From positions 2,267,543 to 2,331,542 of the forward strand of contig OU744452.1 of NCBI GenBank assembly GCA_916610825.1: DNA of 64,000 nucleotides. Reading direction: 5' to 3'. The notes beneath the pieces are model-generated. The model was given only the letters and a program-made list of their open reading frames with translations. It searched no databases and was not told the DNA's origin. Positions within the stretch are counted from its first letter, which is position 1. The number at the start of each line of letters is the position of its first letter. Source of the DNA: Haliclystus octoradiatus. Its lineage: Eukaryota; Cnidaria; Staurozoa; Stauromedusae; Haliclystidae. The translations under genes and the position numbers were made by a program. Of the stretch, positions 1 through 64,000 are shown piece after piece.

Positions 1-213
1 AACTCGAGTTTAATATTTTGAACTATTTTTAATCTCCCAGGAATAATTTTCTACTTGATCATTGTCTCGAACATTACTTAGTTATATAGAACAAAGCAGA
101 AATCTTATTTTCTGCTGAGGAGCTTCCGTTGGCTATTTTGGGACTTTCCTATTTCTTGAAACTTTCTTCAAACAATTTTACTTAATTATCTCTATTTTCT
201 TTTTCATAAACAG

Positions 214-1546
214 GGATTTCATCAATAATCATGTTGTCCACTTTTCTGAAATGAATCCTGGGATTGCCATTTATGTTACACCCAGAAAAAATAGACATCC
301 TCGACTCGTTGCAAATTATAGTTAAGTAGCAAAACTAATAACTTATTATTTTGTTGTTGTTTTTGTTACCATGTTATAGCTGCTGAATAAATTGCTCCTC
401 AGTTATAATTAGTATTCAAGCTGTCGATTAACAAATGCTCATTTCTCGCTCTGACCTGTGCCTATTTTTGATAAGCATATAATATTTCAAATGCACAATC
501 CAAAGTCAACTAGATAAAACTACAGTAAAAAGTTCCCAGCTGCTTTCTCATTATAACTAACCGAATTTGCTCCTGATTTCTCTGCTTTATACTGACATTA
601 TCTATGGCATTGATTGCCATTGTGTTTGATTCATCAAAATGGAGCATCGTTATTCCATGACAACGAATCATTTGAGAATAAAAATCACCAAGAAAGACTT
701 TCAAGTTTTACGTTTGTCAAGAAATTTAATGTGAATAGGCAACTAAGAGGAACTTTTCGTACGTAGTACTAATCTTCACCAGTTCATTTGAATTTTAAAC
801 ATTTTATAAAAGAACAACCATCTGCACATAGCAACGTCACATTTTTGCATGATAAATTATTAGGTTAACTCGACATCTTATATCAATCTCAATATCTCTT
901 ATAAAATCCCCTCTTGTGATTTATTTTGTATAGTTTTCTTCGTCTTTGAGCACTGTAACAATCTCTTACACATAGTCCCTATTAGGTGATCTTCATTTAG
1001 AACATAGACCTAAAGCAATAGAATAATTATTTTTGAACATTCTAAAGTGACCACTATAGAAAGGGTGGCCTTTATATGCAGGGTTGATTCAATAGAATCA
1101 TTCCCTTTGAACGTTGCTGAAGTAACCTCTATAGACAGGTGCTCCTTACATACACGGTTGATGTACCCAGTAGTACATTATTGTCAGTTTTAACGTTACT
1201 GGAGTGATCACTATAGACAGGTGGCCTTTATATACAGGGCTGTTGTGGTACAATTGATCTGACATATAATCCATCACCGATCATTCTATGGAAGTCTAAA
1301 CTTAAATGTGAAATCGTAACAATAACTATATATTTTGTTACAGTGAATGGTCAGAATAAAAATATATGTGTAAAGAATATGACCCCTGAAGAAATTGACG
1401 AATGGGTCATTCGACTAAAAAGTGAAAGTGGCTTGCCATGGCGAGAGGAACGCCTGAGAAAAAGTTGGTTTACAGATAAACCATCTATCCAAGGCACATG
1501 GCATCCGTTTTTAAATAAACCTCCAATTGATTTACGTATTATGTAA
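214..1546 (+). CDS. mrpl43: Mitochondrial ribosomal protein L43, 3' part (two exons)
   Basis: Two exons are seen: 214-320 (acceptor cag at 211-213, donor gt at 321) and 1344-1546 (acceptor cag at 1341-1343, stop taa). They join in phase 1. The first encodes ...EMNPGIAIYVTPRKNRHP; the second ends in ...DKPSIQGTWHPFLNKP. From memory of the family, MRPL43 carries NPGVVIYV near its middle and a PSIQGQWHPFTNKP-like C-terminal motif, and both match in the right order. The protein is a component of the large mitoribosomal subunit with a thioredoxin-like fold. The N-terminal exon(s) lie left of the window, so the gene is partial. The intron (321-1343) holds three degenerate repeats at 1035-1250. I see no alternative family that fits both motifs. 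Confidence 0.88.
1035..1250 (+). repeat. Three degenerate ~80-bp repeats around GTGACCACTATAGACAGG
   Basis: Similar blocks start near 1035, 1110 and 1190. Each contains a version of GTGACCACTATAGACAGG followed by TGGCCTTTATATACAGGG. Related words recur at about 7235 (- strand), 8068 (+) and 35738 (+), so this is a dispersed family found both inside and outside transposons. It lies in the mrpl43 intron. No coding or RNA role is visible. Confidence 0.55.
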
Positions 1547-2052
1547 AAGAGAACACTTGTTAAATTGTGATTAAATGTTAATATGATACTAATCATCTAG
1601 CTGAAACTGTTTAATTGTATGTGGATAAATCCTTCTTCATCAAAACTTTTCTTTAGAACGCAGTGAGTATCATTCAACATTGATATGAACATGGGGAGTG
1701 TACATGTGTGTGTGTTACTGTAACCAGATATGACAGACAGTTGTAGAGCTAGGATGTTCCCCTTTACAAGGGTATACTTTTCTGGTTCATGGAATTAATT
1801 AACATGATGTGATCAAATAGAGAAAAAAAACATCTGATGATCTCATTCTCATCTGATTAAAACTTTAGTAACAATAATTAAATAATGTGTTTATATATTG
1901 ACTACTAAGTATAAATAATAATTATTTGAATCAACATGTTTGTGTATGTATTTTTTTAAAGTATCATTTACGAAGCATTCCAAGTTAAACAATTAAAAAA
2001 ACTATGCTATACTGTTATTTTTAGATAATGCCAAAGTTGACGACAACAGAAT
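1547..2052. other. Intergenic, no gene seen
   Basis: AT-rich sequence downstream of mrpl43. It presumably holds the mrpl43 3' UTR, but no clear AATAAA signal was found close to the stop. It ends with AGAAT (2048-2052), the left target-site copy of the LTR element. Confidence 0.5.
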
Positions 2053-2201
2053 TGTGTGATAATCAATATATAGTCTAGCCTCTTTGTTATGTAGTCTCAT
2101 TTCTATTTCATATATATAAGTGTAGTGATTCTAATATGTTCATTCTGTTGATAACTCCACTGTGTGATTATCTTGAGTCATCGTCTAACGATTATCCTAC
2201 A
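2053..2201 (+). repeat. 5' LTR of the outer Gypsy element
   Basis: 149 bp, TGTGTGAT...ATCCTACA. It matches 13025-13173 with only a few differences. It is preceded by target copy AGAAT. Confidence 0.93.
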
Positions 2202-2219
2202 TGGCGCGGCGAGTATAAA
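2202..2219 (+). promoter_or_regulatory. Probable primer binding site of the outer LTR element
   Basis: TGGCGCGGCGAGTATAAAC follows the 5' LTR directly and begins with the TGG expected for pairing with a tRNA CCA end. The compact element at 40920-44544 has a very similar sequence (TTGGCGCTGCGAG) beside its own 5' LTR, so both families probably use the same primer tRNA. I could not name that tRNA. Confidence 0.6.
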
Positions 2220-2269
2220 CTTTATTCGTTCATGACAAACATCATTATTATTATTTTGAAATTTTTATC

Positions 2270-3183
2270 ATGACTACTCCACCGTCGAGTATTGCCGATT
2301 CTACTGGCTTGTCCGATTCTACACAATCCCGTAATGAATCACAACATCAAACAACTGATAAGTTACCGTCTAGCATCATCTATTAGAGCACCGTATCTGG
2401 ACATTGCTATAGATCGCGGTGAGAATTTTGAGATATGGAGTGATCGTTGGTCAGCATACTATGAAATTTCTGAAAGATCAGCCGTTGTCGACGCAATTGG
2501 CTGCATTGAAGTTATGCATTTCAACCGACACTTTTAAAGTTGTTAGAAATTTGTCAACCGCTGATGCTTCCACCCCTGCTAACATTATTTCAGCACTTCG
2601 TCGTCATCTTCGTGGCCAGCTGAATGTGGCGATAGAAAGAAAAACTTTTAATCAACGAGAACAACAAATCGGTGAGTCAATTGTCGATTGGCTAACTGAT
2701 CTGCGAGAGTTGTTAAAAACTCGCCACTATTGCACTCACTGTCAAGAGTGCAAAACTTAAGACTGTGTCCTAAGAGAGAGAATTGTGAGCGGTATTTACG
2801 ATGGAGATATGACTCAAAATTATGCTTTCCATTGAAAAATTAACTTTAGAAAAAGTCATTGCTCAGTGCCGCTCCGAGGAAGCGTCACGTTTGCACCGTA
2901 GTGATATTAAAGGTGATATTGAACCTTCAGTACATGAGGTTCAAAAACAAACAAGTTAGAAAAATTTTACAGCATCTCATTCCAAGGACAATACAAATGA
3001 TAATGAAAAATGTTCTTACTGTGGTCGAAAACAACACGACCGTGATGATTGTCCTGCTACAAATCGCTTTTGTGGACAATGTGGCAAACAAGGGCAGTTT
3101 TCGAATGTGTGCCGTTCTAAAAGTAAGACATCCAAGTCTACAACTCGCCCTCAAGGTCAAGTTGGATTCATATCAGCAACAAT
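2270..3183 (+). pseudogene. gag of the outer LTR element, frameshifted
   Basis: A start at 2270 (ATGACTACTCCACCG) runs out after about 38 codons. Homologous capsid-like sequence continues in other frames: a WSDRWSAYYEIS stretch near 2449, then a helical segment to 2757. Two zinc knuckles of the CX2CX9-10C type follow at about 3013-3118 (CSYCGRK...C and CGQCGKQ...C). Gag packages the element RNA in a cytoplasmic particle. At least two frameshifts make it non-functional. Confidence 0.8.
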
Positions 3184-3189
3184 AGGACG

Positions 3190-5554
3190 TAGAGCCCATC
3201 TATCTCAGTCAAAATCGGTGGCCACGTAGCCAAACATGGTTCAGTCAACGTAACACCCGACACAGGTGCAGAAATTACTGCCGCCGGTCCTGCAATTTTG
3301 AAACAATGATGTATTGATAAAAATAATTTATTACCAGCTGACATTTCATCAAAAGCTTCCGATGGTCACAGTATAAAAGCCATAGGCCGTTTTCCGGCTG
3401 AATTTACCCTCGGGGGTACAACTGTGATTGATGACGTTTATGTCTTCGAAGGTGTTCCTGGTGTGTTTTTATCTTGGTACACTAGCCGTTCATTAGGCAT
3501 AATACCATCTCATTACCCAACACCATTACCGGCAACCTCTAATTCTATGGACAAGTCATCATTTGACCCCTTATTGAATACAATTGACAACAACAATTCA
3601 AATAACATTAACGTAGAAAAAATTTTCAATGACTTCCCGGATGTATTTGACGGAAAAGTCAAAGCTATGCCTGGTGAACAATTTACTATTCGTCTATCTG
3701 ATGACGCTACAACATTTTGTGTTACGACTCCAAGGCGTCTACCGTTTGCATATAAAGATAAATAAAAAACTGTATTAGATCAATTACAAACAGAGGGAAT
3801 TATAGCCCCTGTAACAGAGCCAACTGATTGGTGCGCACCTATAGTTGTCGCCCCTAAGAAAAACTCTGACGATCTACGTCTTTGCGTCGATTTATCAAAA
3901 TTAAATCGTTTTGTTAAACGTGAGCGTTATACATCACCAACGCCAGCTGAGTCTATTGCTGACATTTCATCATCACATGCAAAAGTATTTACGACATTTG
4001 ATGCATATAAAGCCTATCATCAATGCCCTCTTGACCCCGTTAGTCAGGATCTAACAACATTTATAACGCCATTCGGCTGCTTTAAAATATTTGCGGGCCC
4101 CGTTTGGCATATCTAGCATAAGTGAACATTATAATCGCCGTACGGACGAGGCTTTCTCTGGTCTCACTGGTTTCCGAAAAGTCGTCGATGACGTAATTAT
4201 TTATGACGATTCACCAGAGACACACACACAACATGTACGCCAGTTTTAACAACGCTGTCGTGAGCGTGGTATTTCACTGAACAAAAGCAAATTTCAATAC
4301 GCAAAATCATCCGTGCGATTTGCCGGATTTGAACTTCCTTCTGATGGTTATACTATAGACAATAACATTATATCGGCTATAAAAGAATTCCCTCGCCCTG
4401 AAAATATAATTGAACTTAGATCTTTCTTAGGGCTAGTTAACCAATTATCTGGATTTACAGACACTATATCCGCCGCTGAGGAACCTCTCCGTCCCTTGTT
4501 ACAAACACGGAATACATTTTATTGGACTGATGTTCATACTAACGCTTTTATTGAGTTAAAAAGCATTAATATCTGCCCCTGTACTGGCATATTACGACCC
4601 ATCGAGACCTACAATGTTATCTACAGACGCAAGCCGCTTAAAAGGTCTAGGTTTTATATTACAGCAACAACAATTAGATGGTACTTGGCGTCTGGTTCAA
4701 GCGGGTTCGCGATTTCTAACGGATACAGAATCGCGCTACGCAATGATAGAGTTAGAGCTACTCGCTGTTGTATGGGCTACTACTAAATGCCATACATTCT
4801 TAATGGGCTTACCCACATTTGACGTTCAAGTGGATTATAAGCCACTTGTGCCTATTTTGAACAATTTCAGGTTAGATGAAATTACCAACCCTCGGTTACA
4901 GAGATTACGGATGAAGTTGCTGCAGTACAATTTTAAAGTAACTTGGGTGCCTGGAAAAGATCATCACTCAGCAGATGCTCTTTCAAGGGCACCTGTGTCT
5001 ACACCAAATGAGAACGATATATCAGGTGCACAAGAAACTACAGCATTTATCAACTCCGTATTAGCAATATCTCATGCCGACTCTCCACTAGACCTCCGTG
5101 TAAGTGATGTCCTTCACAATGGTAACCATGACAGTGAGTATCAAGCACTACGTCAATTAATACGAGATGGATTTCCTTATGCTGCCCATCACTTCCTCGT
5201 TATTATTGATGCCTACTCTGGTTGGCCATTTATATTCAACCTTGGTAAGAATGCTCCTACAGGTACCGTTATAAACTCGCTAAGAGCTGTATTTTGTCAG
5301 AGCTCAGTACCCAATACCTTTTGCTGTGATAATGGCCCACAATTTATAGCCAAAACATTTAATGACTTTTAACTCAGTGGGGCATCACCAAAAGTACATC
5401 ATCGCCATATGATCTACAGTCGATTGGCCGAGCCGATGCTGGGATTAAATTAATGAAAAAACTTATTAGCCGTTGTTGGGATTCTTCTCGATCATGTTTA
5501 AATGTTGACGAATGGACCAAAGCATTGTTACAATATAGGAATACGCCTGGTTCC
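3190..5554 (+). pseudogene. pol of the outer LTR element (protease, RT, RNase H, integrase core), broken
   Basis: The protease shows a DTGAE active-site motif near 3260. RT sequence follows from about 3766, with the LRLCVDLSKLN region, a TFDAYKAYHQ palm motif and a VDDVIIYD catalytic box near 4189. The ...FLGLVNQ thumb and an RNase H region (STDASRLKGLGF, LLAVVWAT, HHSADALSRAP) run to about 5000. The integrase core follows, with LVIIDAYSGWPF near 5200 and FCCDNGPQF near 5325. In-frame stops (for example at 3763 and 4113), a stop ending the core at 5370, and a missing stretch before the core show that it is dead. The reading breaks at 5554, where an antisense element begins. Confidence 0.85.
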
Positions 5555-5692
5555 TGTAGTGTCCTCAACTATATGATTTACATAACTCAGAGAACACACT
5601 ATCAATAGTTCAGCCACACCTCGACTGAAGTAACTTTATGTTAACCCTCAAACAATATACATAAAACACGTGACTAATCACGTGGCACTACA
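5555..5692 (-). repeat. 3' LTR of the inner Gypsy element
   Basis: On the - strand the 138-bp sequence begins TGTAGTGCCACG and ends GGACACTACA. It is preceded by a purine tract AGAAAGGAGGA (near 5695-5706), a polypurine tract in the right place. It abuts outer-element integrase sequence at 5554. No second copy is present, in line with 5' truncation. Confidence 0.75.
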
Positions 5693-5813
5693 TTCCTCCT
5701 TTCTTACATACAATAAACCTTATAATGATTAACTGTGAATAAATGTTAAACTCTATATTAAATTGTTGATTAAACGGTATTAGAACTATTAAAACTAGCT
5801 ACATAATAACACA

Positions 5814-6402
5814 CTAATTACTATTACTAAAGCCAAGATAATCCGGCGGTTTAACATTACGATTAGATCTCTGTCTAATGATCTGATCACTATGTCTAAT
5901 ATGGATTTTATCATCAGTATCTCTGATTAAAAAATTTCTAGTTCCTAGCAACTTTTCTATTGTTCCAGATGACCACTTTGGCTTATCTTTCCGATAGTCT
6001 CTAAATTTCAACGACTCTCCTTTCTCAATGCCCTGTTCAGTTGTAGCTATATCACCCATACTCATTCTTGATTTAACCTCCGATAAACAATCCAAACGTG
6101 TTCTAACCGGTCTTTGTAAGAATAACTCTGCTGGTGTAACTTTAGTAGTAGCATGTGGTGTAGATCGATAGCTTAGTAAGAAATCATTCACTGCACCCTG
6201 CATGTCTCTATGCTTCTGACCTTTAGAATTCTCCGAACACCATTCTTAACAGTTTGTACGGCACGCTCAGCCTCTCCATTTGATGACGGATGATACGGAG
6301 CGATCGGCTTCCGACGGACACCAATAGTTTTTAGAAACTGCTCAAATTCCTCTGACACAAATTGCGGTCCATTGTCGGAAACAATAACCTTTGGATAACC
6401 AT
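5814..6402 (-). pseudogene. Integrase core end and C-terminal domain of the inner Gypsy element
   Basis: From 6402 down: the SDNGPQFVSEEFEQF active-site motif, then YHPSSNGEAERAVQT with the catalytic Glu. A frameshift near 6195-6215 follows, then the FLLSYRSTPHATT region and a C-terminal chromatin- or DNA-binding tail ending NSN at 5814. This is the typical end of a Gypsy pol. The frameshift and the insertion upstream at 6403 make it non-functional. Confidence 0.85.
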
Positions 6403-6405
6403 AAC

Positions 6406-8934
6406 TAGTACAGTCATTATAAAAAATGACCTCACACAAATTGCAACAGAAGCATTTTTCATCAATTCTAGGGTCAAATTTTATGCTTAACAACATATCC
6501 AAAATGTTCCGAAATCGGAGTAGGCAAAATGCCTTAAATTTGCAATTTGATTTATGGCATTCCCAGTAGAAACATGAAAGTGAGGCTGTCCTTTTTAAGT
6601 GTAATCATGTGATTTAATTTGAGAGGAAAATATCAGGAATAGTAGCCTTGCATCATTTAGCACATATAATGTGCTTAAAATTTCATTACTGTCACCATGT
6701 ATCAAATTACCAAAACGAGGCTATATATGAAGATTAAACAAATCGACATAGAAAAACTAGAAAAACATATACACAGTAAGTGAAAAATGTTATTCATTAT
6801 ATTTTAACATTCCACTAGCAGTATAGATCATGTAAATACTTTATTTATCTTATTTAGAAAATTTAATTAGGTAATATACATTGTTCACAATGAAAAATTT
6901 TAGGCAAATGCATGGGGATATCATAGTCGCAATTATTTTTGAAAGAAATTGACCATTACGATTTGATGATAGGCCTGAAGAAAAACAGCAGAAAATGATA
7001 TCCAATAGAAATGTTAAATTAAATTAGACTAAGGAACTAATACCTTTTACTTCTTGACAGGACAGGAAATCAATTAACTTTGTATATAGACTACAGTTAT
7101 CCAGTCGTTTATGTTACTAATTTAGCCACTTGGAATGAAAATTGAACATGGAACTTCACATGAAGGTTATGCCCAAAATGTTGACTATATCCTATACACA
7201 TATACAATCAAACCTGCCATATAACAGCCATCTCTATACAGCGACCACCTGTCTAAAGTGGTCACTCTTGCAATGTCTTGAAATAGTATTTTCTATTAAA
7301 TCAAAGATTGATGAGCTTGGCTGTAGTTTTGGTGATTTCCTCTTTTTCAGTCCTTGGATTCTCTGAGCAGACAAAGGAAGCTCGTATGGAGAAAATGGTC
7401 CATAGTCAATGAACTCGTATGAATAGTCCATGAACAGTTCATGAACATTGTTATTGAATGCTCCCGAGTTTTCATTTATTATAAATTATACAATTTATAA
7501 ATTAATTCAGCAGTTCATGAACTGCTTATAAATTGTTCATGAAACTTTGCCATTTAACATTTATGAACTATTTTTCCACAGAAGATTTTTATACAACAGA
7601 TTTGATACATCCCCTGCAAAATGTTCAGGAGTTCAAAAGCTTAGAACAGTTCATGAACTATTCAAAAACAGCTCATGAACCTTCACGGGCAGTTCATAAA
7701 CAATCCATGAAAACTTTGGACCATTTAACGTTCATTAACTGTTCATGGACTGTTCATTAACTCCTGAACTGTTTTTCGCAGGGATATTATGAAGAGCTGC
7801 CAAACACATATTGTGAACCCTACAGTTTTACTCACTTGTATTCGAAGTTTCGAAAATATGTTAACCATTATTGATTAAAATGAATGGAGAGCTAATGGTC
7901 GGGGAAATTTGCAAATTTCAAAAGTGGCACAAATTATTTGCTTTATACAAGTTTCCTTTATCTGCTCAGACGAACCAAGAACTAGAAAAAGAGTAACTCA
8001 CTAAAACTGCAGCCAAGCTCATCAATCTTCGATTCAATAGAAAATACTATTTCAGAACATTGCAAGAGTGACCACTTCAGACAGGTGGTCGCTGTATTGG
8101 GACGGCTGTTATAACAGGTCTGATTGTATATATGTGTATAGTATATAGTTAACATTTTGGGCATAACCTTTAGATGAAGTTCCTGTGTTAAATTTTCATT
8201 CCATGGTTAAATTAGTAACATAAACGAGTGGGTAACTGTAGTCTATATACGAAGTTGCATTGATTTCCTGTCGATGATTAATGAAGGTATTAGTTCTTTA
8301 GTTTAATTTAATTTGACGTTTCTATTGCATATCTTATTCTGCTGTTTTTCTGCAGGCCTATCATCAAATCGTAATAGTCAATTTCTGTCAAAATAATGGC
8401 GACCATGAACATTCCTAGGCATTTGCCTGAAATTGTTCGTTGTGAACAATGTATATTACCTGGTTGTATTTTCTAAATAAGATAAATTAAGTATTTACAT
8501 GATCTATACTGCTAGTGGAATGTTAAAATATAATGAATAATATTTTTCATTTACTGTGTATATGTTTTTCTAATTTTTCTATGTCGATTTGTTTAATCTT
8601 CATAAATAGCCTCGTTTTGATAATTTGATACATAGTGACAGTAAAGAAATTTTAAGCACATTTTATGAGCTAAATGATGCAGGGCTATAATGTCTGATGG
8701 TATTCCTTCAAATTAAATCACATGATTGCACTGAAACTGGACAGCCTTGCTTTCATGTTTCTACTGGAATTGCCATAAATCAAATTGCGAAATTAAGGCA
8801 TTTTGCCTACTCCGATTTCGGAACATTTTGGATATGTTGTTAAGCATAAAATTTGACCCTAGAATTGTTAAAAAATGCTTCTGTTGCAATTTGTGTGAGG
8901 TTAAGGCTTATATTGGCTTAAAATGACTGTACTA
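6406..8934. mobile_element. TAGTACAG-ended DNA transposon with ~1-kb inverted arms
   Basis: Ends are TAGTACAGTCATT (6406) and its complement AATGACTGTACTA (ending 8934), flanked by the 3-bp duplication AAC (6403-6405 and 8935-8937). Removing the element plus one AAC leaves one continuous integrase reading frame across the site, which confirms the boundaries. Arms of roughly 1 kb (about 6406-7420 and 7980-8934) are imperfect inverted copies around a loop rich in TTCATGAAC words. No transposase is seen, so it is non-autonomous. Its terminal 100 bp are related to those of the elements at 14055-25019 (shared ACAAATTGCAACA and TTTTATGCT.AACAACATATC words). Confidence 0.87.
7430..7780. repeat. Cluster of TTCATGAAC palindromic words
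   Basis: About a dozen copies of GTTCATGAAC or close variants in 350 bp form the loop of the inverted-arm transposon. The same palindrome is clustered in intron 10 of the fusion gene (48280-49460), so the cluster is a mobile or expanding short repeat. Confidence 0.6.
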
Positions 8935-9871
8935 AACGTGTAAACCATCGTTTTAAGATGTTTATAGTTGTTGTTGAACCAGTATCGTTCATATTTGTTA
9001 TAGCTACCTCAAGCCATTTTGAATGCACATCTACTAAAATTAATAAGGCCTTTCCCTCGAACTTCGGTGAATAATCCACGTGAATTCTGTCCCAAGGGGC
9101 TTCTGGCCATGACCATGGTAACACTGGTTGATGTATAGGGTGATGTCTTGCTTCTTGACATATATTACAGTTACTGACCAAGTCCTCTAAATCAGAATCG
9201 ATACTAGGCCACCAGCAATGTATTTTAGCCGGTAATCTCATATGGACAGAGCCAGGATGGTTATCGTGTAATTCTGTCATAACTTGTTCACGTAAATTAG
9301 ATGGTATTATAACACGACGTCCCCAAAGCAAAATATCATTGTGTAAAGCAATCTCAAAGCGCTTCTTGTAATAACGTAATAATAATTTGTCGCTACATTT
9401 ACTTGGCCAATCATTTTTTACAAAATTAAATACACTTTTTAATATTAAATCCTGATTAGTTCCAGTTGCCACATCAGATCCATTGACAGGTAAGTTCTCG
9501 ATCTGTTGAACATAGAATTCAGCAGATTCATCATTATCAACAACATAATTATTAATAGAATTAAACGCTGGTAATCTACTAAGAGCATCCGCATTACCAT
9601 TATCGTGGCCTGCTTTGTATTCAATAATATATCGGAACGGAGACAGTTTAATCGCCGACCGTTGTAATCGGGCTGTAGCTAATGCAGGTAAATCAGTTTT
9701 CGGCCCTAGTAGGCGGACCAAGGGTTGATGATCAGTTAATATAATGATCTCACGACCAAACAAGTAATTCGTAAACTTTTCAACTCCAAATATAATAGAG
9801 AGAGCTTCCCGATCAATTTGCGCATAATTACGCTCAGACTTTGATAAACTTCTATGAGCATAGGCTACAGG
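8935..9871 (-). pseudogene. RNase H to integrase core of the inner Gypsy element
   Basis: From the right: the RNase H end (YAHRSLSKSERNYAQIDREA, LTDHQPLVRLLG, DNGNADALSRLP), then the integrase zinc-finger region (HDNHPGSVHM...CWWPSIDSDLEDLVSNCNICQ), then the first half of the catalytic core (WDRIHVDYSPKFEGKALLILVD). It is open over about 310 codons, which suggests a fairly recent copy. It is cut at the left by the TAGTACAG element and at the right by the 9880-10679 element. Confidence 0.9.
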
Positions 9872-9879
9872 TGATTCAG

Positions 9880-10679
9880 AAGCCTGCGTCCAGACTAAAC
9901 CGTTTCTGAAGGAAAGTATAAAGTCTGTGTGGCCGACCGAACAAAGCTGTTTTGCTGACACTGTACTACACTGATATCGCCTTATAAAATTTTAATTTCC
10001 TGTCTCAGTTGTGTGAGTGAAAATCATGTTTACATGTTAAACATTAAAAAACACTCAAGCTTGGGAATAAATCATTGAAAAAAGTTTATGACACTCATTC
10101 GAGAGAAAAATTGAGTAGCAATTTGTGTTGTTTGTATAGTAGATTGTCTAACCGAAGGAAGAATTGATCATTTGTGTCCCGATGTTATAAAATACCAATG
10201 TTATAACTCCTATATTTGTAAATTTTTTGTTGACTTTCTAAAGTGACATTCCAACTCGCTCACCAAATCTTCGAAGTGCTCCGTACGTTCGAAAAGGATT
10301 TATACAGAATTTATGTGAAAATAAAACATTAGCTGTCAATAGTTTCTTTCAATTTTTCTTCCCTGAACTATAACTGTTACTGGATTTAACTCACACAAAT
10401 TTAACTCACTCAAAAATACGTTGTATATTTTCATCAAATGAGATTGCCTTCAAAATCCGAATGTCTTCCTAAATGTGGCCCAATTTTTGTTGATCACATG
10501 ACTGATACCCACAATCTGATTGGCTTGCATTGAATTAAAATCACGTGAGCAAAGCTAACCAATAGGATTGAGTCACTGCTTTTGCAAGTCTAGTGCAGTG
10601 TCAGCAAAACGGCTTTGTTTTGTCGGCTACGCAGACTTTACACTTTCCTTCAGAAACGTTTTAGTCTGGACGCAGGCTA
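9880..10679. mobile_element. Non-autonomous transposon with ~88-bp TIRs and 9-bp target duplication
   Basis: Left end AAGCCTGCGTCCAGACTAAA (9880) and right end ...TTTAGTCTGGACGCAGGCTA (10679) are inverted repeats, matching imperfectly for about 88 bp. They are flanked by GTGATTCAG at 9871-9879 and 10680-10688. Removing the insert and one duplicate leaves the RNase H frame continuous. A 9-bp duplication with long TIRs points to a Mutator-like (possibly Merlin-like) element. The TAGCC end recalls the element at 59881-60651. No transposase is present. Confidence 0.83.
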
Positions 10680-11070
10680 GTGATTCAGAGCCATCATCAT
10701 TTCTGTGTGCTAGCACACAGCCAACATCTACAGGTGATGCATCGCACTGTAGAATTAACGTTTTATCATTGCTATAATGTGCAAGAATAGGAGCATTAGT
10801 AAGCAAATACTTGATCTTATCAAATGATGCCTGACAAACATCTGTCCACTGCCACACGGCATCGTTACATGTCAAAGCATTTAATGGTGCTGCAATTGTT
10901 GATAAATCTGGACAAAATCTACCGTAATAGTTTACTATACCGAGAAAAGATCGTAACTCACCAGTTGTTTGTGGTACTTTCGCTTGACTAATTGATTCTA
11001 CTTTAGCAGGGTCTGTATGTATTCCATCCCCACTAACAACATAACCGAGTTGTAAACACTTTTGCACCAT
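10680..11070 (-). pseudogene. RT thumb and start of RNase H of the inner Gypsy element
   Basis: The - strand reads a typical RT connection (LGYVVSGDGIHTDPAKVESI, LRSFLGIVNYYGRFCPDLS) followed by the first RNase H Asp motif (LQCDASPVDVGCVLAHR). The frame is ended artificially by the 9880-10679 insertion. Upstream RT palm, protease and gag are missing. Confidence 0.88.
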
Positions 11071-11090
11071 TCAACTTTGAAAACAAATAA

Positions 11091-11723
11091 TCAATCGGTA
11101 ACCAGTCATGACGTCCGTTCGCAAGAATGACATCGTTTCTAGAATGACTAAAGCCGTTATCTCAAATCGGTCATCGTTTCTAAAATGACTAAAGCCGTTA
11201 TCTCAAATCGGTCATCGTTTCTAAAATGACTGAAGCCGTTATCTCAAAAAATTCTTCGTACAAAAGCGTCTGTAAAATGACCCCAAAGCGACCTCAAAGC
11301 CGTTATCTCAAATCGGCCACTGCTTCTAGAATGACTAAAGCCGCTATCTCAAATCGGTCATTGATTCTAAAATGACTAAAACCGTTATCTCGAATCGGCC
11401 ATTGATCTAGAATATGCTAAAGCCGGTATCTCAAAGCCATTCAAATTTGTAAAATCTTTCAATTACCGTTTCAAAGTCGGAATCTCTCTATCTAGATTAT
11501 TTATTCTCGTTTCATTCTCGTTCCATTCTCGGTAAGATCACTTCCGTTAAATGTTCGCCAACCAATCAAAATAATCTTGTGAAAAATCGAACCAATCAAA
11601 AGCTCTCCTTCAAAGCGAGGCTTTTCTAGATAGAGCAGCATCTTTGTATAGAATCGGCCAGATTATCGGGCCGATTTGAAATAACGGCATTTGAGATAAC
11701 GGCTTTGAGATAACGGCTGGCTC
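11091..11723. repeat. 41-bp tandem repeat element around AAAGCCGTTATCTCAAATCGG
   Basis: About seven degenerate copies of a 41-bp unit (CCGTTATCTCAAATCGG..., ...TTTCTAAAATGACT) occupy 11120-11450. At the right end (11673-11720) the same words occur in reverse orientation (GCCGATTTGAAATAACGG, TGAGATAACGGCTTTGAGA), so the block has inverted ends like a small transposon. It stands where the 5' half and 5' LTR of the inner Gypsy element should be, and abuts the outer element's integrase at 11724. Confidence 0.6.
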
Positions 11724-12367
11724 TCCTCAAATTGTATTTGGCCGTCCTGTACAAGATACTTTACCCGCACATCGTCGAACTTTCGATCCGATATGGCGAA
11801 AATCGCAGCATGATGCTGAATGACAAGCTGCTGTCGCTCATGAAAAATTAGAACGCCGATACAATGCCTCTGCACATCCATTACCATCTCTTGAAGTGGG
11901 CAACCATGTTGCAGTACAACACCCAATCACCAAGGAATGGACTAAATACGGTATTATTGTTGAGGTATTATCGAGATTATTTTATCATGTTTGTTAGTGA
12001 ACATTTACTTCGTCGCAATCGCCGTCTTATCCGTCGCCGGTTTCCTACAACAATTTCTCCGTCGACATCTTCGGATGCAAGTACGACTACTACGACTACA
12101 GAATCTTCCTCTCCGACTTCAACTCCGGAGCTTACAGTTCCGCGTCGTAGTACTAGAAACCGCCTCAAACCTCAAAGACTTATCGAAGAGAGCTATTATA
12201 TTATCATTTATAATAATAGTACCAAATCACATTATAGCCACAACAATATTACGCATCAGCAATTTAGTACGTTTATCATAGTATATTATTGCGTCTTGAG
12301 AAAATCTACTACGTATTTGATGATTTATACTTCGTTTCAATTAGCTACTAGTTTAGTATTAGTTTGA
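11724..12367 (+). pseudogene. Integrase C-terminus and tail of the outer LTR element
   Basis: The + strand reads SPQIVFGRPVQDTLPAHRR, the usual stretch after the integrase core, then YNASAHPLPSLEVGNHVAV, then after a frameshift near 11975 a basic, Thr/Ser-rich tail (LLRRNRRLIRRR...RRSTRNRLKPQRL). It continues the integrase cut at 5554 and proves the nesting. An in-frame stop near 11821 and the frameshift break it. Confidence 0.85.
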
Positions 12368-12875
12368 TAAAATACTATTGTAGAAAGCGGACTGGGTACG
12401 AAATATATTGTACTCTATTGTTTTTAGTAAGCCAATCAGCAACTTATAAATGTTATATTTAATGCCTATAAATACCGCTGATTTAGTGTTTTTCATTATT
12501 CGCATGTTGTGGCCATAGGCATATCGCCTTTAATTATACAGTTTGAATTTGACATCTTGTCTCTTCTTTGTCTGGTCACACATGCAGAATTAATCATTAT
12601 TCTTTGTACTGATTTCTAACCGAAATCTAGTACTATTTCGTGTTTCAAACGTTTGAATATATTATTTGAGAAGAACAACTTAGTCACAAGTCACAGTCCT
12701 CTGAACCTATTCTCATACAAATAATCAACGTTTTCAACTATTCTACCGTATTTTAAATTTACTTACTTTTAACAAATTAACACAATTATCATAACTTACT
12801 CAACTTGCTCAGTTGATCATTTATTGGAAGTAGTTTATCTTATCCTTCTGATAAATTTAGCTACAACATTTTGTT

Positions 12876-12901
12876 ATCATCATCATCATCATCATCATCA
12901 T
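12876..12901 (+). repeat. (ATC)n microsatellite
   Basis: About eight tandem ATC triplets in the 3' untranslated part of the outer LTR element. Confidence 0.9.
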
Positions 12902-13011
12902 TTATTCAGAACCTGATAAGTTTTACAATAACTTTTTTTCACAGGACATTTTGTAACTAGTACACTTACTCAAGATTATCCTTAGCCTATTTTCATTCTA
13001 TTATGAATAGA

Positions 13012-13024
13012 CTCCAAGGGGAGA
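13012..13024 (+). promoter_or_regulatory. Polypurine tract of the outer LTR element
   Basis: CAAGGGGAGA lies immediately upstream of the 3' LTR, the expected place for the plus-strand primer of reverse transcription. Confidence 0.7.
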
Positions 13025-13173
13025 TGTGTGATAATCAATATATAGTCTAGCCTCTTTGTTATGTAGTCTCATTTCTATGTCATATATGTAAGTGTAGTGA
13101 TACTAATATATTCATTCTGTTGATAACTCCACTGTGTGATTATCTTGAGTCATCGTCTAACGATTATCCTACA
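13025..13173 (+). repeat. 3' LTR of the outer Gypsy element
   Basis: 149 bp matching 2053-2201, followed by target copy AGAAT. Confidence 0.93.
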
Positions 13174-13439
13174 AGAATAATATATATAATTAATTTGCTT
13201 TACTCGTGGCACCTGGTATCTGTTATACATAAATAATGTAAGGGAGATATTGGGAATCGCCTTCCTGTTTTTACCATGATTTTTACCGAATGAAGATTTG
13301 ATTCTCAAGGGAAAGGTTCACATCCCCACAACCCCTATACTAGGGATGGCCCCTTATGCCTGAGATGTTTGCTCGCAAGGCATGCTGCTATCTACGCATC
13401 TTTTTGCTGGATGGAAATCAAATCAATACTTTTCATTTC
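13174..13439. other. Spacer, no gene seen
   Basis: Unique-looking sequence between the 3' LTR and the broken exon-1 copy. No convincing coding exon or repeat is seen. Confidence 0.4.
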
Positions 13440-14054
13440 TCCATCTTTGGTTTTGATATATTTTGATAGACTCATCTCAACGTAACTTACGTTATTTTAT
13501 GCTCAAGTAATTTGTTCGCAATTCTGCCTAAATTACTGATAGTATACAGTCACTTTATCATACTTGGAAACCCGTAGGGGTAACTCCCGTCTGACGGCTA
13601 TACGGGGACGTGCCACTTATTTTGGGTTCATATTTTCAGCTGAAAAAAACCTTTTGGGTATGAGATTTCAAATTTTGGAACTATTGGGTATGAGTTATCC
13701 TATTTTTGACTTTATCAAGAATTTTTGGAAACATTTTGCATCATTTTGTGTATTTACTTGAAATCAATCAATATGCTAGAAATTTTTGAGTAGTATTTTT
13801 CAAATTTTGGAATTTTTTGGGTAGCATCAACAGAATTTTTTTAACTTTTTGGGTGCTTCACCTTTTTCCAAAGTGGCACCCCCCTGTTCCTGAAAAACAG
13901 GAGTTACCCCCCCCCGTAGCTTGGAAGTTACTTACCCATAAAGGAGAGCGAAGATTTGACAATGAAAGTGGATGTGTTACGTCATCTAACATCAAAGTTG
14001 GGGATGAAATTTTAAGGGAATATTAATGATGTTAAAAGAAAAGTAAAAGCGATA
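13440..14054 (+). pseudogene. Broken copy of exon 1 of the LRR-ROC-COR-caspase gene
   Basis: 13440-13540 resembles the region just upstream of the intact gene (25240-25350). After a MITE (13571-13918), 13930-14054 matches the coding start of exon 1 (GERRFDNESGCVT, then SNIKVGDEI), with a ~66-nt segment missing relative to the intact copy. The match stops exactly at ATA (14052-14054), where the 11-kb transposon enters, and resumes at 25020. The copy reaches a stop soon after GDEILREY, so it is dead. It shows that the locus was duplicated in tandem before the transposon arrived. Confidence 0.85.
13571..13918. mobile_element. MITE with GGGGTAACTCC / GGAGTTACCCC ends
   Basis: Left CCCGTAGGGGTAACTCC and right GGAGTTACCC...CCGTA form short inverted ends, and CCCGTA on both outer sides may be the target duplication. 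It interrupts the broken exon-1 copy. The interior repeats the word TTTTGGGTATGA. No coding capacity. Confidence 0.6.
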
Positions 14055-14577
14055 TAGTCCAGTCAATCTAAAATTTGACCAAGGACAAATTGCAACACAA
14101 GCTTTTTTTATGGAAGATAGGGTAGAATTTTATGCTGAACAACATATCAAAAATCGAGAAAAATCGAAGTGGCGGAAGGTGCTCAATTTTATAGAAATTA
14201 GTTACGGTCGGCATGAAAGCGAGGCTGTGTCATTTAGGGCTTAAAACTGAGCGATATTTCAAAAAATAAGAGAATGTTCGCAATCAAGAAGAACACACTC
14301 AGTGACACAATATAATTCCAAAAAAAAAAAATCATAAGTTGATCATTATAACAGAAAAACCATAACGAGGCTAGAAATTATATTAGGGAATTTACTGTAC
14401 TTTTACTGTACTATTACCAATAACGCCAGATAAAATGCGCATTAAAAGATGCTAGGCATAAGAACACGCATTAGCTCCTTGAAATAGGGGCAAATCGATG
14501 TACCTAACGATTATATTAATTAACTACCAGGCAAATATTAAAATATTAAATTCTATTCAAATCAGCAAAATCAAAAT
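14055..14577 (+). repeat. Left arm, first copy
   Basis: ~520 bp starting TAGTCCAGTCAATCTAAAAT, nearly identical to 19661-20183 (differing mainly in an A-run near 14318). Confidence 0.88.
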
Positions 14578-16631
14578 AAATCATATATAAATCAAGCAGA
14601 CCATCCCGTACAAAATAAGAATGCGTCTAATCACCCTCAGTAGTGAAATGGGTATGGTCCAAGAGTCCAATACCAATAACAGGAACATTTCTGACATCAT
14701 AAAATCCTATCTAGGTTGTATAGAATATAAATATAAATCGAGTAGACTATCCCATATGCATATTAGATACATCTTATCACCCTCAGTGGTATAATAGGTC
14801 AGGTCCAAGAGTCCAATACCAATAACAGGAACATTTCGGACATCATAAAATCATAGCTAGGTTGTATAGAATATAAATATAAATCGAGTAGACCATCCCA
14901 TAGGCATGACAGGTACATCTAATCACCCTCAGTAGTATAATAGGTGAGGTCCAAGAGTCCAATACCAATAACAGGAACATTTCTGACATCATAAAATCCT
15001 ATCTAGGTTGTATAGAATATAAATATAAATTGAGTAGACTATCCCATATGCATATTAGATACATCTTATCACCCTCAGTGGTATAATAGGTCAGGTCCAA
15101 GAGTCCAATACCAATAACAGGAACATTTCGGACATCATAAAATCAATCTAGGTTGTATAGAATATAAATATAAATCGAGTAGACCATCCCATAGGCATGA
15201 CAGGTACATCTAATCACCCTCAGTAGTATAATAGGTGAGGTCCAAGAGTCCAATACCAATAACAGGAACATTTCTGACATCATAAAATCATATCTAGGCT
15301 GCATAGAATATATATATAAATCGAGTAGACCATCCCATATGCATTATAGATACATCTAATCACCCTCAATAGTATAATAGGTGTGGTCCAAGAGTCCAAT
15401 ATCAAGAACAGGGAAATTTCTGATATCATAAAATCCTATCTAGGTTGTATAGAATATAAATATAAACCGAGCAGACCATCCCATAGGCATGACAGGTACA
15501 TCTAATCACCCTCAGTAGTATAATAGGTGAGGTCCAAGAGTCCAGTACCAATAACAGGAACATTTCTGACATCATAAAATCATATCTAGGTTGCATAGAA
15601 TATATATATAAATCGAGTAGACCATCCCATATGCATTATAGATACATCTAATCACCCTCAGTAGTATAATAGGTGTGGTCCAAGAGTCCAATATCAAGAA
15701 CAGGAACATTTCTGACATCATAAAATCCTATCTAGGTTGTATAGAATATAAATATAAATCGAGTACACCATCCCATAGGCATGACAGGTACATCTAATCA
15801 CCCTCAGTAGTATAATCGGTGAGGTCCAAGAGTCCAATACCAATAACAGGAACATTTCTGACATCATAAAATTATATCTAGGTTGCATAGAATATATATA
15901 TAAATCGAATAGACCATCCCATATGCATTATAGATACATCTAATCACCCTCAGTAGTATAATAGGTGTGGTCCAAGAGTACAATATCAAGAACAGGAACA
16001 TTTCTGACATCATAAAATCCTATCTAGGTTGTATAGAATATAAATATAAATCGAGTAGACTATCCCATATGCATATTAGATACATCTTATCACCCTCAGT
16101 GGTATAATAGGTCAGGTCCAAGAGTCCAATACCAATAACAGGAACATTTCGGACATCATAAAATCAATCTAGGTTGTATAGAATATAAATATAAATCGAG
16201 TAGACCATCCCATAGGCATGACAGGTACATCTAATCACCCTCAGTAGTATAATAGGTGAGGTCCAAGAGTCCAATACCAATAACAGGAACATTTCTGACA
16301 TCATAAAATCATATCTAGGCTGCATAGAATATATATATAAATCGAGTAGACCATCCCATATGCATTATAGATACATCTAATCACCCTCAATAGTATAATA
16401 GGTGTGGTCCAAGAGTCCAATATCAAGAACAGGGAAATTTCTGATATCATAAAATCCTATCTAGGTTGTATAGAATATAAATATAAACCGAGCAGACCAT
16501 CCCATAGGCATGACAGAAACATCTAATCACCCTCAGTAGTATAATAGGTGAGGTCCAAGAGTCCAGTACCAATAACAGGAACATTTCTGACATCATAAAA
16601 TCATATCTAGGTTGCATAGAATATATATATA
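14578..16631 (+). repeat. ~146-bp satellite array, forward, ~14 units
   Basis: Units recur every 145-146 bp (for example AGGAACATTT at 14681, 14827, 14973, 15119). Subtypes interleave: one with CCCATATGCATTATAGATAC or a near variant, one with CCCATAGGCATGACAGGTAC. The first unit is degenerate, as in array-flanking units elsewhere. The array stops within a TATATA run where the inverted right arm begins. Confidence 0.93.
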
Positions 16632-18255
16632 TAGTCCAGTCAATCTAGATCGAAAAAACACGGAACCCAGGACAAATTGCAACACAAGCTTTTTTTACAG
16701 ATTGTAGAACAGAATTTAACGCTTAACAACATACTGAAAATCGAGAAAAATCGAGGTGGCGGAACATTACTTTATTTGCATTTAAAGTCACAAATTATTA
16801 ACCCTTTCTAAAACGCCATTATGCCTTCATCTAAACGTCTGCGCACAGGCTGAGCGCGACATGTTTTCGGAAAACTGTCAAATTTTGATCGAAAGACAAT
16901 ACAACAAGATGGTAGACATCGTTCGCGTATCATTCAGGTTTGCGTATGATTTTTTATGGTTTAATGGTGAAATGGTACACTTTCCTCCTAATTTTGGTAC
17001 TCAAAGATATTTGATTCGAAGAAAATCTCTCACGATTTAATTCATAATGGAATGTTATCAGTTCGAAAAGTCTCCCAGTGTTATGAGGAAAACGAAGGAT
17101 AGAATGACAGGCATCAAGGACAAGGTTCAAAGCAAAAATCTGTAGATATTCAATAATAACACTTATTGTATTGGCTTTCCATTTTCCAAAATCAAGGTCA
17201 GTATTTTAATTAAAAGTAAGTGAAACATATTTTTAATGAATTATATTCAATTATTCTAATGTTGATCATGAGGATTCAGTTCTCAGTTGTTTGTTAAGAC
17301 ATAGTTGTTTAGACAGGATGCAAGACTCCCAGATATTTGGATGTAAATGCATGTACAAATTGCCAATTCCTATGGGCTCTGCTGTAACAGTATTACACAT
17401 GATAGCATCAATTCTGCTGAGTGATCCAAATCAGGACCAATAACATTTGTTGGCCTATTATCTTTATTTCTGACATAGTTTGGCAGCATATTAATGCACC
17501 CGTATAACAGTGCACACAACTGTTGGCCCCCTATATGCCATGGCAATAACGTATTTACGGACTCAATCTGTACAATTTCACGCATAGCATAATGAAAGTT
17601 TCAAATTTCATGCATTCAAACGAAAGAGCTTTCTTGAAATTGATTCAATTCAGACCTATCTGCTTTTAAATCGTATTATTAATATTTAGCTGAACATGCA
17701 AAGTTTGAATGGTGAACAAGGTGTTTGCAAATAATAACAATTTTGCATGATAAAAATAGGAAAACAGGGTTGAAGTCTTAAAATAGGGTCTGGAGATTCA
17801 CCCCCTTGAGAACTCTATGAATTCTGGCGTCCCAAATAGGGAATTTTGCTATGATTTTATCTGAAATATTCTGTAAAATTTCATGTTTTTGTATTTATAT
17901 AACGCAAAAATCATCGATAACGCAATAACGTAGATAAAAATGCCTTTTCACAATTTCACAGACAAAATTTAGGGCAATAACACGTCCTGATGAGCCGTAA
18001 AAGGCCCCAACTGTTGCTCAACCCCTAATTTACAAACATTGCATGTCTGGTATCGTGCACCCTAGATATCTTTTGAGCAATTGAGGATGTTCTTGTTATC
18101 TTCTGTGGACCCCTAGACCACACATGTTAATTATCGCAACAATGGTTGAATTTCTCTTCAATCTATTTTGAATGGTTTTATTAGAAATATACATCCATTG
18201 TATTCAACATCTATGTTATTTTATAATCATAGATAAAGTTTATGATGGTGAAAGT
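16632..18255 (-). repeat. Right arm, inverted copy
   Basis: ~1.6 kb starting TAGTCCAGTCAATCTAGATC, the reverse complement of 23345-25019. It lacks about 48 bp near 17255 that the other copy has between short direct repeats (near 24340-24390). Confidence 0.88.
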
Positions 18256-19660
18256 TATGGACTCTTGGACCACACCTATTATACTACTGAGGGTGATGAG
18301 ATGTAACTATAATGCCTATGAGATGGTCTACTTGATTTATATATATATATATATTCTATGCAACCTAGATATGATTTTATGATGTCAGAAATGTTCCTGT
18401 TCTTGATATGTGACTCTTGGACCACACCTATTATATCACTGAGGGTGATAAGATGTACCTGTAATGCCTATGGGATGGTTTACTTGAATTATATATACAT
18501 TCTATGTAACGTAGATATCGTTTTATGATGTCAGAAATGTTCCTGTTCTTGATATTGGACTCTTGGACCACACCTATTATACTACTGAGGGTGATAAGAT
18601 GTATCTAATATGCATATGGGATGGTCTACTCGATTTATATTTATATTCTATACAACCTAGATAGGGTTTTATGATGTCAGAAATGTTCCTGTTCTTGATA
18701 TTGGACTCTTGGACCACACCTATTATACTACTGAGAGTGATTAGATGTACCTGTCATGCCTATGGGATGGTCTACTCGATTTATATTTATATTCTATACA
18801 ACCTAGATAGGATTTTATGATGTCAGAAATGTTCCTGTTCTTGATATTGTACTCTTGGACCACACCTATTATACTACTGAGGGCTATTAGATGTATCTAT
18901 AATGCATATGGGATGGTCTACTCGATTTATATATATATTCTATGCAACCTAGATATAATTTTATGATGTCAGAAATGTTCCTGTTATTGGTATTGGACTC
19001 TTGGACCTCACCTATTATACTACGGAGGGTGATTAGATGTACCTGTCATGCCTATGGGATGGTGTACTCGATTTATATTTATATTCTATACAACCTACAT
19101 AGGATTTTATGATGTCAGAAATGTTCCTGTTCTTGATATTGGACTCTTGGACCACACCTATTATACTACTGAGGGTGATTAGATGTATCTAATATGCATA
19201 TGGGATGGTCTACTCGATTTATATTTATATTCTATACAACCTAGATAGGATTTTATGATGTCAGAAATGTTCCTGTTCTTGATATTGTACTCTTGGACCA
19301 CACCTATTATACTACTGAGGGTGATTAGATGTATCTATAATGCATATGGGATGGTCTATTCGATTTATATATATATTCTATGCAACCTAGATATAATTTT
19401 ATGATGTCAGAAATGTTCCTGTTATTGGTATTGGACTCTTGTACCTCACCGATTATACTACTGAGGGTGATTAGATGTACCTGTCATGCCTATGGGATGG
19501 TGTACTCGATTTATATTTATATTCTATACAACCTAGATAGGATTTTATGATGTCAGAAATGTTCCTGTTCTTGATATTGGACTCTTGGACCACACCTATT
19601 ATACTACTGAGGGTGATTAGATGTATCTATAATGCATATGGGATGGTCTACTCGATTTAT
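18256..19660 (-). repeat. ~146-bp satellite array, reverse orientation, ~9-10 units
   Basis: Same units as 14578-16631 on the other strand. It ends in CTCGATTTAT, the complement of the point in the unit where the first array stops, plus the 3 bp expected from a target duplication. Confidence 0.92.
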
Positions 19661-20183
19661 TAGTCCAGTCAATCTAAAATTTGACCAAGGACAAATTGCA
19701 ACACAAGCTTTTTTTATGGAAGATAGGGTAGAATTTTATGCTGAACAACATATCAAAAATCGAGAAAAATCGAAGTGGCGGAAGGTGCTCAATTTTATAG
19801 AAATTAGTTACGGTCGGCATGAAAGCGAGGCTGTGTCATTTAGGGCTTAAAACTGAGCGATATTTCAAAAAATAAGAGAATGTTCGCAATCAAGAAGAAC
19901 ACACTCAGTGACACAATATAATTCCAAAAAAAAAAATCATAAGTTGATCATTATAACAGAAAAACCATAACGAGGCTAGAAATTATATTAGGGAATTTAC
20001 TGTACTTTTACTGTACTATTACCAATAACGCCAGATAAAATGCGCATTAAAAGATGCTAGGCATAAGAACACGCATTAGCTCCTTGAAATAGGGGCAAAT
20101 CGATGTACCTAACGATTATATTAATTAACTACCAGGCAAATATTAAAATATTAAATTCTATTCAAATCAGCAAAATCAAAATA
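19661..20183 (+). repeat. Left arm, second copy
   Basis: Nearly identical to 14055-14577, including the terminal TAGTCCAG. Confidence 0.9.
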
Positions 20184-23100
20184 AATCATATATAAATCAA
20201 GCAGACCATCCCGTACAAAATAAGAATGCGTCTAATCACCCTCAGTAGTGAAATGGGTATGGTCCAAGAGTCCAATACCAATAACAGGAACATTCCTGAC
20301 ATCATAAAATCCTATCTAGGTTGTATAGAATATAAATATAAATCGAGTACACCATCCCATAGGCATGACAGGTACATCTAATCACCCTCAGTAGTATAAT
20401 CGGTGAGGTCCAAGAGTCCAATACCAATAACAGGAACATTTCTGACATCATAAAATTATATCTAGGTTGCATAGAATATATATATAAATCGAATAGACCA
20501 TCCCATATGCATTATAGATACATCTAATCACCCTCAGTAGTATAATAGGTGTGGTCCAAGAGTACAATATCAAGAACAGGAACATTTCTGACATCATAAA
20601 ATCCTATCTAGGTTGTATAGAATATAAATATAAATCGAGTAGACTATCCCATATGCATATTAGATACATCTTATCACCCTCAGTGGTATAATAGGTCAGG
20701 TCCAAGAGTCCAATACCAATAACAGGAACATTTCGGACATCATAAAATCAATCTAGGTTGTATAGAATATAAATATAAATCGAGTAGACCATCCCATAGG
20801 CATGACAGGTACATCTAATCACCCTCAGTAGTATAATAGGTGAGGTCCAAGAGTCCAATACCAATAACAGGAACATTTCTGACATCATAAAATCATATCT
20901 AGGCTGCATAGAATATATATATAAATCGAGTAGACCATCCCATATGCATTATAGATACATCTAATCACCCTCAATAGTATAATAGGTGTGGTCCAAGAGT
21001 CCAATATCAAGAACAGGGAAATTTCTGATATCATAAAATCCTATCTAGGTTGTATAGAATATAAATATAAACCGAGCAGACCATCCCATAGGCATGACAG
21101 GTACATCTAATCACCCTCAGTAGTATAATAGGTGAGGTCCAAGAGTCCAGTACCAATAACAGGAACATTTCTGACATCATAAAATCATATCTAGGTTGCA
21201 TAGAATATATATATAAATCGAGTAGACCATCCCATATGCATTATAGATACATCTAATCACCCTCAGTAGTATAATAGGTGTGGTCCAAGAGTCCAATATC
21301 AAGAACAGGAACATTTCTGACATCATAAAATCCTATCTAGGTTGTATAGAATATAAATATAAATCGAGTACACCATCCCATAGGCATGACAGGTACATCT
21401 AATCACCCTCAGTAGTATAATCGGTGAGGTCCAAGAGTCCAATACCAATAACAGGAACATTTCTGACATCATAAAATTATATCTAGGTTGCATAGAATAT
21501 ATATATAAATCGAATAGACCATCCCATATGCATTATAGATACATCTAATCACCCTCAGTAGTATAATAGGTGTGGTCCAAGAGTACAATATCAAGAACAG
21601 GAACATTTCTGACATCATAAAATCCTATCTAGGTTGTATAGAATATAAATATAAATCGAGTAGACCATCCCATATGCATATTAGATACATCTAATCACCC
21701 TCAGTAGTATAATAGGTGTGGTCCAAGAGTCCAATATCAAGAACAGGAACATTTCTGACATCATAAAATCCTATGTAGGTTGTATAGAATATAAATATAA
21801 ATCGAGTACACCATCCCATAGGCATGACAGGTACATCTAATCACCCTCCGTAGTATAATAGGTGAGGTCCAAGAGTCCAATACCAATAACAGGAACATTT
21901 CTGACATCATAAAATTATATCTAGGTTGCATAGAATATATATATAAATCGAGTAGACCATCCCATATGCATTATAGATACATCTAATAACCCTCAGTAGT
22001 ATAATAGGTGTGGTCCAAGAGTACAATATCAAGAACAGGAACATTTCTGACATCATAAAATCCTATCTAGGTTGTATAGAATATAAATATAAATCGAGTA
22101 CACCATCCCATAGGCATGACAGGTACATCTAATCACCCTCAGTAGTATAATCGGTGAGGTCCAAGAGTCCAATACCAATAACAGGAACATTTCTGACATC
22201 ATAAAATTATATCTAGGTTGCATAGAATATATATATAAATCGAATAGACCATCCCATATGCATTATAGATACATCTAATCACCCTCAGTAGTATAATAGG
22301 TGTGGTCCAAGAGTACAATATCAAGAACAGGAACATTTCTGACATCATAAAATCCTATCTAGGTTGTATAGAATATAAATATAAATCGAGTAGACCATCC
22401 CATATGCATATTAGATACATCTAATCACCCTCAGTAGTATAATAGGTGTGGTCCAAGAGTCCAATATCAAGAACAGGAACATTTCTGACATCATAAAATC
22501 CTATGTAGGTTGTATAGAATATAAATATAAATCGAGTACACCATCCCATAGGCATGACAGGTACATCTAATCACCCTCCGTAGTATAATAGGTGAGGTCC
22601 AAGAGTCCAATACCAATAACAGGAACATTTCTGACATCATAAAATTATATCTAGGTTGCATAGAATATATATATAAATCGAGTAGACCATCCCATATGCA
22701 TTATAGATACATCTAATAACCCTCAGTAGTATAATAGGTGTGGTCCAAGAGTACAATATCAAGAACAGGAACATTTCTGACATCATAAAATCCTATCTAG
22801 GTTGTATAGAATATAAATATAAATCGAGTAGACCATCCCATAGGCATGACAGGTACATCTAATCACTCTCAGTAGTATAATAGGTGTGGTCCAAGAGTCC
22901 AATATCAAGAACAGGAACATTTCTGACATCATAAAACCCTATCTAGGTTGTATAGAATATAAATATAAATCGAGTAGACCATCCCATATGCATATTAGAT
23001 ACATCTTATCACCCTCAGTAGTATAATAGGTGTGGTCCAAGAGTCCAATATCAAGAACAGGAACATTTCTGACATCATAAAACGATATCTACGTTACATA

Positions 23101-23344
23101 GAATGTATATATAATTCAAGTAAACCATCCCATAGGCATTACAGGTACATCTTATCACCCTCAGTGATATAATAGGTGTGGTCCAAGAGTCACATATCAA
23201 GAACAGGAACATTTCTGACATCATAAAATCATATCTAGGTTGCATAGAATATATATATATATATAAATCAAGTAGACCATCTCATAGGCATTATAGTTAC
23301 ATCTCATCACCCTCAGTAGTATAATAGGTGTGGTCCAAGAGTCC
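20184..23344 (+). repeat. ~146-bp satellite array, forward, ~21 units
   Basis: Same two subtypes. A block from about 21660 to 22150 recurs almost unchanged at about 22390 to 22880, evidence of recent unequal exchange of multi-unit blocks. Units become degenerate toward 23200-23344. Confidence 0.93.
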
Positions 23345-25019
23345 ATAACTTTCACCATCATAAACTTTATCTATGATTATAAAATAACATAGATGTTGAA
23401 TACAATGGATGTATATTTCTAATAAAACCATTCAAAATAGATTGAAGAGAAATTCAACCATTGTTGCGATAATTAACATGTGTGGTCTAGGGGTCCACAG
23501 AAGATAACAAGAACATCCTCAATTGCTCAAAAGATATCTAGGTTGCACGATACCAGACATGCAATGTTTGTAAATTAGGGGTTGAGCAACAGTTGGGGCC
23601 TTTTACGGCTCATCAGGACGTGTTATTGCCCTAAATTTTGTCTGTGAAATTGTGAAAAGGCATTTTTATCTACGTTATTGCGTTATCGATGATTTTTGCG
23701 TTATATAAATACAAAAACATGAAATTTTACAGAATATTTCAGATAAAATCATAGCAAAATTCCCTATTTGGGACGCCAGAATTCATAGAGTTCTCAAGGG
23801 GGTGAATCTCCAGACCCTATTTTAAGACTTCAACCCTGTTTTCCTATTTTTATCATGCAAAATTGTTATTATTTGCAAACACCTTGTTCACCATTCAAAC
23901 TTTGCATGTTCAGCTAAATATTAATAATACGATTTAAAAGCAGATAGGTCTGAATTGAATCAATTTCAAGAAAGCTCTTTCGTTTGAATGCATGAAATTT
24001 GAAACTTTCATTATGCTATGCGTGAAATTGTACAGATTGAGTCCGTAAATACGTTATTGCCATGGCATATAGGGGGCCAACAGTTGTGTGCACTGTTATA
24101 CGGGTGCATTAATATGCTGCCAAACTATGTCAGAAATAAAGATAATAGGCCAACAAATGTTATTGGTCCTGATTTGGATCACTCAGCAGAATTGATGCTA
24201 TCATGTGTAATACTGTTACAGCAGAGCCCATAGGAATTGGCAATTTGTACATGCATTTACATCCAAATATCTGGGAGTCTTGCATCCTGTCTAAACAACT
24301 ATGTCTTAACAAACAACTGAGAACTGAATCCTCATGATCATTTTTATTTTCACATCATGAATTCATGATCATGCTAAATATCGAACAAACATTAGAATAA
24401 TTGAATATAATTCATTAAAAATATGTTTCACTTACTTTTAATTAAAATACTGACCTTGATTTTGGAAAATGGAAAGCCAATACAATATGTGTTATTATTG
24501 AATATCTACAGATTTTTGCTTTGAACCTTGTCCTTGATGCCTGTCATTCTATCCTTCGTTTTCCTCATAACACTGGGAGACTTTTCGAACTGATAACATT
24601 CCATTATGAATTAAATCGTGAGAGAGTTTCTTCGAATCAAATATCTTTGAGTACCAAAATTAGGAGGAAAGTGTACCATTTCACCATTAAACCATAAAAA
24701 ATCATACGCAAACCTGAATGATACGCGAACGATGTCTACCATCTTGTTGTATTGTCTTTCGATCAAAATTTGACAGTTTTCCGAAAACATGTCGCGCTCA
24801 GCCTGTGCGCAGACGTTTAGATGAAGGCATAATGGCGTTTTAGAAAGGGTTAATAATTTGTGACTTTAAATGCAAATAAAGTAATGTTCCGCCACCTCGA
24901 TTTTTCTCGATTTTCAGTATGTTGTTAAGCGTTAAATTCTGTTCTACAATCTGTAAAAAAAGCTTGTGTTGCAATTTGTCCTGGGTTCCGTGTTTTTTCG
25001 ATCTAGATTGACTGGACTA
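23345..25019 (+). repeat. Right arm, direct copy
   Basis: Single-copy-like sequence ending GATCTAGATTGACTGGACTA. A 71-codon open frame at 24018-24233 (and at 17370-17585 on the other strand) is present in both arms but resembles no family I know and is probably chance. Confidence 0.85.
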
Positions 25020-25082
25020 ATACAATTCAAAAGAAAAAAGATACTTGTCGGTAATAGACTTGCAACAGTTGAACAAGAATTT
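25020..25082 (+). pseudogene. Remainder of the broken exon-1 copy
   Basis: Starting with target copy ATA, the sequence ATACAATTCAAAAG...TTGAACAAGAATTTTG matches 25600-25658 of the intact exon 1. Similarity ends near 25082. Confidence 0.75.
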
Positions 25083-25351
25083 TGAAATGAATTATTTAAG
25101 CATTGTTCAAGCATAGTTACGCAATACTTGCCATTTGGAATTATCTGGCTCTTTCCGGTCAGCGGTCTGGCCTTTTGCCTCGATTTGATTCTACCAACTT
25201 CTGTCAATCACGTGTTCACGCCCATGCTTAGAGAAAATGAAAATCAAGGCGGTTATTTCCCCATCTTTCATTTGGAGATATGTAGGTAGACTCTCGTAGC
25301 TTACGTTGTTATAGGTAAATTGTTCTCAATTGTGCCTAAATAACTGATACC
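25083..25351 (+). promoter_or_regulatory. Upstream region of the LRR-ROC-COR-caspase gene
   Basis: 270 bp before the start codon. The part from about 25235 is shared with 13410-13540 upstream of the broken copy. An in-frame TAA lies 15 nt before the ATG. No TATA box or splice acceptor could be assigned with confidence, so an upstream non-coding exon is possible. Confidence 0.4.
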
Positions 25352-26336
25352 ATGTTAACCCATGAAGGAAGACGAAGATTTGACAATGAAATTGGATGTG
25401 ATACGGCATTTATTCATTTGTGGAACTTGCTTCTCGATAAAGGAAAGCGAAGTTTTGATAATGAAAGTGGATGTGTTACGTTATTTCTTGGCAAAGAAGA
25501 TGGTTACTATATTTATCCTGTTATAATTGTCTTATCTAACATCAAAGTTGGGGATGAAATTTCAAGGAATTTTAATGATGTTAAAATAAATGTTAAAGCG
25601 ATACAATTTAAAAGAAATGAATACTTGTCGCAAACGCAAAAGTTGAACAAGAATTTTGCTGCTCGGCTTTGTTCGATATATTCGATTGAGTCGGATATAT
25701 CAAATACGGAACTTGTCATTGAGAATATGAAAAGTGTTATTTTTAATTTGGAATCACTGGAACATTTAGGTTTTATTAACTGTGGACTTAAAACACTCCC
25801 AAATGAGATTATCAATCTAACAAACTTACAAAGTCTTGATCTAAGTTATAACTCAATCAAAGAATTCCCAGATAATATATTAAACAATTTGATTCAGTTG
25901 ATACATTTAGATTTGAGCGGGAACAAATTGACGTCGTTTCCAGAAATTACAAATTGTGATATGAAATTGGAGAGAATTTATCTATCATACAACAGAATCA
26001 AAACATTACCTAATTCAATAACAAAATTAAAAGCGTTAAATGTATTAGATATTAATTACAACGGGCTGTTATCGTTACCAGATGACATTGGAAATCTTAT
26101 TGAGTTAAAGACATTACGTTGTTTTGATAATTCATTAACTTTTTTACCAGAAAGCATAACAGAATTGAAATCTTTAACTGTATTGAATATTAATAGAAAT
26201 CCTTTGCAAAAACCACCCTACGAAATATGTGAAAAAGGATTACATTCAATTGTTGGTTACTTTGAAGCGTTAAATAAATTTAATGGATTCCATAGCAACA
26301 GATCGAAATGTATTTTGATTGGGGAGTCGATGGCAG
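25352..26336 (+). CDS. Exon 1: N-terminal region, seven LRRs, first half of the P-loop
   Basis: ATG at 25352 is the first in-frame start after an upstream TAA. Residues 5-45 contain a doubled motif (GRRRFDNEIGCDTAF, GKRSFDNESGCVTLF). The LRRs follow the L..L.L..N.L..LP pattern of plant-type/MFHAS1-like repeats. The donor at 26337 (GTAAAT) splits the Gly codon of the P-loop. Confidence 0.87.
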
Positions 26337-29300
26337 GTAAATTGTTTGCTTTTAATTTATCTCTTGTTGTGATGTCTGATAGATTAGTTTAGTAATTTGT
26401 GAAGATTAATTTCGTTTTATAAGCTACGTATTTTCCAGTGTGTAAGTCGACACCTGTTTTTGGGCTCCATTTTCTAGGTTTTAAGGTATATTCTCTGTAT
26501 AAGCCGAATTTAAATCATAGTCATCATGTTCTGAATCGTTTTAATTTTGTTTATTTTCAATAATGTTTGTATAATCATTTTGGAACTTTACGGCTTTTCG
26601 ATCTTTTTCCTTTGTCTCAAGATCAACAAACAAGCGGTAAAATGTATTTTGTGAAACCAATGTCAAAACTAGTACTATATTCATGGATGATTTAGCCTTG
26701 ATATATCGGTCAGATCAGCTTCCAAGTAAATTAATTGGAAATATAATTCAAGATTTAGTATTGTAGTCCAAGATATTCTCTCCGTGTTTGTCGAGTTGTC
26801 AAGTCTTGCTCGCTTTATGTGTTGACCTTTTACACTTGAGCAAACAAAGAATTCAACGTAATTTGATCACATCAGCTTTGAATTACATTTACCATTCATT
26901 CATACAATTGTTTTGAAATCGCTTGTCTGAAAAATAGTTTTATTACTTTCAAAACAATACGGACAATTAATATGAACAATATAGGTTGTCCGTTATATAT
27001 AGGATTTAATTGTATTGTTGTCGTTTTTGTCTTTGATTTTGGGTACTAATTTGTAGACTCGGTGTATAAGTCGACCCCTTGATTTTAGCTTGAAAATTTG
27101 AGGCTAGAAAATCGACTTATACACCGGAAAATACGGTAGTTAGTTTGATTATTAATTGCAGGCTTCTTACTTCTTAATTGTAATCTATCTTATGCACAAT
27201 GGAGTGCTGAAAATTAGCTTCTTTTCAGAATTATTGTTTACAACAATTCAATACCTAGGTGTTGTTGTGTGCTTTCAAAATGACAATCTTATTGTAAGGT
27301 AACCCCTAGGTTATACGCCGTACTTTCGAGAGCCGTACCAACTTTTTTTGGTACGCCGTACCATTTCGACCAAACACAAAAAATTATAAAAGTGGGATTA
27401 TACGCCGATCCAAAAGTGGCGTCCCAGTTGATTTTTGTTTGAACTTTACCGCTTCCTGTGAGAAGAGCTGTGACATTCTGTTCTGAGAATCCGTAATAGA
27501 AAGACTTTTTAATTCAAAATCTGCAAAGTTTTTACTGCAAATTATTATTTGTCGACATACGCGTATTTACAAAACCACTAAAATATGTTTGGTTTACAAT
27601 CACGATGCTCAAGATTATATTTAAAGTGCTCAAAAACAATATATCATTGATAGATAGATTATTTGCTTTCGATAAAATCATGATAAAATATAAAAATGGC
27701 AAAGAATACACAAATGTGATCACAACAGTAGTTTATTCATTTATTTGAATTTAAAACGTAATACTACACCACCGCTATTGTTGTGATACGATTACTAACC
27801 ACGGTTACTTAGCAACAGGTAGGAAACAATAAGAAATTCATACAGAAACCCCCTGGAAATGACGAAAACATTCCAAATTCGAAATGGTACGCCTCACGAA
27901 AGTACGGCGTATATTCCAACTGCTTTTTCAGGCGTACCGGTACGGCTGTTTTCAGTTTGGTACGCCTGGATCAGCCGTACTTTCGATTTTGGGTCGACCC
28001 AAAAATTAATCGCCGTACTTTGCCAGATTATACGCCGTACTTTCAGGCGTGCCGATCCATTTTTGATGGATCGCCTCTCGAAAGTACGGCGTATAACCTA
28101 GGGGTAACTCTCCTTACTTTATTGTTAGCAGCTCATTTAATTTTAATGGTATCTTTTGGAATTTACTGTTGTTTGATTCAAATTTTCCAAATGTTGTATT
28201 TAATTTGATAAGTTTGATTAATAACGTTTTAATATGATGAACTACTACTTCTGACTGTATTATATCTCTATAGATCAGTATTTAAATTTTTATAATCCGT
28301 ATTACATCAGATCAGAATCCTATTCAGAGATCATTAGCTTATAACTTGAAACTGTTTAATTTTCTTAACTTGAAGTAGCTTCGTTGTTTGGATTATTTTT
28401 ACAGTTAAAATTATTGATTTATTCTACCACCTATATAATGCTTTACGCACCAATTCTAGAAACATAAAATATATTTGTGAACCACACCAGATTAATTGAT
28501 TTCCACAGTAATTCAATAGACATTGTTGTATGGTAGCTAACTTTATTGAAACCTAATCAACATTCCATTGCATAAACAATTCTGAATTCGTGGCTATAAT
28601 ATTAGTTCAGCTCTTTCCAAGAAGCATCAAATGAACTTTCACACCTTCAATCCACTTTTATCATTTGTTAGTGACATTAATTCAGTGAATTAAATTCACA
28701 CTGATTTCATAAGATTTTTAATTTAAGTCAAACAGTCTATGTTTAGTATGTTCCTGTTATTACTATTACTACTGTATCACCAGTGTCTGACAGAAGATTG
28801 AGCCTACGGAATATTAATACATTTTCTTTTAAAAATTATAAAATTATCCATTCTCTTTTGAATTTGTTCTAACATATTCACATTGGAAATATTTGACAGC
28901 TTCAGCACAGACACTTTATACATTGAAGTCTAAGTTAGCTCTTTCATGCAAAGAAGCGATCAGAGCTAACTAAACTAGAAACGGTTATCAAAAATATATT
29001 CAGAAATGAAGTTATGATTTTGCACGAGCGATGAGATCTTCAGAATGTAACACAACTATCATATTTATCATCCACAGCTTTGATTAAATATTTATGCAAA
29101 TTGAATTGAATGCCCAATATATTCATTCAAGCTGGAGTCAGAATATTTTTTCTAAAATTATCATTTTCAGCATTTTCACACAAAAATGTATGAATTGAGA
29201 AGGCTCTGACTGTGAAATGAATTATAAATTCATCTCTGGTGAGCTCCACAATAAAAGTTTGACCAAAACAAGAAACGGGAAAGTATTTATTGTATTCTTT

Positions 29301-32300
29301 ATGAAGATTTTATGTGAATTTCAAGTTGCCCGGAGAAACCTGCGGTTTTAGTTCTGTGGTGCTCAGTCTACTCCAAGTTATACGTGAGATAATGAGGGAA
29401 AATTTTAATTAGGGTTAACCTTTTTCAAAAACTGGTGGACAACCGGTTAACCGAAGAGAACAATAGAACAATAGAAAAATTGCGCTATTGATAACAATCC
29501 AAAACATTTATCAACATGAGTGCAAAAAGTAATATAAAAGTAATATAATACCAGTTGGATGAAGTTTAATAAGGAAATAAAATTACGATACAATAAAATA
29601 AAACATCAAATAATTATTCAAGTAAGGTACGGAATTCAAAATAAATTGAATTAAACAGCAATTACAGAAATAAGCATTTAAATAAATTAAAATTAAATTA
29701 ATTGTAGAAAACTAAAATGAGCACGTAACTAAAAGTTTATCAATATCATATTGTTTATTACTAATAATTAGTTACATCTTATTTTATTTAAAAATATAAG
29801 GCCATCAACAACGCTTGGTTTCAACGACGCTCGTTGCTTCCTAACAATAAGTCCTGCCTTGCTAAATATCTGTTCGCTCGGTACAGAAGTTGGTGGAGCT
29901 GCAAGAAGGCGTTTAGCTAATCTCTGTAACCGATTATATTTTTTTTATAATTCTCCTTCCACCATTCCAATGGATTTTCATTAATGTCAATGGGTGGCTC
30001 TAGCGAATACCTGAACACTTCTTCCTTTACGCTTTCATTTACATGACTCAAATTGGCTGACATCGCTTGTGATTGAGACGGCTGGAGAAGCATCTGGAAT
30101 GCCAATTGAGTTTTAGATTTCTTTTTCGACGATTCAATCGGAGCAGCATTGTTTCCATTAATCTCAACCACATCTCGTTCAGGTATTCCCTCAATCATTC
30201 TTAAAGCCAATTCAATAGTTTTGGTTCGTTGAGCAGTAGCCAAGAATGACAGATGTCTGAATCGCGGATCGACGAAAGATACTAGGACGTGAAACGGTAA
30301 TTCATCTGTTGTGTCGGTGTCTTCTTCATTCATGAACGTTATTATAGGTTGTTTGTTGCGGTCAAGTCTTGTTCCTTCGGTGAGGTCCACATTAAATCTT
30401 TCTTTTAATGATTTGACCAAGGCATCTCTGAATAATTGACCAGAACAGGCAGTGGCAGTTCTTCGTCTGGAATTGCTTCGTAGCTCAGTGAATGACATTT
30501 CCTTTAGTTGATGTAACAACCCAGTGATGGTAGGTAGAACAACTCCTGCTGTTGAGTAGCTTTGAGAGCTGAATAATACAGTTGCCAATTCTACCAGATG
30601 TAAAGAAGGAACGATCGTTGGAACAGTTGTTGTATGGCACTGCCGTTGATAGAATTGACCATTTGACGAAGAATGATTTTCCGTTATCTTTTAGTGACCA
30701 GATGTATTTAGACAACTCAGTGCGATTTTCATATTTTCTGTTGGTAAATGACGACTTATGTTTCGTAAAACGATCTTTGAATGCTCCTTCAGTAAGGCCG
30801 ATGTAGTTGTGGCCGTTTGCGTCCAGTGCTCAATGTTTGTTAAAATAGAGCATAATATAAAATTGAGACAAAGATGAGACAAAGCCTTCCCCCGTAACTC
30901 CAAGTTACACGTGTTTATTTCACGATCATCAGACGGTATACTAAAATATTAAAAAACATACTACTATACTCCTGTGAACATACATAAAGCGCAATATATG
31001 TCATTCTTCATGTCTAAGCTATTGGATCTCATAATTTGATTGAATTTTATCTCCTTGTTTATATTGTAGGAAAAACCAGTTTATGTAATGCATTGATTAA
31101 CTGCAAAGAAGAGAAAATTGATGATAAATGTAGAACGGAGGGAATCGATCTTCGCAAATGGAAAGTTAGACCTGAAATAGATGATTTGGAAGTTTTATTT
31201 GTTGACTGTGCAGGACAGAGAAAGTACATGATCACACACTCCTTCTTTATTTCACAAGGTGAGTAGCAAAGACTGGGAGGAGATAGATAATGCCATAATC
31301 AAATCTTCACTCTTTCATATTTGTTGTATCTCTAATATATTGTCATAGCATTACAAAGAGATCTATTGTATTCTGCATTCATGTAAATGAGTATGCCGTG
31401 CGGGAATATGTGAGCGTTGTGAGCGACGGATTTAGTTGTAGTGAATATAACATTTTGCTGCGTTGCATGGTTGTCTGATTGTTTGTGATTATTATGTCAC
31501 AGCATCTGTACCGTATATTATTGTTTTATTCCTGTAATAGATACCAATAATTAATCATGGACAGAAAAAAAAATACCAGATTGCAAATGTTTTCAATTGA
31601 AACTGTTTAGATCGTAATTCGTATCACATTGATGCGTTGCAAAACCCGGGTCTTTCTGTTGTCTAAACAGTGATTTATGGAAAACCCGTTTTTACAAAAG
31701 TCTACTTCCATTTCACGGCGATACGGCATGAAAATATTGGCAACCTCTTGGCTTCGTTTTAGGATAAAATACTATAGTTTATTAAAACTATTCAATGAAT
31801 CTGTATTTCCCAGATATAATCGTGAATAACATGTATTCAAAATGCATTATTTACAAAAGCAGTGTCAATTCACATGGAATTCAATTAGATCTGAATAACA
31901 AAAGTTAATTTGAATGATTTAAATAAAAAAAAACATATCGATCTGAAGCTACAGAATCAAAGAAGTATAAAAATCCAATTTCGACGAAAAACCGACAAGA
32001 AATAATGGAGTTACAGCGTTTTATTCAGACAGGATAGATAAATCTATCCTTATGTAAACTGATACCCAATCTAAACTTTTCGAAGGTGGACTTTTGAGAG
32101 ACTTTTGGAAACCCGGTTTTTTTCTCTCTTGTAAACTTGGCCATGTTATGGTGAACAATTCGGGGGGGTGTTGGAAGCCAACTAGCAACTAAAAACTAGA
32201 AGCTTGATCCATTTCAATGAAATCACTGCTTTTCATAGCTTATTGTGCAGGACTTGTCACAACATATAATCAACGATGCTCCCTTCATTATCACGGACAA

Positions 32301-35300
32301 TCGCAGCTTTTTCTAGTTTGACGCATTTTGATTGAATTTCACTGTAAACTGAAAACGTCCTGTAATTACACTGAATATCGGTGGGTCTTAACAGCGGAAA
32401 GACGCGGAAATTATTGTCTTAAACTGGCGGCTTTTTAGGGATTGCAGAATCTTCACGCTCTGCGATAGTCTTTCTATACCTTTAAATCTTCTACTGATTA
32501 ATACACTATGGCAGTTGTTGCTTGCATGCTAGTTTATACAATATAGTGTATTAGTGTTTAAAATTTCAATTGTGATCGTTGGTTTAACATATTTGTCTTC
32601 TCAGCATAGAATGATCAGAAGATACTTAGATTAGATCCTCGTTCATCATATGGCGTCTAATAGATATCAACCGCAGCCAAAATTAAAGTTTGGTGACATT
32701 CTCTATTTTTTTTTCAATTATGTACTTAATATTCAGCTAACAATTTATTTCACACAAATAGTCCTGTCCCTTCCAATTGACATTTTGTTTCAACGAATCC
32801 ATAGTAATCCATAGCAATAATAGTGAAATTGAATGTTAACACGTGGCTGTTAAGGTGGCAGTACTGTTAAACAACTATCAAGCTTGTTATTTTTCGCTCA
32901 TCTTGGTCTGTTATACATGTATATCTGAAAAATCGATGTGGATCATATCAGTTTAAAAATAAACTTTGGAACTTACTCGAACCATAAACTTGAATTTGAA
33001 TTGAGGCTCCCTTTGATTTCATTTACTTCTCTTCAATTAGCAGTGTTATAGTAGTGCCACCTGAACATCCTCGTGTTAGCACTCAACTTCACTATTACAG
33101 GATTACTTGAAACAAAAATATCAATCGGAAAGGACAGTCAAATATTAAGTACATAATTTAAAAAAATAGAGGATGTCATAATTTTGATAGCATTATTCAA
33201 ATACCATATTTAAAGAAAATGGCTTTGTAAAAAATACTAATGGAAAGGGCATATTTGTATAAAATCATTCGGTAGTTAAATATTAGGTACATAATTTAGA
33301 CTAAAGCTATAGAACGTCATACTATCATATTTATGCAATAATTTAACTTTCATTGTTTTCTCTTTGCTAAATTACTCTTTGATTTTGGTAGCGGTTGAAA
33401 TCTATTAGACGCGATCTAATGAACGGTGATTTCGATCTAAGTTCAGGTTCTGATCATTCTACGCTGAAAAGGCAAATATGTTAAATCAACGATAGTTGAA
33501 ATATTGAAGACTATAATTTTTTGTAAACTAGCATGCAAGCAATAATCGTCATAGCGTATTAATCAATAGAAGAATTGGTAGGTATACAAAGGCTATCAAA
33601 GAGCGTGACAATAGAATCACCGCAAGATGCCGCAAGTGAAGTTTCTGCAATCCCTAAAAAGCCGCCAGTTTGAAACAATGATTTCCGCGTTTTTCCGCAC
33701 TTCAGCTGTTTAGACCCACCGTACTGATTATCACCAGCTATTATTCTCAAATGTTCAAAATTTCAGCATAAAATTATTTTTTATTTTTTAAAAAATTGGT
33801 TTAGTTTGGTATTATTTATAAAATCCCGGTTTATGCAAAGAAATCGTATGTAGTTGTTACTTGCTTGCTGGCTGGATGCTCACACCCACCTGAGAGAATT
33901 ATTAATGCAGTCATCATCATCATTTTGTATCCATTCATCTTTCACAGTTATCATTGCTTAGATATCATTGATGGTAATGTATCTTACTACTTATATCAAG
34001 TCTCGTGAGACCGTATTAGCTACGAAATATCCTAAATTATAAACTCTAAATATGGAAATTCCCATTTAAATTACCTTATATGTACATTTAAATTTACAAT
34101 AATTGGACACATACTTGAAGTAACTGAACACTCAACTACAATATAAATACACACAACAACATAATATATTAATCAAAACACAATTACTGAGATATTAATA
34201 ATAACAAGAATCAAAACTAAACTTTATTCTTTGTTTTCAACTCATTCTAATTCAACCTTTAAATTGACAATGCAATCAATTACATACAATAGTAGACCTA
34301 TATAATTTGAAAAATAATCAACGTAGATGACACAGACACATACAAAATACAGTAAATCCATCAATCAAGCAAACAGTTCCATGAATCGACGATAATAACT
34401 AAGTAAAAGATTGCAGGCGTAAATTTCAATAATGTCTGAATGTCTTTAGGTCGAATATCCAAACACCAGATCGCTGAATGGTTGCTGCTATATTCACCAA
34501 ACCTAAAATCAATCGCTCAAAACAATGTATTTCCACTTGGTACACTCATTTACAGGAACGCAAAATACAATTGATCTCATTGATTGATTGATTACACTCA
34601 ATTGATTGATTTTTCTGCAAATTTCTTTCTATTTTTTTTGTAAATCTGACGTGAACTGGAATAACGATAATCCTGGTGGTCCTATAATCCAGATTTACTC
34701 AGAGATTACAAATGTAGTTCTTTACTCTGAGTTTCTCTTAAGAATGTTCTGTTCTTTGACGGTTTATTCATAATGAAAATTATACGTATCTCATCACAAT
34801 TATACACATCATACTGATAGATGTTTCTATTGTTTAATTATTGAATATCTCTTGAATTTTTTAGTCTATTTTTAATCTATTATGTTTCCGCACATCAAAG
34901 AAAAGAAAATTGATAATTTTCTTTTTTTTTAAATGGGGTCACCTTGCTATTTCCCAGCTTTAGGCATTCCCTCTGACCATACCTTGATCATAGCTAAAAT
35001 TGTGATTTTAATTCCTTGAAACCATTTTGAACATAAAGGGTAGTATATTTTGTTCAGAACATCTAACATAACACATCTGAATTTTAAATAGAAGTATGGT
35101 GTCTCGAGCTTAGTTTTTCAACTATATGGCCAGAAGTGACAAACATACCATAAAACAAATAAATTCACAATTTTGTTCAAAATAAATTTATGGATCCAAG
35201 AAATATATACTGTTCTATTCAATAGGTGACTGTAGTAATCAGATTGTCAGATTGAATTGTGGAGTGAAGCCTTTATATGCAGAGCTCTCAACCTTTTTGA

Positions 35301-38300
35301 CAAAATATAAGGAGATTTCTGTGAAGGCACCCTGGCCATTTTAAAATAACCTCCTTAATAACATAAAGGATAAAAGCCTGCCAAAGTCAAGGTTGCACGT
35401 TTTTGCTTACAATTTTATAAGGTACAATTATTACAATGTTTTCATGCTGGCTTTTTTTCATCATTTCAGAGCCGAAAAGCGTATGTTAATAAACAAAATA
35501 TGATATAAACTTGCCAATTTATTGATTATTCAGAATAAGGAACAAATATCAAATAAGCGGGAGGATTTTGCTGAAATCAGGAGGGCGGAAGAGTAGTCTT
35601 GAAATAGGGAGACTTTCGACAAAATCGAGAGGGTTGAGAGCTTTGTATATGGGAGCCATGTTTACAATCTAAAGGAATTAAGCATATACTAAAGACAGTT
35701 TGCCTTGACATATGTAAGGTGATGCTATAGAAAATCATTTATGGTCATTTAGACAGGTGATTGCTTTAGCAGGGTCGGCTGTAGTTGTGCGTCAATTGCT
35801 TTTGTTCAGATTAACTACGTGTAAGATTCATAGCAATACCATGATCTGCTCACTTTCATATTCAAAGGTTAGTCTACATTTACAGAACCATCTGTCTCAT
35901 AATATGTTAAATTAATTTCAAGGTTGTCTATTTCTTCTTGTATTGGATCTCTACAAATACGAAGTAACACCTGAATACTACCGAGAGAATGTTGGCAACT
36001 GGATGAGTGTAATATTGGCTCATGCACCAGATGCTACCATTCTCATTGTACCAACTCATTTGGATCTATGTAAAGATAAGGTTTCAATTAAGGAGAAGTG
36101 TAAGCATGTGATGCAAAATGTGTGGAAAGATGTTAATAAAAGAGAAAAGGATTTAGAAACAAGTCGCCTTGACAATATCCACGGTGATGATCAATCGTCC
36201 CGTGTAACTCATGTATCTGATAAATGGAAAAAACATATTAGTTCAGCACTACAACTTGGTGATGAGGTGAGTTGCAAAGACAGGACAACAGTTTTTTCTA
36301 ATGAGACTTGTGAGGCATATGTTGTATCTACATACCAGGCTATCATACCTCTTTCAGTAACAGAAATGGCAATCAAGCAATGATTTGTATGATTATTTAT
36401 TTGAATGTCAAGCAGCATTATTAAATCAATCACAGAACATAACATATCTTTTAAAAGTTGAAGTAACTTGAATACAATGTTTGCCGGTGTCTGTTACTTG
36501 CGTGTGTGCGTGCGTGCTTTGCGTTTTTCCAGGAAATACGTCATAATTTATCACCTTTTTGGCTTGCAATTCTTAGTGTCTTAGTGTATTCCAGACCGTG
36601 TTACAGACTTGATGAATTTAATAAGAGATCAAAAAGTAAAGCTATAACTAAGGATTTTCCATGAATTGTTGAACATGATTTGACAGAAAATCCATCACAT
36701 GAAATGAAAACGCAATTATTTGTAGGGGTTAGAAGGTTTTGAAATGTTGATCGGCCTTATCTATTAACAAGTCAGGACTAATTTCTACTACATTCTTTAT
36801 CATTTTAATTTAAAATTGGTGTAATATGTTAGTTGTTACTGTATATAAAACAGAAATATCATAAAACGTTATAGCTGTCATTAATATCATTAATTTTGGC
36901 TGTCGAATATTAAATGTTCAATAAATCATATTAGTGATAAATTAATCAAGTCTAGAGTAAAGTCCCCGTCAATTACAACATTAGAGCGACTGTAAAATTT
37001 AACCTTTTGATTGAACTTTTTTCATAACATCGAGACATCTAAAAATAGTAATACAAGAAGGTGATAAATTATGACGCATTTCCTGGAAAAGCACGCAACG
37101 CACATGCACACACACAAGTTACAGACACAGAATGTTTGCTACAAAACCTATGTAAATTGACTACAGTATGTTCATATCAATAAAATCAAGGAGAGAACTG
37201 GGGGTACTATTTTTACCTTTTCTAAGATATCTTTTCAGAAAAGTATTTATATCTCAAGATGTGTCAAAACATGTCATCTTGGTATAAATTTACCAATTGT
37301 ACCCACTTGAACCAACCACAATACCTTTTAATTATGTTTCAGTTAATGGTGTCTTCGGATTCAACTACAACTGTCTCAATCAAAATGATCCCAGTTTCTT
37401 CATTTGGTAAACTTGATGGTATTAGTGAATTGAGAAAAGAACTTATAAAAGTCCTTACCAATTCAGATGTGATGCCACTGGTCAGGAGAGAAGTACCAAC
37501 CGTTTACGCAGATCTAGAAGAGTATTGTGTCAATCAAAGAACGACTACCCCGGTGATCAAGTTAGATGTTTTTATTGAAACAGTCAAATTCAAATTTGGT
37601 ATGACTAAAGAAATGATAATCTCAGCTTTACAATACTTTGATACAATCGGATCTGTGTTGTACTTCAGCTATGGAACATTTAATCGTTTTGTTTTCTTGG
37701 ATCCAGAATGGTTTATTATTGTTTTGAAGAGAGTATTTAACCACAACGCTGATAATGTTATTGAATTTAAAGATGAATTTGTTGATCTGTATGATTTAGC
37801 ATTTGATGATTTTGTGCAACTCAAGGAAGAGCTACTAAAAAATGGAAGGCTAAGCATACAACTTCTGAGGTACTGATATTTCTGATACGTAATGAGCATG
37901 ATAGCAGATATTCAGTGTCACATAATGACCTTATGTTTTCAATTTTACAATTATTCCTTGTCGATATATATTCTTGCTTCATATTTCAATGGAATAGTTT
38001 CACTTTAAATAATCAAAGTATGAACATCATCAATAAAGTTCACAATTGACGTTGACCAGTTATGTTGGAAGAAGGTTGTGAAAGTTGACCGCCTGTTTTA
38101 AATATTGTTCAAGGGTCCTGTTTTTGTTGTTAACACATATGTAAGGCTGATAGTATATTAAAAGCTTTCAATGCTGTTTGACAAAAAGAGGGAGATACCC
38201 GGGGAGCCACATGGGTGGCTCCTTCTAGGGGTCTGGGGTTTGAAATTGCAATTGGCTCAAAGGCCTCTCCTGATCATTTTTAGAGCATTATTTGAAAAAA

Positions 38301-41300
38301 GTAGTAGGAATTTTCACAATGCAAGTTAGCGGAAGAAGGCCCTAAAAAGCTGGAGACTGCGGCTCAATGTAGGAAATTTGAAACTCTCTTATATCCTTCA
38401 AATCATCCAATACAAGATGGAATGGCGGAATTATTTGTTTGCTTCTGTCAGACTAAGCATAATGAAATTTCAAAATCTGAAGAAAGGAAACAACATAGAT
38501 TCCATCGATTCAAAATACCTCGAGTTTCGGAAAGGAAGAATATATTGAACATGCAGTGCATGTCATAATAGATTGATGATGATTAAAATGATTGATTTTG
38601 ATATTAATACTTGAATATCCAATTGACATACTAAATTGTGCATTTCAGATGTATTTGGTCAGACTATGTTGCAAATAATGATGACATGATGTACTTCCTC
38701 ATTGACATCCTTTGTCATTTCAATCTTGTAATTAATCTTGGAAAGCAAGAGGATTTATCTGATAGTACCTCATTGATTCTACTTGTTCCTTGGTTCTTTA
38801 AACCAGCACCAGAAGATGTTTTACACAAACTGAATAGGCAAGAGATTAAAGATAAGGATTGGGTAAGTAACATACCGCTCAGAACTCTGCCCATTTGATA
38901 CTTTCTTAAAGATGATACCGTAATCCAGCGCGTATAACTCGCACTTTAAAGTCAAAATTTTGTTCTTCAAAATCATGGTGCGACATACGTGCAAAACACA
39001 AAAAACATCAACAATTTTTCGAAATTTTTGTCCATTTTTCAATAACCTCTTTTCTTGTTTTTACAACGCATGCGTAGTAGGACATAGAAAACATGCTGGA
39101 ATCTTTTCACTTGTTTAGAAAGAAGTGAGACATCAAAAAACAACATATTAGTTCATTATAACCGTAAAGAAATTATGCAGTTCATTTGATTTGTTATCTA
39201 CTGAATTGTACAATATTGAGGAATAAAATGTTATTTAAAATGGCTGTTTTTAAAACTGGATTATTACTCTTTATTTTACTCTTTCTCTGGCGTTTATGGT
39301 TTTTAAAATTCATGATAAATTGGTTTTGATTTGTTTTTGTTGTTGTTGCTATGACTGTGGATTATTTCACAAAAACATTGACATATTTTCTTATCACATA
39401 CTAGTTTACTAGAAAGACCTGAAAATAATTTTCAAATTACAGTGATTTCTTCCATATTTTATGTTCAAATGATTCAAAAATCAAGATGCGACTTATACAC
39501 GCAAAATCAATAAATTCAACTTTTTTGCTTGAAAAATCACCCTGCGACTTATACTCGCGTGCGACTTATACACGCTGGATTACGGTAGATATAATGTTCT
39601 AAAATATCACAAATGTTTTCTGCGATCTGATCGGTCGAAAGAGCTAAACAAGGAAAAGTTGGGAGACAATCGGGAAGCTAAAAATCCCTCGTGATTTTTT
39701 AGCGCTTCACTCGTGTGAATTCGTGTCTCCCAACTTTTCCTGATTTATTCAAATATGAATACAAACATTTGCAAGTGTGTAATAACCCTTAATTAATGAC
39801 TGCTATAATATAAAGATATAATAGTCAATAATATGATTGTTGATGCTGTTACCCTAGCCCTTAATTGATAATTATTTGATGCATGATTGTTGATCAAATC
39901 GCATCTCGGATCTTAGGCTGTGATCGATCTCCAAAGTTTTTCAGAAAACTGTTAGGTATATATGTTGATCAACGTGTAAGTTTCATATTTGAGTATTCAA
40001 TTTATGCGTTACTTTGTAATTATACAATTATGTTTGAACTGGCAGTCGCGTATTATGCAAACATGCCCTGATGAATTTTATGTGTTGCCATTTCACGTTG
40101 TTTGGATATTTAAATGTACCGTGTATAGTATACATAACATTTTGTTTTTGCATTGGTTTGCAGGTTGAAATAACCGTTCAATTTAAATCCATCGTTTCTC
40201 CGTTCCCTGTTGGCTCATTTGAGCGTTTCATTCCTACTATTTTTCATGAGTTCGATCATTCTATTGCTTGGCAAGATACTTTCCTTGGAACTGGAGCCAA
40301 CTGCAAAGTATGTTGTACCATGGAAAGTGATGGGCGTTGTGGCAAATTAATTTTAAGAGGAAGATGTCTCCAGGAAGATATTGATGACCTGTGGAAGTCA
40401 TTAATACGAATCTTCAAGGTTCAATTTTTAGGATTATTATTTCAATATTCTACATATAATAATAATAGCCATCTTATTCAATACTTATCCATCCATTTCG
40501 ATTACTTTAGATTGCAGATGATTTTTTTGTGTGTCTACCTGGTCTTGGTTGCATTAAACGACAATCATTATGCCCAAGTTGTGTTAAAAAATCCATTGTT
40601 GATCCATACAAATTCAATATCTCATCTTGGCATGATTATAAATGCAAGACAAGTATGTTATTATGTGGGAAAGAAAATTCACTGATACCAATCAATTTGA
40701 TACTACCACCAAAAGGTAAAACAAACTTCAACATGTCAGAAACTAATTTTTAACCTGTTGTAATTATACTTTGTTTGCTAGTGTATTATTCTATTCTATT
40801 TCGTTTCTTTTCCTCTGATGATGTTGAGATTATATTAAAGCAAAAACAGAACAGATACTTTAATGCATATAATTACAGTTCTGTATTCTTAATATCCCCC
40901 CTCTGGTATGGATGAAAAGTGTCGTATGACAATGATTAAAGATATTCATGAGTCAATGAGTACAACGCGAGATCCAACATAATCTAATCTTATTAATAAA
41001 GAACATCTACTTTTATAGTCTACATCAAAACGAGGTTAATATAAAGAGGTTATATATACAGGAATAACAATTACGTAATACGACAACTTCCCTTTATCTA
41101 AATTAAAGCAAATATTGTTATTACTGATGTTGTCTTTTTACCAAATTAATTAATTAATTAATCTATTTTATTTATTAACTATAACCAAAACGATTTGGTT
41201 GACGAACAATTCTTGATGAACGCCGTATTGACATATGTGGTGAAGATATGTTTGAATCAGCTGGTTGAACTGCTGATGATGATGTTGTATCGGGTGTGGG

Positions 41301-44300
41301 GCTAGTCCTACTTGTTTGTTCTAAATTGCAGTCTACAGGGGCATTGCCAATTTGATTGTTCGAAGCTAATACTGTTCTCTCCCCCAATTTTAACCACGCT
41401 GTGTTTGATCCTTTTGCAACAACAAATGCAGCTTTCCGAGAGGGTGTGGAATTTGTTGGCTTATACATTACAATGTCTCCGGGTACATGATCGGAAACAA
41501 AAGGGACTCTGAGATTTCTCCCCATAAAAAATTTGTGCAGGTGATTCTCCGCGAGCATTCGAAGTAGTTCTGTGTACCAGCAAAATCTTGTTTAGAAACA
41601 TATCGAAAGAAACGCGCATATTGCGATGCCAAGCTTTCATGGCACGCTTCACTGTTTGGACCGACCGCTCTGCAAGGCCGTTAGCGCGAGGGAAATAGGC
41701 GGGTGATTCAGATTTGTAGCAACCAGATTTGGCTAGCCATGAAACAATAGCGTCATTGACGAATTCTTGCGCATTATCGGAAACTAAGTGTTTTGCGACA
41801 CCGAAACGGGCAAAAAGTGATGAAAATATTCGAATAATATTTGGAGTGGATCGGTCTGGACATCGGAAAGCTTCAATCCAGCCGCTACCAGCATCAACAA
41901 TCATTAAAACATTTCCGATATCTGGGACATGGCCGAAATCCATATGTAATCTTTCCCAAGGGTCAGCTTTTGGCCATTCATGTACTGATTTAGCAGTCTT
42001 AGGGCGCAAAGTACATCACTGTTCACAAGAAGATACATAGCGGTCTATGTCACGAGCCATGCCTGGCCACCAAGCACTCTTTGAGAGAAAGCGCTGGGTT
42101 GCATTTATACCTTGGTTGGTAGAATGTGCTTTTTCGAGAATTGAACGGCGGAGCGATGCAGGAATAAAAGCAATAGAACCGAAATAGATAACGTCGTTAT
42201 GTATAGTTAAATTTTGGTTCAAACGCGCAAACGGACGCTCAGCTTCACTGGGATTGGCCCAATTGCCCGAAATAATACGCCCTTTTAGAGATTGTGCGAT
42301 GACATCAAGGTGAGTAGCATTTTTTAAATCGGAAAAAGCAATAACTGGCTGAAGAAAAGCCTCGTCACAGCTACGTGTGACTTCGACAGCAGCAACAATG
42401 TCTTCGCGGGAAAGGATGGAAGACACTGAAAGGCGAGATAATGCATCAGCATGACAGATTTCAGTTCCGGGCCTGTGTTGAATATTAAAATCAAACGCCA
42501 TTAATTTTATGGCCCACCGACTGATTCGTGCCGAAGCAGTTTTTTGGATTGGTTGATCAGCACCAAATAATTGGATCAAAGCCTTGTGATCCGTGATAAG
42601 TGTGAAATGACGACCTAAGAGCAGTTGACGCAGCCTTTCTACACACCAAACAATACCGAGACCTTCCCTTTCAGTTGCAGAGTATTTTTTTTTCAGCTGG
42701 AGTAAGGGATTTTGAAATAAAAATAACAGGTTGGCCATCCTGTGTGAGGACACCAGCAATACAATGGTCTGATGCGTCAGTGGTCAATGTCGCTTCTTTT
42801 AGCAACGAATATGGTTGAACAAGTGGTTTACTTGAAAGTTCAGATTTGAGATTTTCAAACGAACGAGCACAATCATTATTCCATTCAAAAGCGGTTTCTT
42901 TTTTGCGTAATAAATTTAGCGGTTTTATTTTGTCTGCAAAGTTTGGTATGAAACGCCCAAAAAAATTCACCAAACCAACAAATGACTCAATTTCTTTTTT
43001 ATTTTGAGGAGGACGCATGCTGTTAATTTTATTGACAAGGCGATCATCTGGTTGAATACCAGAAGCTGATATGCAATAGCCCAAAAACGAAACTTCAGAA
43101 ACACGCTGCGTGGATTTTTCCATATTTGTTTAAAGATTCTTCAGTAGTGGCATAAATAAGGACATCATCCTGATAAGCAATTGTGCCCTTTAAACCTTGC
43201 AGGACATCTTCAATTACATGTTGAAAAATAGCCGAACTGTTGCGCATGCCCATTTGTAAGCGGGTTACGCTATAAAGGCCTTTACTAGTGTTGATAATAG
43301 ATAATTTTCGCGCGTTATCGTCGAGAATTACTTGCCAATAGGCGGATTGCAAATCAATTTTCGCGAAGAAACGTGCACCATCCATTTTTGCAAAAATTGT
43401 TTCAGAATTCGATAGAGGGTAATCATCGAACAAGATTTTGCTGTTTACATGGACACTAAAGTCTGCGCACATTCGTAATCCACCCAATTTTTTTTTTATC
43501 CAAACAACAGGAGATGCATTTTCTGCCCCGCCCGATTCAATCGGCTCAATAACCCCCATCCTCTCTAGCCGAGTTAGCTCTAGGTCTACATTTTCTTCTT
43601 TTTATAACAGCACTGTTCAAGGTGCCCACGTTTGTTGCAATAACCACATCTATTGTTGAAAGCCGGACAAGCACGCGGAGGGTGTGTCCCATCACAGAAT
43701 TTGCATTTATGACTGTTTGAAGCTTTGTTGGTTGAGCTTTTAACATAATTAACAACCACTTTTCCTTCATTAGGTAATGTCGTTCGTTGTAGAAATGTCT
43801 GCGTCATATCGTAGAGGCGGACACGTTCTCTTAAATCCTCAAAAGTAGCCGTTGGCATTAGTCGTATATAATCCAGCAACTCTCTGGTGACTTTGACATC
43901 GTTGGAGCAGTTTATAAAAACCAATTTCTTTAACTCTTCTGATGGGTCCAATGTTTCTTTGAACCGTGAAAAGTCGCATCTTTCACTTTGATAATTGATT
44001 CTAGTGTAGACATCTTCTACTGACTCATCTGGCAATTGTCGTATTGCTAAAAATGTAGTGCGTTCAGCAATCAAAAAACGCTCTTTTGGCTCTATGTATT
44101 TACAAGCGATAGCATAAATGTCAGCAAATGGCATTTGTTCAAGCTTCTTTGGTGTAACCAATCTCGACAATGTGATATATGATGTCTCTCCACACATTTC
44201 TATGAACATATCAGTTTGCTCTAAATACCCGTCTTTGGAAAGATCACCATCTTCAAGATGATCTTGACGGCATTTAGCATTAAACAAAGCAAACCAAGCG

Positions 44301-47300
44301 TTTGCTTTCTCGACATCATCTAAGACTAAAATTCTTTTTCGGTCCATCGCGATGTCAGCGAAGATTCTTTGTACTTTATAACTCGCAGCGCCAATTTGTC
44401 GTATGACAATGATTAAAGATATGCATGAGTCAATGAGTACAACGCGAGATCCAACATAATCTAATCTACTTTTATAGTCTACATCAAAACGAGGTTAATA
44501 TAAAAAGGTTATATATACAGGAATAACAATTACGTAATACGACAAAAAGCAGGACATTAAGCGAGGTAGGAATATGATAGTTGATATGGAGAATTAAAAC
44601 TAGAGATCAGTTTCATGTGGGGATATTAAGCAACTAGGTGGGACATTAAAAGAGAGGATATTAACCGAGTTTCACTGAATATATATTAATGCTTTACAAG
44701 GTGTAATGATTACAGTAGTCATTTATTGCTGTTTTTCAGATCTGTTTGAACAGAGCCAAAGTGGAAAGGAGTTAGACATTCTACTATCAACTTCTAAAGG
44801 TATGATATTTTAAGGATTCATACATATCTGTATAGGATATTAGATTAGAAACAGAAAGTCATCGTGTCTGCAAAAAATTTACGTTATTAGCTCAATGACA
44901 CTTGTATGAGCTAAGATACCAAATTCCTGTCTGACACCTCTCAATTGAAATAATTTTGAGCCATTCAGCAGCATTCTCATGAAGGACTATCTCCCATAGT
45001 CGTCTTATTAGGCCATATTCCCAGTAGGTGAAAATTTTGAAAGGCCTGGGAAAAGAAACCAAGGAGACTAGTGCAGCTAGACAGTAATCATAAACAGTGT
45101 TTGAAAACAATCAAACCAATCAATCAAAGTGCAGGATCATGACGCAATATTTTATAAAATATTATATCATACTAAGATTGTGTTAATCTGAATCATTCTC
45201 TTATGCTTAGATCAAATTGAATCAATTAAAGACAGAAGTCATGAAGATGAAGAAAAAATACCTGTTGAAAAATGTGAGTCAATAATAATCTTGAAATCGA
45301 TAGACCTGTGTATATTAGGTTTTGGTTCAAATTAGGAATAACTGATGTTTAGTCATACAGATCTTGAAATTCAACATACATACATGTATCTCATTCTGTT
45401 GCATTGGGGACATTAAAAAAACATTTTCTACATTGTATTTAAGTTTAAAATTCAACATAATTTTGACTGATGGTAATCGTCCGTTAGTTGAAACATAACA
45501 TTCCGTGAGCTACAATGCAACAAGAGAGACTAGATCAATAGCCATGAATTCTTAACTTTTAAAAAATTGCAATGAAAACTTTATTCTACTTACAGTAACA
45601 ATTATTCATGACTCACAAGACACTCCAATAATGTTCTCATTAATTATATTATAAGTTAAAAAGTAACAAATTTTTACAAATATATATACTAAAAGATAAC
45701 AATAGACTAAATATTATAAATACCGGTAACTTAAACATTAGGGACCTACTCGAGTCTTGCTGTGTATTCAGAAAGGGTTTGATTTCTTTTATGTATAGCA
45801 TCTCATACACTAAACGATCCCTTTTTGATTGATTGAAAATTTTTGGTTCTTTTTTAACTTGAAAATGGCAGAAGTTGAATCTAGCCGAAACGTTGTTGAA
45901 AATAATAATAAAATTTCATAATTGTTGCTATTAATTTTTTCATTGAAAGTAATAAGTAAACGACATCTTATATACAAATACCTTGAATCATAAATTTTAA
46001 TCATTAAGACAACGTTAAATCCTGATTCAGATAAAGTAAACAAGGATTATAGTTGGTATGCATTGGTGGTGGCTCTCAAAATTGTATGTTAGCGATTACG
46101 TTACACATCTTTTTTTCTAGTTTACCCGATGACAAGTGATCCACGTGGCCTATGTGTTATTATAAACAATGTTGAATTTAACAAAGGAACGGAACTGGAT
46201 GACCGGAAAGGCAGTGACGTAGACGTGGAGAGACTAGAAGAGACGTTTGAAAAGCTGAAATTTCATGTATCTATACATCGCAATCTGAAAGCCCTTGATA
46301 TCATTGATTTGGCAACAGAGATAGGATCACAGGATCATACTAAATACGATTGTTTTGTCATGTGCATTCTCTCGCATGGTGATAAAAATGTTGTTTGTGG
46401 AGTTGATGGTATAACAGTCGCAATTGATGACATAAGGATGAAGTTCGATGGAATTCGTTGCCCATCCTTATTAGGAAAGCCAAAGTTTTTCATTATTCAA
46501 GCATGCCAAGGATCAAAATACACCAGGCGTGTAACAAGTGATGGCCCATCAGAAGTAAATAGTGATACGGTATCACAAATGAATGTTTATTCAGATGGCA
46601 AATCTGCAAGAATTATTGATAACGACGACACAGACTGGTTAGTGTGGGTCGCTGCAACACCAGGTATGTCATAACATCTTCATAATATTTATAAACAAGT
46701 ATGATAAGACATTGTGAGTATTCAAACGATAATAATATCAACGGAATTAAGACGCGGCTTAATTTTTCATGAACCTGTGTTGCCTTGTGGGACTTGGATG
46801 AAAAGGCGATCAGTATCTGTTTAGTATAGCAGACTTAAAAGTCAATTCTGTGACAAGGAAAAGACGATTATATTATGCCCTTCAGGTGTTGATGATTCAA
46901 CTATGACTAGCTCATAAAATGACAATAACATTTCAAGCATTACCATTTCACAAAATGATAATGAACTTTCAGGCAATTTCATATTCATTAACCGGTTCGT
47001 AAACAAGTTCAATGAAGTTTTCATGAACTTATGGATTTTTTTCACAAGGTAAGGCTGACCTTACAGTAGAGGTCAGCAGAGCGACATTGATACTCGGCTT
47101 CTACATTAACATGTAACCAATCCACTTGCATTGGGTAGCTCAATGGGGTTGAATTCAGCTTCAAAAATGGATTATTTACATTATCATTTTGTTGACAATT
47201 CCCTATAATAGCAACACACATAATGGCCGTTGGTAAACCAATCAAAGTTTTCAAACGTCAGTGCCGTATCTGGTTGTTGTAAACTGTGTTAACATGTAGC

Positions 47301-49896
47301 CAATCAACTCTGGAGCGCTATCTGTAATTCCTTTGATAATATTTGTAAAATGATCATGGATGTGCTGAACATATCTTTTCTGTCTGGGTTATTTATGCAG
47401 TCTGGCTGTGAGTAATACCAATATCACACCCGTATTCCTTAAATATATATTGCGGCTATGTTACTATGTCTGTGCTAGTTATTTTAGATGAGCTTTTTGG
47501 ATTCTTACTACATCACCAGTTCAATTAAAAGTACACATGACACGGAAAAGTGTTATCACAGATTCGAGTAACTGAAGCTAAATGATGAAGAATGATGGCA
47601 ATGATTTCTTAGTTTGAATGCGTATAAGCGGAGATATTGAATGTTAAATCTACCCTATTATCAATCAGTCACTTTTTCCAAACACGGAACGACAGTCGGA
47701 ATGACAAGAGGGCTTACTGTAGAAAAAAGGTGAAGTTATCATTATCAAAAATCGTATCTCCTTTCTTGCGAAATCAAAATTCTCTAACATCCAAGTCTGA
47801 AGAATTCACACATTTTTGATGTGTGGGAAACAAAGGATTTTGGGTTTCTGAAAAATCATCCATCAAATTTCGCCTAATCCATCAACTGCATGTGTATTTC
47901 TGTTCTTTGTCATTACATACAACAAGTGCTTTCAACATTTCAGCCGTGTCTTCTTCATCTTCTTCGAGTGTAATAAATATGAATACAAACATTTGCAAGA
48001 GTGTGATAACCATTTAAAACTCAATTTCAATTCAATATTTTTACTTACTTGTTTCCTCGTATTGAATGAAAACATCACAATGCTACCCTTACTCAAATGG
48101 AGACAGCATTTGTGGATATTGTAGCTTCCTATTCTTCTTCAGCATTGAACAAAACATTATCGTCAAATGTTGTCAGGAATTTTTAAAAGTGTTCAACCTA
48201 GGAGATTCAAACACATGGACCAACCAACCAAATTGCAGGATTACTTTTGATTATGACGTCATATTTTAGAACACTAGTTTATGATTAGTCCATTCATAAA
48301 TCATAACCTTGCTAGTCTGTGAACTGGAAAGTTAGTAATAGTTTATAATTAGTTCATGAAGTGCTCACTTAATGATCATAAACTTATTTATTAATAGTTC
48401 ATGAACAGGACTATCAGTATTAGGTACTAATTACTTCATGAAGATGTTCACTAATATATTATAAAGTGTTTATGTAACAACCTATATACAGGCGACTATG
48501 AGATAAGATGGGAACGGACTGTAGAGATCCCGCAATCCTGAATAGCTGATTGGTATATTTGATTATGGTAATTGTGAGCCGTTTTACTATAACGATAATA
48601 CAAATCGGAACACACTCACCGAACTAACGAAGTATAAGAAACTCCGGAGTTGATTGATCAATGTCGAATACCATTGAAGAGACACACCAAATTCAGTAAT
48701 GACGCGTCTTTATATTTTCTCCAATGTATTTCATGAATATTCGGTAAAATTGAATACAATGGACTAAAACTTGTAATAATGATAATATAATCTGATCAAC
48801 TATATAACTGTGATCAATTTGAAAACTCTAAACAACAACTGGTAAATAGTACATTTACATGAACCTTTATAGTATTTTCTAGGTTACATTGCAAAAAGTG
48901 GTGCAATATTAATTTTGATTACATAAACATTAATATTGCTGAATCATACACTAATTTGTTTCTCTAATTACTTTTACTTTATATTTAACTAATAATATAC
49001 GATTTATTCTAGTTTATGACGTTTATGATATGTATAATGATTACGTTATCTTGAAATGGAGGCTACTGGTAAATGTTCTATTGTAAGCGTATGTCGCCAA
49101 CAATAGTTGATTTATAGTTCATGAACTGGACTATCAGTATTAGGTAATAATTAGTTCTTGAACTTGTTCCTTAATATATGATGAACTGTTTATTTATAGT
49201 TCATGAACTGGACTATCTGTATTAATTCATAATTAGCTCATGAACTTGTTCACTAATAGATGATAACTGTTTATTTATAGTTCATGAACGGGACTATCTG
49301 TGTTAGTAAATAATTAGCTCATGAGCTTGTTCAGTAATAGATTATAAACTGTTTATTTATAGTTCATGAACTGGACCAATATTAATAGTTCATGATCAAT
49401 CAAATAGTTTTTGGACTAGAAAAGATATATTTAACATTCTTCCAGTTCATGAAGTAGTTCCATAAATTTTCGTACTATTTCATGTTTGCAAACTGCTTCT
49501 GAAGTTTCTCAGGGGTAACCGTAGATTTATTTGATGCAAGCTTTAAACAATAAAAATGTTCTTAAAACAGGGATACAGATATCATGAAACTTTATCATAA
49601 TATTCTTCTTTATAGGTAAAATGTCATGGAGAGATGAAAATGCTGGCACTTGGTTTATATTTGACGTGTGTAACTTTCTTAATGAATATGCAGCAGAGTT
49701 TCCTGTATCAGGGATATTCACATTGATGAATGACAATGTGTCAAAACGTGAAGACAAAGCAGAAATTAAAACAAAACAAAATACATATGTAGAAGTGGAT
49801 GCATATGTGAATTATAAAAGGATAGACTCTTTGAGACGCAAATGGTACCTTGCAGGCAATGAAACTAAAGGTAGAAAAAGGAAGCTATCTGATTAA
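25352..49896 (+). CDS. LRR-ROC-COR-caspase fusion protein, 11 exons, ~1221 aa
   Basis: Exons 25352-26336, 31070-31258, 35923-36266, 37343-37869, 38649-38862, 40164-40418, 40511-40715, 44740-44799, 45211-45273, 46121-46663 and 49616-49896 all have GT-AG borders and join in frame (3666 nt including the stop). Domains: seven LRRs (residues ~134-297); a ROC GTPase with P-loop GESMAGKT (324-331), RTEGID (350-355), DCAGQ (374-378) and THLD (436-439); COR (~540-905); a 41-residue hinge; a caspase (~949-1221) with His1033 in SHGD, Cys1076 in QACQG, and a p10 part SWRDENAGTWFI. The caspase resembles caspase-8 (YPM..DPRG start, QACQG). No death-fold prodomain is seen. Inferred role: an intracellular sensor whose GTPase/COR dimerisation triggers caspase activation. 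The N-terminus upstream of 25352 is uncertain. Confidence 0.87.
26424..27139. mobile_element. MITE with CTACSGTATTTTCC...GTGTAAGTCGA ends
   Basis: Left CTACGTATTTTCCAGTGTG and right ...TATACACCGGAAAATACGGTAG are inverted ends of about 28 bp, 716 bp apart, in intron 1. Flanks are compatible with a TA target. No coding. Confidence 0.7.
27299..28107. mobile_element. Palindromic MITE rich in AAGTACGGCGTATA
   Basis: Left ACCCCTAGGTTATACGCCGT and its complement ending near 28105 form TIRs of at least 30 bp. Both arms hold further copies of GTACGGCGTA, GGTACGCC and related words, so short open frames at 27859-28208 are by-products of the repeats. It lies in intron 1. Confidence 0.75.
28108..29767. 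other. Intron 1 sequence, nothing recognised
   Basis: AT-rich, no repeats or coding exons identified. Confidence 0.4.
29768..30588 (-). pseudogene. hAT-family transposase, C-terminal part
   Basis: The - strand encodes an acidic-to-basic helical region ending NENPLEWWKENYKK. After a one-base slip in an A-run near 29940 comes LAAPPTSVPSEQIFSKAG...LKPSVVDGLIFLN, the hAT dimerisation domain. The DDE catalytic region and N-terminal BED finger are missing. It is a relic in intron 1, antisense to the gene. Confidence 0.85.
30595..30817 (-). pseudogene. GIY-YIG endonuclease domain fragment (Penelope-like or related retroelement)
   Basis: The - strand reads HNYIGLTEGAFKDRFTKHKS and ELSKYIWSLKDNGKSFFVKWSI. 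This YIG...F..R...H...F...........ELS.YIW.LK pattern is that of GIY-YIG domains at the end of Penelope-like and some other RT elements. It directly abuts the hAT relic, so one was inserted into or joined to the other. Fragment only. Confidence 0.72.
31070..31258 (+). CDS. Exon 2: ROC domain, P-loop end to switch II
   Basis: Acceptor ATTGTAG, donor GTGAGT. Encodes GKTSLCNALI, the RTEGID switch I region and VDCAGQRKY switch II. Phase 1 on both sides. Confidence 0.9.
31259..35922. other. Intron 2, with a long inverted repeat
   Basis: 4.66 kb. The middle (32330-33760) is a long palindromic structure listed separately. A (TTGA)n-like stretch lies near 34567-34612, and a GACAGGTGATTGCTTTAGCAG word near 35750 is related to the repeat at 1035-1250. 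The rest shows nothing. Confidence 0.5.
32330..33760. repeat. Long imperfect inverted repeat in intron 2
   Basis: Left-arm words such as GTGGGTCTTAACAGC, GGCGGCTTTTTAGGGATTGC, CTAGCATGCAAGC and GCGTCTAATAGATAT recur inverted in the right arm (33400-33730). Arms are about 400-600 bp around a spacer near 32750-33130. It may be a foldback transposon. No coding. Confidence 0.65.
35923..36266 (+). CDS. Exon 3: ROC domain, second half
   Basis: Acceptor TTTCAAG, donor GTGAGT. Encodes LFLLVLDLYKYE, the ATILIVPTHLDLCKDK base-recognition region (THxD in place of NKxD, usual in ROC domains) and a charged helix. Ends in phase 0. Confidence 0.9.
36470..37140. mobile_element. MITE-like inverted repeat in intron 3
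   Basis: GTGTCTGTTACTTG...GTGCGTGC and TTTCCAGGAAATACGTCATA on the left recur inverted as TATGACGCATTTCCTGGAAA and CAAGTTACAGACAC on the right. TIRs are ~80 bp with a GT/GC-rich run. No coding. Confidence 0.65.
37343..37869 (+). CDS. Exon 4: COR domain, first part
   Basis: Acceptor TGTTTCAG, donor GTACTG. Contains the GISELRKELIKVLTNSD helix that follows ROC and the COR-type segment MTKEMIISALQYFDTIGSVL...FLDPEWFIIVLKRVF, the short-circuited winged-helix-like part of COR. Confidence 0.88.
38649..38862 (+). CDS. Exon 5: COR domain, middle
   Basis: Acceptor CATTTCAG, donor GTAAGT. Encodes FLIDILCHFNLVINLG...LILLVPWFFKP, the 'phenotype then final answer' segment conserved in ROCO proteins. Confidence 0.88.
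38916..39587. mobile_element. MITE with TACCGTAATCCAGCG ends
   Basis: Left TACCGTAATCCAGCGCGTAT and right ...ACACGCTGGATTACGGTA are inverted ends; flanks fit a TA target. Subterminal words GCGACTTATAC repeat near the right end. A partial copy lies at 61564-61608. It lies in intron 5. Confidence 0.75.
40164..40418 (+). CDS. Exon 6: COR domain, C-terminal half
   Basis: Acceptor GGTTTGCAG, donor GTTCAA. Encodes VEITVQFKSIVSPFPVGSFE followed by RFIPTIF, a typical COR strand-helix, and an amphipathic end. Phase 0 on both sides. Confidence 0.86.
40511..40715 (+). CDS. Exon 7: COR end, Cys-rich segment
   Basis: Acceptor TACTTTAG, donor GTAAAA. The AG at 40510 is preferred over that at 40517 because only it keeps the frame. 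It encodes IADDFFVCLPGLGCIKRQSL and then CPSCVKK, with four Cys that could bind metal (C..LGC, CPSC). Ends in phase 1. Confidence 0.8.
40920..41085 (-). repeat. 3' LTR of the compact LTR element
   Basis: 166 bp, TGTCGTAT...ATACGACA. It has an extra ~18 bp (near 40990) compared with the other LTR. Confidence 0.92.
41175..43559 (-). pseudogene. pol of the compact LTR element (RT, RNase H, integrase), frameshifted
   Basis: From the right: RT (GVIEPIESGGAENASPVVW, FFAKIDLQSAYWQV, the catalytic box AYQDDVLIYA near 43165), a frameshift near 43120, the FLGYCIS and FVGLVNFFGRF thumb, RNase H (TTDASDHCIAGVL; a slip in a T-run near 42690; LITDHKALIQLFG; HADALSRLS), the integrase zinc finger (CWWPG-like), a stop near 42015, the core (MIVDAGSGWIEAF, SDNAQEFVNDA, PRANGLAERSVQT), a frameshift near 41530, and a basic tail. 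Not functional. Confidence 0.9.
43586..44347 (-). pseudogene. gag of the compact LTR element
   Basis: 253 open codons. The capsid-like region includes FLAIRQLPDESVEDVYTRIN, followed by two zinc knuckles (CKFCDGTHPPRAC and CGYCNKRGHLEQCC). It is open and could still be translated, but the frame ends directly after the knuckles because the DNA joins mid-RT sequence there. Confidence 0.85.
44397..44544 (-). repeat. 5' LTR of the compact LTR element
   Basis: 148 bp. The adjoining sequence on the - strand (TTGGCGCTGCGAG, 44382-44394) is the likely primer binding site. Confidence 0.92.
44740..44799 (+). CDS. Exon 8: hinge exon, 20 codons
   Basis: Acceptor GTTTTTCAG, donor GTATGA. Encodes DLFEQSQSGKELDILLSTSK. 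Phase 1 on both sides, so it can be skipped without changing the frame. Confidence 0.75.
45211..45273 (+). CDS. Exon 9: hinge exon, 21 codons
   Basis: Acceptor ATGCTTAG, donor GTGAGT. Acidic, encodes DQIESIKDRSHEDEEKIPVE. Phase 1 on both sides. A diverged copy with its intron borders is at 61937-61999, which independently supports it as a real exon. Confidence 0.82.
46121..46663 (+). CDS. Exon 10: caspase p20 subunit
   Basis: Acceptor TTTTCTAG, donor GTATGT. Starts YPMTSDPRGLCVIINNVEF, then DDRKGSDVD (substrate-binding Arg), CFVMCILSHGD (His1033) and FFIIQACQGS (Cys1076). The p20/p10 linker region has several Asp (IIDNDDTD, residues 1112-1119) that could be processing sites. Confidence 0.93.
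46664..49615. other. Intron 10, with palindromic repeat clusters
   Basis: 2.95 kb between the two caspase exons. 48280-49460 holds TTCATGAAC repeats (separate entry). A short stretch near 47965-48005 (AATATGAATACAAACATTTG) is also present near 39755. No other exon is seen. Confidence 0.5.
48280..49460. repeat. TTCATGAAC palindrome repeats, ~70-bp tandem units
   Basis: Units such as TATAGTTCATGAACTGGAC followed by a TAATTAGCTCATGAAC word recur about every 70 bp at 49110-49380, with scattered relatives at 48285-48470. They share the palindrome with 7430-7780. Confidence 0.65.
49616..49896 (+). CDS. Exon 11: caspase p10 subunit and stop
   Basis: Acceptor TTTATAG. Encodes KMSWRDENAGTWFIFDVCNF (p10 with substrate-pocket S-W-R), LTLMNDNVS-like segments and a basic tail GRKRKLSD, which could act as a nuclear targeting signal. 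The stop taa is at 49894-49896. Confidence 0.92.
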
Positions 49897-49918
49897 ATCA
49901 ATTGAAATATTGATTTCT

Positions 49919-50985
49919 GACTCATGGTTACGTAAGTGACCTTGAGTCTATACTGTCATGGTGGAAACGTTTTCATTTCATTTTTGACTAAATCTATTGT
50001 TCTTTTGAAATAACGTTCAACACACTGCTTTGCGTCCTAACAAAGGACGAACAAAAAACGATTGCGCAAGAAACACCATTTTATTGTTAAAAATACAATG
50101 GGCATGCTGTGTGATTATTCCAAATTTTTAGCCCAATTTTTTTGAGAAAATTTTTTTTCCATTGCCCGCCATGATGGCCGACTCACAGCTTAGCGAGATT
50201 ACAATTGCATTTTTAAATGAAATTTTTCTAATACTCCTGGATTAGTTTACATCGTGATTATCTCTTCATTGGTAGAACACATGATTGTTTTCTTCTTCTC
50301 GTCATTTGAAATGGTTAATGAAAGATTTTAATCGTTCTGTAACATCACTATTTGAGGTGAAACTTCGAAGATAATTATTGTTGTGATTTGACCATGAGAA
50401 CTTTTGAACCGACAATTCATCATTTGGTTGGGGGCTTAGACAAGACAGTATTATATACTTATTGTTTGTATTGTTATCTGAAGTTATTTATTACATCAAA
50501 CTGCTAAGCCAGTCGTCATGGTTTTATTTGGTTTATTAAAATGTTTTAATTCTGCTGCGACATCACCTTAAGAAGAGACAATTTCGCACATCATTTACAA
50601 CTCACACCTGTATTATAAGTAGTGAAAATCACTTGATTTGTTATTATGTTGGTATGGTCTAGTTGTAAAGCGTTTGCATTAGGCGTGCGGGGTCTTGGGT
50701 TCAATCCCATCGGTCTGCATAACATTTTTTTCTTTTTTCTTTGATTTATTATTTGGATATTGTTATAATTTGTTTCATTTGCTTGAAGTTGATTTTTTTT
50801 ATTTGATCTGATTTTTATATCATTCGATTGGATTGATTTACTTTTTTGAATTTGATTTCATTTGATTTTTCTTTGCATGATGTTTTGATTGATTTGATAT
50901 TCTATTGAATTTGATTTCAATTCGTTTATTTTAATTATTATATTATTCACCATGAGTCCGAGCGTAGCGGAGCTATTTTTTTATT
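49919..50985 (+). repeat. ~1.07-kb repeat with tRNA-like segment, forward copy
   Basis: Starts TGACTCATGGTTACGTAAGT and ends ATGAGTCCGAGCGTAGCGG followed by AGCTATTTTT. Inverted copies lie at 53613-56440. ACTCATGGT near the start is inverted as ACCATGAGT near the end. 50649-50720 is tRNA-like (TGGTCTAGTTG A-box, GGTTCAATCCC B-box) but its ends do not pair. It begins 22 bp after the fusion-gene stop codon, so it probably forms part of the 3' UTR. Confidence 0.7.
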
Positions 50986-51324
50986 TTTTCAATTGAACAT
51001 TGAAATATTGAGAAGGAAAATTTGGAATGTTTACGTATAGTGTACAACTAACAAATATATTGTATCAATCCTACAATATCATATTAATATATTATTGTAA
51101 TTAAATGATTTATGTAGGTAGAAGTTTACTCTTCCCTGTAGAATACGGTCAACATATTTTTGAGAAACTGGTATCCAGTTGAACACAAAAAGAGTGTATA
51201 TTCGAATTGTATTTGATGGTGAATCTTACTTAATCTATTAAATCTAATAAATTCTCAAGTGTCTGCATCCTTTAATTGATTGCCCCCCATTAAATGTAAA
51301 AATTATGACCAAGTGTAGTCTAGA
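50986..51324. other. 3' flank of the Helitron helicase, nothing further seen
   Basis: AT-rich. The Helitron 3' terminus (hairpin plus CTRR) was not located with confidence. Confidence 0.35.
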
Positions 51325-53045
51325 TTAAATAAAGATTAGGGTAAAATTAGGGTTTCTGGTTTGACCGTTGTCGTTTCTCCTTATCGCAATGGTTAGCTGT
51401 TTCGGATCACGAACTCGTGATAATGCGACATAGAGTTGACCATGGGAGAATACTGGCTCTTCCAACCATACGCCAACAGTTTGTAAAGTTTGCCCTTGAC
51501 TTTTGTTTATAGTAACGGCAAAGGCAGGCCGAACTGGAAACTGTCGACGTTTCCTTTGAACTGGGAACTGCGTTGTTTCATCATCTTTTGTTGTCATATC
51601 AATTGGTGGGAGGAATACCTCTCTTCCAATGTGATCACCTGAAAAGGGATAGATAATAATTATGATCAACAGTTATTAGATCTCAAAAAGACGCCTTGTG
51701 AATTTGGCCACTTTCTTTTCATTGATAGTATAAAAAAATATGGCGCATCAAACCTGTTGTTATCTTGTAAGTTAATAGCAGATTTGTAATCTTGCTGAGA
51801 ATCACTCTACTGCCATTGCATAAAGGAATTTGCGGGTCAATGTTACGCAGAATCATAAGTATCATTCCGGACTGAAAGGATAAAAAGATAACAATTGCAT
51901 GTTTTATATTACATTAATCTAAAAACAATTATGGCAAGCAATCCAATTTAAAATTCAGTCCCCTATTCACCTTTAACAATGAACGATGAGGTGGAAGTCC
52001 TACGTTGAGGTGTTAATGAATTCAGAAATTCAACTGGGAAGCGTGTTGCATCATCAGGATCCATAGTGCTATCGGCACTACATAAAGAAACTACTTCACC
52101 TGGTAACGTTTCAGTTATCAAGTCATTAATTTGGTCAGCCATGCTGTTTTTTGGAGCCAAAATTGCTCTGTCTGCTATCCAACCCACCCATTCAGGGAAA
52201 GGCTTGTTAAACATCTCTAGAATGCTAGGGAATAGCATGAAATTTTTAACAGTAGATCGATTCTGGAATTTGTATCCAATCTGGTGATTTGACAACTGTA
52301 ATGTCAACATTACCGATGTTCAGTAGCCATTTGTCAAATTGCAGCAAGTTGGGGTCAAGACCAATTCGCATGTTCTCCTGTAACTCTGTCAGTTGATTAT
52401 TCTTCCAGAGGATGCTTTTCTTATAGAAGCATTCGTTATCTGTGACCTACTACCCCTGGGTAGAACAGGAAGACATTGGCGAAAATCTCCAGCCAAAATT
52501 AACAGCTTTCCTCCAAACATTTCCTGAGATTGAAGCAAATATTTTAACGTTCGATTGAGAGCTTCAAGCTGGAAGCGATGGATCATTGGGGCATCATTCC
52601 ACACTATAGCAGCATTCCTTATTAATACAGCTAATGGTTAGCTCGGACTGATTTTCATGATGAAATTTTTGTTTGGCGATAGTGATGCTTTGAATCGTGA
52701 ATGAAATGTTCGACGAAGAGTAAGTAATGTGGCAGCAATTCCACTGGAAGCAACGGCAATAGCAGGTTGTTTCTCGTTATTAAATGTGCGAACTTTTGCT
52801 AGTATTGTGTTGAGAGTAAATGTTTTGCCTCTACCTCCTCTAGCATCTATGAACATTGGTGGTTTCGAGGCTGTTTGAAGGATGTAAATCGTTTTCTCGT
52901 ACGCTGATGTTTGAGAAGCAGTAAGTTAAGTGCAATCCGTGAAGCAGAGTATTGCCTTGTCTGATTTTCATTGAAATTGAGTTCTTCTTGAAGTATCACA
53001 TGTACATCAACAGTGCTCTGATCATGAATCAGCTGTCTGACATCG
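51325..53045 (-). pseudogene. Helitron PIF1-type helicase domain
   Basis: From the right: a segment before the helicase (QEELNFNENQTRQYSASRIA), a frameshift near 52900, Walker A (FIDARGGRGKTFTLN), Walker B-like GGKLLILAGDFRQCLPVLPRG (a frame break lies between), WIADRAILAPKN, LCNGSRVILS, and the C-terminal [13 protein letters not shown] and [16 protein letters not shown] motifs. Two short introns (51872-51970 and 51639-51753) have GT-AG borders and join the motifs in frame. It would unwind DNA during rolling-circle transposition. Broken by frameshifts. Confidence 0.87.
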
Positions 53046-54825
53046 CTTCTGTCCAGGCGCGGATCCAGACGGGTGCACGTAGGTCAAATGCCACCCCTAA
53101 ATTTTTCGGTAAAATTTAAAGATGACGTCACTATAAAATTACGTCATCGTTCATTGTTAATGATGAATTTATTTTGTATTTTGATCAAAATTATCATTCC
53201 TTTTTATCTTCTATTCAATTATTTTTAACGATAAACTTTCAATATTTAATGTTCGTATTTATTTTGTAATAAATGATCGTAATCGTATTGAATTCAATGT
53301 TCAGCTTTTAACGTTTTGATTCCCTCAGAAGTTGTACTAAATTACGTAATATACTGAAGTCAAGCGGGGCTGCGGTGTGCTGCGGCAGTAGAAAAGACCC
53401 ACACCAGCGTCACGACTACAGTTTTGCGGTCTTGAAAAATCTATTGTTTATAACTCTGTCTATTGTTTCTGTCTCAAATTTTTTTAACAATTGACCTACC
53501 GTCGGCGAGCTCGTTGCCAAAGAGAAAACAGGACTGACCTACTCATCCGGGAGCTATTTTGACCGCCCATCCCACTTCTTTTGTGTGTTCGAGTCACCGA
53601 TTGGTGAATTGGCTGAAAAATAGCTCCGCTACGCTCGGACTCATGGTGAATAATATAATAATCAAAATAAACCAATTGAAATCAAATTCAATAGAATATC
53701 AAATCAATCAAATTATCATGCAAAGAAAAATAAAATCAAATCAAATTCCAAAAAGTAAATCAATCCAATCGAATGATATAAAATTCAGATCAAATAAAAA
53801 AATCAACTTCAATCAAATAAAATGAAAAAAATTATAACAATATCCAAATAATATAATAATATAAAGAAAAATAGCTCCGCTACGCTCGGACTCATGGTGA
53901 ATAATTTAATAATCAAAATAAACCAATGTAAATCAAATTCAATAGAATATCAAATCAATCACAATCCTCATGCAAAGAAAAATCAAATCAAATCAAATTC
54001 AAAAAAGTAAATCAATCCAATCGAATGATATAAAAATCAGATCAAATAAAAAAATCAACTTCAATCAAATAAAATAAATTATAACAATATCCAAATAATA
54101 TAATAATATTACAATACAGGTGTGAGTTGTAAATGACGTGCGAAATTGTCTCTTCTTAAGGTGATGTCGCAGCAGAATTAAAACATTTTAATAAACCAAA
54201 TAAAACCATGACGACTGGCTTAGCAGTTTGATGTAATAAATAACTTCAAAAAACAATACAAACAATAAATATATAATACTGTCTTGTCTAAGCCCCCAAC
54301 CAAATGATGAATTGTCGGTTCAAAAGTTCTCATGGTCAAATCACAACAACAATTATATTCGAAGTTTCACCTCAAATAGTGATATTACAGAACGATTAAA
54401 ATTCTTTCATTAACCATTTCAAATGACGAGAAGAAGAAAACAATCATGTGTTCTACCAATGAAGAGATAATCACGATGTAAACTAATCCAGGAGTATTAG
54501 AAACATTTTATTTAAAAATGCAATTGTAATCTCGCTAAGCTGCGAGTCGGCCATCATGGCGGGCAATGGAAAAAAATTTTTGACAAAAAAATTTGGCTAA
54601 AAATTGGGAATAATCACACAGCATACCCATTGTATTTTTAACAATAAAATGGTGTTTCTTGCGCAATCGTTTTTTGTTCGTCCTTTGTTAGCACGCAAAG
54701 CAGTGTGTTGAACGTTATTTCAAAAGAACAATAGATTTAGTCAAAAATGAAATGAAATGAAAACGTTTCCACCATGACAGTATAGACTCAAGGTCACTTA
54801 CGTAACCATGAGTCAAAAATGAGAA

Positions 54826-54897
54826 GGCACACCGATAGGATTGAACCCCGGACCCCACGCGCCTGATGCAGACGCTTAACCACTAGACCATACCAAG
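54826..54897 (-). other. tRNA-like sequence (pol III promoter-like), copy 1
   Basis: On the - strand TGGTCTAGTGGTTAAGCG (A box) and GGGGTTCAATCC (B box) are correctly spaced, with a CTGCATCAG anticodon-like loop. The acceptor ends do not pair, so this is a tRNA-derived relic, not a working tRNA gene. Confidence 0.65.
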
Positions 54898-55631
54898 ATC
54901 GAATAACAGCGTGATTTTCACTACTTATAATACAGGTATGAGTTGTAAATGACGTGCGAAATTGTCTCTTCTTAAGCTGATGTCGCAGCAGATTTAAAAC
55001 ATTTTAATAAACCAAATAAAACGATGACGACTGGCTTAGCAGTTTGATGTAATACATAACTTCAGAAAACAATAAATATATAATACTGTCTTGTCTAAGC
55101 CCCAAACAAATGATGAATTGTCGGTTTAAAAGTTCTCATGGTCAAAACACAACAACAATTATCTTCGAAGTTTCACCTCAAATAGTGATGTTACAGAACG
55201 ATTAAAACCTTTCATTAACCATTTCAAATGACGAGAAGAAGAAAACAATCATGTGTTCTACCAATGAAGAGATAGTCACGATGTAAACTAATCCAGGAGT
55301 ATTAGAAAACATTTCATTTAATAATGCAATTGTAATCTCGCTAAGCTGAGAGTCGGCCATCATGGCGGGCAATGGAAAAAAATTTTTGACAAAAAAATTT
55401 GGCTAAAAATTGGGAATAATCACACAGCATACCCATTGTATTTTTAACAATAAAATGGTGTTTCTTGCGCAATCGTTTTTTGTTCGTCCTTTGTTAGCAC
55501 GCAAAGCAGTGTGTTGAACGTTATTTCAAAAGAACAATAGATTTAGTCAAAAATGAAATGAAATGAAAACGTTTCCACCATGACAGTATAGACTCAAGGT
55601 CACTTACGTAACCATGAGTCAAAAATGAGAA

Positions 55632-55703
55632 GGCACACCGATAGGATTGAACCCCGGACCCCACGCGCCTGATGCAGACGCTTAACCACTAGACCATACC
55701 AAG
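55632..55703 (-). other. tRNA-like sequence, copy 2
   Basis: Appears identical to 54826-54897, 806 bp downstream, in the second tandem unit. Confidence 0.65.
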
Positions 55704-56440
55704 ATCGAATAACAGCGTGATTTTCACTACTTATAATACAGGTATGAGTTGTAAATGACGTGCGAAATTGTCTCTTCTTAAGCTGATGTCGCAGCAGATT
55801 TAAAACATTTTAATAAACCAAATAAAACGATGACGACTGGCTTAGCAGTTTGATGTAATACATAACCTCAGAAAACAATAAATATATAATACTGTCTTGT
55901 CTAAGCCCCAAACAAATGATGAATTGTCGGTTTAAAAGTTCTCATGGTCAAAACACAACAACAATTATCTTCGAAGTTTCACCTCAAATAGTGATGTTAC
56001 AGAACGATTAAAACCTTTCATTAACCATTTCAAATGACGAGAAGAAGAAAACAATCATGTGTTCTACCAATGAAGAGATAGTCACGATGTAAACTAATCC
56101 AGGAGTATTAGAAAACATTTCATTTAATAATGCAATTGTAATCTCGCTAAGCTGAGAGTCGGCCATCATGGCGGGCAATGGAAAAAAATTTATGTCAAAA
56201 AAATTTAGCTAAAAATTTAGAATAATCACACAGCTTGCCCATTGTATTTTTAACAATAAAATGGTGTTTCTTGCGCAATCGTTTTTTGTTCGACCTTTGT
56301 TAGCACGCAAAGCAGTGTGTTGAACGTTATTTCAAAAGAACAATAGATTTAGTCAAAAATGAAATGAAATGAAAAAGTTTCCACCATGACAGCATAGACT
56401 CAAGGTCACTTACATAACCATGAGTCAAAAATATCAATTG

Positions 56441-57925
56441 ATCTACCCATGTGGTAGTTTTGACCTACAGAATTTGAGGAAATTTTGCCTGTGTTTCAGG
56501 GTCGTAATCTCAAAAATATGTTCGCAAATATGTTCGCAGAAATTGCATGCGTTGTGCTCAGTCTTGACATCTGATTGGATAAATTCAAAGTAACTTCACA
56601 AGGCGGTTCTAGATATTTCTGCAGTTTTATTCAACGGTCTTGTTCTCGTGTGACTATCAGCGTTGAAGCATCAGAACAAATTCAAAGCAAATCTACTCTG
56701 CTATAAACCATGTTTATTGCAATGGTCATGAAGAAAGAGACAAACCATGTTTATTGCAATGGTCATGACGACAGAGATTACCTATTTTATCAAGACTTTC
56801 TTCGAATTATTACGAATTGATCCCTAATCAACAACGAGATATTTTTGGAAGAATGAATTGGAAGGCAGATAGATTTACACGCAGAAATTATACGCAGTAA
56901 TTAGAAATTGTACAAACTGGTAGAGAACTCGGAGGAAATGTGTAAGTACGTCTGTTATATAAATAACGTTGTTTATATCATTTCAACCTGAACTCAATTG
57001 TGTCGCAATTTCCAAGGTCGACAAAGAATAAATAAATTTGAACCTGACAAAAGCAACCAGAAAGAGGGCAAAGTCAGACAAGCCATAACAATTGTTTATA
57101 TTTGAAATAATTGTGATTGTAGTTCTGATTTAATTTAATTTCGATTTACAGTGTTATGAGAATGAAATTTCAAAATTAAAATTGCGTGTCTCGAAACTGT
57201 AATTTGTCGTAGACAAGTGTTCAAAGCATGTCACTACTGTGTTTGAATTTGTCACGCTATTGGATTCTTCTGACTGCTTGTCCGTCCTTTTTGGGTTCAT
57301 TTTGCTGCTATTAGTCTCTGGCAAATTGTTGTAAATCTAACCTGGCATCAAAATTTGAGTACCGAAATTAGAAAGCACAACAAGCCGGCCCAACTGTTGA
57401 CATAAAATATAAGGCAATGGAACTCAATTCTACAACTATTTACCTTGAAAACTTATACCTGGAATAGACAATGAACTTAGCTTTGTGGATTTCTTGATCA
57501 AAGTGGTAAACTCATTTCAAATACCAGGACTATAGGGATTTCTAATAAAATGGAACAGCTTATAATAGATATAAATCCCGGATAAATTCATCAATTTTAT
57601 ATAACACTACACCCTTTCAAGAGTGGATATCCACTTATAGTTCATATATGTATGTTTTATTTGTGGATTGTCATTTTTTTAATGTTGCAGATTGTAGCTG
57701 AATTGTATATTGGATATTGAAGACTAATTCTTGATGAAGTGAAGTTCAATATAATTATATATATTTAACTCAAAATAACCATTACAATTTAACATTTATT
57801 GTCATTGTATGTTTATCGTTATGTGATATTTTGACTGACTCCTTTCTTCTTACTCAATCTTTTTTTGGTGTACAAAATGGGCGTGGCAAATGACGTAATT
57901 AATTTTGACCCCCATAAAATAATTC
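56441..57925. other. Interior of the hAT-ended element, nothing recognised
   Basis: Unique-looking AT-rich sequence to the right TIR. Apart from the 37-bp duplication, no gene or repeat was identified. Confidence 0.4.
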
Positions 57926-57948
57926 CTGGATCCGCGCCTGCTTCTGTC

Positions 57949-59880
57949 CATCTCTGATATAGAAGGAAGATCAAAGTCATTGAGTGATTTTCCTTTCGCT
58001 TGCAGTTTGTTTTGTAAATCCAAAAGAACCAACACTTTCAAATTAATATCTGTAGACTGGGGTTACTGATATCTAAAGGTTACTCATCCAACCATTCAAA
58101 AACATGTGCTTCGTAAAGTTTTAATGGATCATTTGCTTCACAAAATAGCAATATAGCAGCAAATAGATCCCTGATTTGCTTGGAATATTGAGAAGTGGCA
58201 GCTTCTGACAAAACCATATCCCATTCATCATCATCTCGAAGTAGTCCAACCTCACGGCAGACACTCTTGAAGTTGAGATGTGAAGTACCGTTGAGTTGTA
58301 AAAGATCTGAAAAGCTTATTTTCCCGTTGCAATGGTTGTGATGCAACAATATTCTGAGGTAGAATTCATCACCAGTCATGGGATGAATTGTGTGTACTCG
58401 ACCAATTATAGCACCAAACCCTCTCTTTCTATGATGCCATTTCCCTTGTCTCCACGTTATGAATTTTGGAAAATCAACATACTTGATCATTGTTCTGGAC
58501 TGCTGCCATTTGCAGATCAGAGCCCTTGGTAACATATTTATATAAATATTTTGCTGCCATTGGTGAAACACATGCTTCTACATTGATGTGAGCTTCGTAA
58601 CGAAAAAGTAAATAAGGATTATAAGGCACTGCCCATTGATTGTCGATTGCTCTACCCTCATGTTCAACTCATCCCATCCCATCCGTACCAGATGTTAATG
58701 GCTTTGGGAATCCTCTTGCACATCTCCCCATTTAGTCTTTGCATACTGCACTGCAACGGTGGATCATTTTGGACAAAACCAGCTCCAATAGCCTCTTGGC
58801 TTGATCCCTTTTTGGTCCTTCTGGATGCAAATTGGGATCAGGTGGAATTGCAGCAGAAATAATGTTATCAACATCTGAAGCAGTGTGGAGTCGGTCATCG
58901 TCTGTCAAGATAAATAGAGTATGGGTGTGTGGAAGTCCTCTTTACTGGAACTCTGTTACTGCGACGTTTCCTGCCCTTCTTCAAAAGATTGAGTTTTTTG
59001 TTACATCGTCCATCATTTGATTTAAATTGAAAACCCGATCAACTAAATCAGGTCGATCTTCTGATGTCTGGCTTTGGAGTAGAGAGCTTTGAATCTATGG
59101 TCAGTAAGGGTTGCAAGTAAATGTGATGAAAAGGTCATGCTTGTGAAATTCCCTAGTTATTGCTATGGCATTTTGAAACTGTTGGTGCATGTTACGTGGA
59201 CTTCCAGGAATAAGGGGATAGAAAGTATTTAATAAGTATTTATGTTGCTAATATGTAATTCCGTACCGGACCTCTTTGCCGTACTGGACATTTATGCATC
59301 TCCATAGTTTCTAAATGCCTGTTGAACATCTTCGCAGATTCTTCTATACTTATCTCCACGAAGTGACTTTTGATTGAACTTGATGTACTGCAGCCGCTGA
59401 TTTTCTACTTTAGCATACTGCACACATATATATTCCTGGAATGGCCGACAACCTCTGAAACATATAAACAGTCCATTAAATAGGAACTAATGTTTGTGAT
59501 ACAGTTTGGTTTTACCTGAGAATTGTGGAAGGTATTGATCGCATTTGAATTTGAAATGCATAAAATTGTGCAGCTGACATTGATTTTGCCTCACATGCTT
59601 GTTTTCGTTCTAAATGCCACCCATCTTCTCCAGTGGGAAAGAACATTACAAAATGGAGTGGGTCAGCTGATCGATGTGTGTCAATAACTTCCTTTACAGG
59701 GACACCGTCTTCACTCCTTAGGGGGGTTCGCGACAGTAGCCCCATTTTGAATTTATAATTAGTCATTTTTGTAAGAAAAAAACAATTTAAAGATGGCAGC
59801 TTGCTTCGTAAAAAGAAGGGTAAGACTATTTGACAGTCAGTCCAATACGCATGCGCAAAAGTGGATACGTCATACTTCAT
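57949..59880 (-). pseudogene. Helitron Rep (HUH) domain and linker, degenerate
   Basis: From the right: DPLHFVMFFPTGEDGWHLE, AAQFYAFQIQMRSIPSTI, a 61-bp intron (59455-59515), FQEYICVQYAKVENQRL, an FITFTCNPY segment (Rep motif 1, near 59120), the GLPHTHTLFIL HUH motif (58918-58945) and the AAKYLYKYVTKG catalytic-Tyr motif (58518-58560). A 163-codon open stretch (58571-58080) covers DEFYLRILLHHNHCNGKISF. Frameshifts lie between several motifs. HUH proteins nick and join single-stranded DNA in rolling-circle transposition. Confidence 0.85.
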
Positions 59881-60651
59881 TAGCCTCACTACATCACGGC
59901 CCTCATTTCCGCGAGGCGCTCCAGTTAGGGCCTAATAAAATTTAAGGTTGAAAGTGTGCCAGAAACCAAAAATATGGTGTGCCCAATCACAGCGCACCTT
60001 GGTGTCATGTGAGTTACAGCCATGTGTTGGTTGGTCGGCCCATCGAAGAACAATACAACGAGGTGTGAACAAGAATTGAAATTTGCTGAATTCAGCTATT
60101 TTGAATTTCAACATTTTGTAAACAAACTGTTGAAGAAAACTAAAAAAAGTCAAGTTTACGGTATTATTTTGGAACAAATTGGAGCAGCAGAATTATAAAT
60201 AATAGATTACATTATTCCGAAGGACTGTATGAACATCATGAAGACCTTTAGTGGGCGTAGAATACAAAATAAAAGCAGAAAACATCATGTTTTGATGGAG
60301 CGATCGCCATCGTTGGAAAATTGTAAGCACTTCCATTGTTTTGAATCATGATTTAAATAATCAAAATCAAAGAAATATTCAAAATTTAAAATCAATTCTC
60401 CAACATACAGCATTACTCTGATTCAAAATTCCATTTCTCCATAAATATATAATTAAAAATTGACAATATGACAGAATAAGCGATCGAAATATAAACTTTG
60501 AAAATGATTCAGGCAAGTTTGTTTACATTATTAGCGTTTTATTCACCAACCAGCGCTCGATAAAAATTCACGTGATACAAAGGTGCGCTGTGATTGGGCA
60601 CACCTATGGGAAATGCGATTGGGAAATGAGGGCCGTGATGGAATGGGGCTA
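59881..60651. mobile_element. Non-autonomous transposon, ~30-bp TIRs, 9-bp target duplication
   Basis: Left TAGCCTCACTACATCACGG and right CCGTGATGGAATGGGGCTA are imperfect inverted ends, followed inward by GCCCTCATTTCC on both sides. ATACTTCAT flanks it at 59872-59880 and 60652-60660. The subterminal word AATCACAGCGCACC is also inverted on the right. It resembles 9880-10679 in TSD length and TAGCC end. No transposase. Confidence 0.85.
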
Positions 60652-61500
60652 ATACTTCATTGATTCAAGTGATTGATAAACTGCCTGTCATTTAGCGCTG
60701 GGATTTATTTGACAGGCAGTTTTAAAAGAATAATTATTACACTGCCTATCATTTAGGAAGAGGAACTATTTGATGTTGAAATTACATGTTGACAACAACT
60801 TCAGCATTCCAATATATTCATTGTTGTATATAAATATATAATACCTTACCGTATTTTGTATGATTAATCTTGTTAGTTAATTGATTAAGTTAGTTCATTA
60901 ATTGAGTTAGTTCGTAATGTAATTAGTTAATCTAATCGAGCTAATCGAATAAAGTGAACTTGTTTACATCCATTATAGTATGTAAACGAGACCGATATGT
61001 AAACGAGAATATATCTTGTATATAACCAATTGACTTGTTTTCAAATGTTCAGTAGTGTAAACTGTGTAATGTATGAGTGTTAAGGATATCTGACGATGTT
61101 CTAATAAATGTTTATTGACTTGAAGCCTGAGTGTTGATTTGGCTACTTTGTTATTGTTTGACTTGATAAGTTTATTGAAGAACTTCAACATTTGACAGGC
61201 AGTCTTGGCTTAGAGTAATAAAATGTATATGTTGTTGATTCTGACTGAAAAATTACTAGATTGGTTGCCCATCCAGGAAGCTGGACAATTCGAAGGACAT
61301 TCTATTAGATAGTTGGTAAAATATTGTTGCTCTGCAAAAATTTTGGCAAAGGAATTATTACTCTTGCCTGCCATTTAACCAACGAGTGTTTGACAGACAT
61401 CATTTGCAATATTGACTTACATGTTGTTTATAATCATAGAGGTATTATTAAATTGCATGACAGGCAGCCATACATTTTGTTTCAATAATCCTGATCTGTG
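60652..61500. repeat. Cluster of GACAGGCAG / CTGCCTGTC words
   Basis: CTGCCTGTCATTT near 60680 and GACAGGCAG near 60713 form a hairpin. Further copies or variants lie near 60753, 61196, 61372 and 61455. No coding seen. Confidence 0.5.
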
Positions 61501-61563
61501 GTCATGTCAGAAGATTAGGTAGATTGTCTCTCATTTATAATATAGGACTATTTGACTATTTGA

Positions 61564-61608
61564 CTTATACTTGCGTGCGACTTATATATATGCGCTGGAT
61601 TACGGTAG
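61564..61608 (-). repeat. Terminal fragment of the TACCGTAATCCAGCG MITE
   Basis: GCGACTTATA...GCGCTGGATTACGGTAG matches the right end of 38916-39587. Confidence 0.7.
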
Positions 61609-61766
61609 TTGAAAAAGGAGCAGTTATCCAGTTCTGAACTTCTCCAGTTTTCCATTCAAACAAACTGCCTTATACGTTTAATGATTTGAGGTGTACGAAG
61701 ATTTTTACCGTATGAGGAAAATTATAAGGCATATCACAACTCTTCTCCTGTGTGGCAAATGTTAAA

Positions 61767-62030
61767 AAGGCCTGGGAAAAGCTAAATCGCAATTTTATGG
61801 GGAGACTGGTGCAGCTAGACAGTAATCATAAACAATGTTTGCAAGCAATCAAACCAAGCAATCAAATTGCAGGATCATGACGCAATATTCTATAATGTTA
61901 ATGTTGTTAATGTGATTCAATTTCTTTTATGCTTAGACCAAATTGAATCAATTGCAGACAGAAATCATGAAGATGAAAAAGAAATGCCAATTAAAGAATG
62001 TGAGTCAACAATTTTGAAATCGATAATGAT
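61767..62030 (+). pseudogene. Diverged copy of hinge exon 9 and its flanking introns
   Basis: AGGCCTGGGAAAAG at 61772 and AGCTAGACAGTAATCATAAA further on match 45036-45210. The exon copy 61937-61999 is 63 nt like exon 9, has GCTTAG acceptor and GTGAGT donor, and encodes DQIESIADRNHEDEKEMPIK. The frame and splice sites are kept, so it may belong to a second fusion gene rather than a dead fragment. No other exon of such a gene was found before the LTR element at 62859. Confidence 0.8.
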
Positions 62031-62858
62031 TTTCTGAGGGAGCATGCCTACAGACCCCCTTGAAGAAGCCACGTCTTTGGGGTTCCTCCCCATAAATCTC
62101 CCTCATTTTTGTCAAACAAGGTTGAGAGCTCTGTTTATGTCCATTTTTGTTTTGCATATGATGTTCATGTGATATCTCTCTGGGAGGCAGCATCCAATAT
62201 TGGATTATTTGTTGTCCACTCTTATCTATAATTACGATGAGAAATAACTCTAACTAGACAGTCTGATTTTTGACTTTTATTTTTTCTTAATCAAAATGTC
62301 GTCTTTATAGCACTGTTTCTATCTTAAGAAATAGATTATTTTTAAAACCTTACCTCCATGTAAAATTAGTAATGCAAGAGTAAGCTTGAAGATCAAATGT
62401 GAACATATCTGTAGACAATAACTAATGCCGATGGAAACTATTTAAATGTATACTTTTAGAAAATTAGTTCATAGCTTTCATTGTTTTGCTTAGCATATCA
62501 AATGTATAATATTCTGAATCAGGTAGAAAACTATATAAACAAGACTTATTTTGTAGGAAACAGTTTAGATGAAGTAAACGGGAAAGATATACAAATTATT
62601 TACGGGAAAAAGTCCCTTCGTTTAACATTGCACGAAACGTTGTTTGGACAGGCAAACTTTTGCTATCATCAAATTTACAAAACATAACAATATTTTATTT
62701 TGTTTTAATTCAGCTAATTGCAGACTTGCATGTGTAATTTTGTATCATGAACTCATGATCTACATCTACGGCTATGTGTTTTCTCCTGCTCTTTTGTTTT
62801 GAAATTTGATTTGTTGTAAGATCACCTTAAACCTGATCAAGTAATACCAATGAAAGAG
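62031..62858. other. Spacer, nothing firmly recognised
   Basis: An acceptor-like TTTTGTAG at 62555 precedes a short open frame to 62687, but it matches no family and cannot follow the exon-9 copy in frame. Confidence 0.35.
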
Positions 62859-63001
62859 TGTAACACAATAATGAGACACGTGCTGCACAAGCGAACGCGA
62901 ACGAATCTCATCTATCTCAAAACAGAACATGTGCTAAATACACCATAAATGAATAAGAGGCTATAACATTAAAACGAGGTAAATATCTATATATGCTTAC
63001 A
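62859..63001 (-). repeat. Probable 3' LTR of the right-edge element
   Basis: On the - strand starts TGTAAGCATATATAG and ends CATTATTGTGTTACA (143 bp), preceded by GATGGGG. The partner LTR is outside the window, so the borders are predicted from TG...CA ends and position only. Confidence 0.6.
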
Positions 63002-63067
63002 CCCCATCTAGATTTATAAAAATCTAAAAATAATTTTAAAAAGGTAATTTTTTAATAATTAATAGTT

Positions 63068-64000
63068 TTACTCGTAATCATTTAACCACTGAGGTCTACG
63101 CCTTATGCGTACAGGTCGAACAGGAATGTCTTCTTGATCACTATTATTGTCATTATCATTATCATCTATATCTTGATTATCATCTTCTACATTATTACCA
63201 TTATCATCAGATGACTCTGAAAAATTATCACAATCATCATCATTAAGATGTTCATTATCATCAATACTATCACTATCCTCTGAACGCATTCTTAAATGAG
63301 AAATATGTCTCAGCGAAATATAATCATTAATTAAAACTTTAACTTTAAAAGCAGATACTTGTTCAATAACGACTCCTTCTAACCAACGACGAAAACAACG
63401 TAGTTGTTGATCTGGTTTAATCCAAACAGGACAACCAACGTCATAAATAACAATAAATGAATTCTTTTTCACTTCAGGTTCAATTAACTTTAGACGTGGT
63501 TTATATGCATAGATACGTTCTGCAGGAGGAATACTATTATTATCAGTTGGTAGATTATTATACCAATAAATGGCGTCATTAATTGAAATAGAAGATCTAC
63601 TTGCTATTACTTTAATTGTACGATGGTTTCTTTCAATTATTCCGTTTCCACTGGCCTTATAAGCGGCACGTGGAGTTATTAATACATTCTATTCTTTACA
63701 AATCGCAATTACACCTTTAGATTTGAATGTACTGTAATTATCAAATAATAATTCATCTGGCGGCCCCCTTTCACAAAATACAGAATTTAACTGTGTAACA
63801 AATTGTTCTTCCCCTTCATTAGATATTTTTCGCCACAAACAAAACCTAGAAGGCCCGCAATCAATAAACGTCATATATTTAAACCCTTCAAACATAGCTA
63901 CGTCGACAGCAACCCGTTTCCACATTTTATCAACAGACAATTTGCCTTTCTCCCACGTAATAGGTGCAGGGTCGATTGAATGACATTGATTACAAGATTT
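63068..64000 (-). pseudogene. Integrase of the right-edge LTR element
   Basis: From the right: WKRVAVDVAMFEGFKYMTFI, PDELLFDNYSTFKSKGV (core Asp), a stop near 63689, NGIIERNHRTIKVI (core Glu), YWYNNLPTDNNSIPPAERIY, then VGCPVWIKPDQQLRCFRRWL and SLRHISHLRMRS (C-terminal domain). A ~60-residue Asp/Asn-rich tail and VRIRRRPQWLNDYE end it. One stop interrupts an otherwise open frame, so the copy is young. Confidence 0.85.

Follow-up and report, generated by a model that had tools for sequence, protein, structure and literature searches.

A gene of eleven exons in the genome of Haliclystus octoradiatus most probably (we would put it at roughly 0.7) belongs to a tandem staurozoan family of single-chain receptor-proteases, in which sensor, switch and caspase follow one another in one polypeptide and whose function, as we infer it, would probably be immune. 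The gene was analyzed in a stretch of 64,000 nucleotides (C8:2267543-2331542, where C8 is contig OU744452.1; here called "the window"). Contig C8 fits chromosome 7 of this species, and contig C4, which enters the argument below, fits its chromosome 3 (PMC9975415); RNA-seq exists for the animal as ERR9434978 (PMC9975415).

Gene structure and encoded domains

Re-cut from the sequence, the exons (Table 1) join to 3666 nt encoding 1221 amino acids with no internal stops, and all of the introns are bounded by GT...AG, so that the eleven exons, canonical splice sites and unbroken frame of an earlier, sequence-only reading are confirmed. The domain order in this one frame is LRR, ROC, COR, hinge and caspase. 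A Pfam search, which that reading had proposed, finds all four of the families concerned: LRR_8 (best stretch 157-216), Roc (319-439, E 2.1e-13, 51 bits) and COR-A (558-718, E 9.1e-10, 39 bits), the latter two above their Pfam cut-offs, and Peptidase_C14 (956-1184, E 1.2e-44), which covers model positions 1-220 of 233 and spans exons 10 and 11. Every LRR of the gene lies inside exon 1, and amino acids 1-~130 match no Pfam family. A structure prediction of exon 1 alone had a mean pLDDT of 37.5 and was discarded.

Table 1. Features of the gene and its intron 7 element, numbered from the first nucleotide of the window
Feature	Position	Strand	Evidence
5' untranslated stretch, contiguous with exon 1	25256..25351	+	retrocopy L017 aligns unbroken, window 25256 to 26341
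Exon 1: N-terminal region (aa 1-~130), LRRs, first part of ROC P-loop	25352..26336	+	re-cut, Pfam
Exon 2: ROC, end of P-loop and DCAGQ	31070..31258	+	re-cut, Pfam, motif positions
Exon 3: ROC (THLD) and ROC-COR linker	35923..36266	+	re-cut, motif positions
Exon 4: start of COR; COR-A 558-718 begins here	37343..37869	+	re-cut, Pfam, genome search
Exon 5: COR	38649..38862	+	re-cut
Exon 6: COR	40164..40418	+	re-cut
Exon 7: end of COR, Cys-rich (CPSC), terminates in PPK with D next across the junction	40511..40715	+	re-cut, ORFs, genome search
Gypsy-like retroelement ORFs in intron 7, between COR and hinge exons	41175..44494	-	ORFs; class by eye from motifs
Exon 8: hinge, 60 nt, phase 1-1	44740..44799	+	re-cut, retrocopy, paralogs
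Exon 9: hinge, 63 nt, phase 1-1	45211..45273	+	re-cut, retrocopy, paralogs
Exon 10: caspase large subunit, His1033, Cys1076, start of inter-subunit region	46121..46663	+	re-cut, Pfam, motif positions, genome search
Exon 11: caspase small subunit, SWR (Arg1134), stop codon	49616..49896	+	re-cut, motif positions, paralogs

The GTPase motifs (P-loop GESMAGKT at 324-331, DCAGQ at 374-378 and THLD at 436-439) and the caspase dyad (His1033 in SHG and Cys1076 in QACQG) stand exactly where the earlier reading had placed them. By its ROC-then-COR tandem the gene is a ROCO, with GTP binding and hydrolysis predicted from the motifs, and by its SHG/QACxG dyad and its two subunits it is also a caspase (C14A), with predicted cleavage at aspartate. 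Arg976, Gln1074 and Arg1134 lie by position at the places of the S1-pocket Arg/Gln/Arg, and we take them to be the residues that would recognize the aspartate site. The top-scoring solved caspase by sequence, among the best 60 of 540 matches, is caspase-8. No DED, CARD or Death domain is matched in the full protein, N-terminus and hinge included, at E values up to 1 in Pfam, which rules out an initiator caspase of the DED/CARD kind. Protein kinase is absent among 16 Pfam families at E up to 1, which places the gene outside the LRRK/DAPK subfamily, and NACHT and NB-ARC have no Pfam match at the same limit, so it is not an NLR; its nucleotide switch is ROC. The MFHAS1 type (LRR-ROC-COR with a bare C-terminus) likewise fails, given Peptidase_C14 at 956-1184.

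The region is dense in mobile elements. Window ORFs at 2274-5608 (+), 8918-11070 (-), 29917-30690 (-) and 51325-52925 (-) resemble, by eye, retroelement polyproteins, a hAT-like transposase in intron 1 and a Helitron-type helicase, and near-identical ORFs in opposite orientation at 16786-17205 and 24446-24865 form the arms of an inverted repeat, spaced by about 7 kb. Neither Rfam nor tRNA scanning of the 64,000-nt window gave a hit. The mitochondrial cox1 gene of the animal reads under code 4, as is expected for a cnidarian, with TGA as Trp and AGA at the conserved Arg of TDRNFNT.

The tandem family and the joint between COR and caspase

Whole-genome searches find exon 4 at 36 places, exon 7 at 34 and exon 10 at 25. 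Eighteen of the exon-10 places are preceded on the same strand, within 33 kb, by both an exon-4 and an exon-7 match, with units disqualified if a further exon 10 or an exon 4 on the opposite strand came in between; the eighteen comprise 17 places on C8 (window included) and one retrocopy. The 16 COR-then-caspase places that C8 holds besides the window keep order and strand, and two of them have an incomplete caspase exon (one reaches 25 residues, the other 83). Exon-10 places with no COR partner are one on C8 and six on other contigs. The former (G000:C8:7966187-7966681, minus strand) is a caspase exon that resembles exon 10 at 63%, the next same-strand exon 4 being 164 kb off, and is either a standalone gene or a broken unit. 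A caspase is present downstream at 18 of the 36 exon-4 places (the retrocopy among them), and at the other 18 none occurs before the next exon 4 and within 40 kb, so the fusion marks only part of the ROCO set. The DNA pattern for QACQG occurs in 10 C8 units, window included; it is also matched at G000:C10:9054110-9054131 (minus strand), on a contig with no caspase exon at E 0.001.

Six paralogs (U2, U3, U4, U5, U8 and U13) were read from exon 2 onward, U13 from exon 3. With splice sites hand-chosen among the candidate sites, all six contain exons 2-11 (3-11 in U13) in order, with splice sites and phases conserved and no internal stops; exon 8 was not found in U2, U3 and U5, which leaves the frame unaffected. 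SHG and QACQG are present in all six as well as in the window gene, and U4 also scores above the Pfam cut-offs for ROC and COR (39.1 and 41.6 bits). No exon 1 turned up in the stretch fetched for U5, and the reading of U4 combines two stretches separated by 16.5 kb.

Might the ROCO and the caspase be two adjacent genes that were duplicated together, with the joined frame an artefact of the choice of exons? Such an arrangement would suit the length of intron 7 (4 kb, with a retroelement inside), the ROCO places that lack a downstream caspase, and exon 7 itself, whose frame, when unspliced, stays open to a stop at 40753 (an isoform without the caspase, made by reading through exon 7, is possible). 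The decisive evidence against it is a processed, intronless retrocopy on another chromosome (G000:C4:10863754-10866615, minus strand), which aligns with nt 7-3386 of the window CDS at 93.4% identity over 3381 columns, 22 of them gap columns. At all nine junctions from exon 1/exon 2 to exon 9/exon 10 the flanking coding bases are adjacent in the retrocopy, and at those that matter most here (7/8, 8/9 and 9/10), where the introns are removed exactly, the 30 alignment columns around the junction show 30, 30 and 28 identities. Since nine introns are absent from it, the spliced mRNA of a close paralog joined LRR, ROC, COR, hinge and the large subunit of the caspase. In addition, hinge exon 9 with matching phase is present in all six of the paralogs read (exon 8 in three of the six), and 17 of the 18 exon-10 matches on C8 are preceded by a same-strand COR within 33 kb. 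We therefore reject the two-gene model, to which we give almost no credence; it was the very case that the sequence-only reading had named as its refutation, and the spliced-out junctions of exons 1-10 answer it.

The source of the retrocopy was a paralog and not the window gene itself. Its upstream match starts at window position 25256, inside the 5' untranslated stretch, and it ends at the exon 10/11 boundary, so that for the joining of exon 11 the evidence is the splice sites and open frames of the six paralogs. It is damaged by two TGA stops and by frame-breaking gaps; its uninterrupted frame of 1046 amino acids still matches Peptidase_C14 (E 1.8e-30), and its COR-A score of 34.2 bits is just below the cut-off of 35.3. 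Directly after the end of exon 10 this COR-caspase frame (L017:1244-4381, minus strand, of G000:C4) continues without a shift into a tyrosine recombinase (Phage_integrase E 0.00026, which falls below the family cut-off), as though splicing had attached a recombinase exon to exon 10 before the copy was made. Two short stretches of the window outside the gene, 13436-14054 and 61935-61985, match exons 1 and 9 of the retrocopy, and are probably relics of neighbouring copies. Taken together, the open frame, the Pfam matches, the retrocopy and the paralogs support the earlier claim that one gene would encode a ROC-COR covalently joined to a caspase with its dyad intact.

Probable exchange among copies, and variation of the LRRs

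The ROC-COR regions of the genes are of two types, A (the window gene and U13) and B (U2, U3, U4, U5 and U8). Between the window gene and the B genes this region is 45-47% identical and synonymous sites are saturated or nearly so. In the computable A-B pairs dN/dS is 0.14-0.16; judged by these ratios, ROC-COR is under purifying selection between the types. Other parts of the same genes tell a different tale. Ahead of the LRRs, over 116-117 codons of exon 1, A and B genes are separated by a dS of only 0.01-0.06, and the caspase of the window gene is closer to those of B genes U4 and U8 (91% identity, dS 0.12) than to that of A gene U13 (76%, dS 0.34). Intron 7 with its retroelement aligns with that of U13 mainly in two blocks, of 96.8 and 97.3% identity, so the Gypsy-like element common to these two genes was inserted before that duplication or conversion. 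Most of intron 10, on the other hand, finds its 97% match in U8 and U4; U13 matches it only in pieces, the long ones at 66-80%. These discordant dS values and intron identities indicate that sensor exon and caspase exons have probably been swapped from one tandem copy to another, around a switch core that is old.

The caspase parts evolve rapidly, with dN/dS of 0.40-0.61 in 19 of 21 comparisons, which is high for a strongly constrained enzyme and is what one might see if the caspase were catalytically poor, or a non-proteolytic scaffold or decoy after the manner of c-FLIP. Such a loss of activity seems to us very improbable, as His, Cys and the residues at the presumed S1-pocket positions (Arg976, Gln1074 and Arg1134) are all present, and SHG and QACQG are unbroken in all seven genes read. 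It does have a cnidarian parallel in the inactive caspase domains of Acropora, among the copies in coral caspase-X (PMC4715348).

The sensor part varies both in length and in sequence. By a simple pattern, nine exon 1s contain between 6 and at least 27 LRR-like matches each. For a comparison of near-identical units, 34 double repeats were cut, 4 were dropped for their register or their residue at position 17 (the window gene's sole double repeat among them), and the 30 distinct ones left were compared; they come from 8 exon 1s, 10 of them from a single gene, and repeats within a gene are not independent. Across these 30 repeats pN is 0.339 at the ten x positions of LxxLxLxxN and 0.049 at the 29 others, a contrast that was reached in none of 20000 random position sets. 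The corresponding dN/dS values are 2.13 and 0.55; the pN/pS contrast taken by itself lacked significance, since 5026 of 20000 shuffled position sets gave values as high. Amino-acid change is thus focused on the exposed positions of the LRRs in a family whose repeat number also varies. Lamprey VLRs likewise vary in LRR number and in the concave-face residues of near-identical repeats, and they are extracellular and somatically assembled from cassettes. In the one assembly of H. octoradiatus analyzed, the diversity seen is among germline genes, and the resemblance is one of likeness, not of common descent.

A tandem family with a diversifying LRR face favours an immune role. The same features could belong to a real fusion that is no pathogen sensor and that serves allorecognition, symbiont control or developmental cell death, its LRR diversity being used for self/non-self or cell identity; allorecognition genes also show diversifying repeats and tandem arrays. 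We consider this unlikely, in part because a death protease as output suits infection control. LRR-ROCOs with selection on the concave face have also been read as immune in brown algae (PMC11378527). Neither point is decisive.

Relation to known proteins, and a proposed mechanism

The ROC-COR tandem is common to the window gene, MFHAS1/MASL1, LRRK1/2 and DAPK1, and LRRs are found in MFHAS1 and LRRK as well. LRRK and DAPK1 carry kinases, and we know of no caspase in any of these proteins. MFHAS1 has just LRR and RocCOR (PMC6337361), in agreement with the earlier statement that nothing else is attached to it, and in Trichoplax there are ROCOs that carry CARD and Death domains (PMC4104024). When residues 315-760 were searched against a set of 5.8 billion proteins, one of 3882 candidates matched at E 0.01; this nearest ROCO found, EukProt P0007, is an LRR-ROC-COR-Death protein of animal type that is 30% identical to the window protein over 828 columns, from the LRRs to the end of COR. 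Its alignment runs to window residue 910, just beyond the PPKD (904-907) at the exon 7/8 junction, and its Death domain (its residues 933-1002) lies where the window gene has hinge and caspase. The caspase thus stands where the relative has its adaptor domain, and this placement suggests that covalent fusion has taken over from a recruitment step, which would bypass the adaptor. Among proteins of about 0.55-1.75 times 1221 amino acids in the same set, residues 500-1221 matched none of 7449 candidates at E 1e-3; the method requires exact 5-mers, and its negatives are weak. With the caspase alone as query, 6 of 250 candidates matched; two or more of these are named as animal caspases, so animals are represented in the set.

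Among systems in print, the nearest precedents are two. The first is the predicted LRR-caspase hybrid genes of amphioxus, where TNFR-caspase hybrids are predicted too (PMC2575513); as in the window gene, a sensor domain is set directly on a caspase with QACXG, and a shortcut from recognition to apoptosis has been proposed. They differ in that the words "ROC" and "GTPase" are absent from the text of that paper, and no tandem family with diversifying LRR faces is apparent in its available portions. The second is the LRR-ROCO candidate immune receptors of brown algae (PMC11378527), which also form expanded families, have 4 to 49 LRRs and show positive selection on the concave side. Each of their LRRs has its own exon, and these exons are shuffled, unlike the H. 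octoradiatus gene with all of its LRRs in exon 1, which therefore is not a shuffled-exon ROCO of that sort. In brown-algal group 3 and in some further SAR ROCOs the protein ends with a peptidase domain of another kind, IPR009003, and the word "Caspase" is absent from the text of that report, which figures forty animal ROCO architectures (PMC11378527). In oysters, the DSRM-caspases also have a ligand-binding domain in the caspase prodomain and were proposed to be viral detectors, but the domain is two dsRNA-binding motifs, two genes are reported, and "LRR" and "leucine" are absent from the text (PMC7836458). Acropora has double-caspase proteins (PMC4715348).

Among the best-ranked 17-20 papers of each of our literature searches, which drew mostly on open-access journals, no ROC-COR joined to a caspase was found, and the available portions of PMC8195603, PMC3196919 and PMC2246300 hold nothing on a ROC-caspase joint. 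The combination is therefore likely absent from print, and the sequence-only reading's view that no such family had been described should be toned down in view of the amphioxus hybrids and the SAR ROCOs with a peptidase.

We envisage that the LRR horseshoe would bind a ligand, most likely microbial or viral, that its recognition would change the state of ROC-COR, and that the caspase domains on their hinges would then be paired or released. Two caspase domains could meet across the hinge, which is 21-44 residues long, and each would cleave itself at an aspartate within the inter-subunit linker; the active caspase would then cut cell substrates, so that the cell would die or signal inflammation with no need of DED/CARD adaptors. 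The sequence-only reading had proposed that nucleotide would drive COR to dimerise. In bacteria, however, the homologue CtRoco is a monomer when GTP-bound (PMC11052575), so activation could be by release as well as by pairing, and complexes of human MASL1 are altered by GTP (PMC3995007). Types A and B may be separate dimerisation classes. More tentatively, and with rather less confidence than we give to the family itself, we suggest that staurozoans may have a recognition system that is intracellular and diversified in the germline, with a caspase of its own in every receptor. It would be a single-chain inflammasome with a ROC GTPase in place of the NACHT ATPase, in which the old A and B ROC-COR cores have been kept apart and sensor and caspase exons re-dealt among tandem copies.

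If the LRR pattern holds in populations, the family would be an animal counterpart to the brown-algal ROCOs diversified on the concave LRR face. The question of how a ROCO switch acts on its output becomes directly testable here, as the output is a caspase that can be read with a simple substrate. Such a receptor would connect recognition with cell death in a way that is new for animals and needs no death-fold adaptors, in a class of cnidarians that has received little study.
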